Assembly: GCF_012427705.1 (NCBI RefSeq)
Contig: NZ_CP048602.1
Location: 3,658,001-3,722,000 of the forward strand
Source of the DNA: Vreelandella piezotolerans
GTDB taxonomy: Bacteria; Pseudomonadota; Gammaproteobacteria; Pseudomonadales; Halomonadaceae
Length of the DNA stretch: 64,000 bases
Direction of reading: 5' to 3'
Within the stretch, counting starts at the first letter, position 1, and each line of letters starts with the position of its first letter. A program made the position numbers and the translations under genes. Below are positions 1 to 64,000 of this stretch, piece after piece. Below the pieces are notes generated by a model. The model was given only the letters and a program-made list of their open reading frames with translations. It made no database searches and was not told where the DNA came from.

Positions 1-1
1 G

Positions 2-46
2 TCCGAGCGTACCCAGCTCTTCTTGAGCCAGATTCTGGGGCATTAA
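2..46 (+). CDS. C-terminal end of a polar amino acid ABC transporter ATPase (partial)
   Basis: Fourteen codons ending in TAA are visible, reading SERTQLFLSQILGH. The pattern ER-T-x-x-FL-x-x-IL at the extreme C terminus is typical of ATP-binding subunits of polar amino-acid importers (GlnQ/HisP type). A rho-independent terminator follows at 79-102, which fits the end of a transcript. With only the tail in view, the family call is an inference. Confidence 0.5.
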   Translation, partial: SERTQLFLSQILGH

Positions 47-78
47 GTCAGCTTACAGCGCCCCACAGTGCTGAACCT

Positions 79-102
79 GGGCCTCCTATGAGGCCCATTT
101 TT
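79..102 (+). terminator. Rho-independent terminator
   Basis: The stem GGGCCTC / GAGGCCC has a 4-nt loop and is followed by ATTTTT. It ends the transcript of the partial ABC ATPase gene and precedes the ridA-like gene. Confidence 0.8.
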
Positions 103-143
103 ATGGGGTTTCTACGCCACAACACCACAACGAGCGAGTCATC

Positions 144-536
144 ATGGAAAAGCTATTTATCGATCGTGCACCGCAACCCATTGCGCCGTTTTCACACGCC
201 TGCCGCGTGGGGGATTTGGTGTTCATCACCGGCCAGATGCCCACGGTGCCGGAAACCAACGAGATGCTGCTGGGCACCTTTACCGAACAAACCCACCGGG
301 TGATGCAAAACCTGGCCATCGTGCTGGAAGAGGTCGGCAGTCGCTTCGAGTACGTGGTGCAGTCGCGGGTGTTCATCACCAATATGGGCCACTTCGATGA
401 AGTGAACCGGGTCTACGCCAGCTACTTCGACAAGCCGCTGCCCACCCGCACCTGCATCGGCGTGACTGGGCTTGCGGGCGGCGCGGATGTGGAGGTGGAT
501 ATGATCGCCTGGATTCCCCCCAAAGAGGGTGCTTAA
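144..536 (+). CDS. RidA family (YjgF/YER057c/UK114) protein
   Basis: This 130-residue protein has the length and layout of RidA-type deaminases, which hydrolyse reactive enamine/imine intermediates released by PLP enzymes. Family-like segments are the start region with P-IAP-FSHA, VFITGQMP near residue 26-33, and R-V-FITNM near residue 74. The terminal motif TRTCIGV carries the Arg that in active RidA contacts substrate carboxylate. The ATG is preceded by a GAGCGAG ribosome-binding-like sequence. It is convergent with the histidine phosphatase gene, overlapping it by 4 bp at the stop codons. Several RidA subfamilies lack deaminase activity, so the exact substrate is unknown. Confidence 0.85.
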   Translation: MEKLFIDRAPQPIAPFSHACRVGDLVFITGQMPTVPETNEMLLGTFTEQTHRVMQNLAIVLEEVGSRFEYVVQSRVFITNMGHFDEVNRVYASYFDKPLPTRTCIGVTGLAGGADVEVDMIAWIPPKEGA

Positions 537-1126
537 CCGCCGACGAGGGTAATGCTGGCGGGTAGCAGCGCAGGCTGCTCCCGATGCTGTGTCAGCGGCT
601 TGCCCGCCAGCGCCGTGAGCAGAATTTGTAGCGGATCGCCGTGGCTGACGATCAGCACCGTTTCGTTAGTAAAGCGCTGCTCCAACGCTTCCAGCACGGC
701 ACACATCCGGGCTGCTACTCGGCTAACCGGCTCTACCTGCCACTGGGTATGCTCGGCGCTCTTGGCATCGAAGGCCCACACGTCTGGGTAGTGGCTATCC
801 GCCTGCCCCTCCAATTCGCCAAAGTGGCGCTCCCTCAAGCCCGCCTCTTGCTGCATTCCCACCCCAAACGCGGCGGCCACTCGGGCGGCGGTGTGTGTCG
901 TACGTAAAAAGTCCGAATGCACGATCTGTGTCGGCACCGGCCAGGACCACTGCGCCAGCGCTTCCTCGAGTTGCTGTTCACCCTGCTCTGATAACCCGTA
1001 GTTCGCCAGGCCCTGCTCCGGAGAGCTGATGATTTTCCCCTGAGCGTTGGCCTGGCTATGGCCATGGCGCATCAGCAGATAGCGGTTTCGCCAATGGTAG
1101 GAGGGGGTCAGGAAAGTGTTTGACAT
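533..1126 (-). CDS. Histidine phosphatase family protein (phosphoglycerate mutase-like)
   Basis: This 197-residue protein carries the RHGHSQAN catalytic signature of the histidine phosphatase superfamily near residue 20, where the His is phosphorylated. It also has a later VSHGDP motif near residue 160 that supplies the second catalytic His, and a central Glu-rich segment (LRERHFGELEG) that usually holds the proton donor. Its length fits the small SixA/CobC/Gpm-like branch; the substrate cannot be told. There is no clear Shine-Dalgarno at the first ATG. An alternative start at 1072 (Met of MRHGHS) is possible but would leave almost no strand before the catalytic motif. Confidence 0.8.
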   Translation of the reverse strand: MSNTFLTPSYHWRNRYLLMRHGHSQANAQGKIISSPEQGLANYGLSEQGEQQLEEALAQWSWPVPTQIVHSDFLRTTHTAARVAAAFGVGMQQEAGLRERHFGELEGQADSHYPDVWAFDAKSAEHTQWQVEPVSRVAARMCAVLEALEQRFTNETVLIVSHGDPLQILLTALAGKPLTQHREQPALLPASITLVGG

Positions 1127-1284
1127 ATCTTTGTAACAAACCCTAGATTGAAGATGCTCGTTTTCGAAAAATAAACATCTGCGCTTTTAAATGTCCATTT
1201 GCGAAACAGACGCTGATCGAAGCACACACTTGCGACGCAGCAGTGGGCATACGCGACAACAATAATGCACGTAAGAGGCTGACT

Positions 1285-2274
1285 ATGAAAACGCTACATC
1301 TGCGCAAGCGTCCGCTTGCCATGCTCACGGCTATCTCGCTACTTCCCCTTGCGTTACTCTCCAGCCATGCCTACGCCGAATGCGAGCGGGGCGACTTGGA
1401 CACCCTTTACTGCGACGAAAATGGTGACATGGTCGCCGACCGCCCGGCCGATGAGTCGGAATGGGCCAACCCCGACACGCTGATTTTTGCCTATACCCCA
1501 GTGGAAGATCCCGCCATTTATTCCGATATCTGGCAGCCCTTTATCGACCACTTATCGGACGTCACCGGGCGCGATGTGCGCTTCTTTGCGGTGCAGTCGA
1601 ATGCCGCCCAGGTAGAAGCCATGCGCAGCGGTCGTCTTCATATCGCGGGGTTCTCTACTGGCCCAACGCCGTTTGCGGTCAACCTAGCCGGTGCCGTGCC
1701 CTTTGCGCTGATGGGCTCTGATGACGGCCAGTTCGGTTACACCCTGCAGCTATTTACCCACGTCGACTCGGACATCGAGACGCTGGAAGACTTGAAAGGG
1801 AAGCGCGTGGCGCATACCTCGCCCACTTCGAACTCGGGCAACTTAGCGCCGAGAGCGCTCCTGCCCGAGCTGGGCATCACGCCGGAAGAGGATTACGAGG
1901 TGGTTTACTCCGGTAGCCACGATCAATCCATGCTGGGCGTGGTAGCCAGAGATTACGATGCTGCTCCGGTCGCCTCTGAAGTCGTCGAGCGCATGGCCGC
2001 GCGTGGCCTTTACGATACCGACGATGTTCGACTGATCTACGAATCCGATCGCTTCCCCACTACCTCGTATAACTACGCTTATAACCTACATCCTGACCTA
2101 GTAGAGAAAATCGAAGAAGCGTTTTTTACTTTCGATTTCGTGGGCACCGAGCTAGGTGACGAATTCGAAGGCGTCGAGAAGTTCATCCCCATCACCTACA
2201 AAGACAACTGGCAGGTGATTCGCACCATTCAGGCCGCCAATGGCGTGACCTACACGCCTGACAACCTGGAGTAA
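1285..2274 (+). CDS. phnD: Phosphate/phosphite/phosphonate ABC transporter substrate-binding protein (PhnD family)
   Basis: This 329-residue periplasmic binding protein begins with a signal peptide (basic MKTLHLRKR, hydrophobic core, cleavage near SHAYA-EC). Family-like segments are LIFAYTPVEDP, the ring of Ser/Thr around TSPTSNSGNLAP that would hold the oxyanion, and the hinge region with YSGSHDQS. I place the start at ATG 1285, behind GTAAGAGG, because an upstream in-frame ATG (1243) would bury the signal peptide. It heads the operon phnD-phnC-phnE-phnE. The ligand (phosphonate, phosphite or other) cannot be read from sequence, and no C-P lyase or phosphite dehydrogenase gene lies nearby. 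Confidence 0.85.
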   Translation: MKTLHLRKRPLAMLTAISLLPLALLSSHAYAECERGDLDTLYCDENGDMVADRPADESEWANPDTLIFAYTPVEDPAIYSDIWQPFIDHLSDVTGRDVRFFAVQSNAAQVEAMRSGRLHIAGFSTGPTPFAVNLAGAVPFALMGSDDGQFGYTLQLFTHVDSDIETLEDLKGKRVAHTSPTSNSGNLAPRALLPELGITPEEDYEVVYSGSHDQSMLGVVARDYDAAPVASEVVERMAARGLYDTDDVRLIYESDRFPTTSYNYAYNLHPDLVEKIEEAFFTFDFVGTELGDEFEGVEKFIPITYKDNWQVIRTIQAANGVTYTPDNLE

Positions 2275-2331
2275 CGCGTGCTGCGCCGCTTGTCGCGGCG
2301 CGGTTCTTCGTCTTTCGATGGATGCGAACAC

Positions 2332-3138
2332 ATGCTGGAAATCACGAATTTGGTCAAACGATATGGCCACAGCGAGGCCGTGCTGAAAGGCCTCGATTTG
2401 AAGGTGGAGGGCAACAGCGTGGTGTCTATCGTAGGTGCCTCCGGCGCCGGTAAAAGTACCATGTTGCGCTGTATCAATCGCTTGGTAGAGCCCACCTCTG
2501 GCTCAATCAAACTCAATGGCACCGAACTTGTGAACCTGAAAGGGGCCGAACTGCGCCGGGCACGCCGTAAAATTGGCATGGTGTTTCAAGGATTCAACTT
2601 ACTTGATCGGTTAACCGTGATGGAGAACGTGCTGGCAGGGCGGCTAGGCTACGTCAGCTTTTACCAGGCCATTTCACGCCGCTACCCACCCGCCGATATC
2701 GAGCGTGCGTTTGTGCTCATGGAACGCGTAGGCATTGCCCACTACGCTAACAAGCGCGCAGACGAGCTGTCTGGTGGCGAGCGCCAGCGGGTGGGCGTTG
2801 TACGTGCTTTGATGCAAGAGCCGGACGTGCTGCTGGCAGATGAACCCACCGCCTCGCTGGACCCGCGCACCTCCGAGCAAATCATGATGCTGCTACAGAG
2901 CCTGGCGAGCGAGCTGTCGCTGCCGGTATTGATCAACATCCATAACGTCGCCCAAGCCAAAACCTATACCGAGCGCATCGTGGGCCTGCGTCACGGCAAG
3001 ATGATTTTTGATGGGCAGCCTGCCGATTTTAATAAAGACGCGTTGGACGCCATTTATGGCGGCATCGAAGCGCCGGACGATGCCATCACCGAGACGCCGG
3101 GCACCGCCGTGGAGGGGGCGCGCCATGACGCCGTCTAA
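2332..3138 (+). CDS. phnC: Phosphonate-type ABC transporter ATP-binding protein
   Basis: This 268-residue ABC ATPase has Walker A GASGAGKST (about residue 36), the signature LSGGERQRVGVVRAL, Walker B VLLADEPTASLDP and a switch His in NIHNVAQAK. The Q-loop (GMVFQGFNLLDRLTV) and the helical insert GRLGY match PhnC. The start at ATG 2332 (MLEITNLVKRYG) is chosen because ABC domains begin there; an in-frame GTG at 2278 would add 18 unlikely residues. It energises the two permeases that follow, and its stop overlaps the start of the first permease. Confidence 0.88.
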   Translation: MLEITNLVKRYGHSEAVLKGLDLKVEGNSVVSIVGASGAGKSTMLRCINRLVEPTSGSIKLNGTELVNLKGAELRRARRKIGMVFQGFNLLDRLTVMENVLAGRLGYVSFYQAISRRYPPADIERAFVLMERVGIAHYANKRADELSGGERQRVGVVRALMQEPDVLLADEPTASLDPRTSEQIMMLLQSLASELSLPVLINIHNVAQAKTYTERIVGLRHGKMIFDGQPADFNKDALDAIYGGIEAPDDAITETPGTAVEGARHDAV

Positions 3139-3931
3139 CCCGCCCACGCCTAGAGCCTGGAAAAAGCCACCGTTTATCGCCAACCCACTGCTGCGCTACG
3201 GATTACTCGTGATGACAGTAGGGTATCTGGTGTGGGCGTTTGGCTCGCTGCCCTTTAACTGGGAACGTATTTCGGAGGGTCTCCCCCGCGCGGCGCGCAT
3301 TTTTAGCGGCGGTTTTCCGCCGAACCTAGAGCGCTATGAGCTACTGCTCACCGGGTTTAAAGAGAGCTTTCAAATTGCCATTCTCGCCACGCTATTAGGG
3401 GTGTTGCTCTCGATTCCATTTGCGGTGATGGCTGCCCGTAATATCGCGCCGCTGCCTGTTTACCTGTTAGGGCGCAGCATCATTATTATTTCGCGTAGCT
3501 TTCACCCCGTGATTGTCGCCATCCTGTTCGTTGCCGCCGTGGGATTTGGCCCGCTGGCGGGAATACTCACGCTGACACTCTACTCCATTGGCTTTGTCGG
3601 TAAGCTGCTCGCTGAAGAGATAGAGGAGATCGACTGGGGCCAAGTAGAGGCCATGCGTTCGACCGGGGCTGGCTATCTCGTTACGCTGTTTTATGCGGTG
3701 TTCCCACAAATTCTGCCACGCCAAGTCGGTCTGTCCATGTACCAGCTCGATAGTAATCTGCGTGCTTCTGCCGTCGTGGGCATCGTCGGTGCAGGCGGCA
3801 TTGGTGGCACCTTGATGAATGCCTTTGGGCGCTACGATTACGACTTTGCGTTTGCCATCTTACTGGTCATTATCGCGGTGATTCTGCTCAGCGAAGGGAT
3901 CAGCGGCTGGGTGAGGAAAAAAATATGGTAG
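3125..3931 (+). CDS. phnE: Phosphonate-type ABC transporter permease, first copy
   Basis: This 268-residue inner-membrane permease has about six hydrophobic segments and the EAA-type loop EEIDWGQVEAMRSTGAG that docks on the ATPase. The C-terminal VVGIVGAGGIGG is characteristic of PhnE. The ATG at 3125 overlaps the end of phnC by 14 bp, while the stop overlaps the next gene by 7 bp, so translation is probably coupled. Upstream in-frame sequence that reads through phnC is ignored. Confidence 0.88.
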   Translation: MTPSNPPTPRAWKKPPFIANPLLRYGLLVMTVGYLVWAFGSLPFNWERISEGLPRAARIFSGGFPPNLERYELLLTGFKESFQIAILATLLGVLLSIPFAVMAARNIAPLPVYLLGRSIIIISRSFHPVIVAILFVAAVGFGPLAGILTLTLYSIGFVGKLLAEEIEEIDWGQVEAMRSTGAGYLVTLFYAVFPQILPRQVGLSMYQLDSNLRASAVVGIVGAGGIGGTLMNAFGRYDYDFAFAILLVIIAVILLSEGISGWVRKKIW

Positions 3932-4734
3932 ATCGCGAACAGCTACTCGCTGACCGTATTTGGCAGCGTTACGACCGCAAAGAGCGGCTGATCCGTTACG
4001 CCGCCCTGCTCGCCACGCTGATGCTGGTGTTTTGGGCCGTGCGTGATATCGATATTTTTTGGCCCTGGGTGTGGGATGCTCCCAACCAAATATCGAACCT
4101 CGGGGCGCGCATGTGGCCGCCAAGCGCGGTCGGACTCAGCGGTATTCTCAATGCGCTCATGGAAACCGTGCATATCGCCACGCTGGCGACGTTCCTGACG
4201 ATTTTTCTAGCCTTACCTGTTGCCTACATGGCGGCCCAAAACACCACACCTAACCGCGCTTGCCTGTGGTTAGGCCGTTTCATTTTGGTCTCTAGCCGCT
4301 CGGTGAATACGATCATCTGGGCCCTGCTGTTCGTGGCCATTTTTGGGCCCGGCGTGCTGGCGGGCATTCTGGCCATCGTCTTTCGTTCCATTGGTTTTAT
4401 CGGCAAACTCATGGGCGAAGCCATCGAAGAGATCGACCGCCGCCCCGTGGAAGCCATGGAGGCGACGGGAGCATCGAAAGCGAAAGTCGTGGCCTACGCC
4501 ATCGTGCCCCAGGTGATGCCTGCCTTTTTTGCCATCGTGGTGCTGCGCTGGGATATCAACATTCGTGAATCCACGGTATTGGGCTTGGTAGGCGCAGGGG
4601 GCATTGGGGTCATTCTGCAAGGCGCGATCGATACCTTTGCCTGGCCAACCGTGGCGACCATTCTCATCGCCATTATCGTGCTGGTACTGCTCGGCGAAGC
4701 GGTGACCAGCCTGCTGCGCAGTAAGGTACTTTAA
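3925..4734 (+). CDS. phnE: Phosphonate-type ABC transporter permease, second copy
   Basis: This 269-residue permease is paralogous to the preceding one: it shares the docking loop EAIEEIDRRPVEAMEATGAS, the R-S-IGFIGKL segment, and VLGLVGAGGIGVILQG near the C terminus. The two permeases probably form a heterodimer. Tandem phnE genes are common where phnDCE is not part of a C-P lyase operon. It is the last gene of the operon; an 11-bp inverted repeat follows 19 bp later. Confidence 0.87.
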   Translation: MVDREQLLADRIWQRYDRKERLIRYAALLATLMLVFWAVRDIDIFWPWVWDAPNQISNLGARMWPPSAVGLSGILNALMETVHIATLATFLTIFLALPVAYMAAQNTTPNRACLWLGRFILVSSRSVNTIIWALLFVAIFGPGVLAGILAIVFRSIGFIGKLMGEAIEEIDRRPVEAMEATGASKAKVVAYAIVPQVMPAFFAIVVLRWDINIRESTVLGLVGAGGIGVILQGAIDTFAWPTVATILIAIIVLVLLGEAVTSLLRSKVL

Positions 4735-4752
4735 CGGGCCTTGGGGCAAATG

Positions 4753-4785
4753 GGCAGGCGTTTGACCAAACCCTAAACGCTTGCC
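4753..4785 (+). terminator. Hairpin after the phn operon (possible terminator)
   Basis: The stem GGCAGGCGTTT / AAACGCTTGCC (11 bp with one wobble) surrounds an 11-nt loop. No T-tract follows, so intrinsic termination is uncertain. Confidence 0.35.
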
Positions 4786-4819
4786 ATGGTTAAAGGGTAA
4801 TCAACGACATGGAGGACGT

Positions 4820-5257
4820 ATGACAATGACCACCTATATCGTGGTAGCCGATGCCGCACGCGCACGTATCTTCACCCGTGATGCGCTCCATCTCGCCGAG
4901 CAGGAGAGCTTGGTACACGCCGCAGGCAGACTGCATGAAGGCGACTTGATCACGGACCGTCGCGGTGCCGACGTCCACGAGTCGACGTCGACGTCATCAC
5001 GCTCCTCTGGCGAAGAGGGCGCAGCCTCTCAACATGAAAACGAGCTATTTGCCAAAGAAGTCGCCCAGCGACTCTATGCTGCCCGGGTAGACAACCGCAT
5101 GGAGAAGCTGATCATGGTCGCGCCTCCCAAGTTCTTGGGTCTGCTCAAAGAAAAACTCGATAATCCCACGCAAAAGCTGGTCACGCATACGCTATCGAAA
5201 GATTTTAGCAAGGCCTCGTTGGCCGACATCCAACAGGCGGTCAGCGATTTGCGTTAG
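4820..5257 (+). CDS. Host attachment family protein
   Basis: This 145-residue cytosolic-looking protein resembles the 'protein required for attachment to host cells' family, named from plant-associated Agrobacterium. Family-like parts are the N-terminal strand TYIVVADAARARIFT, a polar middle with Ser-rich SSGEEGAA, and the C-terminal LIMVAPPKFLGLLKEKL and THTLSKDFSKASLADI. The molecular role is not established; many copies occur in free-living bacteria. The start at ATG 4820 has GGAGGA at 4811-4816 in front; the earlier in-frame ATG (4781) has no such site. It appears monocistronic. Confidence 0.75.
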   Translation: MTMTTYIVVADAARARIFTRDALHLAEQESLVHAAGRLHEGDLITDRRGADVHESTSTSSRSSGEEGAASQHENELFAKEVAQRLYAARVDNRMEKLIMVAPPKFLGLLKEKLDNPTQKLVTHTLSKDFSKASLADIQQAVSDLR

Positions 5258-5299
5258 TCAACGCAGTTAGCACTTACTTACTATTTTCCTGCTTTTTGC

Positions 5300-5326
5300 T
5301 AAAGACAGCGTCGCTCTCGCCGATAC
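5300..5326 (+). promoter_or_regulatory. Sigma-28 (FliA) promoter for the chemoreceptor gene
   Basis: TAAAGACA (5300-5307), exactly 11 bp, then GCCGATAC (5319-5326) closely match the FliA consensus TAAAGTTT-N11-GCCGATAA. It lies 34 bp before the ATG of a methyl-accepting chemotaxis protein, the expected target class. Confidence 0.7.
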
Positions 5327-5359
5327 CCATCATGAATCCTGATGATCCCGAGAGCGACC

Positions 5360-7213
5360 ATGTTTTCCTCCCTACGTACACGCATCCTTCTGGCGGCCCT
5401 CATGGCTATCGTGTTGGCTTTGACGGCCAATGGTATTGCCAGCTACACCACCGTTAAGCATCATAATAGTGAACAGGTAAACCGCAATCTCAGCGCTGTT
5501 GTGAATGGAAACACACAGGCCATTAACGAATGGTTCAACGCTCGCTTTACGATGCTGGCCAGCATGGAGCATGCCGTTGGTAGCGAGGCACCGCTACAAG
5601 CGCTGCGGCAGCTAGCCGACTCTGGCGACTTTATGACCGCCTACATCGCGTACCCGTCTACCTCAGAAGGGATTTTCTCAGACGGCTGGCAACCTCCCAG
5701 CGATTATGACCCGCGCCAGCGCCCTTGGTACCAAGGTGCCGTGAGCGCACAGGACACCATCATTACTGCCCCTTATGTCGATGCGCAAACAGGCGGTTTG
5801 ATCGTGACCTTCGCTCGGCCTTTCTATCAGAATGGTGACCTCACCGCCGTGGTAGGCGCCGACATCACGATTGCCGACGTCATCGATATCGTCGCTAGTA
5901 TCGCGCCGACCCCATCCAGTTTCGGCTTTCTAACGACGAGCGACGGCACTCTGGTCGCCCACCCCGACGCGTCACTGACGCTGGAGCCTGCAAGCGCGCT
6001 TAGCGATGCGCTCACCCCTTCCGACCTGACACGCATCGTGCAAGCGGACACCCCGCAACCGCTCACCCTACAAGGCAACGACAAACTCCTGATGGGCAGC
6101 AGTGTAGGTGGCAACAGCGGTTGGCAGTTGGTCGTGGCGCTGGATGACGCAGAAGCCACGGCAGATCTACGCGCCATTGCGACAACGTCCATCGTGACGC
6201 TGCTGATCGTTGCGGCCATCACGGCCGTCGTGTTTGGCATGCTGCTGTCACTGCTGCTGCGTCGTCTACTAGGCGTCCGCAATGCGATGGATAACATCGC
6301 CTCGGGTGAAGGGGACCTGACTCAGCGCTTGCCGGAAGAAGGCACCGACGAAGTCGCCCAAATCGCCAGTGCTTTCAATCGCTTCGTGGGCAAGATGGAA
6401 GCAGTCTTGATCGACGTGCGTACCAGCAGCGAATCGGTGCACCACGCCGCCAACGAGATTGCCATGGGTGGACAAGATCTTTCCCGCCGCACCGATAACG
6501 CCGCTTCGAGCCTGCAGCAGACCTCGGCGTCAGTCGAAGAGATCACCAGCACCGTGGCGCATACGGCGGCCTCGGCCCAGGAAGCCAACAAGCTTTCCCA
6601 CGCGGCCACCGAAGTCGCCAAAGAGGGTGGGCAGGTCGTGTCGAACGTAGTCACCACCATGGAAGACATCTCCAACGCCTCCCATAAGATTGGCGAGATC
6701 GTCACGCTGATGAACAGCATCGCCTTCCAGACCAACCTGCTGGCCCTCAACGCCTCGGTCGAAGCCGCCCGCGCAGGCGAACACGGTCGCGGTTTTGCCG
6801 TCGTGGCGGATGAAGTGCGCAAATTGGCAGGCCGTAGTAGCGATGCAGCCAGCGATATCCAGCAATTGATCGAGGACTCCCAAGCCAAGGTGAATAACGG
6901 CACCTCCTTGGTGCGTAATGCTGGCAGCACCATGCAGGATATCGTCGCACATATCACCCGCGTCACCGACGTCCTGGAAGAGATCAACGCGGCCACCAGC
7001 GAGCAGAGCGACGGCATCAAACAGGTCAATATTGCGGTCGCCGAACTGGACCGGATGACCCAAGAGAACGCCGCCATGGTCGAAGAGTCGACCACCGCCG
7101 CCGAGCAGTTGAAAGAGCAAGCGGATCACCTGACCGGCACGATCAGCAGTTTCAAGCTCTCCCAAGGCGCGACAGCGCCTGCCTTGCAGGCACCTGAAAG
7201 CAGCTACCGCTAA
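5360..7213 (+). CDS. Methyl-accepting chemotaxis protein with periplasmic Cache-like domain
   Basis: This 617-residue transmembrane chemoreceptor has an N-terminal membrane helix (about residues 9-30) and a ~250-residue periplasmic domain with dCache features (DPRQRPWYQGA, ITAPYVDAQTGGLIVTFARPFY). A second membrane helix lies near 280-300, followed by HAMP and a signalling domain with the hairpin-tip motif IAFQTNLLALNASVEAARAGE-like sequence. The C terminus lacks a CheR-tethering pentapeptide. The ligand is unknown, although dCache domains with this YQGA pattern often bind amino acids or small acids. ATG 5360 is preferred over 5342. It is transcribed from a sigma-28 promoter at 5300-5326. Confidence 0.9.
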   Translation: MFSSLRTRILLAALMAIVLALTANGIASYTTVKHHNSEQVNRNLSAVVNGNTQAINEWFNARFTMLASMEHAVGSEAPLQALRQLADSGDFMTAYIAYPSTSEGIFSDGWQPPSDYDPRQRPWYQGAVSAQDTIITAPYVDAQTGGLIVTFARPFYQNGDLTAVVGADITIADVIDIVASIAPTPSSFGFLTTSDGTLVAHPDASLTLEPASALSDALTPSDLTRIVQADTPQPLTLQGNDKLLMGSSVGGNSGWQLVVALDDAEATADLRAIATTSIVTLLIVAAITAVVFGMLLSLLLRRLLGVRNAMDNIASGEGDLTQRLPEEGTDEVAQIASAFNRFVGKMEAVLIDVRTSSESVHHAANEIAMGGQDLSRRTDNAASSLQQTSASVEEITSTVAHTAASAQEANKLSHAATEVAKEGGQVVSNVVTTMEDISNASHKIGEIVTLMNSIAFQTNLLALNASVEAARAGEHGRGFAVVADEVRKLAGRSSDAASDIQQLIEDSQAKVNNGTSLVRNAGSTMQDIVAHITRVTDVLEEINAATSEQSDGIKQVNIAVAELDRMTQENAAMVEESTTAAEQLKEQADHLTGTISSFKLSQGATAPALQAPESSYR

Positions 7214-7216
7214 CGG

Positions 7217-8143
7217 TTAAGGAATCGGCGGCAGCGGGATATCGTCGCTGCGCTTGGCCCCGGCGGTCATTTCGCGACAGAGACGTAAAAACTCGCGCAC
7301 GCCGGTGGTCAGGTACTTGTGACGATGCCAGATGAACGTGAACTGGCGTTTTAAATCCAGCTCCGGCGTGGGCAGCGGCACTAGGCTGCCGCGCCGGAAG
7401 GCATCGCGCAGCGCCAGCCGCGAAACGCAGCCAATGCCCAGCCCCGATTCCACCGCGCGCTTGATGCCCTCGGTATGCTCCAGCTCCAGCAGGGTATTGA
7501 ACCGGCTGCGGCGGTGGCGGGCGGCATGCTCCAGCGTCATGCGTGTCCCCGAGCCCTCCTCGCGCATGATCCAGTCTTCGCGCAGCAGTTGATCCAGCTC
7601 CAGGTGCTCGCGTCCCGCCAGCGGGTGACGCGGCGAGCAGAACACGCACAGCTCATCCTCGACCCAGGGCTGGCTGATGATCATGTCGTCATCGCACTGC
7701 CCCTCGATCAGCCCTAAATCCAACGAGTGCTGGCGCACGCCTTCGATGATATGCCGCGTGTTGCGCACCGCCAGCCGAACTCGACTGCCGGGATAGCGCT
7801 GCATGAAATCACTGATCAGCAGCGTGGCGAGATAGTTGCCGATGGTGAGCGTGGCCCCCACGTCCAAAGCTCCCACGCCCTGTTGGCCCCGCAGCAACTC
7901 TTCGACCTCCTCGGCGCGGTCCAGCAGCGCCACCGCCTTGGGCAGTAGCTGAAAGCCGAGCGCGTTGAGTTTCAGCCGTTTCCCAATGCGGTCGAGCAGC
8001 TGGCAGTCGAACTGGCGCTCCAGCTCGGCCAGCGCCGTACTGGTGGCCGATTGCGACATGGCCAGCGCACGCGCCGCGTGGGAAACGCTCTCGTGCTGGG
8101 CAACGGCCACGAAGACCTCTAGCTGCCGCAGGGTGTAATGCAT
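7217..8143 (-). CDS. LysR family transcriptional regulator, FinR-like by context
   Basis: This 308-residue protein has an N-terminal winged helix-turn-helix (TLRQLEVFVAVAQHESVSHAARALAMSQS type) and a C-terminal effector-binding domain. It is transcribed away from fpr, the arrangement known for finR and fprA in Pseudomonas, where FinR activates the reductase gene under oxidative stress. By analogy it probably regulates the divergent fpr. The start at 8143 (MHYTLRQLE) is used; an upstream extension to 8209 would cover the intergenic region. It is convergent with the chemoreceptor gene, with only 3 bp between stops. Confidence 0.85.
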   Translation of the reverse strand: MHYTLRQLEVFVAVAQHESVSHAARALAMSQSATSTALAELERQFDCQLLDRIGKRLKLNALGFQLLPKAVALLDRAEEVEELLRGQQGVGALDVGATLTIGNYLATLLISDFMQRYPGSRVRLAVRNTRHIIEGVRQHSLDLGLIEGQCDDDMIISQPWVEDELCVFCSPRHPLAGREHLELDQLLREDWIMREEGSGTRMTLEHAARHRRSRFNTLLELEHTEGIKRAVESGLGIGCVSRLALRDAFRRGSLVPLPTPELDLKRQFTFIWHRHKYLTTGVREFLRLCREMTAGAKRSDDIPLPPIP

Positions 8144-8335
8144 GACCAAAACCTCTCTGTCGAGTGAGCGGCGAAGGGCTATATCGATTTTAAAGATAAG
8201 CGTTATCAAGATAATTTGCTTAACAGATATACCACCCTTTATTTAGAATTAGCAGCAACCTATAGAGATAATTTTTATTCTTTTTTGGAATATGGCGAGT
8301 AAGGCTTAGGCTGCGCCGCCTCTGGAGGAGTGAGC
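8144..8335. promoter_or_regulatory. AT-rich divergent regulatory region between the LysR gene and fpr
   Basis: This 192-bp AT-rich stretch holds both promoters and, presumably, the LysR binding sites. Several short dyads such as GATAAGCGTTATC (8194-8206) are visible, but I cannot assign an operator. GGAGG at 8324-8328 is the fpr ribosome-binding site. Confidence 0.5.
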
Positions 8336-9112
8336 ATGAGCAAGTTTGCCCTGGAAGAAGTGCTAAGCGTTCACCACTGGAACGATACCCTGTTCAGCTT
8401 CCGCACCACTCGCGAGCGCAGCCTGCGCTTCAAGAACGGCCAGTTCGTTATGATCGGCTTGGAAGTGGACGGCAAACCGCTGATGCGCGCGTACTCCATC
8501 GCCAGCCCCAACTACGAAGATCACCTGGAATTCTTCAGCATCAAGGTGCCGGATGGCCCGCTCACCTCGCGCCTGCAGCACCTGCAGGTAGGCGACCAGA
8601 TCATGGTCAGCCGCAAGCCGACCGGCACGCTGGTGTGCGACGACCTGCTGCCAGGTCGTAACCTCTACATGCTCTCGACCGGCACCGGCTTGGCGCCGTT
8701 CATGAGCCTGATTCAGGACCCGGAAGTCTACGAGCGCTTCGAGAAAGTCGTGCTGGTACACGGCGTGCGCGAAGTCTCCGAGCTGGCCTACGCCGACTTC
8801 ATCACCAAAGAGCTGCCCGCCCACGAGTACCTGGGCGAGGAGATCGCCGAGAAGCTGGTGTACTACCCCACGGTGACTCGCGAAGAGTTTCACACCATGG
8901 GTCGCCTGACCGACCATATTCGCACCGGCAAGCTGTTCGAAGACACCGGCCTACCGCCCATCGACCCGCGCCAAGACCGCGCGATGATTTGCGGCAGCCC
9001 GGCGATGCTGGACGACACCAGCGCCCTGCTCGATGAGCTGGGCCTGAACATCTCCCCGCGTATGGGCGAGCCGGGCGACTACGTCATCGAACGCGCCTTC
9101 GTTGAGAAGTGA
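8336..9112 (+). CDS. fpr: Ferredoxin--NADP reductase
   Basis: This 258-residue FAD enzyme moves electrons between NADPH and ferredoxin/flavodoxin. Visible motifs are the FAD-binding RAYSIASP (about residue 50), the NADP pyrophosphate loop LSTGTGLAPFMSL near 115, and MICGSPAMLDDT near 220. The terminus is YVIERAFVEK, typical of subclass-I bacterial Fpr. Length equals the usual 258. ATG 8336 is chosen over GTG 8330 because GGAGG at 8324 sits 7 nt before the ATG. It is divergent from a finR-like regulator. Confidence 0.93.
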   Translation: MSKFALEEVLSVHHWNDTLFSFRTTRERSLRFKNGQFVMIGLEVDGKPLMRAYSIASPNYEDHLEFFSIKVPDGPLTSRLQHLQVGDQIMVSRKPTGTLVCDDLLPGRNLYMLSTGTGLAPFMSLIQDPEVYERFEKVVLVHGVREVSELAYADFITKELPAHEYLGEEIAEKLVYYPTVTREEFHTMGRLTDHIRTGKLFEDTGLPPIDPRQDRAMICGSPAMLDDTSALLDELGLNISPRMGEPGDYVIERAFVEK

Positions 9113-9121
9113 GCCCCGTTC

Positions 9122-9149
9122 GAAGGGTGAAGGGTGAAGGGTGAAGGGT
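9122..9149. repeat. Four tandem copies of GAAGGGT
   Basis: A 7-bp unit is repeated four times without error just after the fpr stop codon. The role is unknown; it is likely slippage-prone. Confidence 0.85.
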
Positions 9150-9189
9150 GAATAGAAAATTGTAGCCCGTGTCATCGTCGCCTTATGCA

Positions 9190-9224
9190 CAAAGCCCCTG
9201 TGGATATTATCCACAGGGGCTTTG
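9190..9224. terminator. Long perfect hairpin, probable bidirectional terminator
   Basis: There are 17 bp of perfect complementarity (CAAAGCCCCTGTGGATA with its reverse complement) around a single T at 9207. It sits between the convergent fpr and PII genes. The U-rich part of the tail is short (CTTTG), so termination is likely but not proven. Confidence 0.6.
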
Positions 9225-9269
9225 TCGATTCAGCGCGACTCACTGTTCACGCCTTACCATTCACCGTGG

Positions 9270-9638
<369 letters not shown>

Positions 9639-9688
9639 TCATGCAGACAGCGTTATTAACCGATTGTCATAACCATCGAGGTTAGCGG

Positions 9689-9704
9689 GGCGCTCACGTA
9701 GCCA
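9689..9704 (-). promoter_or_regulatory. Possible sigma-54 site before the downstream PII gene
   Basis: On the minus strand TGGCTACGTGAGCGCC has the GG-N10-GC spacing of sigma-54 promoters and a TGGC element, but the -12 element is otherwise poor. It lies 81 bp before the PII start. Confidence 0.3.
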
Positions 9705-9809
9705 AGCCCGTTACCCAGTCGATTAAGCATACACCGCCAAGGGCGGAGAATAAAAAATCCGAACGTCACTAGTTCATAACCTTCGACGTACCGCATATCC
9801 ATCAACGAC

Positions 9810-9835
9810 AAAAAGGCCTCCCACTCGGGGAGGCC
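9810..9835 (-). terminator. Rho-independent terminator of amtB
   Basis: Read on the minus strand: GGCCTCC, a 7-nt loop, GGAGGCC, then TTTTT. It lies 37 bp after the amtB stop codon. Confidence 0.85.
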
Positions 9836-9871
9836 ACAAGGAGCACGCCAGCTCACATGATTAGCGCAAGC

Positions 9872-11119
9872 TTATTTCTTGACGCTAAACTCGGGGTAGG
9901 CTTCCAGACCGCATTCAGCGATATCGACGCCTTCATACTCTTCTTCTTCGCTCACGCGAATGCCCATGACCGCTTTCAGCACCAGCCATACCACAAGGCT
10001 TGCGATGAAGACCCAGCCAAAGATGCCCACAATACCGATTAACTGCGCACCGAAAGAGGCATCGCCATTGGTGAGCGGCACAGCCAGCACGCCCCAGATA
10101 CCGACCACACCGTGCACGGAGATCGCACCCACCGGATCGTCCAGCTTCAGCTTGTCCAGCGTGACGATCGCAGCGACGACGATCAGGCCACCCACCGCAC
10201 CGATGATGGCGGCACCCAGCGCCGAAGGAGAGAGCGGATCCGCAGTGATGGCGACCAGGCCAGCCAGCGCACCGTTCAGCGCCATGGTGAGATCTGCTTT
10301 ACGGAACCACAGTTTAGCCAGCACCAGAGCGGCAATCACACCGCCTGCTGCCGCAGCGTTCGTGTTGACGAATACTTGCGCAACGTTGTTGGCAGAGCCG
10401 ATATCGGACATTTTCAGCTCGGAACCACCGTTGAAGCCGAACCAGCCCATCCATAGGATGAAGGTACCCAACGTGGCCAGCGGCATGTTGGCACCGGGAA
10501 TTGCATGGATAGAGCCGTCTTTACCGTACTTGCCTTTACGCGGGCCCAGGACGAGCACACCTGCCAGCGCGGCGGCCGCACCCGCCATGTGGACGATGCC
10601 AGAACCGGCATAGTCAGAGTAACCCACTTCGGACAGCCAGCCGCCGCCCCAGGTCCAGTAGCCCGACACCGGGTAGATGAACGCCGTCATCACCACGGCG
10701 AAAGCCAGGAAGGCCCACAGCTTCATACGCTCGGCAACCGCACCCGAGACAATCGACATGGCGGTGGCAACGAACACCACCTGGAAGAAGAAGTCAGAAC
10801 GCATGGAGTAGTAAGGCGCATCGTCGCCACCGGCCAGCACCGCATCGACGCTGTTCTCGGTACCGATCAAGAAGCCCAAGTTCGGCAAGAAACCGCCTGC
10901 GCTGCTGGAGTACATGATGTAATAACCCACCAGCAGGTACATGGTGCAAGCAATCGCAAACAGCGCGATGTTTTTGGTCAGAATTTCGGCGGTATTCTTG
11001 GAGCGAACCAAGCCCGCTTCCAGCATCGCGAAGCCAGCGGCCATCCACATGACCAGCACGCCGCAGATCAAGAAATAGAACGTATCGAGCGCATAGCTCA
11101 AATCAGCTAACTCATTCAT
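9872..11119 (-). CDS. amtB: Ammonium transporter
   Basis: This 415-residue membrane protein has about eleven hydrophobic helices. It begins directly with the first helix (ALDTFYFLICGVLVMWMAAG) without a cleavable signal. Amt signatures are GLVRSKN, the pore segment DYAGSGIVHMAGAAAAL with the first twin His, and VHGVVGIWGV with the second. It conducts ammonium/ammonia and is blocked by deuridylylated GlnK when nitrogen is plentiful. It is co-oriented with a PII gene upstream (87 bp gap), which fits a glnK-amtB operon; a terminator follows. Confidence 0.93.
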   Translation of the reverse strand: MNELADLSYALDTFYFLICGVLVMWMAAGFAMLEAGLVRSKNTAEILTKNIALFAIACTMYLLVGYYIMYSSSAGGFLPNLGFLIGTENSVDAVLAGGDDAPYYSMRSDFFFQVVFVATAMSIVSGAVAERMKLWAFLAFAVVMTAFIYPVSGYWTWGGGWLSEVGYSDYAGSGIVHMAGAAAALAGVLVLGPRKGKYGKDGSIHAIPGANMPLATLGTFILWMGWFGFNGGSELKMSDIGSANNVAQVFVNTNAAAAGGVIAALVLAKLWFRKADLTMALNGALAGLVAITADPLSPSALGAAIIGAVGGLIVVAAIVTLDKLKLDDPVGAISVHGVVGIWGVLAVPLTNGDASFGAQLIGIVGIFGWVFIASLVVWLVLKAVMGIRVSEEEEYEGVDIAECGLEAYPEFSVKK

Positions 11120-11206
11120 GAGGTGTTCCCCGTTGGTACTTAAGAAGAGGTACTTGGAAGATGTACGTGGCAGCGTGGCGACATCATCAGCCGCCCAGCA
11201 TTACCC

Positions 11207-11903
<697 letters not shown>

Positions 11904-12260
11904 ATGGCGCCCCAAGATCGCATTAGCCGCTTAGCCCAGCAGATCGGCGACCGTCTGCAGAATGCGTCGCAAGCCCCGGAAGATATTCAAAAAGGTGTCC
12001 AGCAGGTGGTACGCGGCGCCTTTGACCGCCTGGAGCTGGTATCGCGGGAAGATTTCGATATTTTGATGGATGTGCTGCAGCGCACGCGCTCGCGGGTTGA
12101 AGCCTTAGAGCGCCAAGTGGCCAGCCTGGAAGCGGCCGTAGAAGCCTCTAGCAACACCGCGTCCACGCCCGTAGAAGCCGAAGTGCCGCCCGCCCCTGTG
12201 CAACCCTCCGGGACGACGAAATCAACGTCCGATAAACCGTCCACTGGCGATACTGAGTAA
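11904..12260 (+). CDS. ubiK: Ubiquinone biosynthesis accessory factor UbiK (YqiC/BMFP family)
   Basis: This 118-residue protein begins with an amphipathic N-terminal helix (RISRLAQQIGDRL). It has a trimeric coiled coil near residues 50-85 (EDFDILMDVLQRTRSRVEALERQV region) and an acidic, proline-rich tail. UbiK helps UbiJ and the ubiquinone hydroxylases work in the cytosolic lipid-binding complex. Length is slightly above the E. coli protein because of the tail. AAGGAGAG precedes the ATG. Confidence 0.85.
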   Translation: MAPQDRISRLAQQIGDRLQNASQAPEDIQKGVQQVVRGAFDRLELVSREDFDILMDVLQRTRSRVEALERQVASLEAAVEASSNTASTPVEAEVPPAPVQPSGTTKSTSDKPSTGDTE

Positions 12261-12280
12261 GCCGCCGTTGTGCTCAGAAT

Positions 12281-12300
12281 GGGGCAGGCTGAGCTGCCCC
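12281..12300. terminator. Hairpin after ubiK
   Basis: GGGGCAG - 6 nt - CTGCCCC, with no T-run on the plus strand. It is a weak terminator candidate. Confidence 0.35.
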
Positions 12301-12312
12301 AAATTAGCGAAC

Positions 12313-12331
12313 AAGAATCACTATCATTGAC
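12313..12331. promoter_or_regulatory. Probable Fur box before the AraC-type regulator
   Basis: Read on the minus strand, GTCAATGATAGTGATTCTT aligns with the 19-bp Fur consensus GATAATGATAATCATTATC (AATGATA then ATT core). It sits 64 bp before the proposed regulator start and near a siderophore receptor gene. Confidence 0.5.
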
Positions 12332-12394
12332 TCCCGTCGCGATAGTGCTATCGTGCGTTGATTGGCTGCCTCATTCACGATAGCGACGGCTCAG

Positions 12395-13330
12395 ATGCCC
12401 CCGCAGGAACGCCTCATCACGCCCGAAATCACCCACCGCTCACTGGTCCAGCTTGGCCAACGATTTGGCATTCACTACCGCGTGGACGGCACCCCTTTAC
12501 AGCACCAGCCGGTCGCGCTGGGCCATGTGCACGATGTTGGCTTACCCCAAGGGCTGCACCTAACGCTGTCTAACCTGCAAGTAGAGCGCGGCTATACCTC
12601 CACGTCTTACCAAAGCGTCCCCTGGTTCTTTAGCATTATTTTGGAAGGCACGATTCAACTACAAATAGGCCAGCAGCACCTGCAGCTAGGTGCCGGGGAG
12701 GGAGTGTGCGCTCACTTTGATGCCCACCACCCGCTAACGGTGCACCAACCGGCTCAGCCGCGCCTGAGTACCGTGAATATTGCGGTGCGTAAGACCGCAC
12801 CGTTAGGGCTTCCCGCTCCCGGCAGCCAACCGGCCTTGCACCGTTGGCGGCTGCCGAGTGCCTTACACCAGCACCTTTGCACCATAAGTGAGCAACCACC
12901 CACCACCTGGCGCCAGCCCCTCGTGTGGCAAGGTCTCGCGATACAACTGATTGGCCTGGGACTACCGGAAACGACGCCCGCACTCCCCAAGCATCACGGC
13001 CTCTCCACCCGAGACAGACGCCGCCTAGCAGCGCTGCACGCGCGCATCACTCAGCATCCCGCCGAGCCCTATAGCCTCGCGGCTCTAGCCAAAGAGGCCG
13101 CCATGAGCGCCAGCAGCCTGCGGCAGAAATTTCGTGCCTACTACGGCTGCACACTGTTCGACTACATTCGCCAAGCGCGCCTGGAGCAGGCGCACGCATC
13201 GTTGCGCCAAGGCCACAGCGTTCAACACACGGCCCACCGCTGCGGTTACCGCCATGCCAGCAATTTTTCGAGCGCCTTTAAGCGCCACTTCGGTGTTTCC
13301 CCTCACGAGCTTCAACGAGACAAGCCATAA
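12395..13330 (+). CDS. AraC family transcriptional regulator (siderophore-uptake type)
   Basis: This 311-residue protein has two C-terminal helix-turn-helix units (EPYSLAALAKEAAMSASSLRQKF, then a second around HTAHRCGYRHASNFSSAFKRHFG) and an N-terminal cupin-like sensing half. It resembles PchR-type activators that respond to an iron-siderophore complex and switch on the cognate receptor. The TonB receptor gene follows 137 bp downstream. The start at ATG 12395 is a choice; an in-frame TTG at 12362 also exists. A Fur-like site lies just upstream. Confidence 0.82.
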   Translation: MPPQERLITPEITHRSLVQLGQRFGIHYRVDGTPLQHQPVALGHVHDVGLPQGLHLTLSNLQVERGYTSTSYQSVPWFFSIILEGTIQLQIGQQHLQLGAGEGVCAHFDAHHPLTVHQPAQPRLSTVNIAVRKTAPLGLPAPGSQPALHRWRLPSALHQHLCTISEQPPTTWRQPLVWQGLAIQLIGLGLPETTPALPKHHGLSTRDRRRLAALHARITQHPAEPYSLAALAKEAAMSASSLRQKFRAYYGCTLFDYIRQARLEQAHASLRQGHSVQHTAHRCGYRHASNFSSAFKRHFGVSPHELQRDKP

Positions 13331-13413
13331 GCCATCGTTCCCTTGATGCGATCACTTATGACAGCGCGCATAGCTGGCTTGGCACAACGCATACCTTTAC
13401 GATGCCATAAAAA

Positions 13414-13432
13414 GTAATAATTCTCATTGCTT
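13414..13432. promoter_or_regulatory. Probable Fur box before the siderophore receptor
   Basis: GTAATAATTCTCATTGCTT matches the Fur consensus in its AT-AATTCTCATT core. It lies about 36 bp before the receptor ATG, where Fur-Fe would block transcription. Confidence 0.5.
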
Positions 13433-13467
13433 AATAAAACTGATTCCACTTCCTCTCAGGATCACTT

Positions 13468-15564
13468 ATGGCCTCCCCCCATCGTCCGTTCTTATTGGCT
13501 CCACTCACTAGCACGCTGCTGATGGTGCTGATGTCACCCGTGGCGGCACAAACCAGCACGCCCTTGGCCACGGTTACCGTGACGGCTCAACAAGCAGCCA
13601 CCAAAGTCGCCACGCCTTTTATTGAAACGCCGCAGAGCGTCTCAACCATCACCGACACGCAGGTGACACAGCGCGGTGTCACCACGGTGCAACGCGCTAC
13701 CGACTACACGCCCGGCGTGTACAGCAATCAAATAGGGGCTTCCAACCGTTTTGATTACCTGGTGCTGCGCGGCTTCTCCGATGGCAGCTTGAGCAACACC
13801 TTTTTAGATGGTTTGAAGGTGATGGGGGACGCCAACTCCCATAGCAGCATGCGCATCGACCCCTGGTTTCTAGACAGCATCGAGGTGGTGCGCGGCCCGG
13901 CGTCCGTGCTGTATGGCCGTGCCTCACCGGGCGGCGTGGTGGCTCTTAACAGTAAACGCCCCGAGTTCGAGCCGGGCGGCGAGCTGCGCTTCAGAGTCGG
14001 CAACAATAACCAGCGCAGTGCCGCGTTCGATCTCACGGGCCCGCTGGGGGCAGAGCAGCGCGTCGCGTTTCGGCTCACCGGCATTGCCAGCGCCGCCGAT
14101 ACCCAGTTTGGCCCAGCCGAGGAGGAGCGCTACGCCATTGCGCCACGGCTGACCTGGGACATGACCGACGCTACCAGCCTCACCGTAGAAGCCTACCTGC
14201 AAGACGAACCAGAAGGCGGCTACCACTCCGGCGTACCCTATGAAGGCGCGGTGATCGCTCGCAATGGCCGCCAAATAAGCAATAACTTCTTCGATGGCGA
14301 AGCCGACTACGACGCCTATCAGCGCACCCAGCGCATGCTTGGCTATACCCTCGAACATCGCTTTAACGACCGCGTGTCCGCCCGCCAACTGCTGCGCTAT
14401 CTCAATTCAGACGTGACGCTGAATCAGGTGTACGGCTTTGGCTGGGCATCGCCGACCTCCAACGAACTGGCCCGCTACTACTCCGGCAGCGAGGAGTCGC
14501 TTCAGGCCCTGACGGTGGATAATCAGTTAGAAGCCCGACTGACCAACGGCTTCATGGAGCACACCCTGCTGCTCGGCGCGGATTACCAGCAGCGCGAGAA
14601 CGAGGTTGCTTGGCCTTCCGGCGCGTTCCCCTCGTTGGATGCCTTCAACCCGGTCTACGGTAGCGAGCCGCTGGCGTTCTACGCGCCCGTTCGGGAGAAC
14701 CACGAGCTGGAGCAAACCGGGGTCTATCTGCAGGGTCAGATCGCCATCGACCAGTGGCGCGTGACGCTGGGCGGGCGTTTTGACTGGGTCAATATCGACA
14801 ACACCAACCGCGACAGCGGCGCTACCAGCGCGCTCAGCGACACCCAGTTTAGCGGCCGCGCCGGGGTGGTGTACCTGTTCGATAACGGCATCGCACCCTA
14901 TGCCAGCTACTCGACGGCCTTTACCCCCACCAGCTTTGTGGATGCCAACGGCGACCTGCTTTCTCCCATGGAAGGCGCGCAGTGGGAAACCGGCGTGAAA
15001 TACCAGCCCAACGAACAGCAGCAGTACAGCGCAGCGCTGTTCCACATCAGCCAGGAGAACGTGGCGACCAAAGAGCAGCCTACCGACCCCTACCGCGCTG
15101 TAGGCGAGATCGAGTCGCAAGGTATCGAACTGGAAGCCCAAACGCAGCTCACCGAGGCGCTCTCGCTTCAGGCGGGCTACAGCTTTACCGATATTACCTA
15201 CGCCAAAAGCGACGACGGCAACCAGGGCAATCACGCTATTTATTCACCCCGCCACCAAGTGCAGCTCTGGGGCCACTATGCCGTACAGGAAGGCTGGCTG
15301 AGCGGTGTGGATGTTGGCGTAGGCGTGCGCCACTACGCTGACATTGCCGCCGACCGCGCCAACACCGCCACGGTACCGGACTACACCCTAGTTGATGCCA
15401 CGCTGGGCTACGACTGGCGCCAAGTAGGCTTGAACGGCGTCGAAACCCGCCTGAATGTGCACAATGCGTTGGACAAAGCGTACGTGGCATCGTGTAACTC
15501 ACTGGAGTACTGCTACTTCGGTGCCGAACGCGGTATCACTGCCAGCGTTCACTACCGCTTCTGA
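13468..15564 (+). CDS. TonB-dependent siderophore receptor
   Basis: This 698-residue outer-membrane receptor has a signal peptide (to about VAAQ), the TonB-box-like stretch ATVTVTAQ, and a plug domain. Plug motifs are PQSVSTITDTQV, VLRGF, DGLKV, RIDPWFLDSIEVVRGPASVLYGRASPGGVV-type sequence. A 22-strand barrel follows and ends in SVHYRF with C-terminal Phe. The plug signature is that of the FhuA/FoxA/FpvA class, so hydroxamate or mixed ferric siderophores are likely, but the ligand is unknown. Its neighbours are an AraC regulator and a periplasmic binding protein. A terminator follows at 15583-15619. Confidence 0.9.
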   Translation: MASPHRPFLLAPLTSTLLMVLMSPVAAQTSTPLATVTVTAQQAATKVATPFIETPQSVSTITDTQVTQRGVTTVQRATDYTPGVYSNQIGASNRFDYLVLRGFSDGSLSNTFLDGLKVMGDANSHSSMRIDPWFLDSIEVVRGPASVLYGRASPGGVVALNSKRPEFEPGGELRFRVGNNNQRSAAFDLTGPLGAEQRVAFRLTGIASAADTQFGPAEEERYAIAPRLTWDMTDATSLTVEAYLQDEPEGGYHSGVPYEGAVIARNGRQISNNFFDGEADYDAYQRTQRMLGYTLEHRFNDRVSARQLLRYLNSDVTLNQVYGFGWASPTSNELARYYSGSEESLQALTVDNQLEARLTNGFMEHTLLLGADYQQRENEVAWPSGAFPSLDAFNPVYGSEPLAFYAPVRENHELEQTGVYLQGQIAIDQWRVTLGGRFDWVNIDNTNRDSGATSALSDTQFSGRAGVVYLFDNGIAPYASYSTAFTPTSFVDANGDLLSPMEGAQWETGVKYQPNEQQQYSAALFHISQENVATKEQPTDPYRAVGEIESQGIELEAQTQLTEALSLQAGYSFTDITYAKSDDGNQGNHAIYSPRHQVQLWGHYAVQEGWLSGVDVGVGVRHYADIAADRANTATVPDYTLVDATLGYDWRQVGLNGVETRLNVHNALDKAYVASCNSLEYCYFGAERGITASVHYRF

Positions 15565-15582
15565 GCAGCGCCCGCCAAGCCC

Positions 15583-15630
15583 ACACCCAGGCCTCCGCAA
15601 CCTGCGCTTGCCTGGGTGTTTCTATTTGCA
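15583..15630 (+). terminator. Rho-independent terminator after the receptor gene
   Basis: The stem ACACCCAGGC / GCCTGGGTGT spans 15583-15592 and 15610-15619 and is followed by TTCTATTT. It separates the receptor from the binding-protein gene, which would then need its own promoter. Confidence 0.65.
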
Positions 15631-15682
15631 ATTGATAAATAGACTCGTTTAAATAAGGCGCTTATTGCTAGGTACTAATGCC

Positions 15683-16552
15683 ATGCGCCGTTTTCCCCGA
15701 CTGCTTATCCTGGCTCGCCACGGCCTTCTCGCGGCAAGCCTGCTGCTGTCTACCGCCAGCCACGCCCAGTGGGCCACCATCGACTGGACCATTGCTGAAA
15801 CGCTGCTAGCCATTGATGCCCCCGTGAGCGGCATTGCGCAGCAACCGGCCTACCACGACTGGGTGGGCGAGCCGCGCATTCCCGAGGGCGTGATGGATAT
15901 TGGCCTGCGCACCCAGCCCAACTTCGAGCTGCTGGCCCAATCGCCCCCCGAGCAAACGCTGCTCTCGCCCATGTTTACCGGGCTCATTCCCCGGCTGGAG
16001 AAAATCGCCCCAGTGGGCACCTTCGCCCTCTACTCAACGGGTGCGGATACGTGGCAAGAGATGCAGAGCCTCACTCGCCAACTGGGCGAGCTGACCGACC
16101 GCAACGCCGAGGCCGATGCGCTGATCGAGAACACCCAGCAGCTGATGGCCGACCTGCGTCGCCAGCGCAGCGACTCGCCCCCACTGCTGATGGTGCAGTT
16201 CATGGATGCCCGCCATGTGCGCGTGTTTGGCGAGAACAGCCTCTACAACGCCGTGCTAGAACAGCTCGAATTGCCCAACGCCTGGGATCAGCCCACCAAC
16301 GCCTGGGGATTCTCACTGGCCGGTATCGAAGCGCTGGCACGCTACCCCGATGCCACGCTGGTGGTCGTCGACCCACTCCCCGCAGGCGTGGAAGAGCAGT
16401 TGGAGGGGAGCGGCCTCTGGCAACACCTGCCGAGTGTTCAAAACGGCAACCTGCTGCGCCTGCCCCCGGTGTGGAGCTTTGGCGCGCTGCCTTCGGCACA
16501 ACGCTTTGCCCGTGAACTCACCAGCGCGCTGAATGCTGACGTTGCTGGATAG
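15683..16552 (+). CDS. Iron-siderophore ABC transporter substrate-binding protein (FhuD-like)
   Basis: This 289-residue protein has a signal peptide (MRRFPRLLI..., cleavage near SHAQ) and the bilobed class-III binding-protein layout. It has a long central helix and motifs seen in FhuD: VGEPRIPEGVMDIGLRTQPN-type N lobe, LLAQSPPEQTLLSPMF, and the C-lobe LARYPDATLVVVDPLP. It would carry the ferric siderophore to an inner-membrane FhuBC-type permease, but no permease or ATPase gene is next to it, so that part must be elsewhere. ATG 15683 is used instead of the TTG at 15665. Confidence 0.82.
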   Translation: MRRFPRLLILARHGLLAASLLLSTASHAQWATIDWTIAETLLAIDAPVSGIAQQPAYHDWVGEPRIPEGVMDIGLRTQPNFELLAQSPPEQTLLSPMFTGLIPRLEKIAPVGTFALYSTGADTWQEMQSLTRQLGELTDRNAEADALIENTQQLMADLRRQRSDSPPLLMVQFMDARHVRVFGENSLYNAVLEQLELPNAWDQPTNAWGFSLAGIEALARYPDATLVVVDPLPAGVEEQLEGSGLWQHLPSVQNGNLLRLPPVWSFGALPSAQRFARELTSALNADVAG

Positions 16553-16669
16553 TTCTTACTTCACCTGCTCCACTTCGGTAGCGCTCAACTCTTGAAATAA
16601 AGTAGGCTTAGCTAACGAACAGGCTCATTAAGCTGACTAAGTCGATGGATGACGTTGCGAGTGAGCGCC

Positions 16670-16722
16670 ATGACGCTAGCGATTGTGGCCACGCGGGCAG
16701 GCGTGGGGTTGGAAGCACCGGC
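16670..16722 (+). pseudogene. comM: 53-bp relic of the comM 5' end
   Basis: This stretch matches the first 53 bp of comM (17780-17832) with two mismatches, including the ATG, then diverges abruptly. It lies 1.1 kb upstream of the true start, with the prlF-yhaV pair between the two copies. It suggests that the toxin-antitoxin pair arrived with, or caused, a partial duplication of the comM start. Confidence 0.85.
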
Positions 16723-16750
16723 AGATCACCCCAAAGAGATCTAGTGTGAT

Positions 16751-17248
16751 TTAGTTATCGTTGTTATCTGCCGCTAAAAGTAAATGAATTCGTTCAACTT
16801 CGCTCATTGAGGCTTTCTGTAAGGCTTTCCAGCTATCCGGTGGGTTGCCACTGCTGAGCATTTTCTGAAAGACAGAGTAAGCATCATGCTTACTGCCGTA
16901 AGCGCGTTTTGTGGCGTCATCATTGACCCATGCATAAATAATGATTTTGCTCGCAGCATCGTAGCGAAAGAAAAGCCGGTACTGCTGGTAGAACTTTGCT
17001 CGTTGCCAATGAGTGTGCTCTGTGCCAAGCGCGCTCCCTTGGCGGTAGTGAGTGCCTGATGGATCCTGCGGAATATCATTCAAGGCCAGCTTCATGATCG
17101 CTGCTAGGCGCTTGGTGGCCGCCTTGTTGCGATATCCGGCAGGATCTTTCGATTGAAGATGTCTCACCTTTAAGGTGAGTACTTCGACTTGTTCCAAGAA
17201 CAACGGATGGGCATAAATCGTCCACCCATTAACCTTCAGAGGCTTCAT
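16751..17248 (-). CDS. yhaV: YhaV family toxin of a type II toxin-antitoxin system
   Basis: This 165-residue protein matches the YhaV ribonuclease family. It begins with VNGWTIYAHPLFLEQ, and a central QRAKFYQQYRLFFRY and IIIYAWVNDDATKRAYGSK carry the RelE-like fold segments that cleave RNA. E. coli YhaV is about 154 residues. Its ATG overlaps the stop of the antitoxin gene by 4 bp, the usual coupling in prlF-yhaV operons. The antitoxin is encoded first, so the pair should be autoregulated. Confidence 0.9.
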   Translation of the reverse strand: MKPLKVNGWTIYAHPLFLEQVEVLTLKVRHLQSKDPAGYRNKAATKRLAAIMKLALNDIPQDPSGTHYRQGSALGTEHTHWQRAKFYQQYRLFFRYDAASKIIIYAWVNDDATKRAYGSKHDAYSVFQKMLSSGNPPDSWKALQKASMSEVERIHLLLAADNNDN

Positions 17249-17580
17249 TCGTCGTCATCATCCTCTTCCAGCGCCTCTTCGAGGTCTACCTCAACACCTG
17301 CGGTAAGCCGTTCGGCCTCGGCAAAGCTACTGGCAGTCACCGGGCGAATATTTTCCGGATGCGCCAGAAGATCGCGCTCTAGAAAATTGAGAAAGTTGAC
17401 CATCACAGGGTCGTGCTTGGCCTCATCACTCGCCCGGGAAAGCACCACTTCTCCATCAGGACGAACGGTATAATGGATACGGTCTCGGCGCTTCAGCTTT
17501 AGCGCCCGGCGAATCGATGCCGGAACAGTCGTTTGATAGCGATCCGTCAGAGTTGAGTCGTCTTCGATAAGCGTGCTCAC
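17245..17580 (-). CDS. prlF: PrlF family antitoxin
   Basis: This 111-residue protein (same length as E. coli PrlF/SohA) has an AbrB-like swapped-hairpin DNA-binding N terminus (LTDRYQTTVPASIRRALKL) and a very acidic C-terminal tail (EALEEDDDDE) expected to block YhaV. I use GTG at 17580, behind GGAGAG, because it gives the family length; the longer frame to 17619 would cover the operator. Confidence 0.88.
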   Translation of the reverse strand: MSTLIEDDSTLTDRYQTTVPASIRRALKLKRRDRIHYTVRPDGEVVLSRASDEAKHDPVMVNFLNFLERDLLAHPENIRPVTASSFAEAERLTAGVEVDLEEALEEDDDDE

Positions 17581-17609
17581 TGTTGCTCTCCGCTTGATAG
17601 CAATGCAAA

Positions 17610-17644
17610 GGTAATGCATCCAAAGTTAATGCAAGCGCATTACC
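17610..17644 (-). promoter_or_regulatory. Putative operator of the prlF-yhaV operon
   Basis: A perfect inverted repeat GGTAATGC / GCATTACC (17610-17617 and 17637-17644) with a third TAATGC in the middle lies 30 bp before the prlF start. PrlF is known to autoregulate, so this is a likely binding site. Confidence 0.55.
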
Positions 17645-17779
17645 TCGTCAAGCCGTCTCCGCTACTTGAACCAGTTGCTTAAGCGCTACCAAAGCCTTCT
17701 TAATTACGTTAGGTTAAATACTTAAGCTAATGTAGCTTTATCCTACATTGGAGTAAGTGACAACAGCAGAGGAAAGGCG

Positions 17780-18628
17780 ATGACGCTAGCCATTGTCGCC
17801 ACGCGGGCAGGCGTGGGGTTGGAAGCACCGGCGGTACATGTAGAGGTTCATTTGGCTAACGGTTTGCCGGGGTTGACCCTGGTAGGCTTGCCGGAAACCG
17901 CCGTAAAGGAGAGCCGCGAACGGGTGCGCAGCGCCTTGATCAACGCGGGCTTCGATTTCCCCAATACCAAGCGCATTACCCTCAACCTCGCCCCGGCGGA
18001 TCTACCCAAAGAGGGTGGCCGCTTTGATTTGCCGATTGCGCTGGGCATCCTCGCCGCCTCTGGCCAAATCCCGGTAGATGCATTAGAAGGCATGGAGTGC
18101 GCGGGCGAACTGGCCCTGGATGGCAAGCTGCGGGCAGTGCCCGGCGTGCTGCCGTTTGCCCTGGCGACCCGCCGCGCCAATAAAGCGTTGATCGTCCCCC
18201 GCGCCTGCGCCGATGAGGCCGCCCTGGCAGGCGATTTGTCAGTGCTGCCCGCCGACTCGCTTTGGCAAGTGGTCGCCCATTTGCTGGGCCAGGAGAAAAT
18301 TCAGCCCCATCAGCTCTCAGCCTCCGTCAAATCCACCGCCCCGGTGGCGGACTTAGCCGACGTGCGCGGCCAGCATCAGGCCCGCCGGGCGCTGGAAGTA
18401 GCCGCGGCAGGGGGCCACAACTTATTGCTGGCAGGCCCACCCGGCACCGGCAAAACCATGCTCGCCAGCCGCTTGCCCGGCATTCTGCCGCCGCTGTCAG
18501 AAGATGATGCGCTTCAAGTGGCAGCCGTGCGCTCGGTATGCGGCTTGCCGCTGGAAGCCGACTGGGGCCAACGGCCCTTTCGCCAACCCCACCACAGCGC
18601 GAGCGCCGCCGCGCTGGTCGGCGGGGGC
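17780..18628 (+). pseudogene. comM: comM, 5' part (interrupted by the Tn7-like transposon)
   Basis: The first 283 codons of ComM/YifB, an AAA+ helicase that promotes branch migration during natural transformation. It includes the N-terminal Lon-like domain and Walker A GPPGTGKT at residues 219-226. The frame runs into the transposon at 18629 and stops at 18697, adding 22 foreign residues. Walker B and the rest are 24 kb away at 42598-43262. Removing the element and one GGGGC copy gives an uninterrupted 502-residue protein (GGG then SKPKPG), so the loss is due only to the insertion. Confidence 0.95.
18624..18628. repeat. comM: Target-site duplication GGGGC, left copy
   Basis: GGGGC immediately before the TGTCATTT end. 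An identical copy lies at 42598-42602. Five base pairs is the Tn7-family duplication length. Confidence 0.95.
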
Positions 18629-18673
18629 TGTCATTTCCAACAATTGTTGCGACTAAACAATAATTGCTGCGAC
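18629..18673 (+). repeat. Left end of the Tn7-like transposon
   Basis: The terminal 25 bp (18629-18653) differ from the inverted right terminus at only three positions. A second partial copy of the inner motif, AATTGCTGCGAC, lies at 18662-18673. Repeated AATTGnTGCGAC blocks fit TnsB binding sites. Confidence 0.85.
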
Positions 18674-18708
18674 AATCTCTATGTTGAGTTTACATAGAGT
18701 GCGCCTTT

Positions 18709-20478
18709 GTGACCGTTTCTCTTAAACAATCCAGAACCTTTAGCTTCCATGATGGCACCCTAAAAAACGAGGCAGAGCGCTTGGTCGTTTGGTGGTACGG
18801 GCCTATATTTAAGAACAATCGCTTACGAAGCGTCCCTAAAATCCATATCTTCTTAAGAACCATCGACCATGAAAATAACTTAGGAGGCGTGATGAGACGT
18901 GAGACTGTCTTAACGCATCTTGGGCTATTGAGAATAGGGTCAGTATGGGAAAAGGGCGTGAGTAGCTCGCGTATTGCCTACGAGGAAAGAAAATTCTCCG
19001 TTTCTTTTTCTCCAGGCGGCTGGCGAATTGTCACCTTAGATGATTTACGACAATCAGGACGAAGCCTCTATACCGCTTTTCATGACTCGAACTACTTACC
19101 CCAGAAAAATCAGCACAAAACATACCTGATTGAATTTGACCTTCCAGATGGCAAACACTTGCTCATCCCTTGCACAGAATTTTTTATTCGCGTTTACGGC
19201 CGATCTTCTGAAATCAAGCGAGTGCTCGCCACTTACCCTTGGGAAGAAGTCAAAAAACGTCTTTATCGACCGCTTGATGCGCCTGCATCCCCAGGTACGT
19301 GGCCTGTCAAATTTACCTATCATGTTCATAAACACGATGCCATTTTGCTCGCGCATATGTTGTACGATCCGTATGCCAAGCGCGCTGCAAAATATATATA
19401 TTCACAATTTGAAACCAGCTCCACGCCAGATGAGATGCTTTTAAAAGCCACCCCATGGTTTCAAGGCAGCGGGGAAATCTCTGTTTCTGGCGTTCCAATT
19501 GATGGTGGCAACACATTCCTAGGCTTGCAGATATTAGGCTGTACGCAGCCCGATGGTGCCACGATCCACCGCGAAAGAGAGAAGTCAACGACAGTACCAG
19601 CCACCGATGGCGATGATGCTCCCACTCAATTTCCCTATCATCAGCTTCAAGACATCCCCGATGTCATTGACCTGACGGATGATGAAGAGCCCGACCATGG
19701 CTCTTCTTGGCTAGACCTTCCTGAGGACGAATTCGTTATTTTAGGTAAGCCTCGCGCCGTCTTGGATAAACGATATACTCGAAAAAATGTGCCCGATACA
19801 CGAGGCGTCCCCGTTCCGGGTGACGAAACTATTTTCTCCACTGGGGAGCCGCATGGATCAGGAAAAGGGGTCGGACAGGCCTCTATTCATGCTCCTATTA
19901 CACTGGAATCACAGGGCTTTCTACGTGATATGTGGAATGCGCTTCTCTATTTGCAATCGGCCTATCCCGAAACGATTCGTGGCGTTAGCTGGTTTACCTT
20001 TGAAGACGGCTTTAGCACTTCCCCCGACCCTCGGTTGATCAGCCTCGAACCTTTCGAAATAGACGAGGAGGTGGAAACGTCAGTCGCTAATTGGGTTTAC
20101 ATTGATACTCAGACCAAGGTACCTCGCGGGGTGCTCGTCGTTCGGGTGCATGTGTTAGATCAAACGCTCTATCTCATGGAGATCCAACGACGCCCTCCAA
20201 AACCCAGAGCTGGCGGTAGCGAGGAGGCATCCAAGCCTCCTTCCTATAAAGGTTTAGTCTTCACGCTGAGCCACCAAGGCAGCTTCGAGCAGTGGTTACG
20301 CCAAGTGCTGTCTAACGTGCGGCACGTAGAAGGTGTTGTCCAAAAACTAGTTGGTCACTGCCCAGGATTCGCCGATACGTTCAAGCACCCTAAATCCAAA
20401 AAGGAACAGATACCCTGCGAAGCCTCTGTGTTAAATGCTTTTAGCAAGGTCAGTATTGGTCGCAGTGACTTAGCATAG
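18709..20478 (+). CDS. Large protein at the left end of the transposon; possible TnsE-like targeting protein
   Basis: I do not firmly recognise this 589-residue protein. It has no membrane segment or signal peptide. An acidic linker near residues 315-335 (DVIDLTDDEEPDHG) separates two folded parts. The layout recalls Tn7 TnsE: a beta-rich N half, an acidic/basic linker, and a C-terminal domain where a V-x-V-x-LxLxEI strand pair is followed by a Trp-containing helix (SFEQWLRQVL) and an HPK motif, which TnsE also has in that order. Gene position, inward from the transposon end, supports a transposition role, but in Tn7 tnsE is beside tnsABCD whereas here it is 16 kb away. A restriction or defence cargo protein is the main alternative. 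It starts with GTG at 18709. Confidence 0.45.
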   Translation: MTVSLKQSRTFSFHDGTLKNEAERLVVWWYGPIFKNNRLRSVPKIHIFLRTIDHENNLGGVMRRETVLTHLGLLRIGSVWEKGVSSSRIAYEERKFSVSFSPGGWRIVTLDDLRQSGRSLYTAFHDSNYLPQKNQHKTYLIEFDLPDGKHLLIPCTEFFIRVYGRSSEIKRVLATYPWEEVKKRLYRPLDAPASPGTWPVKFTYHVHKHDAILLAHMLYDPYAKRAAKYIYSQFETSSTPDEMLLKATPWFQGSGEISVSGVPIDGGNTFLGLQILGCTQPDGATIHREREKSTTVPATDGDDAPTQFPYHQLQDIPDVIDLTDDEEPDHGSSWLDLPEDEFVILGKPRAVLDKRYTRKNVPDTRGVPVPGDETIFSTGEPHGSGKGVGQASIHAPITLESQGFLRDMWNALLYLQSAYPETIRGVSWFTFEDGFSTSPDPRLISLEPFEIDEEVETSVANWVYIDTQTKVPRGVLVVRVHVLDQTLYLMEIQRRPPKPRAGGSEEASKPPSYKGLVFTLSHQGSFEQWLRQVLSNVRHVEGVVQKLVGHCPGFADTFKHPKSKKEQIPCEASVLNAFSKVSIGRSDLA

Positions 20479-20523
20479 GTACTATTTGCCACCTTTATGA
20501 GTAGCGGTGTCTGTTTTGTCGCT

Positions 20524-20560
20524 AAGAGCAACCTGTACACCCCGTGTGCAGGTTGCTCTT
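20524..20560. terminator. Bidirectional terminator-like hairpin
   Basis: AAGAGCAACCTG (20524-20535) pairs perfectly with CAGGTTGCTCTT (20549-20560), and the inner part extends the stem with one mismatch. It lies between two convergent reading frames. Confidence 0.6.
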
Positions 20561-20588
20561 CTGACGAAGAGCCGATACGGCCATCCCT

Positions 20589-21084
20589 TCAGTGGCGGGC
20601 GAGGATCTTCGCTGCGATGGGCGAAGTGATCATTTGAATCACGGCAAAAAAAGCGGCTGGAATCGCGATCTCTGATGGCAAGCCGGAAACAGCGACAAAC
20701 GCTGCAGCGATGCTGAATTCCTTTTTACTGACCGTGAAAAGATAGGTAATCACCTCTTTGCGATCAGAGGTGAGTAACCGTGAGGACATACCTACCAGGT
20801 ACCCAATCAAATTGAGGCACAGGGCCGCGCCCGCAATCACAAACGCATACCAGCCATAGCCAATGATCGTGGTGGCATTCGGCCCGACCACGGCGAGTAG
20901 GATCAGCAGATACAGAATCGACCCTATCCCTGCATACGCTGAATCATGCCGTGCAAAGAAAGCCGAGAACTTTGTACGCAAGCTGACCCCAATCACGGTA
21001 GGAAGAAGCACGATTAGTGTTAATTCAAGAATAATTGATCCAAGCGGCACGTCTAACTGAAGGCCGGTGAGCCATAAAAACAGG
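20589..21084 (-). pseudogene. Bile acid:sodium symporter family gene, 3' part (interrupted)
   Basis: The C-terminal half of a BASS/SBF-family membrane transporter: LWLTGLQLDVPLG, ILELTLIVLLPTVIGV and the later helices, ending KILARH. Its N-terminal half is at 26218-26650. The ISL3-type transposon 21085-26217 split it; excising the element with one 8-bp copy joins ...VPFLF to LWLTGLQ... in frame, giving 306 residues, the usual family length. An internal ATG at 21050 could start a fragment but would lack half the helices. The former substrate is unknown. Confidence 0.9.
21077..21084. repeat. 8-bp target duplication AAAACAGG, left copy
   Basis: Identical to 26218-26225 and directly abuts the GGGTATCCGG end. 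Eight base pairs is the ISL3-family duplication length. Confidence 0.93.
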
Positions 21085-21180
21085 GGGTATCCGGATTATC
21101 TGGTTGGTATGCGAGAGAGAAAGGTGGCCGACAAACTCAACCCACAACGGATTAGCTGGTTGATGGCTCGCTCAGTACGC

Positions 21181-21315
21181 TCACTTGCTAGAGAGCAGAT
21201 ATTTCACCAAACAGGCGATGCCCAGGACCAGCAGCAATAGTAGGGCAATTCCGATCACTGGCATTATCCAGCCCATCGCCCCCATCATCCCGCAATCGGG
21301 TAGTGTCGTGTTCAT
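21181..21315 (-). CDS. Small single-pass membrane protein at the end of the mer operon
   Basis: This 44-residue ORF encodes a Met-rich N terminus (DCGMMGAMGWIMP) followed by one hydrophobic helix (VIGIALLLLLVLGIACLV) and KYLLSSK. It starts 82 bp after the merA stop and GGGAG precedes the ATG. The Cys and Met residues before the helix could touch metal, but no function is known. It resembles small ORFs often found downstream of metal operons. Confidence 0.6.
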   Translation of the reverse strand: MNTTLPDCGMMGAMGWIMPVIGIALLLLLVLGIACLVKYLLSSK

Positions 21316-21396
21316 CGTGACAGAGCTCCCTGTGGTGTCCATGCCCAAAACCCGTGGTGCCGCCGCCCAGTGGCACCACGGTCGCGCTCATATCGT

Positions 21397-23278
<1,882 letters not shown>

Positions 23279-23351
23279 GCTTATTCCTTCACCGTGGCGG
23301 GCAAGCTCGTAAACAACTCACCCGATGACCGCGATGTGCAGCTGCTTGATG

Positions 23352-23605
23352 TCACTCAGGGGGCGTATTCCTTGATTTGATAGAGCCGTTGTCACAACAG
23401 GCGTCGAACTGCTTCTTACGCCAAATCGCATAAATGGTCAGGCCGATGAAGAAGGCCAGGGCCGGCAATAACACAACGTCGAGATAGCCCGTCAGCCCCG
23501 CCAGGCCCACCGTGCCAAGCAGGATCACCAGGATCGGCGTAAAGACAATGCCACCAGGACGGTGCCGATCACGCTCACGCGCAGCAGGGGCTTGGGATTC
23601 TTCAT
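23352..23605 (-). pseudogene. merF: merF pseudogene with a 4-bp deletion at the first Cys pair
   Basis: The frame begins MKNPKPLLRVSVIGTVLVAL and then shifts near 23545. In the other frame it continues with FTPILVILLGTVGLAG, the second helix and DACCDNGS to a stop at 23352. Aligning with normal MerF (VALCCFTP), four bases are missing and both codons of the first Cys pair are lost. The product would end after 26 residues. Confidence 0.88.
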
Positions 23606-23607
23606 GA

Positions 23608-23904
23608 TCACTCTCGATCCGCTTGCGAGGATGTCGGGGTTGATGGATACCCAGCGTTGATGGTGGCCTCGGTCAATGCCTCCACCGACGTTCGGGCGTC
23701 GTCAAAGGTGACCACGGCCTCGAGATCCGCGTAGCTCACGTCGACTTGCGAGACGCCGTCCACCTTGTTGAGGGCGGCCTTGACGGTGATCGGGCAGGCG
23801 GCACAGGTCATGCCCGGCACCGACAGCGTCACGGTCTGCAGGGCCGCTAAGGCGGGCGTGCTGAGCAGGGCGAGTAGCGCGATGAAGGCGAAACGAGCTT
23901 TCAT
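23608..23904 (-). CDS. merP: Periplasmic mercury-binding protein
   Basis: This 98-residue protein has a signal peptide (cleavage near ALA-AL) and a single heavy-metal-associated domain with GMTCAAC (Cys34/Cys37) that binds Hg2+ and passes it to MerT. Length is usual for MerP (91 residues) plus a short polar tail. It follows merT by 14 bp. Confidence 0.95.
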   Translation of the reverse strand: MKARFAFIALLALLSTPALAALQTVTLSVPGMTCAACPITVKAALNKVDGVSQVDVSYADLEAVVTFDDARTSVEALTEATINAGYPSTPTSSQADRE

Positions 23905-23917
23905 GGTAGATCTCCTT

Positions 23918-24268
23918 TTAATAGAACAGGGGCAAGATGTAGGGGAATACCAGGGCGATTAGCACCAGCAGCGATACGAGCCAGAAGATCGCCTTGTAGC
24001 CCGTCCTGACCCGTGGCACGGCACACACCTCTCCCGGCTGGCACTTTTCCACTGGCCGAAAGACGCGACGCCAGGCGAAGAACATCGCCACCAGCGCGAC
24101 GCCGATAAAGAGCGGGCGATAGGGCTCCAACGCCGCCAGATTGCTGATCCAGGCGCCGGAAACGCCCAGCGTGATCAGCACCAGCGGGCCGAGGCAACAC
24201 GCCGAGGCCAGGAGGGCCGCGACTCCTCCGGCGGCCAGGGGCCCTCGCCCCGTTTTAGATGTCCGCAT
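23918..24268 (-). CDS. merT: Mercuric transport protein MerT
   Basis: This 116-residue inner-membrane protein has three hydrophobic helices. The vicinal Cys24/Cys25 (ASACCLGPL) lies in the first helix and a second Cys pair (CQPGEVC) in the cytosolic loop. It is the first gene of the operon driven by the MerR-controlled promoter. ATG 24268 is chosen because longer starts extend into the merR gene. Confidence 0.93.
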   Translation of the reverse strand: MRTSKTGRGPLAAGGVAALLASACCLGPLVLITLGVSGAWISNLAALEPYRPLFIGVALVAMFFAWRRVFRPVEKCQPGEVCAVPRVRTGYKAIFWLVSLLVLIALVFPYILPLFY

Positions 24269-24305
24269 TGACGATTCTCCTTTCGGGATGGGGGGAGCTA
24301 CGATA

Positions 24306-24336
24306 AGGTTACTTCCGTAGCTTGGTACGGAGTCAA
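24306..24336 (-). promoter_or_regulatory. MerR-controlled mer operon promoter and operator
   Basis: On the minus strand: -35 TTGACT (24336-24331), a 19-bp spacer holding the dyad CCGTAC...CTACGG, then -10 TAACCT (24311-24306). The over-long spacer and dyad are diagnostic of MerR-type promoters, which are untwisted by the metal-bound regulator. Confidence 0.9.
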
Positions 24337-24341
24337 GCATC

Positions 24342-24788
24342 ATGAAGAGACATGCAGATAAAGTGGCGGACACCATGACCATTGGCGGCCTGGCCAAGGC
24401 GGCCGGCGTCAATGTCGAGACAATCCGCTATTACCAGCGACGAGGGCTATTATCGGAGCCCGAACGCCCTCCCGGAGGTATTCGACGCTATAGTGCCGCC
24501 GATATCGACAGGTTGACGTTCGTGAAAACGGCGCAGCAGCTGGGCTTTAGTCTGGATGAGATCAGTGACCTACTTCGGCTGGAAGATGGCGCCCACTGTC
24601 AAGAAGCCAGTGCTCTCGCAGAGCACAAGTTAGGGGACGTTCGCGAGAAGATCGACAGGCTTGAAAGAATTGAGAAGGTGCTGAGCGAAATGGTCGACAG
24701 ATGCCATGCACAACAAGGCAATATCACTTGCCCGCTAATTGCGTCATTGCATGAAGGGCTCAGAGAAGCAGAAGACCCAAGGGAGTAA
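24342..24788 (+). CDS. merR: Hg(II)-responsive transcriptional regulator MerR
   Basis: This 148-residue protein has an N-terminal winged HTH ([26 protein letters not shown]) and the three Hg ligands Cys86, Cys121 and Cys130. Their spacing is identical to Cys82/117/126 of Tn501 MerR, with an offset of four N-terminal residues. It is divergent from merT and shares the operator at 24306-24336. A second start at Met12 would give the classical N terminus. Confidence 0.93.
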
Positions 24789-24866
24789 CTCACCTTCAGT
24801 TCGTTGAAAACAACGCGGTCAAAGAGTCGCGATCATCTATGGACCATGTCGACAAGGAAAGTTTGC

Positions 24867-26168
24867 ATGACTAGCTTGCCTGACAACATCCTTCACCTTC
24901 CCGAGTACCACGTCCTAGGCACCAAGATGGAAGAGCATGATCTCCACTACCAGGTCGAAGCTCCTGAGCCTCTAGCTTGCGAGGAATGCGGCGTTGAGAG
25001 TGAGTTTGTCAGGTTCGGCAAGCGCGATGTGGCCTATCGCGACCTACCCATCCACGGAAAGCGGGTCACCCTCTGGGTGGTCCGTCGCCGCTACACCTGC
25101 CGGGCGTGTGGAAGGACGTTCCGGCCAGCTCTTCCGGAAATGGTAGACGATCACCGCATGACGCGGAGGCTTTACAACCACGTCGAGAAGGAAGCCTTCA
25201 ATCACCCCTACGCCTACGTGGCTGATACCACGGGCCTCGACGAGAAGACTGTCCGCGAGATATTCAAGAAGAAGGCTGAGTTCCTGGCAGCCTGGCATCG
25301 TTTCGAGACACCCCGCTGCCTGGGGATCGACGAGCTGTACCTGAACCGCCGCTACCGCTGCATCCTGACCAACCTGGAGGAGCGTACCCTACTGGACCTG
25401 CTGCCCGGTCGCCAGCAGGACGCGGTGACGAGGCGCCTCATGAGCATGACCGAGCGCCACCAGGTCGAGATCGTCAGCATGGATATGTGGAAACCCTACC
25501 GCCGTGCTGTCCAGGCGGTACTGCCGCAGGCTCGCATTGTGGTCGATAAGTTCCATGTGGTGCGGATGGCCAACGAAGCCCTGGAGAAGGTGCGTAAGGG
25601 ACTCAGGAAGGATCTGAAGCCAAACCAGCGGCGGACCCTCAAGGGCGATAGGAAGATCCTGCTGAAGCGTGCCCACGACGTTTCAGATCGCGAGCAGCTT
25701 ATCATGGAGACATGGACAGGGGCCTTCCCTCAGCTCCTGGCGGCCTACGAGCACAAGGAGCGGTTCTACCACATCTGGGACAGCACCACCCGGCGTGATG
25801 CCGAAAAGGCGCTGGCCCGCTGGATTGACGACATTCCACAGGGGCAGAAAGAGGTGTGGAAGGATCTCGTCAGCGCCGTCAGCGGATGGCGCGAGGAGGT
25901 GCTGGCCTACTTCGAAACCGACACCCCAATCACCAACGCCTTCACGGAGTCGATCAATCGGCTGGCCAAGGACAAGAACCGCGATGGCCGGGGCTACTCA
26001 TTCGAGGTGATGCGGGCCCGGATGCTCTACACCACCAAGCACAAGAAGAAGGTGCCGCAGATCAAGGAATCCCCCTTCCTGGGCAAGGCCACCATGACCT
26101 ACAGCATGGGTCTTCCCGAGCCTGAGAAAAACTACGGCGTCGATCTATCAACCTTCTGGGAGAGTTAA
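24867..26168 (+). CDS. tnpA: ISL3 family transposase
   Basis: This 433-residue transposase has an N-terminal zinc-binding HTH region (CEECGVE...YTCRACGRTFR), helix-turn-helix and the DDE catalytic core (CLGIDELYLNRRY; IVSMDMWKPYRRAV; NAFTESINRLAKDKNRDGRGY). These are the conserved segments of ISL3 transposases. ATG 24867 follows AAGGAAA; in-frame starts at 24846 and 24804 are possible. It ends 49 bp before the right terminal repeat and appears intact, so the mer unit may still be mobile. Confidence 0.92.
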   Translation: MTSLPDNILHLPEYHVLGTKMEEHDLHYQVEAPEPLACEECGVESEFVRFGKRDVAYRDLPIHGKRVTLWVVRRRYTCRACGRTFRPALPEMVDDHRMTRRLYNHVEKEAFNHPYAYVADTTGLDEKTVREIFKKKAEFLAAWHRFETPRCLGIDELYLNRRYRCILTNLEERTLLDLLPGRQQDAVTRRLMSMTERHQVEIVSMDMWKPYRRAVQAVLPQARIVVDKFHVVRMANEALEKVRKGLRKDLKPNQRRTLKGDRKILLKRAHDVSDREQLIMETWTGAFPQLLAAYEHKERFYHIWDSTTRRDAEKALARWIDDIPQGQKEVWKDLVSAVSGWREEVLAYFETDTPITNAFTESINRLAKDKNRDGRGYSFEVMRARMLYTTKHKKKVPQIKESPFLGKATMTYSMGLPEPEKNYGVDLSTFWES

Positions 26169-26203
26169 GGGTTCGAAGGAGCAAGGGGGCTCCATCTACC
26201 ACT

Positions 26204-26225
26204 TAATCCGGATACCCAAAACAGG
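26204..26225. repeat. Right terminal repeat of the mer transposon with 8-bp duplication
   Basis: TAATCCGGATACCC (26204-26217) is the exact inverse of the left end, and AAAACAGG (26218-26225) is the second duplication copy. Confidence 0.92.
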
Positions 26226-26650
26226 AAGGGAACAATAAACGGACATAACGCGGTGTTGACTGCGTTGAAAACAGCGGCAAGCGCCACATTGCCTTTTGCC
26301 ATCAGTACCAAAAGAGGAGAGGACACATCTGTCGGCAGCGTGCCGAGCAAGGTTTGGCCAGCAGCCAGCGGGCCGCTTCCAAAAAATAGACGGCCCGTTA
26401 GCCACCCGGCAATCGACATAGGCCCATAGACCAGCCCCAATGCCAACAACTGCCGTGACGGCTTTCGGAACACGATGCGCACTGCATGCGCATCGAATGT
26501 GAGGCTGATAATCAACATCAGTAATGCCAGTAATGGCCCAATCGCGAACTTAAGCATTATTCCGGTGGCCGGAAAGAGTAAGCCTCCCCCCGCGACGACG
26601 ATTACAAACCAGACAAGGTGCGCCTCGACAAAATAAATGAATCTACCCAT
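26218..26650 (-). pseudogene. Bile acid:sodium symporter family gene, 5' part (interrupted)
   Basis: The N-terminal half of the transporter whose C-terminal half is at 20589-21084. It starts MGRFIYFVEAHLVWFV, contains about four membrane helices and the GTLPTDVSSPLLV segment that resembles the sodium/substrate-site helix of this family, and runs to CPFIVPFLF. It then enters the transposon for a further 17 codons. It is divergent from the CDF gene. It may once have belonged to the metal or organic-anion cargo; its substrate is unknown. Confidence 0.88.
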
Positions 26651-26791
26651 GGTGGATTAGACGTTACCGGTTGAAGTGGATTGAGCCCCGCACCTAAAAC
26701 ATGATCACCTTCGGCCCAGCGCGCCATGGCTCGCTTGGTAGCTAGGGACGTGCTTCCCAATCCAGCGATGCAAATAGATAATGCTCAAGGG

Positions 26792-26822
26792 TTGAAGCTT
26801 TAGTTGCTAGAGGTTTTATAGT
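26792..26822 (+). promoter_or_regulatory. MerR-family (CadR-like) promoter of the CDF exporter gene
   Basis: -35 TTGAAG (26792-26797), a 19-bp spacer, -10 TATAGT (26817-26822). The spacer CTTTAGTTGCTAGAGGTTT is almost the same as that before the P-type ATPase gene (30960-30978), so one regulator probably controls both. Confidence 0.75.
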
Positions 26823-26855
26823 ACCAAGAACAGATAATTCGAGAGAAGGTAACAG

Positions 26856-27770
26856 ATGGGACATCATCATGATCATCCCCACATTGATCCTGCCTCTGGC
26901 GACCGGCGCGTCAGCATCTCCATTTGGGCCAATGGGCTCTTAACCATCGCTCAAATCGTCGGTGGCATTATGGCGGGGAGCCTATCGCTGATCGCTGATG
27001 CGTTACATAACTTTTCTGACATGGCAGCATTAGTCATTGCCTTTGCTGCTCGTAAAATCGCCAGACGGCCTGCCGATGTGCATATGACCTTTGGCTATGG
27101 CCGCATCGAGATAGTGGCAGCACTCATCAATTACACCACCCTCATTATTGTCGGTGTCTACCTGATTTACGAAGGCGCTATGCGGATGGTCGATCCCCCT
27201 GAGATAGAGGGATGGACGATCGTGATTATTGGTGGCGTCGCGCTCGTCGTCGATGCCCTTACCGCCATGCTCACGTGGTCAATGCAAAAAGAGAGTGTCA
27301 ATATCCGCGCCCTTTTTCTGCATAACTTATCGGATGCGTTTGCCTCCATCGCCGTGATTATCGGTGGTTCGCTTATTTTACTGTACGACATGCGCTGGGT
27401 AGACCCCGCGATCACGATAGGGATTGCGCTATATATTCTTTACCTAGCCTTCTCTGAAATTGGCGGCCCTATCCGTACGCTAATGCTGGGATCTCCCCCG
27501 GACATTGACGGGCAGGCAGTCGTTGAGACCGTACGAGATATCGAGGGAGTCCAGGATATTCACCATGTGCATCTATGGCAGATGCAGGAAAACATGGCAG
27601 CCCTTGACTGCCACGTGGTTCTGACAGAAACCGGCTGGCAGCAGCTTGAATCCGTCAAAGCAGAGATCAAGGAGCAGCTTAAAATGCGCTTCAGTATTGC
27701 TCATTCCAGCCTAGAGTTTGAGCATAGTGACCACGCGCATCAAAATGCCAATCTATATGGGCATGAGTGA
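26856..27770 (+). CDS. Cation diffusion facilitator (CzcD/ZitB-like Zn/Cd exporter)
   Basis: This 304-residue protein has a His-rich start (HHHDHPH), six hydrophobic helices and a C-terminal cytosolic domain. The two metal-site helices carry HNFSDMAAL-type ADALHNFSD (residues about 48-56) and HNLSDAFASI. The HD-HD pattern indicates Zn/Cd selectivity. It exports metal from the cytosol in exchange for protons. The promoter at 26792-26822 matches that of cadA, so it belongs to the same regulon. AGAAGG precedes the ATG. Confidence 0.9.
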   Translation: MGHHHDHPHIDPASGDRRVSISIWANGLLTIAQIVGGIMAGSLSLIADALHNFSDMAALVIAFAARKIARRPADVHMTFGYGRIEIVAALINYTTLIIVGVYLIYEGAMRMVDPPEIEGWTIVIIGGVALVVDALTAMLTWSMQKESVNIRALFLHNLSDAFASIAVIIGGSLILLYDMRWVDPAITIGIALYILYLAFSEIGGPIRTLMLGSPPDIDGQAVVETVRDIEGVQDIHHVHLWQMQENMAALDCHVVLTETGWQQLESVKAEIKEQLKMRFSIAHSSLEFEHSDHAHQNANLYGHE

Positions 27771-27883
27771 CAGACCGAGGCCGGCTCCCAGCTCAGGTAG
27801 ATAGCGAGCAGCTTACTCCCATAGCGATTGGCTTATTTTTCAACCCTACTTTTCCACCCCATCGTTGAGACAGAGAGAGAAAC

Positions 27884-28561
27884 ATGTTCAAAAAAGCGTC
27901 TTTTATATTGGCCGGTACGTTAATGCTGACCGCTGCGATCGTCGCCGTATCGAAGCCTGCCCTCTTAGACATGCAAGCTCAGGCAGCAAAAGAGAGCGGT
28001 GTCCAGGCCGAGGACTCCTTGGTGCGTTCACACTCCCCCATCTTGGGACGAGAAGACGCGCCGGTGACGATTGTGGAATTCTTCGATCCGGCTTGCGAAG
28101 CCTGCCGTGCTTTCTATCCCCTGACAAAAAGTATTCTGGAAACCTACCCAGAAAAAGTGCGGCTCATCGTGCGCTACACTCCTTTCCACGGCGACGTATC
28201 GGACAAGGCCATTCGGGTATTAGAAGTTGCTCGTCGTCAGGGCGTCTTTGAACCGGTACTGGAGAGGCTGCTGGCTCGCCAGGATCAATGGGCTTCACAT
28301 GGCAGTTTTGATGAATCCGCTATCCTCGATATCGCGAGCCAAGGAGGCCTTGATTTAGCGGCTGCCGAAGAGCAACTGACTTCTGCTGAGGTGCAGGCGG
28401 TGATTGACCAAGACATGGCGGATGTCAGAGCCAATCAGATTCGCCAAACACCTACCTTTTTTGTCAATGGCGAGCCTTTAGACCCCTTTGGTATGCAAGA
28501 GCTGATTGATGCCGTCGAGAGTGAAGTAGCGGAGATCTCTGGGGAAGAGGATGGCCAGTGA
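27884..28561 (+). CDS. DsbA family thioredoxin-fold protein
   Basis: This 225-residue exported protein has an N-terminal signal/anchor (residues 5-23) and a thioredoxin fold. The active site is FFDPACEAC (Cys71-Glu-Ala-Cys74) and a cis-Pro lies in RQTPTFFVNG. This active-site pattern matches ScsC/BdbD-like oxidoreductases rather than housekeeping DsbA (CPHC). It could handle disulfides damaged by thiophilic metals. The stop overlaps the next start (ATGA). Confidence 0.85.
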   Translation: MFKKASFILAGTLMLTAAIVAVSKPALLDMQAQAAKESGVQAEDSLVRSHSPILGREDAPVTIVEFFDPACEACRAFYPLTKSILETYPEKVRLIVRYTPFHGDVSDKAIRVLEVARRQGVFEPVLERLLARQDQWASHGSFDESAILDIASQGGLDLAAAEEQLTSAEVQAVIDQDMADVRANQIRQTPTFFVNGEPLDPFGMQELIDAVESEVAEISGEEDGQ

Positions 28562-29550
28562 TGCAGCGCTGGTGGTTACTAGGCTTGGTGGGCTTTTACC
28601 CCTTGCTAGCCGAAGCCAATTGGCAAACGCATCTGTCATTGCCTCCGTCTGAACTTAGCCCTGTCAAGTTACAGGCGGCTAGCGAGCAAGAAGGCACATT
28701 ACCGCTCGATAGCGTTGATACCCTAACCTTTGGGCGTGATGTCGTCATTGATACCACCCTCTACGAGGCCTTGGCAGCAGAAGGTGTCCCAACGCGTTTC
28801 GCCACTAAACTGGAAACACTGCTCAGCGAGTTTATCGCAGCGCCGCTGGAGTTTTCTGGCAGTGAACGTATTCAATTAGTGTGGGAGGAAGATCGACGCC
28901 AGGACGGCGCCCGTGTTGGGCCACCACGCCTCAGTTATGCCGCTCTGCCTGATCAGGCAGAGCCCTTGGAGGTCATATGGCCGGTCACCCAAAAGGGGGA
29001 CGTAGCTCTTTTCAAAAGCGACACCCTGCTAGGCACGTTGCGGTTGCCCGTGCTTAGTGCCCGCTTAACGTCTCGCTTTGGGAATCGGCGACATCCTGTG
29101 TATGGAGGGATGCGTCCTCATAATGGAATTGACTTGGCTGCGCCGACAGGAACGCCGGTCATTGCCACCGCACCTGGGCGCGTATCCTTTATGGGTCGCC
29201 AAGGGGGATATGGGCAGGTGATCGAGGTGGAGCACGACACAGGGGCAATCAGTCGCTACACACACCTTAGCCGATTTTCCCCACAGCTAGTGGTTGGGGA
29301 TTTAGTCAATGCGGGAGAGTCGCTCGGAGAGGTAGGTGCCTCTGGGGTCGCCACGGGGCCCAACCTACATTACGAAGTGAGAGTCAATAACCAGCCTGTT
29401 GACCCCCTTGGTCAAGGTCAACGCATCATGCTAGGCGAACAGCCGACTCAAAGTGAATATCAAGCGTCACTTTACGAGGCAAGAGATCGCTTAGAACAAG
29501 CTATCGGTACGGCGTCACTTTATGACTTGATCTCGTTTAACGAGCCGTAA
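28558..29550 (+). CDS. M23 family metallopeptidase-like protein
   Basis: This 330-residue exported protein has a signal peptide (WWLLGLVGFYPLLAEA) and a C-terminal LytM/peptidase-M23 domain (about 170-290). The first zinc ligands His188 and Asp192 lie in RPHNGID. The usual HxH motif reads GPNLHYEV, so the zinc-ligand His271 remains but the general-base His is Asn269. Activity as a peptidoglycan endopeptidase may thus be weak or lost; it could be a regulator of amidases as in EnvC/NlpD. It is coupled to the dsbA-like gene by 4 bp. Confidence 0.8.
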   Translation: MMQRWWLLGLVGFYPLLAEANWQTHLSLPPSELSPVKLQAASEQEGTLPLDSVDTLTFGRDVVIDTTLYEALAAEGVPTRFATKLETLLSEFIAAPLEFSGSERIQLVWEEDRRQDGARVGPPRLSYAALPDQAEPLEVIWPVTQKGDVALFKSDTLLGTLRLPVLSARLTSRFGNRRHPVYGGMRPHNGIDLAAPTGTPVIATAPGRVSFMGRQGGYGQVIEVEHDTGAISRYTHLSRFSPQLVVGDLVNAGESLGEVGASGVATGPNLHYEVRVNNQPVDPLGQGQRIMLGEQPTQSEYQASLYEARDRLEQAIGTASLYDLISFNEP

Positions 29551-29661
29551 CCACTCGTGCTTAACAACGTTGCATGGGGGTTAGTAACGTGAACGTGCGC
29601 TTGTCTCGTTATGGAACCCAAGCCGTGTAATCACTCATCTATCACAACACAGGTAATCGGT

Positions 29662-30444
29662 ATGGAAGAGGTTTCTCCCGTCACCATGGGGGTATTGGCA
29701 AGCCTTGCGGCGGGCTTGATGACGGCTGTAGGGGCGCTTCCTGTCTTGTTTACCAAAACACCGAATCGTGGTGTTCGCGATTTAGCGTTGGGGTTCGCCG
29801 CTGGTGTCATGCTAGCGGCCTCTTTCTTCTCACTGATCATACCCTCCTTAGAAGCCTCGGAGCTGCGTTATGGCGGTAGCGTGGTACCTGCTGCCATTGC
29901 TTGTGCGGCCATTTTGCTAGGGATTGGAATGGTCGCACTACTGAACGAGCTCTTACCTCATGAGCACTTCGAACAGGGGCGAGAAGGGCCAGAGGCTGCC
30001 TCACTACGCCGTATCTGGTTGTTTATTATTGCCATTACGATACACAACCTGCCAGAAGGGCTGGCCGTTGGCGTGGCCTTTGGCGCAGGGGGAAGCGAAG
30101 GAGGCATGCCGCTAGCGATTGGCATTGGACTTCAGAATGCCCCAGAAGGACTGGCCGTAGCAGTATCACTGCTAAGCGTGGGCTATTCACGTTGGCGGTC
30201 ATGGACGATTGCCGCCCTTACGGGGCTTGTTGAGCCGTTGGGTGGCTTATTAGGCGCTGGAGTCATCAGCATGTCACAAGCGCTACTGCCCTGGGGGTTG
30301 GCCTTTGCAGCGGGGGCGATGTTGTATGTGATCAGTCATGAGATTATTCCCGAAACTCATCGGAGCGGGCACCAAAAAAAGGCCACGCTGGGCCTCTCCA
30401 TCGGATTGGTACTCATGCTGTTTTTGGATGTTTCGCTGGGCTAA
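29662..30444 (+). CDS. ZIP family metal transporter
   Basis: This 260-residue inner-membrane protein has eight predicted helices. The metal-site helices carry HNLPEGLAVGVAFG (helix IV) and QNAPEGLAVAVSL (helix V), followed by EPLGG and HEIIPETHR. The pattern is that of the ZupT/GufA branch. ZIP proteins bring divalent metals into the cytosol, which is odd inside an efflux cluster; some bacterial members may work differently. ATG 29662 follows AGGTAA; an in-frame start at 29611 is possible. Confidence 0.85.
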   Translation: MEEVSPVTMGVLASLAAGLMTAVGALPVLFTKTPNRGVRDLALGFAAGVMLAASFFSLIIPSLEASELRYGGSVVPAAIACAAILLGIGMVALLNELLPHEHFEQGREGPEAASLRRIWLFIIAITIHNLPEGLAVGVAFGAGGSEGGMPLAIGIGLQNAPEGLAVAVSLLSVGYSRWRSWTIAALTGLVEPLGGLLGAGVISMSQALLPWGLAFAAGAMLYVISHEIIPETHRSGHQKKATLGLSIGLVLMLFLDVSLG

Positions 30445-30472
30445 CCATTGGGCGTGGGGCGTAGCGTTAGTG

Positions 30473-30931
30473 CTAACCCAAGTCGTGAGCCCCTCCGTGC
30501 GATTTTTCAGTGATACAGAGCTGATGATCACTGATGACCTCAATGATTCGGCAGCTTTCCACTTTACCACCGGCACACTGTGTGACCATCCGTTGAAGCT
30601 CCTCACGCAGTATGGACAGTCGTTGAAGGCGGGACTCCACTTTCTTTAGGTGATGCGTGGCGATGGCATCGACTTCTTGGCAAGGCATATCAGGTTGATC
30701 TGACATGGCCAAAAGCTCTCGCACTGACTCCACCGAAAAGCCAAAGTCACGGGCATGACGAATAAAGGTCAAGCGCCGCACAGCGTCGTCTCCATAGCGG
30801 CGCTGTCCTCCGCCGGTTCGTGTCGCATCGCGCAACAGCCCAATACGCTCGTAATAGCGAACCGTTTCAGGTTTGCAATCGGCTCGTCGTGCTAACTCAC
30901 CAATGCTGATACTTTGCCCCATCATCGACAT
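30473..30931 (-). CDS. MerR family Cd(II)/Pb(II)-responsive regulator (CadR/PbrR-like)
   Basis: This 152-residue protein has a MerR-type HTH (ISIGELARRADCKPETVRYYERIGLL). Cys residues at 19, 84, 119, 127 and 139 and a His-containing tail (KSHGGAHDLG) match the CadR/PbrR set (Cys in the HTH, Cys before helix 5, Cys pair near the C terminus). It is divergent from the P-type ATPase gene and its binding site lies between them. AAGGAG sits 7 nt before ATG 30931. It probably also controls the CDF gene 4 kb away through the matching operator. Confidence 0.87.
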   Translation of the reverse strand: MSMMGQSISIGELARRADCKPETVRYYERIGLLRDATRTGGGQRRYGDDAVRRLTFIRHARDFGFSVESVRELLAMSDQPDMPCQEVDAIATHHLKKVESRLQRLSILREELQRMVTQCAGGKVESCRIIEVISDHQLCITEKSHGGAHDLG

Positions 30932-30953
30932 GGTAAAACTCCTTACGCAGGGC

Positions 30954-30984
30954 TTGAAGCTGTAGTTGCTACAAGGTTTACACT
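30954..30984 (+). promoter_or_regulatory. MerR-family promoter of the P-type ATPase operon
   Basis: -35 TTGAAG (30954-30959), a 19-bp spacer with dyad CTGTAG-TTG-CTACAAGG, -10 TACACT (30979-30984). Shared between the regulator gene and the ATPase gene. Confidence 0.82.
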
Positions 30985-31017
30985 TCAAAACCATAGCTCA
31001 TTGGGAGAAGAGGCACC

Positions 31018-33204
31018 ATGAAAACATCAACGCAGGCGACAGCGCCTACCGTCTTGACACTGCGTGTTGAAGGCATGGACTGCGGCGGTTGTGAGCGCAA
31101 GGTTGTGTCGGCGCTAGAGCGGCTGGACGGCATTGAGGAAGTCACGGCAAGCTCCGTCACAGGATCGGTGAAGATTCACCAGCGCGATCATGGAGGCCCC
31201 TCGCAACAGACCATTGAGGGCATCCTGAACGAACTAGGCTATCAAGTGACTTCCCCTGCTGGCCAAACACGCGCATCTGGTGCTTCATCCTCTTGGTGGC
31301 AAACCGCTAAAGGGCGCTTGGTCATTATCACGGGAAATCTGCTGATCGTAGCCTTCGCGCTTCGTTTAGCATGGCCTGCGCTGGGTAATGTGCCGTTCAT
31401 TCTGGCCACGCTGGTCGGCTTAATGCCCATTGCGCAGAGTGCCTGGGGCGCCCTCAAAATGCGCAACCCCTTTACCATCGAGATGCTGATGTGCATCGCT
31501 GCGGTTGGCGCATTGGCCATCAATGCTGCTGCTGAAGCTGCGATGGTCGTGTTCTTGTTCGCCGTAGGTGAGCTACTCGAAGGGGTAGCTGCGTCACGGG
31601 CGCGCCGCAGTATCTCAGCCTTGGCAAACTTAACACCCTCAACGGCGAGGCTGATGGACAACGGCCATCTGCGTGATGTCTCGGCGGAGTCACTTAAACC
31701 CGGTCAGCGTGTGCTGGTGCGGCCCGGTGATCGCGTACCCTGCGATGGACGCATCCTGGTGGGCACCTCCGACATTGACGAGTCGCCGGTAAACGGCGAG
31801 TCCATACCTCGTTCGCGAGCGCCTGGTGATGACATTTTTGCTGGCACAGTGAATCTTGATGCCGCCCTGGAGGTGGAGGTAACACGAGGCGCTGATGACA
31901 ATACGATCGCACGCGTTATTCGTCTGGTTGAAGAAGCACAGGCCGCCAAGGCACCGATAGCACGCTTTATTGATCGTTTTGCGTATTACTATATGCCCGC
32001 CGTCGTCTTACTCGCCCTACTGATGGCGATAGTGCCACCGCTGGTATCGACCATGGCATGGTCGGAGTCGATTTACCGTGCGTTAGCATTGCTGTTAATC
32101 GCATGCCCCTGCGCGTTAGTCATTTCCACCCCTGCCGCCATCGCCGCCGGTCTCTCGGCGGGAGCTCGGCGCGGACTACTGATCAAAGGGGGAGCCGTTC
32201 TTGAACAGTTAGGTAAGCTTCGCTTGGTGGCATTAGATAAAACGGGCACCCTCACTGCGGGTACCCCAAGAGTCACAGATGTGGAGTCTTGGATTGCTGA
32301 GGAAGACGATAACAGCGTATTGCGGCTCGCCGCCGCAATAGAGCGGGATTCCAGTCACCCTATCGCCACGGCTATCGTTGAGCATGCCCGACAGTCGGGC
32401 ATCAACCTCCCCACCGTCACCGGCGGCCGCGCTCTGGCGGGGCGCGGTGTTTCCGGCCAGGTGGAGGGTCGCGAGCTGAGCTTAATGACGCCTCGTCACC
32501 TTCACGAGAAAGTCATCCTTGAGGAAAGTCTCAGTGCTCGGATTGTCGCGTTAGAAGAAGCCGGTAAGAGCCTCGCTCTCCTCGTCGAAGGCGAGCGTTT
32601 ACTGGGCTTGATCGCGGTTCGCGATGAGCCACGCGAAGATGCCATGGAAGGCCTAGCGGCGCTATCCCGTTTAGGCGTACAGGCGGTCATGCTCAGCGGT
32701 GATAATGCCCGCACCGTCGCTGCCACGGGGGGTCGCTTAGGCATTGAAGCGTACGGCGAACTAATGCCTGAAGACAAGGCAGCGTATGTTCGAGACTGGC
32801 AAGCGGCAGGCCGTGGCCCCATCGGTAAAGTAGGCGATGGCATCAACGATGCACCGGCACTCGCGGCAGCAGATGTGGGTATCGCGATGGGGGGTGGCAC
32901 GGATGTGGCGTTGGAAACCGCCGATGCAGCCTTGCTCAAGAACCGCGTTACCGGCATCGCTGAGCTGATAGACCTCTCTCGTGCCACGCTGCGCAATGTG
33001 AAAACCAACGTTGTTCTCGCCCTTGGCTTAAAAGCCATTTTCCTAGTTACAACGGCGCTGGGTATTACCGGCATGTGGATTGCGGTGATGGCCGATACCG
33101 GTGCTACCGTCCTGGTGACGTTGAACGCCATGCGACTGCTGGGTTACCGCTTTTCGCCCAGTACCGCAATGACAGGCCTGTCACAAGGAAAAACAACGTC
33201 ATGA
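31018..33204 (+). CDS. Zn/Cd/Pb-translocating P-type ATPase (CadA/ZntA family)
   Basis: This 728-residue P1B ATPase exports soft divalent metals. It has an N-terminal heavy-metal domain with GMDCGGC (Cys22/Cys25) and eight membrane helices. The metal-site CPC is at 363-365, the phosphorylated Asp407 lies in DKTGTLT, and the hinge is GDGINDAPAL. The CPC with DKTGTLT and the DxG pattern near the last helices (MADTGATVLV) fit ZntA/CadA. It is driven by the adjacent CadR-like regulator and overlaps lspA by 4 bp. Confidence 0.93.
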   Translation: MKTSTQATAPTVLTLRVEGMDCGGCERKVVSALERLDGIEEVTASSVTGSVKIHQRDHGGPSQQTIEGILNELGYQVTSPAGQTRASGASSSWWQTAKGRLVIITGNLLIVAFALRLAWPALGNVPFILATLVGLMPIAQSAWGALKMRNPFTIEMLMCIAAVGALAINAAAEAAMVVFLFAVGELLEGVAASRARRSISALANLTPSTARLMDNGHLRDVSAESLKPGQRVLVRPGDRVPCDGRILVGTSDIDESPVNGESIPRSRAPGDDIFAGTVNLDAALEVEVTRGADDNTIARVIRLVEEAQAAKAPIARFIDRFAYYYMPAVVLLALLMAIVPPLVSTMAWSESIYRALALLLIACPCALVISTPAAIAAGLSAGARRGLLIKGGAVLEQLGKLRLVALDKTGTLTAGTPRVTDVESWIAEEDDNSVLRLAAAIERDSSHPIATAIVEHARQSGINLPTVTGGRALAGRGVSGQVEGRELSLMTPRHLHEKVILEESLSARIVALEEAGKSLALLVEGERLLGLIAVRDEPREDAMEGLAALSRLGVQAVMLSGDNARTVAATGGRLGIEAYGELMPEDKAAYVRDWQAAGRGPIGKVGDGINDAPALAAADVGIAMGGGTDVALETADAALLKNRVTGIAELIDLSRATLRNVKTNVVLALGLKAIFLVTTALGITGMWIAVMADTGATVLVTLNAMRLLGYRFSPSTAMTGLSQGKTTS

Positions 33205-33704
33205 GAACAGCGCCAAACGATAGCCCTTCACGTCGCTGGCCATGGTTCACATTAGCTTGCGTGATGGCTCTAGCCGATCAACTGGTCAAGGAAATTGTGC
33301 ATGCCCAGATGTCGTTTGGCCAAGTCATTCCGCTAACGCCGTTTTTTAACTGGGTTTATACCGGGAACACAGGAGCCGCTTTCAGCTTTCTCGCAGAAGC
33401 AGGGGGTTGGCAGCGCTACCTCTTTCTTGGTTTAGCGTTGGTGGTGGTCGTCGTATTGGTTGTGCAGCTATGCAAACCCCTGTCGCGCTTGGAGGCCTGT
33501 GCGTACAGCCTGATTCTTGGCGGCGCGCTCGGTAATACTGTTGATCGCTTAGCGCGAGGGTACGTCGTCGACTATCTGGACATTTACTGGGGCGAATGGC
33601 ATTGGCCCGCCTTTAACATGGCCGATATCGCGCTATTTGCCGGTGTATTGATGTTCGCGGTGGCGTTATGGCGTGAAAGTCCTGCTTTTAAGCGCTCTGA
33701 GTAA
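33201..33704 (+). CDS. lspA: Lipoprotein signal peptidase (signal peptidase II), island copy
   Basis: This 167-residue inner-membrane aspartyl protease has four helices. The catalytic aspartates are likely Asp124 (YVVDYLD) and Asp142 (FNMADIALFAG), and the conserved GNTVDRL lies before the first. It cuts the signal of prolipoproteins after lipidation. Being translationally coupled to a metal ATPase (ATGA) in a transposon, it is an accessory copy; lspA genes beside czcD/cadA genes are known in mobile elements such as ISPpu12. Confidence 0.92.
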   Translation: MRTAPNDSPSRRWPWFTLACVMALADQLVKEIVHAQMSFGQVIPLTPFFNWVYTGNTGAAFSFLAEAGGWQRYLFLGLALVVVVVLVVQLCKPLSRLEACAYSLILGGALGNTVDRLARGYVVDYLDIYWGEWHWPAFNMADIALFAGVLMFAVALWRESPAFKRSE

Positions 33705-33708
33705 CGCT

Positions 33709-35241
33709 ATGGATGTGGTCGATAAAGATAAAGAATATACGCTTTTTGCTGGGCGCTCCTCACCAATAGTCGATTGCGTTGTAGCGCTCGCCGCTGGGGT
33801 GCTGACCACCTTGAGTGCCGCCCCCTTTTCCCTATGGTGGCTTGGCCCAGTGAGCGTGGCACTGGTCTATTGGAGAATAGCGTCGCTAACGCCCGCCATG
33901 GCCACCCTGCGTGGGTGGTGCTATGGGGTAGGCCTGTTCGGTTCAGGCACGTCGTGGGTCTTCGTTGCTATTCACGATTTCAGTGGCACCGGGGCCTTGG
34001 TGGCGATGCTCCTCACCACTCTTTTTGTCAGCGTCCTGGCGCTCTTCTTTGCAGTCCCCTTTGGGCTCTATCGACGCATCACGGGGCCACGGTTCGCCTT
34101 TCTTAGCTTTGCCGGTATGTGGGTGGTGAGCGAATGGCTACGCACTTGGATGCTCACCGGCTTTCCCTGGTTATTGCTGGGCACCTCTCAGATTGATTCT
34201 CCACTAGCCCCATGGGCGCCCGTTGGTGGTGTGTACTTGCTGTCACTCATGACCGCGCTGACAGGTACGTTAGGGGTAGAGGTACTGCGTCGCCGCTGGA
34301 GTTTCCTTGTCCCAATGGCCGCCTTGTGGATCGTTCCATTCCTATTGCCCGCCCAATGGACAACCCCGGCTGGCAAGCCCATCCGGGTGGCATTGCTGCA
34401 AGGGAATCTTGACCAGCGCATTAAGTGGACTGCCCAAGGGCAGCGCGAAGCGATCAGTATCTACACGACGATGACACGGGAGCAAGCAAGGGATATCGAT
34501 CTCATCGTTTGGCCTGAGGCAGCCCTTCCCATGCTTGAGCAGGAAGCACAGCAAATACTTGAGCAAGTAGCGTCCGACCTGGGGCCTGACACCGCCTTGT
34601 TGACCGGCATTTTGCAACGCGACAGTGAAGGGCGCTCTTATAACAGCGTCATAGGGCTAAATGATGTGCAGGGCGAATACCAGAAGGCGCACTTGGTGCC
34701 CTTTGGCGAGTATTTGCCATTCCAAAGTCTCCTCGCTGGCACCCTTGCTTTTTTCGACTTGCCAGTACCTCGCCTGACCCCAGGGTCAGGCGAACAGGCT
34801 CCGTTACACGTGGCTGGAGCCACCATTGGCAATGCCATTTGTTACGAAATCATTTTTGCCGACCATGTCGCCCAACAGGCGCGTAATGCCGAGCTGCTAT
34901 TAACGGTTTCCAACGATACGTGGTTTGGGCGCTCCATTGGCCCACACCAACATCTTCAAATGGCGCGTCTACGTGCCTTAGAAAATGGTCGTCACCTACT
35001 TCGAGCTACCAGTAATGGCGTGACGGCCATCATCGATTCACAAGGTCACGTCACAGCCCGTGCCCCACAGTTTGAACAGGCCAGTTTAACGGGCGAGGTG
35101 ACCCCGATGCAGGGCCTAACTCCTTTCACACGCACCGGTAGTGGCCCCGCTTGGATACTCGCTGCGGTGCTGACACTGCTCGGGTTACAACTGAACTTAT
35201 CTCGATCAAAAAACGACGCATTAGATGAAAAAGGAACCTAG
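33709..35241 (+). CDS. lnt: Apolipoprotein N-acyltransferase, island copy
   Basis: This 510-residue inner-membrane enzyme adds the third acyl chain to mature lipoproteins. About six N-terminal helices are followed by a nitrilase-like domain with the Glu-Lys-Cys triad: Glu in VWPEAALPM, Lys in EYQKAHLVPFGEYLPF, Cys in GNAICYEIIF. A final helix lies near the end. I choose ATG 33709, 5 bp after lspA; an in-frame GTG at 33673 overlaps lspA. With lspA it gives the island two of the three lipoprotein maturation steps. Confidence 0.92.
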   Translation: MDVVDKDKEYTLFAGRSSPIVDCVVALAAGVLTTLSAAPFSLWWLGPVSVALVYWRIASLTPAMATLRGWCYGVGLFGSGTSWVFVAIHDFSGTGALVAMLLTTLFVSVLALFFAVPFGLYRRITGPRFAFLSFAGMWVVSEWLRTWMLTGFPWLLLGTSQIDSPLAPWAPVGGVYLLSLMTALTGTLGVEVLRRRWSFLVPMAALWIVPFLLPAQWTTPAGKPIRVALLQGNLDQRIKWTAQGQREAISIYTTMTREQARDIDLIVWPEAALPMLEQEAQQILEQVASDLGPDTALLTGILQRDSEGRSYNSVIGLNDVQGEYQKAHLVPFGEYLPFQSLLAGTLAFFDLPVPRLTPGSGEQAPLHVAGATIGNAICYEIIFADHVAQQARNAELLLTVSNDTWFGRSIGPHQHLQMARLRALENGRHLLRATSNGVTAIIDSQGHVTARAPQFEQASLTGEVTPMQGLTPFTRTGSGPAWILAAVLTLLGLQLNLSRSKNDALDEKGT

Positions 35242-35243
35242 CG

Positions 35244-36338
35244 ATGCTCTTGGCAAAGAACGCAGCAATACTTAAGAGATTCCTCCCATGGCCAATGCAG
35301 ATCGGCTTCATCGTGAGTGTGATGGTTTCGTTTCTGGCATGGCTCCCTGTCGCCATGGCGGCACAACCTTCCACTGCCCAGGAGACGGAATGGCCCAAGG
35401 GGCATTACCCGCTACCTGAGGAAGGCAATATTATCGGAGAGGCTGACACCTTCATCGTGAAGAATTACGAGGATACTCTGATTGATATTGCCAGACGTCA
35501 CAACCTTGGCTACCAGGAGATTGTACGTGCTAACCCAGAGGTCAGTATTTGGGTGCCCGGAGTGGGTACTGAAGTAACCATTCCAGGACGCTTCATCCTG
35601 CCGAATGTCGAGCGTACTGGGGTCGTCATCAATATCGCCGAGCTGCGGCTTTACTACTACCCAGATGTCAAAACCGGTGAGACACCGCGCGTTGAGACCT
35701 ATCCTATCGGCATCGGTCGCGAAGGGTTTGATACACCCCTTGGTGTGACCGAGACTACCATGAACATTAAAAACCCCGCATGGTACCCGCCTGAGTCGGT
35801 AAAACGTGAAGCGGAAGCACGCGGCGAAACCGCACCAAGCGTTGTACCGCCCGGCCCCGATAACCCGCTAGGAGACCATGCCATCATCCTAGGCTTCGAT
35901 GGCTATTTGATTCACGGCACCAACCAGCCCGATGGCATTGGCATGCGCGCAAGCCGAGGTTGTATCCGCATGTTACCCAAAGACATCGAATCTATATTTG
36001 ACCGCATTCCACCCGGCACCCAAGTCAACATCATCAATCAGCCGATCAAGATAGGTTGGGAAGGCGGTCAGCCGCTGATTCAAGCCTTTCCGCCGCTTGG
36101 AGAAGAAGAGCACAGTATGACCGCACTCACAGAGACCATGACACGCCTTAACCAATACAATGTCGATAACGTAAACCTCGATTACGAGCAGCTCAGCGAT
36201 GTCCTGTCACTCTCTAACGGGCTTATAACCCCACTACATCCAAAGCAGGAACAGGAGCCACAGCGCCACAGCCCAGAAGAGAAGGCTATCAAGGGCATTT
36301 ATGAAGACCTGGTTTTGACGTCATCTCAACGGTCATGA
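35244..36338 (+). CDS. L,D-transpeptidase (YkuD) with LysM-like domain
   Basis: This 364-residue exported protein has an N-terminal hydrophobic signal (IGFIVSVMVSFLAWLPVAMA). A LysM-like segment around residues 70-115 (DTFIVKNYEDTLIDIARRHNLGYQEIVRANP) precedes a YkuD catalytic domain ending with HGTNQPDGIGMRASRGCIRM, where His and the Cys of SRGCIR are catalytic. It matches the ErfK/YbiS/YcfS/YnhG group that attaches Braun lipoprotein to peptidoglycan or makes 3-3 crosslinks. It is the last gene of the cadA-lspA-lnt operon, with only 2 bp after lnt. Confidence 0.9.
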   Translation: MLLAKNAAILKRFLPWPMQIGFIVSVMVSFLAWLPVAMAAQPSTAQETEWPKGHYPLPEEGNIIGEADTFIVKNYEDTLIDIARRHNLGYQEIVRANPEVSIWVPGVGTEVTIPGRFILPNVERTGVVINIAELRLYYYPDVKTGETPRVETYPIGIGREGFDTPLGVTETTMNIKNPAWYPPESVKREAEARGETAPSVVPPGPDNPLGDHAIILGFDGYLIHGTNQPDGIGMRASRGCIRMLPKDIESIFDRIPPGTQVNIINQPIKIGWEGGQPLIQAFPPLGEEEHSMTALTETMTRLNQYNVDNVNLDYEQLSDVLSLSNGLITPLHPKQEQEPQRHSPEEKAIKGIYEDLVLTSSQRS

Positions 36339-36464
36339 CACGCCTTTTGGCACCCCGTTGAGCCCTGGCATATAGGTAGAGAGCCATAGCCCCGTCCAAA
36401 CGGCGGGGCGACATTCGCCTACAGAGTCGCGGGGCCCTCCAAGTGACTGCGCGCTATCAGTGTC

Positions 36465-36758
36465 TTAGCACTCAATATCCAGAGGCAGCCAGTAGGTAAC
36501 GCCACCCACTACCACCTGTATCCCGTCTGTCGTCCGCTCTACGGTCTGTTGTCGAAGCATTTTCTGCGTTAATTTTGTGTCATGGAAATACTCCATGGCA
36601 GCAACGATCCATGCCTCCCTCCAGGCCTCTCCTTGATCAGCACACCGGGCCATCGTCATCAGGGTGCGGGCTAGTGTTTCTTTTCGCCGCTTTCTTGCCC
36701 GTTTTACATCCACCCGAGGAGCCAACGTGGTGGCATGTTGGCGATTTAAGAAATTAGT
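36465..36758 (-). CDS. C-terminal part of the split zinc-ribbon transposition gene (-1 frame)
   Basis: A 97-codon open stretch that continues the preceding gene in the -1 frame. The joined peptide reads VTGL/TNFLNRQHATTLAPRVD..., which looks like one continuous domain. It has no ribosome-binding site of its own; a TTG at 36725 is the only internal start candidate. It ends VTYWLPLDIEC. It is either the tail of a gene broken by a one-base loss or the product of a programmed -1 frameshift at 36758-36764. In position it corresponds to the small genes after tniD in AbaR-type elements. Confidence 0.55.
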   Translation of the reverse strand, partial: TNFLNRQHATTLAPRVDVKRARKRRKETLARTLMTMARCADQGEAWREAWIVAAMEYFHDTKLTQKMLRQQTVERTTDGIQVVVGGVTYWLPLDIEC

Positions 36759-36764
36759 AAACCC
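36710..36764 (-). promoter_or_regulatory. Candidate -1 frameshift signal (slippery heptamer plus pseudoknot)
   Basis: The heptamer GGGTTTA (36764-36758) is in the X XXY YYZ phase of the upstream frame. Fifteen nt later come GCCAAC (36742-36737) and GTTGGC (36726-36721), forming a stem. Loop bases CCACC (36733-36729) can pair with GGTGG (36714-36710) downstream, which is H-type pseudoknot topology. The spacer is longer than the usual 5-9 nt. Confidence 0.35.
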
Positions 36765-37933
36765 GTGACCGAGGCTGCTTGTCCGGGCACCGCATGCAAA
36801 TAGTTGTCCACATCGCCCTGTTGAGGCAGTCGCTGCCCCTCCCGGTCAGTAGCGAGTAGCAATGCGGCTGCCGCTCTTAGTGCAAGTCGTGCGGAGGTGT
36901 GGGACGTTTTGCCCGCCTCTATACGGGTTTCCAATTGCAGCCAATAGGCTTGCAGCACTTGGTCTGATAGCGAAGCGAACGGCATAGAACTGAGACACGC
37001 TTGAATACGTCTTTTCTCTGAGTCGATCCGCTTTGCTTGGTGATCCGGCTCTACCCCTTGCTCTTCATGCAACCATCGCATGGGAAGCCTCACACGCCGC
37101 AAGCCCTCCGCCCCGAAGTGATGAAGTAGCTCCGAATAGCTCGGTATCCGTGACCATGCCTGGTCGAGCTCAAGGAAGAACGAGAAGAAATGATTGATCT
37201 TGAGGGCAGCCTTATGCGGCCCAGTGATACGAATCAGCCATTCACCAAATTCCCCAAAGGCCTCACTTAACGCTTTGGTAGTGATACCGGCTTGGCCAAT
37301 GGTGATGCGTTTACGGCATGTTCGCGTCCAATAGCAGGGCTCACAGGCATCACCTCGACCCGCTGGCATGGGATTACCACACGATGGGCAGGCAATTTCC
37401 CCTTGCTCATTACAGGCTTTGCACAACGCATCCCCGTTGGGTGCCACCACCAATAAACGATGTCGACGACATGCAGAACAGGTACCGTGGTCTGCTGTCG
37501 AACAGCGTGGACATAAGCGATGATCATGCCCCGTACGCGCCACTCGGGTAAGACGTTGAGATGCTTTCCCACACGCCTCGCAGGGCTCTGGTTCTTTGAA
37601 ATAGGGAGCGCAGGCGATACAGACAGGGCCGTAGGGAGTGACCTTGCCGATGTTGTAGTCTGAACTGGCTTTTCCACATCGTGCACACGGTTTGTCAACG
37701 TTGCACTGACGACAGACGGCGTCTGGGTCATTCTTAGGCAGACGGGCTAACTCACCACATCGTGGGCACATCCGCCGCTTAAACACACGAGCATAGCAAG
37801 TTGAACAGTAGCCGTGCCCTTTATGGCGTCGCCACAATTTGGAGACTTCTCGGCCACACTCATCGCAGTCGACCGTTTGGTGTTGATTCAAGAGGTTGGC
37901 TCCGCTTTCATTCTGCGTTTTAAACGCGCCCAT
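36746..37933 (-). CDS. Multi-zinc-ribbon protein of the transposition module (frame split at 3' end)
   Basis: This 395-residue protein has an N-terminal half with at least seven CxxC-type ribbons (CDECGRE, CPRCGEL, CRQCNVD-CARCGKA, CEACGKA, CPRCSTAD-CSACRRH, CPSCGNP). The C-terminal half contains a helical segment like the SAM-like core-binding domain of tyrosine recombinases, without catalytic residues in view. It overlaps tniQ by 46 bp and ends at TAA 36746-36748, four codons after a G GGT TTA heptamer. The -1 frame adds 97 codons (total 489). Its role in target choice or DNA binding is inferred from location only. Confidence 0.6.
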   Translation of the reverse strand: MGAFKTQNESGANLLNQHQTVDCDECGREVSKLWRRHKGHGYCSTCYARVFKRRMCPRCGELARLPKNDPDAVCRQCNVDKPCARCGKASSDYNIGKVTPYGPVCIACAPYFKEPEPCEACGKASQRLTRVARTGHDHRLCPRCSTADHGTCSACRRHRLLVVAPNGDALCKACNEQGEIACPSCGNPMPAGRGDACEPCYWTRTCRKRITIGQAGITTKALSEAFGEFGEWLIRITGPHKAALKINHFFSFFLELDQAWSRIPSYSELLHHFGAEGLRRVRLPMRWLHEEQGVEPDHQAKRIDSEKRRIQACLSSMPFASLSDQVLQAYWLQLETRIEAGKTSHTSARLALRAAAALLLATDREGQRLPQQGDVDNYLHAVPGQAASVTGLLIS

Positions 37934-38976
37934 GAGGCTCTAACAGCGCGTTCCGACATGGGGCGACAAGCCGGGGGAACACGGCGGCGATGCGGCCCAT
38001 GAGGGTGGTGAGATAACCGTGATAGCAGCGGCAACAACACAACGGGGGGCGACCTTCGGGGATCATGAAGCGCGCTCGTTTTGACATTGCACGCGACCAG
38101 AACGCTGAACGTTTCTTCAAGGCCCATACTGAGCAAGCGTTCCAACGCTACCAATAAGGCACTACGCTCGCTGACAGCCAGCAGCTCAAACGCCAGGCCA
38201 GACACAGGCATTCGGCAATCCGTAACCGAAATGCCCAATGAAAGAAGCGCATCGGCCAGGGGTGACACAGGCCGCCGACTTGCACGCCGTATAACGCCAA
38301 TAAAAAAGGCCACCATAGAAAACCAATCGGCGGGTGCGATAGAGGCCTGCCTAAACGTCACCTTATCCTGTTCTAACACACGATCAGCCATCACTTGAAC
38401 ACTGAACGCTTCAGGTAAAGGCGACGTGCATACCGCCTTTCTAAAATCGTTATGACACCGGCTGCATTGAGCTAAATGTTGATCTTCCGCTGTCAGGCGA
38501 TGGGGCTCTATAGGGGCCTTGCATGCTGGGCACTCATCTACCAGCTGCACCCCATGAAAGCGGCACCCAGTGTGCCAAGCGAATCGCCAGTGCCGGCGCA
38601 AGTAGGGGGTTGAGTCCTCTGCCAAGCACAACGTGCATACCTGTTGTCCTCCATGGCGGGTTCGATTTCGGCTGCCGAGTGCCAACAACCAGGGCCAAGT
38701 CCGGGTTTCCGGTAACGAGTAACCGACCACTTTCTCACAATCGTCCCGCATCCCCGCTTTCTGAAACTTAGCGGAAGATATCCCCGAGGCATTCACTAAT
38801 GGGCGCATTCTTGCGAGGGGTATTTCCCTATCAATGTCCCTCGTCCATATACGCCATGTTGGCCAAATAGCCCCGGTGAGCGACAAAGGATCACACCCCT
38901 GTCGCAACGCCGCCCGAACGAGCCATGATGAAAGGGACTCCTCAGGCAGCAGGGGCACACTCAGCGCCCAGGTCAT
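37888..38976 (-). CDS. tniQ: TniQ family transposition protein (TnsD-like targeting subunit)
   Basis: This 362-residue protein begins with the TniQ signature (PEESLSSWLVRAALRQG). It has the zinc-binding block QVCTLCLAEDSTPYLRRHW...TGCRFHGVQLVDECPACK between residues about 112-158. In Tn7-family elements this protein recognises the target and recruits TnsC. Given the insertion in comM it is the natural candidate for reading a comM sequence. It overlaps tnsC by 1 bp and the zinc-ribbon gene by 46 bp. Confidence 0.9.
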   Translation of the reverse strand: MTWALSVPLLPEESLSSWLVRAALRQGCDPLSLTGAIWPTWRIWTRDIDREIPLARMRPLVNASGISSAKFQKAGMRDDCEKVVGYSLPETRTWPWLLALGSRNRTRHGGQQVCTLCLAEDSTPYLRRHWRFAWHTGCRFHGVQLVDECPACKAPIEPHRLTAEDQHLAQCSRCHNDFRKAVCTSPLPEAFSVQVMADRVLEQDKVTFRQASIAPADWFSMVAFFIGVIRRASRRPVSPLADALLSLGISVTDCRMPVSGLAFELLAVSERSALLVALERLLSMGLEETFSVLVACNVKTSALHDPRRSPPVVLLPLLSRLSHHPHGPHRRRVPPACRPMSERAVRASWARLKRRMKAEPTS

Positions 38977-39860
38977 TACAGCATCACTTCCCTAATGCCA
39001 CGGGTGGGCCGCACCCATGATTTACTCTGAATAATTTTCTCATCGATGCACTCAGCTCCAGACAAAATAGCGGCATTTGCACACTCAATCAGCAGCCGGT
39101 GCAGGTCACCCAAATTACCGCCAGAAATCGCGTGGAGCTGGGTCGCCAATTGGGGCTCATGCAGTTGGGAAGGATGTTTGAGAGGTAATATCTTCTCAAA
39201 GCCAGCGAGCAGCTTCTGAAACTCCTGATTGAGCTCCCACTTTGGTAACGCGACCACATCAAAGCGACTCGCATGCTGTGGGTCTGAATGCAGCACACGC
39301 ACAGCATCTTGCGTCCCCACACCAACGATGGGAATCATTAGCTCATTGCATAAAAGCTTAATGGCATTCATCGTTTCGCGCTGCTTAACAGCACCACCGG
39401 TTAACAGAGAGTGAAACTCATCGATGATCAGTAAGCGCGTATGGCAAGCACGCAGTTGATGAATCACCTGGTAGCGCAGCTTGGGAACAGGATCTGTAGG
39501 CCGGTAGGGAGCCCAGAAACTCTCTAGCACTGCGATATACAGACTTTTCTCATCGGCACTCGGGGGAGCCTGAGTGACAACAACAGGCTTCACGGGCTCT
39601 ACGTCTTCATTCACGTAGCCTTCACCGTACTGCTTACGAAACCGTTGAACGATGGTTGTCTTTCCGTTGTTGGAGTCACCCACGAGCAAGAGGTTAGGCA
39701 TACGAGGACGACTGGGCTTCTCCATCAACCCACGCATGACCTCAATGACACGATTGGCCAATGGATAGCCCAACCAGCGCGGTTGATCCATAAACTCCAT
39801 TCGCTCTTTAGCGGACAGCCCCAAGACGTGACGAAGATCAGGATGAAGGTGTGTGCTCAT
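38976..39860 (-). CDS. tnsC: TnsC/TniB-like AAA+ ATPase of the transposon
   Basis: This 294-residue AAA+ ATPase has Walker A GDSNNGKT at residues 61-68 and Walker B LLIIDEFH with Asp147/Glu148. Size and motifs match TniB of Tn402/Tn6022-type elements more than the 555-residue TnsC of Tn7. It links the target protein with the transposase and gives target immunity. It overlaps tnsB by 4 bp. Confidence 0.92.
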   Translation of the reverse strand: MSTHLHPDLRHVLGLSAKERMEFMDQPRWLGYPLANRVIEVMRGLMEKPSRPRMPNLLLVGDSNNGKTTIVQRFRKQYGEGYVNEDVEPVKPVVVTQAPPSADEKSLYIAVLESFWAPYRPTDPVPKLRYQVIHQLRACHTRLLIIDEFHSLLTGGAVKQRETMNAIKLLCNELMIPIVGVGTQDAVRVLHSDPQHASRFDVVALPKWELNQEFQKLLAGFEKILPLKHPSQLHEPQLATQLHAISGGNLGDLHRLLIECANAAILSGAECIDEKIIQSKSWVRPTRGIREVML

Positions 39861-41785
39861 GCTATGTCCCAGTTCACATCGATATCACCCGTTAAAAGAC
39901 CGTCCCCTTGAGCGGGTGTCTCTTTAGGGGCCGCAGTTGAGGGCGCATGTAAAAGGGGATCTGCAGGCGTCACCTTCTTCTCATGCTCTTTACGTCGTTG
40001 TGCCTGACGGCGACTTCGCTTAGTACGTGCTTGCGACTCCTCCACATGGGTTCGCAGCTCACTAATAGCGCGTAGAATTTCAGTCTCATTGACCGAGCTT
40101 CTTCCTTCCTGCCGAAGGCGCGCTTTAGCTTGGGCATACTCCCAAACACTCATCGAGGGGAGGGCAAGATTGGCAAAGGGCACGCGAAAATAGTGCCCGA
40201 GCTCCGGGTCTTTGAACCAAATGACACTAATGTCGCGAGGGTCGCGCCGGAAAACAAAGGTGCGTTTCTTGTCTGGCATGTCTGGATCTTTGGCATTGAT
40301 CCAAGGTCTTAGCGCTTCATCGTAATAGTTTATGCCATCGATGGTCACACCAAAGGTCTGGATCGTACGCTGAAAGCTGGGCAAAAAATCGAGCAATACA
40401 GAGAGCCTGTCAGCAGGCCTCGGCGCTAATCCCACTCCCTGCACATCCGCATTGCCAAACACACCAATTTCCCACTTTTTCATCGGCGACATACCAATCC
40501 CAGAATGAAGGCGCTGGTGGTAAACCTTGCAAATCAACGTCACCAGCCACTCTTCAAACTCGCTTTTCGTCATGGCCGCGTGCTTCTCTGGATCGTATCC
40601 CTCTTTCTCTTTAATGGAGGAGAAGGTCGTCCCAGGCAGGTTATGGATTTCCTTTAGAAGAGAGCCCAGTACCCGCTCAATGTGGCCACCATAACGAGGC
40701 TGCTTAACAGGCCGAAACTCAAGGTTGACCCCATAGGCTAGGCATGAGCGCCGAAACGTCTCAGAGCGAAAATCTGGGCCGTTATCGACATGAATCGTGG
40801 CGGGTGTGCCCCATACCGGCCACTCAGCCTCCACATTATGCAGTAGCAACCACTCATCTTTAGGAAGCATGGAGTGCGCCACACACATGCCGACAGATGT
40901 TTCAGAGGGCGGGTCAAACGACAAGTAATACCCCGTGACCATGCGAGTAAACACGTCCATGGCCAACGTAATCCATGGGCGACCAATCGGCTTGCGATAC
41001 ACGTCATCGACCAAAATAATATCGGCAGGCGTGTGGTCAATCTGCATAACGGCTAACGGATAGTCCGCATTGGGAAATTTTCCGGCAGCCGGCTGGAACT
41101 TGTTAATGGCTTTGTCTCTAAAACCATGGCCACGCAACCGGTCACGCTCTGGGATATCACGCAGACGAGCACGAACGGTACCAGGGCTCGGCGGGTCGAT
41201 GCGCCGTTCATGGCAGCGCCGCATGACTTCCTGTACCGCTTTTTGTGCGGACGGACGCTGCAGCGTCAAATACACCTCTTTGATGACTTCCTGAATCACT
41301 GCCTCGGCATGCGCGGGAATACGCGACTTTCCCTTCTTCCACCCTGGCTTTTGAGGAATCAATGCAAGCACCGAGCCCGTCGCTTTATACCGCTTCAACC
41401 AACGGTAGATCGTAGCCGTATCAACCCCCGTTTGTTTCGCACGCTCCTCCGCTGCATCCCGCCCCACCGTATGGCGATCCACCAAGGGCTTAATGATGGA
41501 AAAGCGATGCTCGGCCTCCCGCCAATCGGCATCCCCAATCTCGGACATATCCTGCTCAGGGGATACGGACCCGCTATTGAGAGGCGCTAGTTCTTTGATG
41601 CGAAGCGGGCAACTACGCCCGGACTCAACGGCAATGCCAATGACTGTCTCAAAATCGAGCACCTGGGAAATTCGGTAAACGGTGCCATCTTTCTGAACCT
41701 GCTCACCCACCATAATCTGCAAGTGTTGGCGTGTTTGGGCGACGCCGTTATTGGGTTCAGTTGCGCTGCCACGATGGTTATTCAT
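39857..41785 (-). CDS. tnsB: TnsB/TniA-like DDE transposase
   Basis: This 642-residue integrase-fold transposase has N-terminal HTH domains (TGVDTATIYRWLKRY region). The catalytic triad is Asp250 (MQIDHTPAD), Asp334 (IHVDNGPDF) and Glu370 (GGHIERVLG), with 35 residues between the last two. It cuts and joins the 3' ends and binds the repeated end sites. It overlaps tnsA by 8 bp and tnsC by 4 bp, forming one operon. Confidence 0.94.
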   Translation of the reverse strand: MNNHRGSATEPNNGVAQTRQHLQIMVGEQVQKDGTVYRISQVLDFETVIGIAVESGRSCPLRIKELAPLNSGSVSPEQDMSEIGDADWREAEHRFSIIKPLVDRHTVGRDAAEERAKQTGVDTATIYRWLKRYKATGSVLALIPQKPGWKKGKSRIPAHAEAVIQEVIKEVYLTLQRPSAQKAVQEVMRRCHERRIDPPSPGTVRARLRDIPERDRLRGHGFRDKAINKFQPAAGKFPNADYPLAVMQIDHTPADIILVDDVYRKPIGRPWITLAMDVFTRMVTGYYLSFDPPSETSVGMCVAHSMLPKDEWLLLHNVEAEWPVWGTPATIHVDNGPDFRSETFRRSCLAYGVNLEFRPVKQPRYGGHIERVLGSLLKEIHNLPGTTFSSIKEKEGYDPEKHAAMTKSEFEEWLVTLICKVYHQRLHSGIGMSPMKKWEIGVFGNADVQGVGLAPRPADRLSVLLDFLPSFQRTIQTFGVTIDGINYYDEALRPWINAKDPDMPDKKRTFVFRRDPRDISVIWFKDPELGHYFRVPFANLALPSMSVWEYAQAKARLRQEGRSSVNETEILRAISELRTHVEESQARTKRSRRQAQRRKEHEKKVTPADPLLHAPSTAAPKETPAQGDGLLTGDIDVNWDIA

Positions 41786-42473
41786 AATCGGGTACCCATA
41801 CCTCTGATAGAGGACTGAAGGATTGGGCCATATCGCAATCTAACTGCCGAGTCGCCAGTAGATGCCATAAATGCGCAATCCCCTCTGCCCGGTAAATATC
41901 GCCCATAAAGTGCCGAGAAAGCAGGTAATCCAAGGTCGCCACCCCCATTTCCCTCACCGTGTTGAGGACTGCCTGGCTTTCGACAGAAGGAAACACCATC
42001 CGTTTATAGCGCGCTAGGAAGGTAATGTTGTCCAAGGTCTTATCACGAATGCGGCTTTCATCATGAATGCGAAACGCCCAGCCCTCATTGTTGGCATGCC
42101 GTATCGCCGCCTTCCATTTAGGCGACCATTCACGCCAATGTGCTTGCCACTTTTCCCGTGGTTTGACCTCCACCAGGAGAGGTTTTGGGTAATCCCTGTA
42201 ATGACGGTTACCGAGACGGTAATAAACCAAATAGTCAGGTGTGTAGGTGTAGCGCCTACCGGTCACGGGATGATGAAACGGGATCTCGCACGGCTGGGAT
42301 ATCACACCAAGGACGCTCACATCAAAGTCAGCCTTGATGAGGAAATCACGTTCGAGCGTCGACTCGAACGCAATAGACTCCTCCCCGCGAAAGGCATAGT
42401 AGCCAGACACACTTCGTCGGGTAGGGCCGATTTTACGAACGGATGTAGGCAGTGGCATGGGCAGTCGCACCAA
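41778..42473 (-). CDS. tnsA: TnsA-like endonuclease
   Basis: This 231-residue protein has a restriction-endonuclease-like core. Likely catalytic residues are Glu41 (FESTLERDF), Asp80 (YTYTPDYLV) and Lys104 (LLVEVKPR). In Tn7 TnsA cuts the 5' ends and makes transposition cut-and-paste; its presence predicts clean excision rather than cointegrates. It starts 124 bp inside the right end, so its promoter must lie within that end. Confidence 0.92.
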   Translation of the reverse strand: MVRLPMPLPTSVRKIGPTRRSVSGYYAFRGEESIAFESTLERDFLIKADFDVSVLGVISQPCEIPFHHPVTGRRYTYTPDYLVYYRLGNRHYRDYPKPLLVEVKPREKWQAHWREWSPKWKAAIRHANNEGWAFRIHDESRIRDKTLDNITFLARYKRMVFPSVESQAVLNTVREMGVATLDYLLSRHFMGDIYRAEGIAHLWHLLATRQLDCDMAQSFSPLSEVWVPDYE

Positions 42474-42494
42474 ATGTTGAATAAAACAAGACCT

Positions 42495-42597
42495 GTCGCA
42501 TCAATTGCTATTAATTCTGTCGCACTCAATCCTGTACAGACTACCATAATAGCCCGATATTACGCCCTGAGGGTCGCATCAATTGCTGAAAATGACA
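42495..42597 (-). repeat. Right end of the Tn7-like transposon with three TnsB-type sites
   Basis: Three copies of a GTCGCA(T)CAATTGCT-type block lie at 42495-42509, 42519-42534 (degenerate) and 42573-42587, the last running into the terminal AAAATGACA. They are inverted relative to those at the left end. The asymmetry (two sites left, three right) is like other Tn7 relatives. Confidence 0.82.
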
Positions 42598-43262
42598 GGG
42601 GCTCGAAACCCAAACCGGGTGAAATATCGCTCGCGCACCACGGCGTGCTGTTTTTGGACGAGCTGCCGGAATTTTCTCGTAACGTCTTGGAAGTATTACG
42701 CCAACCGCTGGAAACGGGCGAAATCCACCTCTCCCGCGCCAGCCACGAACGTCGCTACCCCGCCCAATTTCAGCTCGTTGCCGCGATGAACCCTTGCCCC
42801 TGTGGCCACCTGGGTGACCCGCGCCAACGCTGCCAGTGCAGCGCCAGCCAAATTCAGCGCTATCAGGCACGCCTCTCTGGCCCGCTGTTGGATCGCATCG
42901 ACCTGCAAGTGGAAGTGCCCGCTCTGCCCCCCGAGCAGCTCACCGCACAAACGCAAGGCGAGCCTTCCAGCGCGGTGCGCGAGCGGGTAATGGCGGCTCG
43001 TGAGCGGCAAATGGCCCGGGGCGCACTCAACAGCCAGCTCAGCGGTAAAGCGCTGGAAGCCGCCTGCGCCCTCAATGAAGAGGAGCGCGCCTGGCTCGCT
43101 GGCGTGCTTGAAAAGCTCAAGCTCTCCGCCCGCGCCTACCACCGCGTGCTGCGCGTCGCGCTCACCCTGGCCGACCTGCAAGGCGAATCCAAGCCCTCAC
43201 AGCCGCACTTTATCGAAGCGATCGGTTACCGGCAGTTGGATCGACTGTTGAAAGGGGCATAA
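42598..43262 (+). pseudogene. comM: comM, 3' part (interrupted by the Tn7-like transposon)
   Basis: It starts with the second GGGGC copy (42598-42602) and resumes at codon TCG 42603: SKPKPGEISLAHHGVLFLDELPEF, with Walker B, then the zinc-like Cys cluster PCPCGHLGDPRQRCQC and the C-terminal helicase domain to GYRQLDRLLKGA. With 17780-18628 it makes a 502-residue ComM. An open frame runs in from the transposon end (from 42063) but is an accident of sequence antisense to tnsA. Confidence 0.94.
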
Positions 43263-43271
43263 GCCCCTTCG

Positions 43272-43859
43272 TCATTGGGCGTGCGTTGCTGCAAGGGCAT
43301 CGACCAAGCGCTGGCACAGCGCATCCAGCTTTTGCCCCGTGGCGTCATCATGCAGCGCGCCGCTGTCGTTGAAGGCGCTGCCCGCTTTAGGTAGCGAGAG
43401 CGGCTGGGGCAGTACGGTGAGGCTCAAGTTGGCCAGTAACTGCTGGCCCAGCGGCAGCGCGCGAATACCGCCCAGGCCACCGGGGGAAGCGGCTACGAGC
43501 GCCGCCCACTTACCGGCAAAGAGCCCCAAGCCCGGCGTGTCACCGTAGGGGCGTGAAAGCCAGTCCAGGGTATTTTTCAGCAGCGGCGTGATAAAGCCGT
43601 TGTACTCCGGCGAAGCGATCAACAGCGCTTGGTGGTCCGCCAGCATTTCGCGCAGTTTCAGCACGTTCTCCGGCATGCCTTGGGCTTCGATATCTTCGTC
43701 GAACAGCGGGCAGGGATACGCTTTCAAATCGACAAACGTGGCTTTGCCACCTAACGCCTCGATGCGCTGGGCAGCTAGCTTGGCGAGCTGTTTATTGAGC
43801 GAGCCTTCACGGGCGCTGCCAGCAAAAACCAGTACTTTGGGTGGTTGAATGGCGGTCAT
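43272..43859 (-). CDS. NADPH-dependent FMN reductase family protein
   Basis: This 195-residue flavodoxin-fold enzyme has the FMN-phosphate loop FAGSAREGSLNKQLA near the N terminus, SPEYNGFITPLLKN mid-protein and PGGLGGIRALP. The layout matches the ChrR/YieF/azoreductase-like group that reduces quinones, chromate or flavins. ATG 43859 follows GGAGAGG. It is separated from the hydrolase gene upstream by 19 bp, so the two may be co-transcribed. Confidence 0.85.
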   Translation of the reverse strand: MTAIQPPKVLVFAGSAREGSLNKQLAKLAAQRIEALGGKATFVDLKAYPCPLFDEDIEAQGMPENVLKLREMLADHQALLIASPEYNGFITPLLKNTLDWLSRPYGDTPGLGLFAGKWAALVAASPGGLGGIRALPLGQQLLANLSLTVLPQPLSLPKAGSAFNDSGALHDDATGQKLDALCQRLVDALAATHAQ

Positions 43860-43878
43860 GGCCTCTCCTTCGTTGGGG

Positions 43879-44847
43879 TCAATGCACGTTCTCGACGAAA
43901 TGGTCGAGCGCTTCAAACAGCTGTTGACGAATCGGCTCTGCTTCGTTCACCAAATGGTGCCGCGCTTCCGGATGACGATGAACCTCTGCATTGGGAAATT
44001 TCTCCGCCAAAATGGTCAGGTTCCACTCCCAATCCACGGTGAGGTCCTGTTCGCCCTGCAGAATCAGGGTAGGCAACGGATTGGGTTCGAGCGCCAAGAG
44101 GCGCGGCATCCAGCGGCGCATGGCGGTGATCCAGGCCACGCTCAAGCGCTCGGGCTGTAGCGGATCCTGGTCGCGTAGAAAGGCGGTGAACGCTTCATCG
44201 GTGGAGTTGGGGCGGTACTTGCGCGGCAGCTCTTTGACAAAGGGGCTGGCGATCAAATGCAGCCAGCTGGCTTGGCTCCAGCGCCAAGGGCGCACCAGCG
44301 GTGCCAGCAGCACGATACCGGCCCAATGGGCGGCTTCTCGGCGGGTGAGCGCATCGGTGGCTAAAATCGCCGCGCCGGTGCTTTGCCCCACGCCCAGCCA
44401 CGGTGTGGGTGCCATGTTGAGCGTTTGCAGCGTCTTTTGCAGGTGCGCTAGGCAGTGCTGGTAATCATCGAAGTCTTCGATTTCCGCCCGGGGGCCGCTG
44501 GAAAGGCCGTGGCCGGGTAAATCCCACAGCACCACGCGCCAGCCTTTGGCCAGCAGGCAACTGAGCAGGTGGCGGTACAGGCCCAAATGATCGAAATAGC
44601 CATGAATCACGAACGCGGTGCCGGTGGGCTTGGGTGGGCTCCACACTTGGCACCACAGCGCGAACCGTCCGGTATCGACAAATCCGGCATGCACTTCGCT
44701 AGTGTCGTTGAGCAGCGCCTCCAGACCGTAGTGGCGAAAGTAGTCATGCACAGCGTCCGTTAGCGCGTCGCCTGGCGTCAAGCGGGAGAGCGACGACTCC
44801 CCTTGCGCCTGCCGGAACAGGTCTTCCAAGTGCTGGAAATTATGCAT
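43879..44847 (-). CDS. Alpha/beta hydrolase (serine aminopeptidase S33 / monoacylglycerol-lipase-like)
   Basis: This 322-residue protein has FVIHGYFDHLGLY (oxyanion region), the nucleophile elbow GVGQSTGAA, an Asp-bearing LQGEQDLTVD and a C-terminal His in PEARHHLVNE. No signal peptide is seen. The substrate is probably a lysophospholipid or monoacylglycerol, but many activities share this fold. ATG 44847 is used; the longer frame lacks homology-like sequence. Confidence 0.82.
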   Translation of the reverse strand: MHNFQHLEDLFRQAQGESSLSRLTPGDALTDAVHDYFRHYGLEALLNDTSEVHAGFVDTGRFALWCQVWSPPKPTGTAFVIHGYFDHLGLYRHLLSCLLAKGWRVVLWDLPGHGLSSGPRAEIEDFDDYQHCLAHLQKTLQTLNMAPTPWLGVGQSTGAAILATDALTRREAAHWAGIVLLAPLVRPWRWSQASWLHLIASPFVKELPRKYRPNSTDEAFTAFLRDQDPLQPERLSVAWITAMRRWMPRLLALEPNPLPTLILQGEQDLTVDWEWNLTILAEKFPNAEVHRHPEARHHLVNEAEPIRQQLFEALDHFVENVH

Positions 44848-45066
44848 TGACGTCTCTCCGTGAACACCACACTTCCATGGGCTGAGTAACAGCACAAAAT
44901 AACAGCGGCGGTGCCGCCCGCTCTTATCATTTGGTCGAGCATTTTACCGCTTTAGGGTCTACGCTGTTTACATGCCAACGCAGGTGTGGAAGTATTTTCC
45001 ATAAATCACCATTCACCCTGACCGTGGCACTTCAACCCACCACGGGCACCTTCACAGGAGAACCCC

Positions 45067-47241
45067 ATGAGCGAGCGTATCACGCGTCACCGTTTACAGG
45101 TGGCAGCCGACCTAGATCGTTTCATCAACGAGCAGGCTCTGCCGGGCACCGGCGTCGACGAAAGCGCCTTCTGGGCCGGTGTCGATGCCCTGTTCCACGA
45201 TTTGACCCCAAAAAACCGCCAACTGCTCGAAGAGCGCGACACGCTGCAAGAGAAGCTGGACGCTTGGCACCGTGAAAACCCCGGCCCGGTCAGCGACATG
45301 CCCGCCTACCGTAGCTTCCTCAAGGAGGCTGGCTACTTGGTGGACGCACCAAACAGCGTCAAAGCCACCACGGCCAACGTCGATCGCGAAGTCGCCACAC
45401 AAGCAGGCCCGCAGTTGGTGGTACCGGTGAGCAATGCCCGTTACGCCCTGAACGCGGCCAACGCCCGCTGGGGCAGCCTGTACGACGCCCTATATGGCAC
45501 CGACGCCATCTCCGAAGAGGACGGCGCGGAAAAAGGCACCAGCTTCAACCCGAAACGTGGTGAGAAAGTCATCGCTTACGCCCGCGGCGTGCTGGACCGC
45601 GCGGCTCCGCTGGCCACTGGCTCGCACCGGGATGCGGTGAAGTACGCTATCCGCGACGGCCACTTGGTCGTCAGCCTGGAGGGCGGTCGTGAAACCGGCC
45701 TGAAAGACGCTGGCAAGCTGATTGGCTTTAACGGCGACGCCGCTGCGCCCGACTCGATTCTGCTGGCCAATAACGGCCTGCACCTGGAGATTCAGGTCGA
45801 TGCCAACCACCCCATCGGCAAGACCGACCCGGCCCACGTCAAAGACGTGGTCGTGGAAGCCGCGCTGACCGCCATCATGGACTGCGAAGACTCCGTCGCG
45901 GCGGTGGATTCCGAAGATAAAGTCGGTGTGTACAGCAACTGGCTCGGCCTGATGAAGGGCGACCTGGAAGAGAACATCGAAAAGGGTGGTAAAACCTTTA
46001 CCCGTAAGCTGCACGCCGACCGCACTTGGCAAACCACTGACGGCAACACCGTCACGCTGCCGGGCCGTTCGCTGATGTTCGTGCGCAACGTGGGCCATCT
46101 GATGACCACCCCGGCGATTCTGGACGAAAACGGCAACGAGCTGCCGGAAGGCATTCTGGACGCAGTGGTGACCTCGCTGCTGGCGCTGCACGACTTGAAG
46201 AAAGACGCCGACCAGCCGCGCAACTCCCGCGCGGGGTCGGTATACATCGTCAAGCCGAAGATGCACGGGCCAAAAGAAGTCGCTTTTGCCAACGAGCTGT
46301 TTGGCCGCGTGGAAGACATTCTTGGCATGAGCCGTGACACCCTGAAAATGGGCATCATGGATGAAGAACGCCGTACTACGGTCAACCTCAAGGCATGTAT
46401 CGCCGAAGCGACCTCGCGCGTGGTCTTCATCAATACCGGCTTCCTGGACCGCACTGGCGACGAAATGCACACCGCCATGGAAGCAGGCCCGATGGTTCGC
46501 AAGGGCGACATGAAGAGCGCCGCCTGGATCACCGCCTACGAGAAGAACAACGTGCAGGTTGGGTTGGCCTGTGGTCTGCGCGGCCGCGCCCAAATTGGTA
46601 AAGGCATGTGGGCCATGCCTGATTTGATGCACAGCATGCTGGAGCAGAAAATCGGCCATCCGAAAGCCGGTGCCAATACGGCGTGGGTCCCTTCCCCCAC
46701 CGCCGCGACCCTGCACGCTCTACACTATCACCAAGTCAGCGTTGCCGACGTTCAGCGCGAGCTGGAAGCCCAGGGCGAGCCAGACTTCTTGGACGACCTG
46801 CTCACCGTGCCGGTGGCCGAAAACGCCAACTGGTCCGATGACGAAATTCAGCAAGAGCTGGACAACAACTGCCAGGGCATTTTGGGATACGTGGTTCGCT
46901 GGGTAGAGCACGGTGTCGGCTGCTCCAAGGTACCGGATATTCACAACGTCGGTCTGATGGAAGACCGTGCCACGCTGCGTATCTCCAGCCAGCACATTGC
47001 CAACTGGTTGCACCATGGCATCGTCGATGCGCCCCGTGTCGAGGAAACGCTCAAGCGCATGGCGAAAGTGGTTGATGAGCAGAATGCTGGCGACCCCACC
47101 TACACCGCCATGAGCGCCGACTTTGAAGGCTCTACCGCGTTCAAAGCCGCTTCTGACTTGGTGTTCAAAGGCCGCGTGCAGCCGTCTGGCTACACCGAGC
47201 CGCTCCTGCACGAATGGCGCCAGGTGCACAAAGCCAAATAA
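45067..47241 (+). CDS. glcB: Malate synthase G
   Basis: This 724-residue cytosolic enzyme condenses glyoxylate with acetyl-CoA to malate. Conserved parts include [35 protein letters not shown], the catalytic-loop [23 protein letters not shown], and [23 protein letters not shown]. Length equals the E. coli enzyme (723). AGGAGAACCCC precedes the ATG. It appears monocistronic with a terminator at 47264. Confidence 0.96.
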
Positions 47242-47263
47242 GCCTCATCGCTCAATGGCCCCC

Positions 47264-47294
47264 AGCCCCAAGGCTCGCGCCTTGGGGCTTTTTT
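47264..47294 (+). terminator. Rho-independent terminator of glcB
   Basis: AGCCCCAAGG (47264-47273) pairs with CCTTGGGGCT (47280-47289) around a 6-nt loop and is followed by TTTTTAT. Confidence 0.92.
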
Positions 47295-47357
47295 ATTTAT
47301 GCTGATTTACGTTGACGTAAAAGAAACACACAGCAAGCTATGCAACAATTAGATGCG

Positions 47358-47452
47358 CTGGCAGTAGGTTGCCGAGAGGGTCTTATGCCAGGGATGGCAT
47401 AAGTAGCGCCCAGGGATGGGTTCACAGCGCCCTCTCGGTGGCCTACTGGCAG
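47358..47452. repeat. Highly structured intergenic element (large imperfect palindrome)
   Basis: The outer arms CTGGCAGTAGG...CCGAGAGGG and CCCTCTCGG...CCTACTGGCAG (47358-47380 and 47430-47452) pair over about 20 of 23 positions. Inside is a perfect 8-bp hairpin CTTATGCC-AGGGAT-GGCATAAG (47382-47403). CCAGGGATGG occurs twice inside. It looks like a mobile or dispersed intergenic repeat or a structured RNA; no second copy was seen in this window. Confidence 0.7.
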
Positions 47453-47485
47453 CAGACTCCCAGCCTGTCAGAGTGAATAACAACA

Positions 47486-47902
47486 ATGACCGTGATGACC
47501 GTCGAGCAGATCGAGCACTTTCTAGATGAGGTCTTTCCCCAACGGGTGGGCAAAATAGAGAGCGTGGGTGAAATGTGCGCCACCATGCGCCTAAGCATTG
47601 GCCATGAGCATCTGCGCCCCGGCCCCCGTGTGTCCGGCCCTACCATGATGGGCTTTGCCGATGTGGCGCTCTACGTGGCCATACTGGCCCAAATCGGCCC
47701 CGAAGCGATGGCCGTGACCAGCGATCTGAACTGCCACTTTCTTCGCGCGGCCTCAGGCGATCACGACATCATCGCCCACGCCAAGCTGATCAAGCTGGGC
47801 CGCCGCTTGGCGGTGGGAGAGGTACAGATTTTCTCCGCCAGCGATGACACGCGCCCCGTGGTGCATGTCACCGCCAGCTATGCGCTGCCGGATAAACCCT
47901 AG
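47486..47902 (+). CDS. PaaI/hotdog-fold thioesterase family protein
   Basis: This 138-residue hotdog-fold protein has GPTMMGFADVALYVAIL on the long helix, then TSDLNCHFLRAASGDHDIIAHAKLIKLGRRLAVGEVQIF. This is the usual layout of PaaI-type acyl-CoA thioesterases. The acyl group is unknown. The start at 47486 is weakly supported because no clear ribosome-binding site is seen; 47495 is an alternative ATG in the same frame. Confidence 0.8.
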   Translation: MTVMTVEQIEHFLDEVFPQRVGKIESVGEMCATMRLSIGHEHLRPGPRVSGPTMMGFADVALYVAILAQIGPEAMAVTSDLNCHFLRAASGDHDIIAHAKLIKLGRRLAVGEVQIFSASDDTRPVVHVTASYALPDKP

Positions 47903-47939
47903 GCAGCCGAACACCGCGGTCGTTCACGCCTTAACGCGC

Positions 47940-50123
47940 TCAACTCACTTTCGGGAGCTGGTCGATCAGCCGATCCAGCGTGATCGGGTAGTCGCGTACG
48001 CGGATGCCGGTGGCGTTATAGATCGCATTCGCCACGGCCGCCGCGACGCCACAGATGCCCAGCTCCCCCACGCCCTTGGCTTTGAGCGGCGTCGAGGCGG
48101 CGTCGGTGGTGTCCAAAAAAATCACCTCCTGCTCGGGAATGTCCGCATGCACCGCCACCTCGTAACTGGCGAGGTCGTGATTAACGAAAAAGCCGCGCTC
48201 CACATCGGGGGTGAGTCCTTCCATCAAGGCACTGCCCACGCCCATGGTCATCCCCCCAATCACCTGGCTGCGCGCTGTGACCGGGTTAAGAATACGCCCC
48301 GCGTCGCACACCGCCAGCATACGGCGCACGCGGGTTTCGCCGGTATGGGCGTGTACGGCTACTTCAACAAAGTGCGCGGCGAAGGTGCCAATCTGCAGCG
48401 TGTCTTTGAAGTCGCCAAAGTGGATGGTGTCTTCTACGACCAGCTCTTCGCCGTCGGCCACCTCCGCAAGCGCCACCTCGGTGGTGCCTGCGATCACCAT
48501 GCCCTGTTCAAACCGCGGCGAGTTCATACCAAGGCGCTGGGCAATCTCCTCTTGTAGCTTCAGGCAGGCCGCGTACACACCGGCGGTCGCGCTGGCTGCA
48601 CCGAACTGCCCACCGGAACCCGACGAGACCGGGTAGTCGCTGTTGCCCAGCCGCACCTCCACGTCATCTAGCGTCAACCCCATGGCTTCTGCGGCGGTTT
48701 GGGCAATAATCGTGTACGAGCCGGTGCCGATATCGGTCATATCGGTTTCCACCACCAAACGCCCAGCCTGCAAACGCACCCGAGCGCCGGAATCCATAGT
48801 GGGCGCGCCGCGATAAGCCCCGGCCACGCCGTGGCCGATCAGCCACTGCCCTTCCCGCTGGCCGCCTGGGGTGCGGTTGCGCGCATCCCAACCAAAATCG
48901 GCAGCCCCTTTTTGCAGGCACTCTACGTAGTGGCGGTCGCTAAACGGCTTGCTGGGGTCTTCCGGGTCGACCTGGGTGTCGTTGAGGATACGGAATTCCA
49001 CCGGGTCCATGCCCAGCTTCTCAGCCATTTCGTCCATGGCAATTTCCAGCGCGGCAAGGCCGGAGGCTTCGCCGGGGGCGCGCATATCCGCCGACTCAGG
49101 CAGGTCCATCTCGATAGCCGTGTGGGCCACGCGGCGGCTTGCACCGGCGTAAAAGGCGCGGGTTTGGTTGACCGGATTCTCGCCACTGCCGCCGGGCAGC
49201 GTATGGGAGAACGCCGAGTGGTCGAAGGCGGTAATCCTGCCCTCGGCATCGGCGGCGATACGCAGGCGCTGAATAGTGCCGGAGCGGTGGGTGGCGTTGT
49301 TGAACACTAGCGGGCGCGGTAGCGCGAGCTTAACCGGCCGCCCGGCCGCCCGCGAACCCAGCGCGGCCAGTACGGTATCTGCTCGCAGCCAGAGCTTGCC
49401 GCCGAAGCCACCGCCCACGTAGGGGCTCTCTAGGCGAATGGTCTCGGGGTCGATCGCCAAGGTGGTGGCCAGCGCTTCGCGGGTCCAGGCAATCATCTGA
49501 TTGGAGGTCCAGACCGTCATTTGCCCGCCATCCGACCAATCCACGATGGAGGCGTGGGGCTCCATCATTGCGTGGCTTTGGGAGGCGGTGCGATAGACTT
49601 CATCCAGCGTTACCGCAGCGTTTTTAAAGGCCTCATCCACATCGCCCACGTCAGAAATTGGCTCGTCGGGTGTTTGCTGATCCCAGGCGGCGTCTAAATC
49701 AAACACGCCTTGCTCGTCTTGGTAGCGCACCTCGATCAGTGCGGCGGCGCTTCTCGCCTGCTCTAGGGTGTCGGCCACCACCACCGCAATCGCTTGATGA
49801 TAGTGAGCCACCGTATCGCCACCAAATAGACGCGCCTTGTTACTTTTGGCCTGCGCCAGCGGTTCTATGTCTAGGGTGGTGACCACCGCCGCTACCCCAG
49901 GAGCGGCGCGGGCGGCCGTGGCATCCATGTGGGTAATGCGCCCTTTGGCGATGGTGGCACATAGCGGGTAGCCCACTAGCTGGTGGGCCGCTACGTCATG
50001 GCGCTCGTAGGCGTAGGGCGCTTGGCCGGTCACTTTGAGCGCGCCATCGATGCGCGCATGGGGCTTGCCGACAATACGGGCGCGGTCGAACAGGTTATCG
50101 TCGGTCGATTGATTGAAATCCAT
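47940..50123 (-). CDS. Molybdenum hydroxylase large subunit (PaoC/YagR-like, aldehyde oxidoreductase type)
   Basis: This 727-residue molybdopterin-binding subunit of the xanthine dehydrogenase family has GGGFGGK, the MRAPGEASG segment near the Mo site, GGQFGAASAT and the catalytic Glu in GVGELGICG near the C terminus. Length and order match E. coli PaoC (732). It oxidises a substrate, probably an aromatic or aliphatic aldehyde, with water as oxygen source. It is the last gene of a three-gene operon. Confidence 0.88.
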   Translation of the reverse strand: MDFNQSTDDNLFDRARIVGKPHARIDGALKVTGQAPYAYERHDVAAHQLVGYPLCATIAKGRITHMDATAARAAPGVAAVVTTLDIEPLAQAKSNKARLFGGDTVAHYHQAIAVVVADTLEQARSAAALIEVRYQDEQGVFDLDAAWDQQTPDEPISDVGDVDEAFKNAAVTLDEVYRTASQSHAMMEPHASIVDWSDGGQMTVWTSNQMIAWTREALATTLAIDPETIRLESPYVGGGFGGKLWLRADTVLAALGSRAAGRPVKLALPRPLVFNNATHRSGTIQRLRIAADAEGRITAFDHSAFSHTLPGGSGENPVNQTRAFYAGASRRVAHTAIEMDLPESADMRAPGEASGLAALEIAMDEMAEKLGMDPVEFRILNDTQVDPEDPSKPFSDRHYVECLQKGAADFGWDARNRTPGGQREGQWLIGHGVAGAYRGAPTMDSGARVRLQAGRLVVETDMTDIGTGSYTIIAQTAAEAMGLTLDDVEVRLGNSDYPVSSGSGGQFGAASATAGVYAACLKLQEEIAQRLGMNSPRFEQGMVIAGTTEVALAEVADGEELVVEDTIHFGDFKDTLQIGTFAAHFVEVAVHAHTGETRVRRMLAVCDAGRILNPVTARSQVIGGMTMGVGSALMEGLTPDVERGFFVNHDLASYEVAVHADIPEQEVIFLDTTDAASTPLKAKGVGELGICGVAAAVANAIYNATGIRVRDYPITLDRLIDQLPKVS

Positions 50124-50126
50124 CGG

Positions 50127-51077
50127 TTACTCCTCGGCCAGCAGCGCGGCGAGCGTTCGCTCTGCCAGGGTCAGCTTGTAGGCGTTCTCTTCGGTCGGGC
50201 GGGCACCATCCAGCAGCTCAGCCATCACTGCGGATGCGCCTTGGGGCAGCGCGGCATCCGCAGCATCGCGCCGCCAGGGCCGTGGGGCCACACCGCCCAG
50301 CGCCACGCGCCCCGTGCCGTCCGGGGCGTGAATCAGCGCCACAGACACCAGCGCAAAGGCATACGAAGAGCGGTCGCGCACCTTGAAGTAGCCATGGCGG
50401 CCTTCCACAGGCTCGGGCAGCACCACCCCGGTAATCATTTCGCCCTTGGCCAGGACGTTTTCTACCTCGGGGGTATCGCCGGGCAGCTGGTAGAACGCAT
50501 CCAGTGTTAGGCTGCGGGTCTCGCCCTCGGGGGTGATGGTTTCCACGCGGGCATCCAGCGCTTGCAGCGCCACCGCCATATCGGAGGGGTGCGTGGCAAT
50601 GCACGCATCAGAGGTACCAATCACGCCCAGTTGCCGAGTGGTCGCGCCTTTTCCCAGCGCCGCGCAGCCAGCGCCCGGTGAGCGCTTATTGCAGGGCATG
50701 GCGGTGTCGTAAAAATAGGGGCAGCGCGTACGCTGCAGCAGGTTACCGCCGGTGGTGGCTTTGTTGCGCAGCTGGCCAGACGCCCCCGCCACCAGCGCCC
50801 GGCTCAACACGCCATAGGCTTCGCGCACGCGTGGGTCGGCCGCTAGGGTGCTATTGCTGACCATCGCCCCCACGCGCAGGCCGCCCTCTTCCGTAGCCGT
50901 AATGGCGTTCAACCCCGTGCCGCGCACATCGATCAGGTGCAGCGGGGTTTCGATCTCGTGCTTCATTAAATCCAGCAGGTTGGTGCCGCCAGCAATGAAT
51001 TTAGCGCCCGGCACCTCGGCCGCGCGGGCCGCTGCTTCGGCGGGGCTAGCCGCCCGCTCGTAGGAAAAGGCTCTCAT
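50127..51077 (-). CDS. Molybdenum hydroxylase FAD-binding subunit (PaoB/YagS-like)
   Basis: This 316-residue subunit has the FAD motif [15 protein letters not shown] and [15 protein letters not shown]. Next comes the Cys-rich stretch NKRSPGAGC that in PaoB holds an extra [4Fe-4S] cluster, then the C-terminal domain with [11 protein letters not shown]. The start ATG 51077 overlaps the stop of the 2Fe-2S subunit gene. It passes electrons from the Fe-S subunit to its FAD. Confidence 0.88.
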
Positions 51078-51640
51078 GCGCGCTCCTTGGCAACCTGGGT
51101 AATGGCCTTGAGGATGTTGGCGTAAGCGCCGCAGCGGCAGAGGTTGCCCGACATTCGCTCGCGAATCTCGGCATCGGTGATCTCGATAGGCGCGGTGAGA
51201 TCCGCCGTGACATGGCTGGGAATATTGGCGGCGATCTCCTGCAGTACGGCGTTGGCCGAACAGATCTGCCCCGGCGTGCAGTAGCCGCATTGAAAGGCGT
51301 CGTTATCCACGAACGCCTGCTGCATGGGGTCTAGCTGCTCTACCGTGCCCACGCCTTCGATGGTGGTGATCTCGTCACCTTCGTGCATCACTGCCAAAGT
51401 AAGACACGCGTTGATGCGTTCGCCATTCACCGACACGGTGCAGGCGCCACACTGGCCGTGGTCGCAGCCTTTTTTGGAGCCGGTGAGCGCTAGATGTTCC
51501 CGCAGGGAATCCAGCAGCGTGGTGCGGTTATCGAGCGTTAAGGTGTGCTGGGTGCCATTCACCACCAGCGTCACGGTTGAGCGCGGCACTTCTTGCGGTG
51601 CCTGATCGCGGCGCTGTTCAGCGCTATTTGAAGCGTTCAT
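51074..51640 (-). CDS. Molybdenum hydroxylase 2Fe-2S subunit (PaoA/YagT-like)
   Basis: This 188-residue subunit carries two [2Fe-2S] motifs: [12 protein letters not shown] with CLTLA, and CGYCTPGQI followed by [10 protein letters not shown]. coli PaoA has a Tat signal; here the N terminus ([16 protein letters not shown]) shows none, so the complex is probably cytoplasmic. It is the first gene of the operon and divergent from xdhC. Confidence 0.9.
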
Positions 51641-51808
51641 AAATCGGTGCCTTCCCTGCTCATTGCTGTTACTTATCGACGGTCTCGCCCCTTCAGCATA
51701 GACATAAATCGGCGGCAGCGACCTGACGCGTACCAAGCGGCTGCGCTACGCTTAGCGCAACGACCCGCGCTAAGCGGGCAGGGTGACTCACGAAAGGACG
51801 CGATATTG

Positions 51809-52798
51809 ATGCAACACTTGGATCGACAGGTGATTGAAAACGCCCTGGCGTGGTGCCAGCAGGGCAGCTCTTTTTGGCTCTGCACGGTGCTGGCTACCTT
51901 TGGCTCCTCTCCTCGCGAGCCGGGCTCCTGGATGGCAGTGAACGAAGCAGGAGAGGCCATTGGTTCGCTGTCCGGGGGCTGTGTAGAGGAGGACTTTCTC
52001 CAGCGCGTCAAAGAGGGGGCGTTTGAGCGCCCGGTGACGGTCATCCGCTACGGCGACCCGGACGATGTTCAAGGGGCCAACGTGACGCTGCCCTGCGGCG
52101 GTATCCTAGAAGTACTGATTGAGCGCCTGCCCGCCACCCAAGCCACCGAAGCACACCTCACCACGCTGCTGGCGACGCTAGACGGCCAACAGCCGCTGGT
52201 GCGCCACGTCGATCTACCCAGCGGGCGCGTTGGCTTTCACGAGGATGCCTCACTTGGCCCGCGAGTTTACCGTGAGCAAGTGCAGGGGCAATCCGAGTGC
52301 ATCTACCTACGCGTTGCCCCCGCCAGGCGGTTAATTATTGCGGGTATCTCCGCCATTACCGCCCCTTGCGCGGCCTTTGCCGTCACACTCGGGTTCGAGG
52401 TGATCGTATGCGACCCAGACGCCACCGCCTGCGCGCAGTTCTCCGTGCCCGGCGCGTTGGTTAAGGCACAGCTGCCGTCACAGTACATCGCCTCCGGCGC
52501 TTGCCATGGGGCGACGGCAGTGGTGGCGCTCACTCATGACCCGCGCATTGATGACTTAGCCATGATGGAAGCCGTACGCACCCCCGCGTTCTATATTGGC
52601 GTGATGGGCTCTCAGCGCACCTCCACCGCGCGGGCCGAGCGGCTGATACGCTCCGGCAGGCTCACCCAAGCGCAGGTGAAGCGCGTGCATATGCCGATTG
52701 GCCTAGCGCTGGGCAGTAAAACCCCGGCAGAGATCGCCCTGGCGGTCATGGCGGATATCGTACGGGTGCAGCACGGTAAGGCCGTGGATGAGCTTTGA
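51809..52798 (+). CDS. XdhC/CoxI family molybdenum-enzyme maturation protein
   Basis: This 329-residue protein has an N-terminal XdhC/CoxI domain (TVLATFGSSPREPGSWM, SLSGGCVEEDF) and a C-terminal NAD-binding-like domain (GFEVIVCDPDATAC; FYIGVMGSQRTSTARAERL). XdhC proteins insert sulfurated Mo cofactor into this class of hydroxylases. It is divergent from the Fe-S/FAD/Mo operon and followed at once by a MocA-like gene. ATG 51809 follows GAAAGGA. Confidence 0.9.
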   Translation: MQHLDRQVIENALAWCQQGSSFWLCTVLATFGSSPREPGSWMAVNEAGEAIGSLSGGCVEEDFLQRVKEGAFERPVTVIRYGDPDDVQGANVTLPCGGILEVLIERLPATQATEAHLTTLLATLDGQQPLVRHVDLPSGRVGFHEDASLGPRVYREQVQGQSECIYLRVAPARRLIIAGISAITAPCAAFAVTLGFEVIVCDPDATACAQFSVPGALVKAQLPSQYIASGACHGATAVVALTHDPRIDDLAMMEAVRTPAFYIGVMGSQRTSTARAERLIRSGRLTQAQVKRVHMPIGLALGSKTPAEIALAVMADIVRVQHGKAVDEL

Positions 52799-52803
52799 TT
52801 GCC

Positions 52804-53397
52804 ATGAGCGCTAACCACGTTGTCGCCCTGATAATGGCGGCAGGCTACTCGCGGCGCTATGGCGAGGCCGATAAGCGCCAGGAGCGTCTTGCCGATGGCC
52901 GAACGCTGTTGGCCACCACCGTTGCGCGCACCGAGCAGGCGTTTAGCCAGGTACGGGTCGCAATTCGTGAGGAGGACGACGCGTTTCAGCTTGGCTTGGC
53001 TGCCAGCACACCGCTGCTTCGGCTGCGCCAAGCGCACCTGGGGCTGGGCGCCAGTTTGGCCGAAGCGGTGGCGGCGCTAGGCGGTGATTGCCGCCTGAAC
53101 GACAGCAAGGCGGTGGCGGTACTGCTAGGCGATATGCCGCGTATTCACCCCGCGACGCTGCGAGCACTGCAGCAGCAGGCCACCCGCGATACCATCTGGC
53201 GGCCGCGCTACGGCGGGCAGCCCGGCCACCCGGTGCTGTTTGGCCGGGCTTTTTGGCCGGAACTAGCGCATTTGCGGGGCGAAACGGGCGCTAAGTCGCT
53301 GATTCAGCGCCACCCATCCCACTACCATACGCATGACGTCGACGACGCGGGCACTCTGTTCGATATCGATACGCCAGACGCGCTTGCCTGCCTTTAG
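52804..53397 (+). CDS. MocA-like molybdenum cofactor cytidylyltransferase
   Basis: This 197-residue nucleotidyltransferase has the GT-A loop VVALIMAAGYSRRYGEADKR and LLGDMPRIHPATL. Then follow GGQPGHPVLFGRAFWPEL and a C-terminal DVDDAGTLFDIDTPDAL. These match MocA/CoxLIC enzymes that make Mo-pterin cytosine dinucleotide, the cofactor form used by PaoC-type enzymes. It begins 5 bp after xdhC. Confidence 0.85.
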   Translation: MSANHVVALIMAAGYSRRYGEADKRQERLADGRTLLATTVARTEQAFSQVRVAIREEDDAFQLGLAASTPLLRLRQAHLGLGASLAEAVAALGGDCRLNDSKAVAVLLGDMPRIHPATLRALQQQATRDTIWRPRYGGQPGHPVLFGRAFWPELAHLRGETGAKSLIQRHPSHYHTHDVDDAGTLFDIDTPDALACL

Positions 53398-53487
53398 CGT
53401 TTAAGCGCTCATTCGATTATCAAAGAAACCATTTAATAAACATTATAGAGTAGTGTGTGCATGCCACTGCCACACAGCGATCGATGA

Positions 53488-55983
53488 ATGTTACTGCCCA
53501 ACCTATTACTGGATCCGCAGGCGCTGAGTGCTTTGCAAGGAAAGCACGATGTTCTCCTGGTGATACTCTCCTGGCTAGTTGCTCTGGCGGCATCTTATGC
53601 CAGCTTGGAAATTATTCGTCTCGTCGGGAGCACCTCGTCGTCGCTCTGGCGCAGCACTTGGCTCGCCGCGGGGGCCAGCGTGATGGGCGCGGGCGTCTGG
53701 AGCATGCATTTCGTCGGCATGCACGCCTACCGGCTGGCGTTTCACGTTAGCCACGGCCATCTATTAACACTGCTTTCCGTTGTGCCCGCCATCGTCGGTA
53801 GCTTGGTGGCCATGACGCTGCTCTGCCGCGAGAAGCTCTCGCACCGCACGCTGATTCTCGCGGGCACGAGCCTGGGGCTGGGGATTGGCGTGATGCACTA
53901 TAGCGGCATGGCCGCCATGCGTATGCCCGCCACGCTCTACTATGCGCTGGATCTATTTTTAGCCTCGTTGGTCGTTGCCGTTGGGCTGGGCATTTTGAGT
54001 GCCTATGCTTACCGCTTATGCCGCATGGAAAACGGCAAAACGCGCTATCAGCGGTACGCGTTCATATCTGCGCTGTGTATTTCGCTCGCAGTCAGTGGCA
54101 TGCACTACGTGGCCATGCAGGCTGCCTGGTTCGTGCCCATGAGCGATGCCGCCGAGCACGCCCACATAGAGGCCTCCCACTGGCTTATTTTTGTGATCAG
54201 CGGGGCAGCCGTTTTTGCCGCGCTGCTGACGGTGCTGGCGATTAAAATCCAGCGCCGCCTGGAAGACAGCGAGCGCCACGGCCATATGACGCAACGGCGT
54301 CTACTGGAAGTGATTGCCGCTCTTCAGGATGGTGTGGTGCTGCTCGATGACAGTGCCCGCATCCGGCTGTGTAATAACGCCTTTGAGCAATTAACGGGCA
54401 TGACCCACGCCCAGCTCATGGATGCGGATATCACGCAGGTGCCTTACGCCAAAGATAGCCAGGCACTTACCCCCACCATTCACCGCGCACTGGTGTCGCA
54501 AGGGGAGTGGAGCGGCATGATCACGGCGCTTCGCACGAATGGCGATGAGTACCCGGCATGGCTCAGCATCAGCCGCGTGAACTATGCCAACAGTAAAGAT
54601 CGGGATTACGTGGCCCTGATCAGCGACCGCACCGACGAGCAAAACGCGCAGCAGCGGATTCGCTATCTGGCTTACCATGACATGCTCACCGGCTTGCCAA
54701 ACCGCTTGGCACTTCAGGAGTATTTGACGACACACCTGCAGGATAGCCGTCATCAGGGCCACTACTCGGTGCTAGCGCTGTTGGACGTCAACCGTTTCAA
54801 AGTGCTGAACGACAGCATGGGCCAGGATATTGGCGACGAGCTGTTACGACAGCTCGGCAGCCGCTTGCAGCAGCAGGCAGGACAGGAGGTGATGGCAGCC
54901 CGTTTGGATGGTAATGAGTTTGCGCTGTTGTCCACGTTCACCGCCACGGATCAAGCCACCGCCGAACGGCGGGCGTACCAGCATATCGAGCAGGTACTGG
55001 CGACGCTGGTGGCCGATTATCAGCTTCACGGGCACACCTACCCTTGCAACATCAACGTGGGCATGCTGATTTTCTGCCCTCGTGAGATTGAGAGCGTCGG
55101 GCAGCTGTTCAAACGCGCCGGGCTGGCACTGTTGGAAGCCAAGCGCCAGCGAGACGGCGTGCCCAAGCGCTTCTGTTCGGAGCTGGAGCAGAAACTCGAA
55201 GAAGATATTACGCTGGAGCGTGAGCTGCGCCTGGCGATCAATAGCGGTGCGCTTAGCCTGCACCTTCAAGCCCAGGTAGATACGCACCACGACGTCATCG
55301 GTGCCGAAGCCCTGGTACGCTGGCACCACCCACAGCAGGGGATGATCTCACCGGGGCGCTTTATTCCCATCGCCGAGCAAACCGGACTCATTTTGCCCCT
55401 GGGCGCTTGGGTGTTAAAAGAGGGCTGCCGTCTGCTCGGCGAGTGGCAGCATGACCCATGCCTGCGCCATTTAAAGCTCTCGCTCAACGTGAGCGTGCGT
55501 CAGTTCCAGCAGCCCGATTTTGTCGAGCAGGTCACCACCACGCTGTGCGCGACCGGCGCCCCGCCTGAGCGTTTGACGCTGGAGCTGACCGAATCGCTGC
55601 TGATGAGCGACCCGGAAGGCACCATCGACAAGATGCGCCGACTGCGGCAACTGGGCATTCGCTTTGCGCTGGATGATTTTGGCACCGGCTATTCGTCGCT
55701 GGCGTATCTCAAATCGCTGCCGCTGGACACGCTCAAAATCGACATTGCCTTCGTCAAAGATTTGACCCTGGACATGCAGGCGACGCCGATAGCCGCCACC
55801 ATCATCGCCCTGGCAGAGAGCCTGGGGCTAGACGTGATTGCAGAGGGCGTGGAAACCAACGATCAGTGTACGGTGCTGGCGCGCTTAGGGTGCCATGTGT
55901 ATCAGGGCTACTACTTTGGCAAGCCAGCACCCGCAGCAGCGTTTACGCGACGCAATGGTGCCTCTTCTCCTACAGCGTCATGA
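53488..55983 (+). CDS. MHYT-PAS-GGDEF-EAL c-di-GMP signalling protein
   Basis: This 831-residue membrane protein has an N-terminal MHYT sensor with seven helices and the repeats MHFVGMHA, MHYSGMAAM and MHYVAMQA, thought to bind copper or a gas. A PAS domain (about 270-375) follows, then a GGDEF domain whose signature is RLDGNEF, hence degenerate. The EAL domain has EALVRW, ELTES, DDFGTGYSS and EGVETN intact. It therefore probably hydrolyses c-di-GMP, with the GGDEF part regulatory. Its 3' end overlaps the convergent DUF411 gene by 14 bp. Confidence 0.9.
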   Translation: MLLPNLLLDPQALSALQGKHDVLLVILSWLVALAASYASLEIIRLVGSTSSSLWRSTWLAAGASVMGAGVWSMHFVGMHAYRLAFHVSHGHLLTLLSVVPAIVGSLVAMTLLCREKLSHRTLILAGTSLGLGIGVMHYSGMAAMRMPATLYYALDLFLASLVVAVGLGILSAYAYRLCRMENGKTRYQRYAFISALCISLAVSGMHYVAMQAAWFVPMSDAAEHAHIEASHWLIFVISGAAVFAALLTVLAIKIQRRLEDSERHGHMTQRRLLEVIAALQDGVVLLDDSARIRLCNNAFEQLTGMTHAQLMDADITQVPYAKDSQALTPTIHRALVSQGEWSGMITALRTNGDEYPAWLSISRVNYANSKDRDYVALISDRTDEQNAQQRIRYLAYHDMLTGLPNRLALQEYLTTHLQDSRHQGHYSVLALLDVNRFKVLNDSMGQDIGDELLRQLGSRLQQQAGQEVMAARLDGNEFALLSTFTATDQATAERRAYQHIEQVLATLVADYQLHGHTYPCNINVGMLIFCPREIESVGQLFKRAGLALLEAKRQRDGVPKRFCSELEQKLEEDITLERELRLAINSGALSLHLQAQVDTHHDVIGAEALVRWHHPQQGMISPGRFIPIAEQTGLILPLGAWVLKEGCRLLGEWQHDPCLRHLKLSLNVSVRQFQQPDFVEQVTTTLCATGAPPERLTLELTESLLMSDPEGTIDKMRRLRQLGIRFALDDFGTGYSSLAYLKSLPLDTLKIDIAFVKDLTLDMQATPIAATIIALAESLGLDVIAEGVETNDQCTVLARLGCHVYQGYYFGKPAPAAAFTRRNGASSPTAS

Positions 55984-56410
55984 ACGGCTGGGCGTCTTGA
56001 TTGCTGAACATATACACGTGATAAGGCTCGCTCTGGGGCCCAGGCATGCCCGGTGTGCCAATCGGCATACCGGCTAAGCCGATGCCATCGACCTCAGGCT
56101 GCTGGTCAAACAGTGCCTCAACCGCCTCCATCGGCACGTGCCCTTCGATCCAGTAGTTGCCTATCTCGATGGTGTGGCAGGAGCCCATGCCGTAAGGCAC
56201 GCCCGCCTGCTGCTTAATATCACCCAGCTCGACGTCATCGATGATGGTGACGTCTACGCCAAGTTCTTCAAGATGACGCGCATACTCATCGCAGCAGCCA
56301 CATTGAGGGTTCTTATACAGCGTCGCCTCATCCGGCAGCGCGGCGTGGGCGGTCGCAGCGCCGAACATCAAAGCACCGGATACCAGCAGCGCAGTGGCAT
56401 GTCGTTTCAT
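55970..56410 (-). CDS. DUF411 family periplasmic metal-binding protein
   Basis: This 146-residue protein has a signal peptide (ending AHA) and the DUF411 signature: YKNPQCGCCDEYARHLEELG (CGCC metal/thiol site), GVPYGMGSCHTIEIGNYWIEGHVP and GLAGMPIGTPGMP. The family is often linked to copper handling. GGAGAGCG precedes the ATG. It is divergent from a glutaredoxin-MauE gene. Confidence 0.88.
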   Translation of the reverse strand: MKRHATALLVSGALMFGAATAHAALPDEATLYKNPQCGCCDEYARHLEELGVDVTIIDDVELGDIKQQAGVPYGMGSCHTIEIGNYWIEGHVPMEAVEALFDQQPEVDGIGLAGMPIGTPGMPGPQSEPYHVYMFSNQDAQPFMTL

Positions 56411-56500
56411 ATCGCTCTCCTATGACACCGTTTTTTGCAAAGCTTACCACCTTGGGGCTACCCACAGGTCAAGGACCAGACAGCGGTCTTTCCCTCTCAT

Positions 56501-56531
56501 TTGACCTATGGGTGGCACCGGGTTCTACGCT
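56501..56531 (+). promoter_or_regulatory. Possible MerR-family (CueR-type) promoter
   Basis: TTGACC (56501-56506), a 19-bp spacer (TATGGGTGGCACCGGGTTC) and TACGCT (56526-56531). The long spacer is typical of MerR/CueR-controlled promoters, and TTGACC with this 19-bp gap is seen at copper genes. The dyad is weak, and no regulator gene is nearby. Confidence 0.4.
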
Positions 56532-56572
56532 AAAAGGTGGACGTTGACCCCAAGACGACAAGGAGGCTAACC

Positions 56573-57328
56573 ATGGCAGCAACGACCCACCACACTGCCC
56601 AGGTATATCGGATGAAAACCGCCGAGCACATGTGTCCGTTCGGCTTGAAGACCGTCGACTTGCTCAAACGCAAAGGCTACGCGGTGGATGACCATACTCT
56701 CACCAGCCGTGACGACGTCGACGCATTCAAGGCACAGGAAGATGTCGATACCACGCCGCAGGTATATATCGATGGCGAGCGGATTGGCGGCTACGAAGAC
56801 GTGCGCGAACACTTGGGTATGAGCGTTCCCAATGCCAAAGAGACTACCTACCGCCCGGTGCTGGCCATTTTTGCCGTCGCGCTATTGGTAGGCCTGGCGA
56901 TGAGCTGGGCAACCCAGGGCACGCTGCTTACGGCGCGCATTCCAGAGTTTGCCGTAGCGACCGCGATGGTGCTGCTGGGCCTGCAGAAGCTGCAGGACAT
57001 CGAAAGCTTCAGCACCATGTTTCTCAACTACGATCTGCTCGCCCAGCGCTACGTGCCCTATAGCTACGTTTACCCCTACGCCGAAACCGCCGCCGGGCTG
57101 TTGATGCTGGCGGGCACGCTGATTTGGGTAGCCGCACCGCTGGCACTGTTCGTCGGCACCGTGGGCGCGGTATCGGTGTTCAAAGCGGTTTACATCGATA
57201 AGCGCGAACTCAAGTGCGCCTGCGTGGGTGGCAACAGCAACGTACCGCTCGGCTTTGTGTCGCTCACCGAAAACCTGGTGATGATCGGCATGGGCCTGTG
57301 GATGCCGCTGCGCCTACTGCTGGGCTAG
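56573..57328 (+). CDS. Glutaredoxin-MauE fusion protein
   Basis: This 251-residue protein has an N-terminal glutaredoxin domain (residues 10-85) with CPFG in place of CPYC and the GSH-site TTPQVYIDGERIGGYEDV. A four-helix MauE/DoxX-like membrane domain follows, ending in CACVGGNSNVPLGFVSLTEN. The Cys-x-Cys at the end of the membrane part may accept electrons, so the protein could pass thiols across the membrane. AGGAGG precedes ATG 56573. The divergent DUF411 gene suggests a metal or thiol role. Confidence 0.85.
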   Translation: MAATTHHTAQVYRMKTAEHMCPFGLKTVDLLKRKGYAVDDHTLTSRDDVDAFKAQEDVDTTPQVYIDGERIGGYEDVREHLGMSVPNAKETTYRPVLAIFAVALLVGLAMSWATQGTLLTARIPEFAVATAMVLLGLQKLQDIESFSTMFLNYDLLAQRYVPYSYVYPYAETAAGLLMLAGTLIWVAAPLALFVGTVGAVSVFKAVYIDKRELKCACVGGNSNVPLGFVSLTENLVMIGMGLWMPLRLLLG

Positions 57329-57334
57329 CGTCGA

Positions 57335-57715
57335 TTAAGAGCGGCTTAGCAGCGCCGTGACGCCCAGGGCCAGCCAGCCGGCCATCAGCAGCAGCCCGCC
57401 AATCGGCGTCACGATACCTACGCTCAACCCGGCCAGCGCCATCAGGTAGAGCGAACCGGCAAAGGCCAGCACACCTAACGCCCATAGCGCCAGTACGACC
57501 TGCTGACCGGGGAGCGGACGGTGGCTACGCCAAGCCAGTACCGCCAGCATAGCCAGCGTGTGCCACGCTTGGTAGCGCACGCCGGTTTCCACGATATCCA
57601 CCATCGCAGCGCTGGTGCGTGCCGCTAACCCGTGGGCGGCGTAAGCCCCCAGCATCACCATGGTTGCTCCTAAAAGCGCCACCACACACCACCACAGCTT
57701 GTCGATTCGCTGCAC
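57335..57715 (-). CDS. DUF423 family membrane protein
   Basis: This 126-residue protein has four hydrophobic helices. It has the family start (LGAYAAHGL) and GVRYQAWHTLAMLA, then GSLYLMAL and TPIGGLLLMAGW. It belongs to the YgdD/YwdK family, whose function is unknown. It is convergent with the glutaredoxin-MauE gene with a 6-bp gap. Confidence 0.88.
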   Translation of the reverse strand: MQRIDKLWWCVVALLGATMVMLGAYAAHGLAARTSAAMVDIVETGVRYQAWHTLAMLAVLAWRSHRPLPGQQVVLALWALGVLAFAGSLYLMALAGLSVGIVTPIGGLLLMAGWLALGVTALLSRS

Positions 57716-57857
57716 GCCTGACTCCTTTTCACCTATGTTGGCGGCGCATCGCCACCCCGTTAATCATTGAGATATTCACCCCGCTGCATACCTTGCACGG
57801 GTCGAAACCGCTACAATAGAAGCCGTTTTGCCTCATCCACCAGGGTGCTTACTGTTT

Positions 57858-58079
57858 ATGTCTACCCCCAATGAGTCGATACAGCTTACGCTCAACGGCG
57901 AACCCTACGCCATGACCGCTGGCCTCACCGCTGCTGACTTGGTCGAGCAGCTTGGCCTGGGCGGGCGTCGTATCGCTGTCGAAATCAACGAACAGATTGT
58001 GCCCAAAAGCCAACTGGCCGCGACCCCGCTGGCCGCAGGCGACCAGATCGAAGTGGTCCACGCCATTGGCGGCGGCTAG
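57858..58079 (+). CDS. thiS: Sulfur carrier protein ThiS
   Basis: This 73-residue ubiquitin-like protein ends in the Gly-Gly tail (VVHAIGGG) that is thiocarboxylated to donate sulfur for the thiazole of thiamine. VAVEINEQIVPKS is family typical. ATG 57858 is used rather than 57828. It is followed 27 bp later by thiG. Confidence 0.9.
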   Translation: MSTPNESIQLTLNGEPYAMTAGLTAADLVEQLGLGGRRIAVEINEQIVPKSQLAATPLAAGDQIEVVHAIGGG

Positions 58080-58106
58080 CTGCCGGTGCTTTTTCAAGGA
58101 ATCGCT

Positions 58107-58901
58107 ATGACGCAACTGACTGATACACCGTTCACCATTGCCGGACGTGATTTTAGCTCCCGCCTGTTAGTGGGTACCGGCAAGTACAAAGACTTTACCG
58201 AAACCGGTGCTGCCATTGCCCAGAGCGGTGCCGAAATCGTCACCTTTGCCGTACGCCGCACCAATCTTGGCCAAGATGCCGATGCCCCAAACCTACTGGA
58301 CGTCATCTCGCCCAAGCAGTACACCCTGCTGCCCAATACCGCGGGCTGCTACAACGCCAAAGATGCCGTGCGTACCTGCCGCCTGGCCCGCGAACTGCTG
58401 GATGGCCACAACCTGGTGAAGTTGGAAGTGTTGGGCGATGATCATACCCTCTACCCCAACGTGGTCGAGACACTCAAAGCGGCAGAAACGCTGCTGGCCG
58501 ACGGTTTCGACGTGATGGTGTACACCAGTGATGACCCGATCGTTGCACGCGAGCTGGAAGCCATGGGCTGCTGCGCCATCATGCCGCTGGGCTCACTGAT
58601 TGGCTCGGGCCATGGCATTCAAAACCCACATAACGTGCGCCTGATCGTCGAGCAGAGCCGCGTGCCGGTGCTGGTGGATGCCGGCATTGGCACGGCGTCC
58701 GATGCGGCCATGGCCATGGAGCTTGGCTGCGACGGCGTGCTGCTCAACAGCGCCATCGCCCATGCCCGCGACCCGCTTCGCATGGCCAACGCCATGAAGC
58801 TCGCCGTCGAGGCTGGCCGCGATGCGTTTTTGGCGGGCCGCATGCCGCGCCGCCAAAGCGCCGACCCCTCTTCGCCTTTTGCAGGCCGCATCAACGGCTG
58901 A
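58107..58901 (+). CDS. thiG: Thiazole synthase
   Basis: This 264-residue TIM-barrel enzyme joins DXP, dehydroglycine and ThiS thiocarboxylate into thiazole phosphate. Conserved parts are [43 protein letters not shown], the Lys segment [10 protein letters not shown] and [14 protein letters not shown] precedes ATG 58107. No TPP riboswitch is seen upstream of thiS. Confidence 0.95.
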
Positions 58902-58913
58902 TACAGAGACACC

Positions 58914-59663
58914 ATGACTGATACGAACGATACCGCGCCCGAGAGCAACACCACTGGTCCCGAAAGTGCCGACGCACCGCTGCACCGTCGCGGCATTAAA
59001 AGCTATGTGATTCGCGCCGGACGTATGACCCAGGCCCAAAGCCGCGGACTTGAAGAGGTATGGCCGCGCCTTGGGCTGACCATTGCCGATGGCCGCCAGG
59101 AGTTAGACGCCCTCTTCGGCCGCCAAGCCCCTCGCGTGGTGGAAATTGGCTTTGGCATGGGTAACTCGCTGATCGAGCAGGCCGAAACCCACCCGGATAC
59201 CGACTTTATCGGTATCGAAGTGCACGCCCCTGGCGTTGGCAAACTGCTCGACGAAGCCGACAAACGCGGCCTGACCAACCTACGGGTTTACCGTGAAGAC
59301 GCCCTGGCCGTGCTGGAGCAGTGCCTACCCGAAGGCTCGTTGACTACCTTGCAGCTCTTCTTCCCCGACCCGTGGCCGAAGAAGAAGCATCACAAACGGC
59401 GCATCGTCCAGCCCGCCTTCGTGGAGCTGATTCGCACGCGCCTCAAGCCCGGGGGCACGTTCCACATGGCCACCGACTGGGAAGCCTACGCCGAGTGGAT
59501 GGCGGAAGTGATGGACGCCGCCCCTGGCTACGTCAACACCGCAACGCCCGAGACCGCACCTTACGTGCCGCGTCCGGCCTTCCGCCCGCTCACCAAGTTC
59601 GAAGCGCGCGGCGAAAAGCTCGGCCACGGCGTGTGGGACTTGATCTACCGCCGGGAAGCCTGA
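58914..59663 (+). CDS. trmB: tRNA (guanosine(46)-N7)-methyltransferase
   Basis: This 249-residue SAM enzyme methylates G46 of tRNAs. The SAM motif is [15 protein letters not shown], and [22 protein letters not shown] is the family signature; the C-terminal [17 protein letters not shown] completes it. It follows thiG by 12 bp, a common gene order in gammaproteobacteria. Confidence 0.95.
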
Positions 59664-59737
59664 CGTTCGATTGGCAGCAGGCCACGCGCGGCCCTGCGTC
59701 TGCCGCCGCGACGAACTCGTACAAAAGCCCTACCCAT

Positions 59738-59768
59738 CAAAAAAAGAAAGCCGCTCCAAAGGAGCGGC
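59738..59768 (-). terminator. Rho-independent terminator of the AEC transporter gene
   Basis: On the minus strand GCCGCTCC - TTT - GGAGCGGC is followed by TTTCTTTTTTT. On the plus strand the same hairpin lies 87 bp after trmB and may also end that transcript. Confidence 0.75.
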
Positions 59769-59927
59769 AAAAGACCGTGACTAGCAATGAGAGGGAGAAA
59801 CCATGACAGGAAACTGGCGGTTTCTGTCGTGGTTGCCAGCGTCTCATCAAACGCTGACCATCACAATATAATCATTCTCATTTACCCCGTCAACACAAAT
59901 GCGAATACTTTTTATTTATTTTTTAAA

Positions 59928-60848
59928 TCAACTGATGAGCTGGAGCCACAACGGCAACGTCAGCATAGCGAGCAGCGTTTGTCCGGTAATGATGCCGGCC
60001 ATCAATTCCGCATCGCCGCCAAGTTGACGGGCCAGAATATACGCCGAGGTTGCCGTGGGCAGCGCGGCAAACAGCAGTGCGACGTCTCGGCTGACGGGGT
60101 CGAGCCCCAGCAGCCAGGCTAACGACAGCACGAAAGCGGGCATGAGCAGCAGCTTGATCGTATTGGTCGCCATCACACCGCGGTCGAGGCGCAGCAGCGC
60201 CATGGGTCGAAGTGCCACCCCCACTGCCACTAGGCCCAGCGGCAGCGCTGCGCGGCCCAGCAACGAGACGGTTGCTTCACTCCAACCTGGCAGACCAACA
60301 CCGCTAAGGTTTAGCCCAATACCGGCCAGACACGCCAAAATAAGCGGATTTTTCGCCAATGCCAGTGCGCTCTTGCCCAGACTTGCACTGCCTAGAGTCC
60401 CCGCCGCCACGAAACTGGCGACGCACATGACGTTTACCACAGGCACCATCAGCGCCACGGCTACCGCTGCCGTGGTGGCGCCTAGCGAACCATGCAGCGC
60501 GGCCGCTCCCGCCACGCCTACGTAGGTGTTGAAACGCACGGCGCCTTGAAACACGGAGGTAAACGCCGCCGGGCCGAGCCTTAACCAGCTACGTCCATGC
60601 CACAACAGCATGCCAAACAGCGCCATCGCTCCCAGCAGCGCCAGCGCCAATCGGCCGACGGGCACTTGGCTCACATCGGCCGTGGCCAGCGTGCCTACCA
60701 GCATGGCGGGGAACAGCACGAAATAGATCAGCCGCTCCATCTGCGCCCAAAAATCCATAGTAGGCCAGCGGGCATACCCTAAGCCTGCCCCCAATAAAAT
60801 CAGTAAAAACAGGGGCCCTAGTGCCCCGGTAATGCTCTCCATTGTCAT
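59928..60848 (-). CDS. AEC (auxin efflux carrier) family transporter
   Basis: This 306-residue membrane protein has ten predicted helices in two repeats. It has the N-terminal GPLFLLILLGAGLGYARW and MERLIYFVLFPAMLVGTLA, and ALPTATSAYILARQLGGD near the C terminus. Bacterial AEC proteins export or take up small carboxylates; the substrate is unknown here. Met3 (60842) is an alternative start. Confidence 0.87.
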   Translation of the reverse strand: MTMESITGALGPLFLLILLGAGLGYARWPTMDFWAQMERLIYFVLFPAMLVGTLATADVSQVPVGRLALALLGAMALFGMLLWHGRSWLRLGPAAFTSVFQGAVRFNTYVGVAGAAALHGSLGATTAAVAVALMVPVVNVMCVASFVAAGTLGSASLGKSALALAKNPLILACLAGIGLNLSGVGLPGWSEATVSLLGRAALPLGLVAVGVALRPMALLRLDRGVMATNTIKLLLMPAFVLSLAWLLGLDPVSRDVALLFAALPTATSAYILARQLGGDAELMAGIITGQTLLAMLTLPLWLQLIS

Positions 60849-60963
60849 TCCTTATCAAGTGCGACATCCCAGCACAGAGACATCTGCAGGATAGCTGTTA
60901 CCATGATTTGCATACCCTGACACAAATGACCCGCCTTATGGCCTGCGTAGCGACTATTCTGCC

Positions 60964-61467
60964 ATGAAGAATTTGCTTAAACCTGTCGAGGTGACGGGTT
61001 TTCCAGCGCTGAAAGTGCTTATTCTAGTGACGGGCCTCGCGCTGGCCGCGTGCACGTGGTACGTCTTTGCTAACTGGCTGCGCGATGATCGCGATATCGT
61101 GTGGTTCATCCCCAATGGCGAATGCAACTTGCATAGAGCGCCCTGTTCGGCAACGCTGGGCGATAAAGGTGAACTGACGCTGACCATCGATACCGATGGG
61201 CGTATCGAGGCACTTGAAGTGCTGCCGCTGGATGTCGAGGTAGAGGGCGTTAACCCTCGCCATGTGACGGTCGATTTCGTAGGTCGCGACATGGATATGG
61301 GTCTCAACCGCTTCGCCCTCACCGCCACCGCACCGGGCCACTTCCACGGCCAGGGACAAGTGGGGGTGTGCACGCAAGCCGTGATGCCCTGGCGGGCGCG
61401 AGTGATCTTGGAAACCCCGGACGGTAAGCTAGGCAGCTGGTTCGATTTCGATGTGACAAGGAGTTAG
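60964..61467 (+). CDS. Membrane-anchored protein linked to a SCO protein (function unknown)
   Basis: This 167-residue protein has one N-terminal membrane helix (LKVLILVTGLALAACTWYVFA) and a periplasmic beta-rich domain with three Cys (NGECNLHRAPC, VGVCTQ). It resembles small FixH-like proteins next to SCO or oxidase genes, but I do not recognise the family. It starts an operon with the SCO gene (3 bp apart), which suggests a role in copper delivery or oxidase assembly. Confidence 0.6.
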   Translation: MKNLLKPVEVTGFPALKVLILVTGLALAACTWYVFANWLRDDRDIVWFIPNGECNLHRAPCSATLGDKGELTLTIDTDGRIEALEVLPLDVEVEGVNPRHVTVDFVGRDMDMGLNRFALTATAPGHFHGQGQVGVCTQAVMPWRARVILETPDGKLGSWFDFDVTRS

Positions 61468-61470
61468 CGC

Positions 61471-62067
61471 ATGGCAATTCGCAAGCCGCTTTGGCTAGGT
61501 ATCGCCCTCATGGCTCTTCTGCTGGTCGTGGCAAGCGTTGGCCTGTACCAACTCCGCGCAGGGGAGGATCCCGACGAACCAACAGGCGGGCCCATTGCCA
61601 TGCCGTCGACGCAAGGCGATTTCTCACTGGATCAGCTCGGCAACGACGAGATTGCCATCGTCTCTTTCGGCTATACCTACTGCCCCGATGTCTGCCCCAT
61701 GAATCAGGCGGTCAAGCGCCAAGCGCTGGCACAATTGAGCGATGCCCAGCGTGAACGAGTGGTGCCTGTCATGATTACCGTCGATCCAGAACGCGATACG
61801 CTGCCCCGCATGCGCGAGTACATGCAGTTTTTCGGCGAAGAGTTCATTGGTTTGGTGGGTAGCCAGGCGCAGCTCAACGAGGTGGCCGGGCGCTATGGTG
61901 TGATTTGGCGACGGGTCGAGGCGCCGGAGTCGGCCATGGCCTATACCATCGACCACAGCGCCTCGCTGTTTTTGGTCAACCGCGAGGGGAAGATACTGCA
62001 GCGGGTGCTCTACTCACCAACGCCCCATGGGTTGGTATCGGCGCTCGAGCGCGAACTAGGCAGTTAA
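61471..62067 (+). CDS. SCO family copper chaperone
   Basis: This 198-residue protein has an N-terminal membrane anchor (LGIALMALLLVVASVGLY) and a thioredoxin fold. The copper ligands are CPDVC (FGYTYCPDVCPMN) and the distant His in DHSASLFLVN. SCO proteins assemble CuA of cytochrome oxidase or act in thiol redox. GGAGT precedes the ATG. Confidence 0.92.
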   Translation: MAIRKPLWLGIALMALLLVVASVGLYQLRAGEDPDEPTGGPIAMPSTQGDFSLDQLGNDEIAIVSFGYTYCPDVCPMNQAVKRQALAQLSDAQRERVVPVMITVDPERDTLPRMREYMQFFGEEFIGLVGSQAQLNEVAGRYGVIWRRVEAPESAMAYTIDHSASLFLVNREGKILQRVLYSPTPHGLVSALERELGS

Positions 62068-62104
62068 CGCTCTAAAACGGCTTGATGCGTTAGCGACACG
62101 GCGG

Positions 62105-63172
62105 CTATTCGGCCGTCGTCGCCTCCTCCGTCTGATCGGCTTGCAGCCGATCCAGCATGGCCATCAGCGCCTGTACTTGGGTGCCGTCTCGAGTATCGTG
62201 TAGCGGGTTGATCTGCCAAGTGCTCTCCGCGAAACCCCACCAGTCCCAGCACGCTTGCGGATTGGCCATGCTGCTTTCGGCCTGTGGATACAGCACCACT
62301 TGGCCATGCGTCGCCGCCCAACGGTTCAAGCCGCTGTAGCGAGCGAAGGTATCGCCGATGGTCTCTGCGTTCATCTGGCAACCGTGCAATGCTACGGTGA
62401 CCGGACACCCCCCCAACTCACACGTCTCGGGCACGAACAGATAGCCTGTATCGGCCACCCCTTTCACCGCGAAATCAGATTGATCGAAGGCCAGCAGCTC
62501 GCCTTCGCTAGCGTTCGCCTCACGCTCGGGATAGAGCCACGCCAACATCTCTCCCGCGACGTCGTCGCCACAGGCCAGCACGTGACTACCACCTCCGTTA
62601 TGGCAGTCACCTAGCGACTGCGGGTCGATAGGCGCATCTTTGGGCATCGCCACCGGCCAGCCGTGCCCGGTGTTTTCCCGTTGAACGAAGCGTAGCTGCT
62701 GCTCGGGGTCCGCCAGCCAGCGCTGCCACTGCTGCGCGAGCAGGTCGCCCAGCGCAGGCGAGACCGTCTCGTCCGACGTACCATGCCACACAAAAGCACG
62801 CAGCGAGCGCAGCGCCTCTTGGCTGCCGACTTGCTCCATCTCTGCGTAGCGCTGGCGACGCTGCTCCAGCTCGTCCAGCGACGGCAGGCCGCGCCGGGTC
62901 ATCATGCACTGATTGAGAGCCGTACTCAAAGCCCCCTGCGCGCAGCCCCAAGGACCTGCTGCCAGTACGCCCAGTCCGCTAAAGCGCTCGGGCCAGGCCA
63001 CCGCAAGCTGAGTGGCCATGTAGCCCCCCGCGGAGACGCCCACGACGCTTGCTTGATCGTTAGCCGCTGCCAGCGCTGGGAGCTCAATAGGTGCTTCCTG
63101 GGCCTGGGCAGCGCCGCTGCCCAACATAATAAGCGCCGCCATCCAGCGGCGCTGACGAGAGGCCATACCCAT
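62105..63172 (-). CDS. Exported PHB-depolymerase-like esterase
   Basis: This 355-residue exported protein has a signal peptide ending near AQAQ. Its lipase box is GVSAGGYMATQ, with Asp in HGTSDETVSP and a second domain carrying VPETCELGGCPVTVALHGCQ. Numerous Cys pairs suggest disulfides. It resembles poly(3-hydroxybutyrate) depolymerases of the extracellular/periplasmic type. The next gene (fklB-like) follows 3 bp upstream on the same strand, so they may be co-transcribed. Confidence 0.8.
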   Translation of the reverse strand: MGMASRQRRWMAALIMLGSGAAQAQEAPIELPALAAANDQASVVGVSAGGYMATQLAVAWPERFSGLGVLAAGPWGCAQGALSTALNQCMMTRRGLPSLDELEQRRQRYAEMEQVGSQEALRSLRAFVWHGTSDETVSPALGDLLAQQWQRWLADPEQQLRFVQRENTGHGWPVAMPKDAPIDPQSLGDCHNGGGSHVLACGDDVAGEMLAWLYPEREANASEGELLAFDQSDFAVKGVADTGYLFVPETCELGGCPVTVALHGCQMNAETIGDTFARYSGLNRWAATHGQVVLYPQAESSMANPQACWDWWGFAESTWQINPLHDTRDGTQVQALMAMLDRLQADQTEEATTAE

Positions 63173-63175
63173 GGC

Positions 63176-63856
63176 TTATTCGATACCTAGCAGTTCGACG
63201 CGGAAAGTGAGCATTTCATTCGGACCAATCGGGCCCTGGCCGCGTTCGCCGTAGGCGAGATCCGCCGGGATGTAGAGCATCCAGCTGTCACCCACGCTCA
63301 TCAGCTGCAGGGCTTCTTGCCAGCCCTCGATCACTTGGTTGACCTGGAAACTCACCGGCTCACCGCGCTCGAAGGAGCTATCGAATACGGTGCCGTCCAA
63401 CAGCATGCCTTCGTAGTTCACTTCGACGGTATCTTCCGGGCCAGGCGTTGCACCATCTCCTGACTCGATGACTTCGTACTGCAGACCAGACTCGGTCACT
63501 TCGACCTCGTCACGCTCGGCGTTTTCGGCCAGGAAGTCTTGGCCCTCTTCCAGGTTCATCTGCGCCAACTCAGCGGCTTGCTGCTCGCGCGCTTCCATCG
63601 AGCGCTCTTGGAACGCCATCAGCGCTTCCATCATCTCCTCTTCGTTCATCGCTAGCTCGTTGCCATCAAAGACATCGCGCATCCCGTCGGTGAACGCATC
63701 CAGATCGAGATCTTCGATGTCTGCCTGCATGCTTTCGCCCAGGGTCACGCCCAGGCTATACGCCAAGCGCTGCTCGTCGGTTTCCGGGGCAGCGGCGGCA
63801 AACGGTGCGACTAGCAGCAGGCCAGTGAGCGCGGTAGAAGAGAGTAGTGCTTTCAT
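63176..63856 (-). CDS. FKBP-type peptidyl-prolyl isomerase (FklB/Mip-like)
   Basis: This 226-residue exported protein has a signal peptide (LSSTALTGLLLVAPFAAAA) and an N-terminal dimerisation helix region (DEQRLAYSLGVTLGESM..., acidic). Its C-terminal FKBP domain has VEVNYEGMLLDGTVFDSSFERGEPVSF and GDSWMLYIPADLAYGERG. Its acidic composition fits halophile periplasm. The start at ATG 63856 is chosen over 63919 because the signal begins there. Confidence 0.9.
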   Translation of the reverse strand: MKALLSSTALTGLLLVAPFAAAAPETDEQRLAYSLGVTLGESMQADIEDLDLDAFTDGMRDVFDGNELAMNEEEMMEALMAFQERSMEAREQQAAELAQMNLEEGQDFLAENAERDEVEVTESGLQYEVIESGDGATPGPEDTVEVNYEGMLLDGTVFDSSFERGEPVSFQVNQVIEGWQEALQLMSVGDSWMLYIPADLAYGERGQGPIGPNEMLTFRVELLGIE

Positions 63857-63916
63857 GGAAAAAACCTTATCCAGCGGCGCAGCGCGCCAAATATTTTGGG
63901 GTGCTTCAAAGACTAA

Positions 63917-63957
63917 CACCCGCCGCCTCAGGCTGCATTACCTGAAACGGCGGGTGC
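63917..63957 (-). terminator. Terminator-like hairpin at the right edge
   Basis: On the minus strand CACCCGCCGTTTCAGG pairs with CCTGAGGCGGCGGGTG over 16 bp with two G-U pairs. It lies between the partial gene at the window edge and the fklB-like gene. The T-run after it is short. Confidence 0.5.
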
Positions 63958-63960
63958 TGC

Positions 63961-63999
63961 TCAGACCACACGATTGCGTAGAGGTTTAGCCGGTCGCCT
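63961..63999 (-). CDS. C-terminal end of an unidentified gene (partial)
   Basis: An open frame on the minus strand runs from the window edge to TGA at 63961 and reads RRPAKPLRNRVV. It is followed by a hairpin, which supports the end of a real gene. Too short to identify. Confidence 0.35.
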   Translation of the reverse strand, partial: RRPAKPLRNRVV

Positions 64000-64000
64000 T

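Follow-up and report, generated by a model that had tools for sequence, protein, structure and literature searches.

The window, the whole 64-kb stretch of DNA that was analysed, carries a Tn6022-family Tn7-like transposon of 23,969 bp (18629–42597) that interrupts comM, as determined by sequence reading and alignment. We consider it highly probable that TnsABC, TniQ and TnsF, the target selector, placed the element in comM. The ends, the duplication and the comM pieces were as follows:

17780–18628, plus strand: comM 5' part (ChlI domain, Walker A; Pfam PF13541 and N-part of PF01078)
18624–18628, no strand: target-site duplication GGGGC, left copy
18629–42597, no strand: Tn6022-family Tn7-like transposon, from its ends, flanking repeats and the alignment of relatives
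18629–18673, plus strand: left end, with repeats at 18642–18653 and 18662–18673, predicted TnsB sites by their look
42495–42597, minus strand: right end, with repeats at 42495–42506 and 42573–42584, likewise predicted TnsB sites
42598–42602, no strand: target-site duplication GGGGC, right copy
42603–43262, plus strand: comM 3' part (Walker B, Mg_chelatase_C; C-part of PF01078, PF13335)

The left terminus, TGTCATTT, begins at 18629 and the right terminus, AAATGACA, finishes at 42597, and over their outermost 25 bases the ends agree at 22 positions. The motif AATTGnTGCGAC has four exact matches within the 64-kb window (18642, 18662, 42495 and 42573), all inside the element ends, where our own arithmetic gives a chance expectation of about 0.03 (11 fixed bases, equal base frequencies). 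Allowing up to two mismatches gave 14 matches, fewer than the roughly 20 that chance would supply, and weight is therefore given to the exact ones alone. The inverted ends and repeated end sites of the initial annotation were thereby borne out. When the element and one GGGGC are removed and the flanks joined, an open 502-codon ComM results; the earlier placement of the element at 18629–42597, splitting comM with GGGGC on both sides and the frame restored on removal, was correct to the base. The left comM piece contains GPPGTGKT, which we take to be Walker A, and the right piece VLFLDELPEF, presumably Walker B, so that the insertion does part the two motifs as first described, at a point shortly before the Walker B codons. 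ComM function has probably been lost in the host.

The backbone genes were annotated as:

18709–20478, plus strand: tnsE-like gene, 589 aa (homologues in related elements; fold match to the TnsE C-terminal domain)
36465–36725, minus strand: tnsF C-terminal fragment in another frame (tblastn with the full-length TnsF of a second copy in the same genome, residues 391–485)
36746–37933, minus strand: tnsF, comM target selector (residues 1–392 share 90.6 % identity with the second copy's 486-aa TnsF)
37888–38976, minus strand: tniQ (PF06527)
38976–39860, minus strand: tnsC, TniB/AAA (PF05621)
39857–41785, minus strand: tnsB, DDE transposase (PF09299; NF033577 below its equivalog cut-off; PDB TnsB chains)
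41778–42473, minus strand: tnsA endonuclease (PF08722, PF08721)

As initially reported, tnsA, tnsB, tnsC and tniQ form one predicted operon; these minus-strand genes each overlap the next in head-to-tail order. That gene list held for these four genes and missed tnsF (36746–37933), which overlaps tniQ at 37888–37933, and the distant tnsE (18709–20478). The TnsF family comprised 256 protein matches among 7,993 candidates scored. The tnsE-like gene adjoins the left end on the strand opposite to the tns operon, and its homologues adjoin the comM 5' half in two related loci (L058 and L081). Its protein had no match among Pfam and PDB sequences, PDB TnsE chains included, and was therefore compared by fold. 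The predicted fold matches 5d17, 5d16 and 9d5l, the first two being the TnsE C-terminal domain; the match is modest (best E 0.01, probability 0.97, model pLDDT 73, none at E 0.001 or better), suggesting with moderate support a divergent, distant tnsE relative near the left end.

Tn7 itself has a TnsABC core, a 5-bp duplication and two target pathways, one of them site-specific and directed to the end of glmS via TnsD; Tn7 TnsB and the window TnsB show remote similarity (60.5 bits). The closer comparison is with Tn6022 of Acinetobacter johnsonii, for which comM targeting by TnsF is reported as shown experimentally, and which has in common with the window element the order tnsA-tnsB-tnsC-tniQ-tnsF, the tniQ/tnsF overlap, an opposite-strand tnsE, the comM target and a target-site duplication (PMC10293859). 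By analogy with that account, TnsF would bind the stretch of comM that surrounds the Walker B codons, TniQ would bridge TnsF to TnsC, and TnsA and TnsB would move the element (PMC10293859). The window element is thus a Tn6022-family member and extends the known family to the Halomonas group. The family and site proposed initially stand, and the kinship is closer than was stated then, given the presence of tnsF and of a tnsE relative. It differs from A. johnsonii Tn6022 in its cargo and in having a frameshifted tnsF. Insertion in comM and use of a TnsF homologue are likewise described for the Tsy transposon, but that is a tyrosine recombinase element without Tn7 components, whereas the window element has TnsABC (PMC10293859).

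The AbaR/AbGRI islands of Acinetobacter baumannii also have a Tn7-like backbone in comM with resistance cargo (PMC11472951); the window element differs from them in carrying metal rather than antibiotic cargo and in its host group. Membership of the AbaR islands was rejected on the host, which is likely of the Halomonas group as first proposed, and the lack of any antibiotic-resistance domain among the scanned proteins of the element. That the element is an AbaR/Tn6022 island which came from Acinetobacter is hardly credible: the family and the comM codon are the same, but TnsB shares just 50–51 % identity with that of the fetched Acinetobacter comM loci (TnsF 38–39 %; A. johnsonii not among these loci), and TnsB relatives at 78–100 % are distributed across the Halomonas-group genus, with others in Kushneria and Cobetia.

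The cargo consisted of:

20589–21050, minus strand: SBF-like transporter, C-terminal part (PF13593; relatives align without the insert)
21085–26217, no strand: nested ISL3-type mercury transposon, 5,133 bp, with 14-bp inverted ends and 8-bp direct repeats
21397–23139, minus strand: merA, mercury(II) reductase (TIGR02053 above cut-off; the listed ORF starts upstream of the likely start)
23608–23904, minus strand: merP-like, HMA domain (PF00403; merP named in plasmid records)
23918–24412, minus strand: merT (PF02411)
24342–24788, plus strand: merR (PF13411, PF09278)
24804–26168, plus strand: ISL3 family transposase (PF01610; NF033550 above cut-off)
26165–26650, minus strand: SBF-like transporter, N-terminal part, split by the mer transposon (PF01758)
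26856–27770, plus strand: cation diffusion facilitator (PF01545)
27884–28561, plus strand: DsbA/thioredoxin-like (PF13462)
28558–29550, plus strand: M23 peptidase (PF01551)
29611–30444, plus strand: ZIP metal transporter (PF02535)
30473–30994, minus strand: MerR-family regulator (PF13411, PF09278)
31018–33204, plus strand: heavy-metal P-type ATPase, Zn/Cd/Pb type (TIGR01525, TIGR01512 above cut-off)
33075–33704, plus strand: signal peptidase II, lspA (PF01252)
33673–35241, plus strand: apolipoprotein N-acyltransferase, lnt (PF20154, PF00795)
35244–36338, plus strand: L,D-transpeptidase, YkuD (PF03734)

The metal type of the Cd/Zn/Hg cargo was recognized correctly from the start, though not as one unit, as the mer genes lie in their own nested ISL3-type transposon. 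ISL3-family elements generate 8-bp duplications, and the 8-bp direct repeats AAAACAGG border the unit at 21077–21084 and 26218–26225; with an ISL3 transposase, inverted ends and the duplication all present, it is an ISL3-family transposon. The same unit also occurs elsewhere, and a single unbroken 24-kb cargo is ruled out by relatives without the insert, which show the mer unit to be a later nested transposon. The metal genes would be selected cargo, joined later by mer through its own transposon.

The description of the transposon as complete holds for its ends and backbone and fails for tnsF. The window tnsF is frameshifted after about residue 391, leaving its last fifth in another frame; tnsA, tnsB, tnsC, tniQ and tnsE are full length. 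A copy outside comM in another species (G028) aligns over 23,970 columns with 11 mismatches and one gap (99.95 % identity) and has a full-length tnsF. Because of this copy we infer that the frameshift came after insertion, although a sequencing error may account for the single gap. The second copy in the same genome, diverged and about 1.6 Mb away, has a full-length tnsF (486 aa) and a stop codon in tniQ. The window copy is probably no longer able to choose comM without TnsF from that second copy.

With its frameshifted tnsF and the mer transposon in its cargo, the window copy may alternatively be a dead, immobile relic, a reading to which we give somewhat less than an even chance. Omission of TnsF, or alteration of the predicted TnsF–TniQ contact residues, is reported to have lowered A. 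johnsonii Tn6022 transposition (PMC10293859), and the C-terminal part cut off in the window copy is the placed site of TniQ contact. The other five full-length backbone genes, the ends in place, the full-length tnsF in the second copy and the possible sequencing error all argue for a copy that is not dead.

TnsF loss as a rule following comM insertion was unsupported. Among 15 comM copies in the genus, contig ends truncate two (G032 and G065) at tnsF; tnsF is open in 10 of the other 13 (G011 counted from a partial alignment) and broken in three, namely the window copy, G077 (also frame-broken) and G040 (interrupted). Outside comM, tnsF is open in five of six genus copies and mostly gone in the sixth; two of the five (G017 and G070) have a frameshifted tnsC, and tnsA of G070 also has a stop. 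The G004 copy is a sibling element with all of its genes at full length. Several stretches in this comparison end before the left end, where TnsE scored as absent means not covered.

Beside the second copy are cas genes that appear to belong to a type I-F CRISPR-associated transposon; no regular CRISPR array was found near them (L004, 1–4400 and 9381–10806). The window element was rejected as a CRISPR-associated transposon, since proteins scanned from 18629–42597 (short ORFs in part) contained no Cas domain and the cas genes adjoin the second copy instead.

The distribution of comM insertions bears on how the element reached its site. The comM gene is split at the window's position in 16 of 82 genus genomes and unbroken there in 66. 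Serine-recombinase elements split it elsewhere in eight genomes, one shared with the former set, giving 23 genomes in all and two unrelated element classes. The empty site anticipated in relatives therefore exists, and the four closest unbroken genes (90–91 % identical over the 800-bp query) have a single 5-mer copy, though this is GCGGC and not GGGGC. The fetched loci with a TnsF alignment numbered 41. Among the 36 that extend over tnsA, there are 30 in which the 3' half of comM adjoins the tnsA end (6 of 7 in Acinetobacter); the junction is at the same codon in 24 of the 30, the end being unplaced or placed elsewhere by the script in the remaining six. In a related element of Halomonas sp. 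PA16-9, the comM 5' half is present and the 3' half is not in the fetched stretch.

Relatives share insertion codon and orientation across species, as would be expected of one old insertion passed on by vertical inheritance or homologous recombination rather than repeated targeted transposition. We regard that as very improbable, and a single old inherited insertion is contradicted by two observations. In Halomonas halocynthiae, 16,119 bp of element at 99.94 % identity lie beside a comM only 72 % identical, and near-identical copies such as G028 occupy other sites, each flanked by a 5-bp duplication of its own; the unbroken comM of 66 genomes likewise speaks against it. Repeated targeted transposition is thus the preferred reading, and because of the H. 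halocynthiae identities the element is likely to have moved between hosts recently.

Insertion in comM is not the sole outcome. The tnsA side could be seen for 21 genus copies: 15 interrupt comM, and six, among them the copy most similar to that of the window, lie elsewhere. No comM-like motif was found at the non-comM sites (six copies at five distinct sites, G017 and G070 sharing one). Scored with a matrix built from 16 comM flanks, their 100-base right flanks rank from 0.228 to 0.995 among 5,000 random window stretches, and two comM control flanks, both among the 16, score far above background. A terminus preference of the non-comM copies, considered as a sign of TnsE, had mixed backing: the second copy lies 166–190 kb from a dif-like site, but the G028 copy is nearer dnaA than its dif-like site. 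Insertions outside comM would arise via TnsE or another route. It is possible, if rather doubtful, that the family has two target routes in the Halomonas group, TnsF serving comM and the other, for which TnsE is the likeliest candidate, serving DNA unlike comM (a plasmid and a type I-F CRISPR-associated transposon among the examples), and that the two copies of the window genome, with complementary lesions in tnsF and tniQ, could stay mobile by protein sharing.

Resistance islands of Acinetobacter are the best-known members of the comM-targeting Tn6022 family, which is now seen in the Halomonas group across species and genera; the window element has predicted metal-resistance genes in place of antibiotic cargo. 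Natural insertion sites for probing the family's proposed TnsE route are offered by the copies outside comM. The splitting of comM in 23 of 82 genomes by two element classes agrees with the idea, put forward in PMC4774983 and PMC11472951, that mobile elements benefit from blocking transformation.

The gene comM was found to be interrupted by an element of 23,969 bp (18629-42597), with the termini TGTCATTT...AAATGACA and GGGGC flanking each side. Four exact copies of AATTGnTGCGAC were present in the 64-kb window, every one inside the element's two ends. Joining the flanks with a single GGGGC gave an open ComM frame of 502 codons, the insertion point of which lies between Walker A (left) and Walker B (right). 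The inverted ends, target duplication, repeated end sites, frame restored by removal and separated Walker motifs described in the initial annotation were all confirmed. The tnsA-tnsB-tnsC-tniQ operon that it reported was likewise present, but the row runs on downstream into a further gene, tnsF, that had been left unnamed. Just upstream of comM lies a YhaV-type toxin gene (PF11663, 16751-17619), the start of which is overlapped by a 124-codon ORF on the same strand.

The gene downstream of tniQ is probably TnsF, judging from its sequence: the assignment is based on its position, its overlap with tniQ, a zinc-ribbon match and homology (38-39% identity) to the product of the tniQ-neighbour gene in Acinetobacter comM elements. 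The ORF has 395 codons and gave no NCBIfam match, and in Pfam only the sub-threshold zinc-ribbon match. Its residues 1-392 are 90.6% identical to the 486-residue TnsF of a diverged second copy of the element elsewhere on the chromosome, residues 391-485 of which match the next ORF in the window (86 codons) in a different frame. In extracts of Faure et al. (PMC10293859), TnsF has zinc fingers and, after them, an inactive tyrosine-recombinase part, tnsF adjoins and overlaps tniQ, and insertion of Acinetobacter johnsonii Tn6022 into comM needs TnsF together with TnsA, TnsB, TnsC and TniQ. The same extracts place the TniQ contact in the C-terminal part of TnsF, where changes lowered transposition; it is this part that the frameshift in the window tnsF cuts off. 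Compared with the A. johnsonii element as described there, the window element shares the arrangement of tnsF beside and overlapping tniQ, whereas its tnsF is frameshifted.

A second accessory gene at 18709-20478 encodes a TnsE-like product of 589 residues, for which no match was found in Pfam or among PDB sequences. Homologues were found in related elements, among them one in Guyparkeria (39% identity, the gene adjoining the comM 5′ half) and those of two Acinetobacter loci (25-26%), and one protein-search match (P0169) has a name beginning 'TnsE C-terminal domain'. The predicted model (mean pLDDT 73) had the TnsE C-terminal domain as its PDB matches ranked 1-6 and 8, the best fold match having E 0.01 and probability 0.97, with none at E <= 0.001. 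The position and strand agree with those given for the tnsE of Tn6022 by Faure et al. (PMC10293859).

The occupancy of the site was surveyed with a joined 800-bp comM query in 82 genomes of the host genus, the rows being counted by hand. comM was present in 82/82; it was unbroken at the insertion position in 66, bearing out the unoccupied site anticipated in related strains, and split there in 16. The latter include a 71%-complete genome (G072) which yielded the 3′ half alone and no sign of tnsB. TnsB matches (E <= 0.001) occurred in 27/82 genomes at identities from 100% down to 26%, so not all 27 belong to this family. The tnsA side could be viewed for 21 copies in the genus: 15 of these abut the comM 3′ half, all oriented alike, and the other six are sited elsewhere. 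Of 41 TnsF loci fetched from a species-representative collection, some from the same genomes as the genus set, 36 included tnsA and 30 of these adjoin the comM 3′ half; the six without comM were from V. stevensii, V. hamiltonii, V. aquamarina, a Proteobacteria MAG, an Acinetobacter plasmid and Pseudomonas poae.

Three further loci were observed. In G063 (L048) the insertion position within comM is intact, and a partial second copy lies about 2 kb downstream, beyond a 431-codon ORF. In Halomonas sp. PA16-9 (L099, NZ_CP040452.1) a mer-less element (97.4% identity over 16.4 kb) adjoins the comM 5′ half, but no 3′ half follows its opposite end in the stretch that was fetched, reflecting either rearrangement or an assembly fault. 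Plasmid pHAL1 (L057, NZ_CP130611.1) carries a decayed relative with tnsC cut short and IS66 genes inside, beside a conjugation gene cluster.

comM was split at other positions in 8/82 genomes (G055, G069, G007, G046, G003, G008, G026 and G077; loci L041-L047 and L049 respectively), in all eight by an element that has a large serine recombinase beside one break (Pfam). These splits fall at codons about 213-220, 318-335 and 337-340. Split comM was therefore found in 23/82 genomes overall, G077 being common to both sets. Extracts of PMC4774983 and PMC11472951 describe mobile elements that occupy comM in other groups.

The cargo, identified by domain or family matches, and a nested mercury unit were as follows.
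26.9-36.3 kb (within), cation diffusion facilitator, thioredoxin-like protein and M23 peptidase
26.9-36.3 kb (within), ZIP transporter, MerR-family regulator and Zn/Cd/Pb-type P-type ATPase
26.9-36.3 kb (within), lspA, lnt and L,D-transpeptidase
21085-26217, ISL3-type mer unit, 5,133 bp, with 14-bp inverted ends and an 8-bp repeat

The initial annotation's Cd/Zn/Hg cargo held for the presence of metal genes, but the mercury genes sit on their own ISL3-type unit. This unit interrupts an SBF-like gene at a point across which the 18.8-kb copies align unbroken. In G040 the same unit lies within tnsF, breaking it, and a Paracoccus albus plasmid has the unit at 99.7% identity; three Halomonas plasmid records carry it at 97.5%. 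A different, Tn3-type mer region is described for Halomonas in extracts of PMC3606827. The cargo is predicted from sequence to confer metal resistance.

The most similar relative, from another species (G028), matches the window element over 23,970 columns at 99.95% identity, with 11 mismatches and one gap. It lies outside comM with the duplication CTCAA, the comM of that genome being occupied by a different copy. Its tnsF is full length, so the single gap falls in tnsF. The mer-less copies are 18.8 kb, with 98.8-99.8% identity over the 16.4-kb common part; that of G077 lies within comM, and those of G004, G017 and G070 lie at other sites. In H. halocynthiae, 16,119 bp of the element were found at 99.94% identity, and the adjacent comM 3′ part was 72% identical over 383 bp, so the element has probably passed between hosts in recent times.

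The second copy and its neighbours on the chromosome of the window were located as follows.
2,066,807-2,090,971, second copy, 24,165 bp, duplication TTAGT
2060404-2065381 (L004:4404-9381), tniQ with Csy2, Csy3 and Csy4 matches, on one side of the second copy
About 2116409-2121058 (L007:409-5058), tnsC and tnsA, on the other side

The TnsB proteins of the two copies are 95% identical. In the second copy tnsF is full length and tniQ contains an in-frame stop; the lesions of the two copies are thus in different genes, and it is possible that they share proteins. Next to the second copy are another tniQ, csy3, csy4 and a gene whose second half matches Csy2; tnsC- and tnsA-like genes lie about 25 kb past the other end of the copy. 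From their sequences, these surrounding genes have the appearance of a type I-F CRISPR-associated transposon in which an insertion sequence seems to have disrupted tnsB. No CRISPR array was detected in two short stretches checked beside the cas genes.

Within open-licence literature, no paper was found to contain Vreelandella and comM together, and comM, Halomonas and Tn7 co-occur as whole words in one paper, both being weak statements on novelty. Faure et al. (PMC10293859) counted 121 groups of Tn6022-family loci, the host coverage of which may include the Halomonas group, and Benler et al. (PMC8649781) grouped Tn6022 in one clade with Tn5053, both as given in extracts. The element's assignment to the Tn6022 family, as a new member from the Halomonas group, is well supported. 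By analogy with the published Acinetobacter relative, from which the mechanism is carried over, the element would target comM in the same way.
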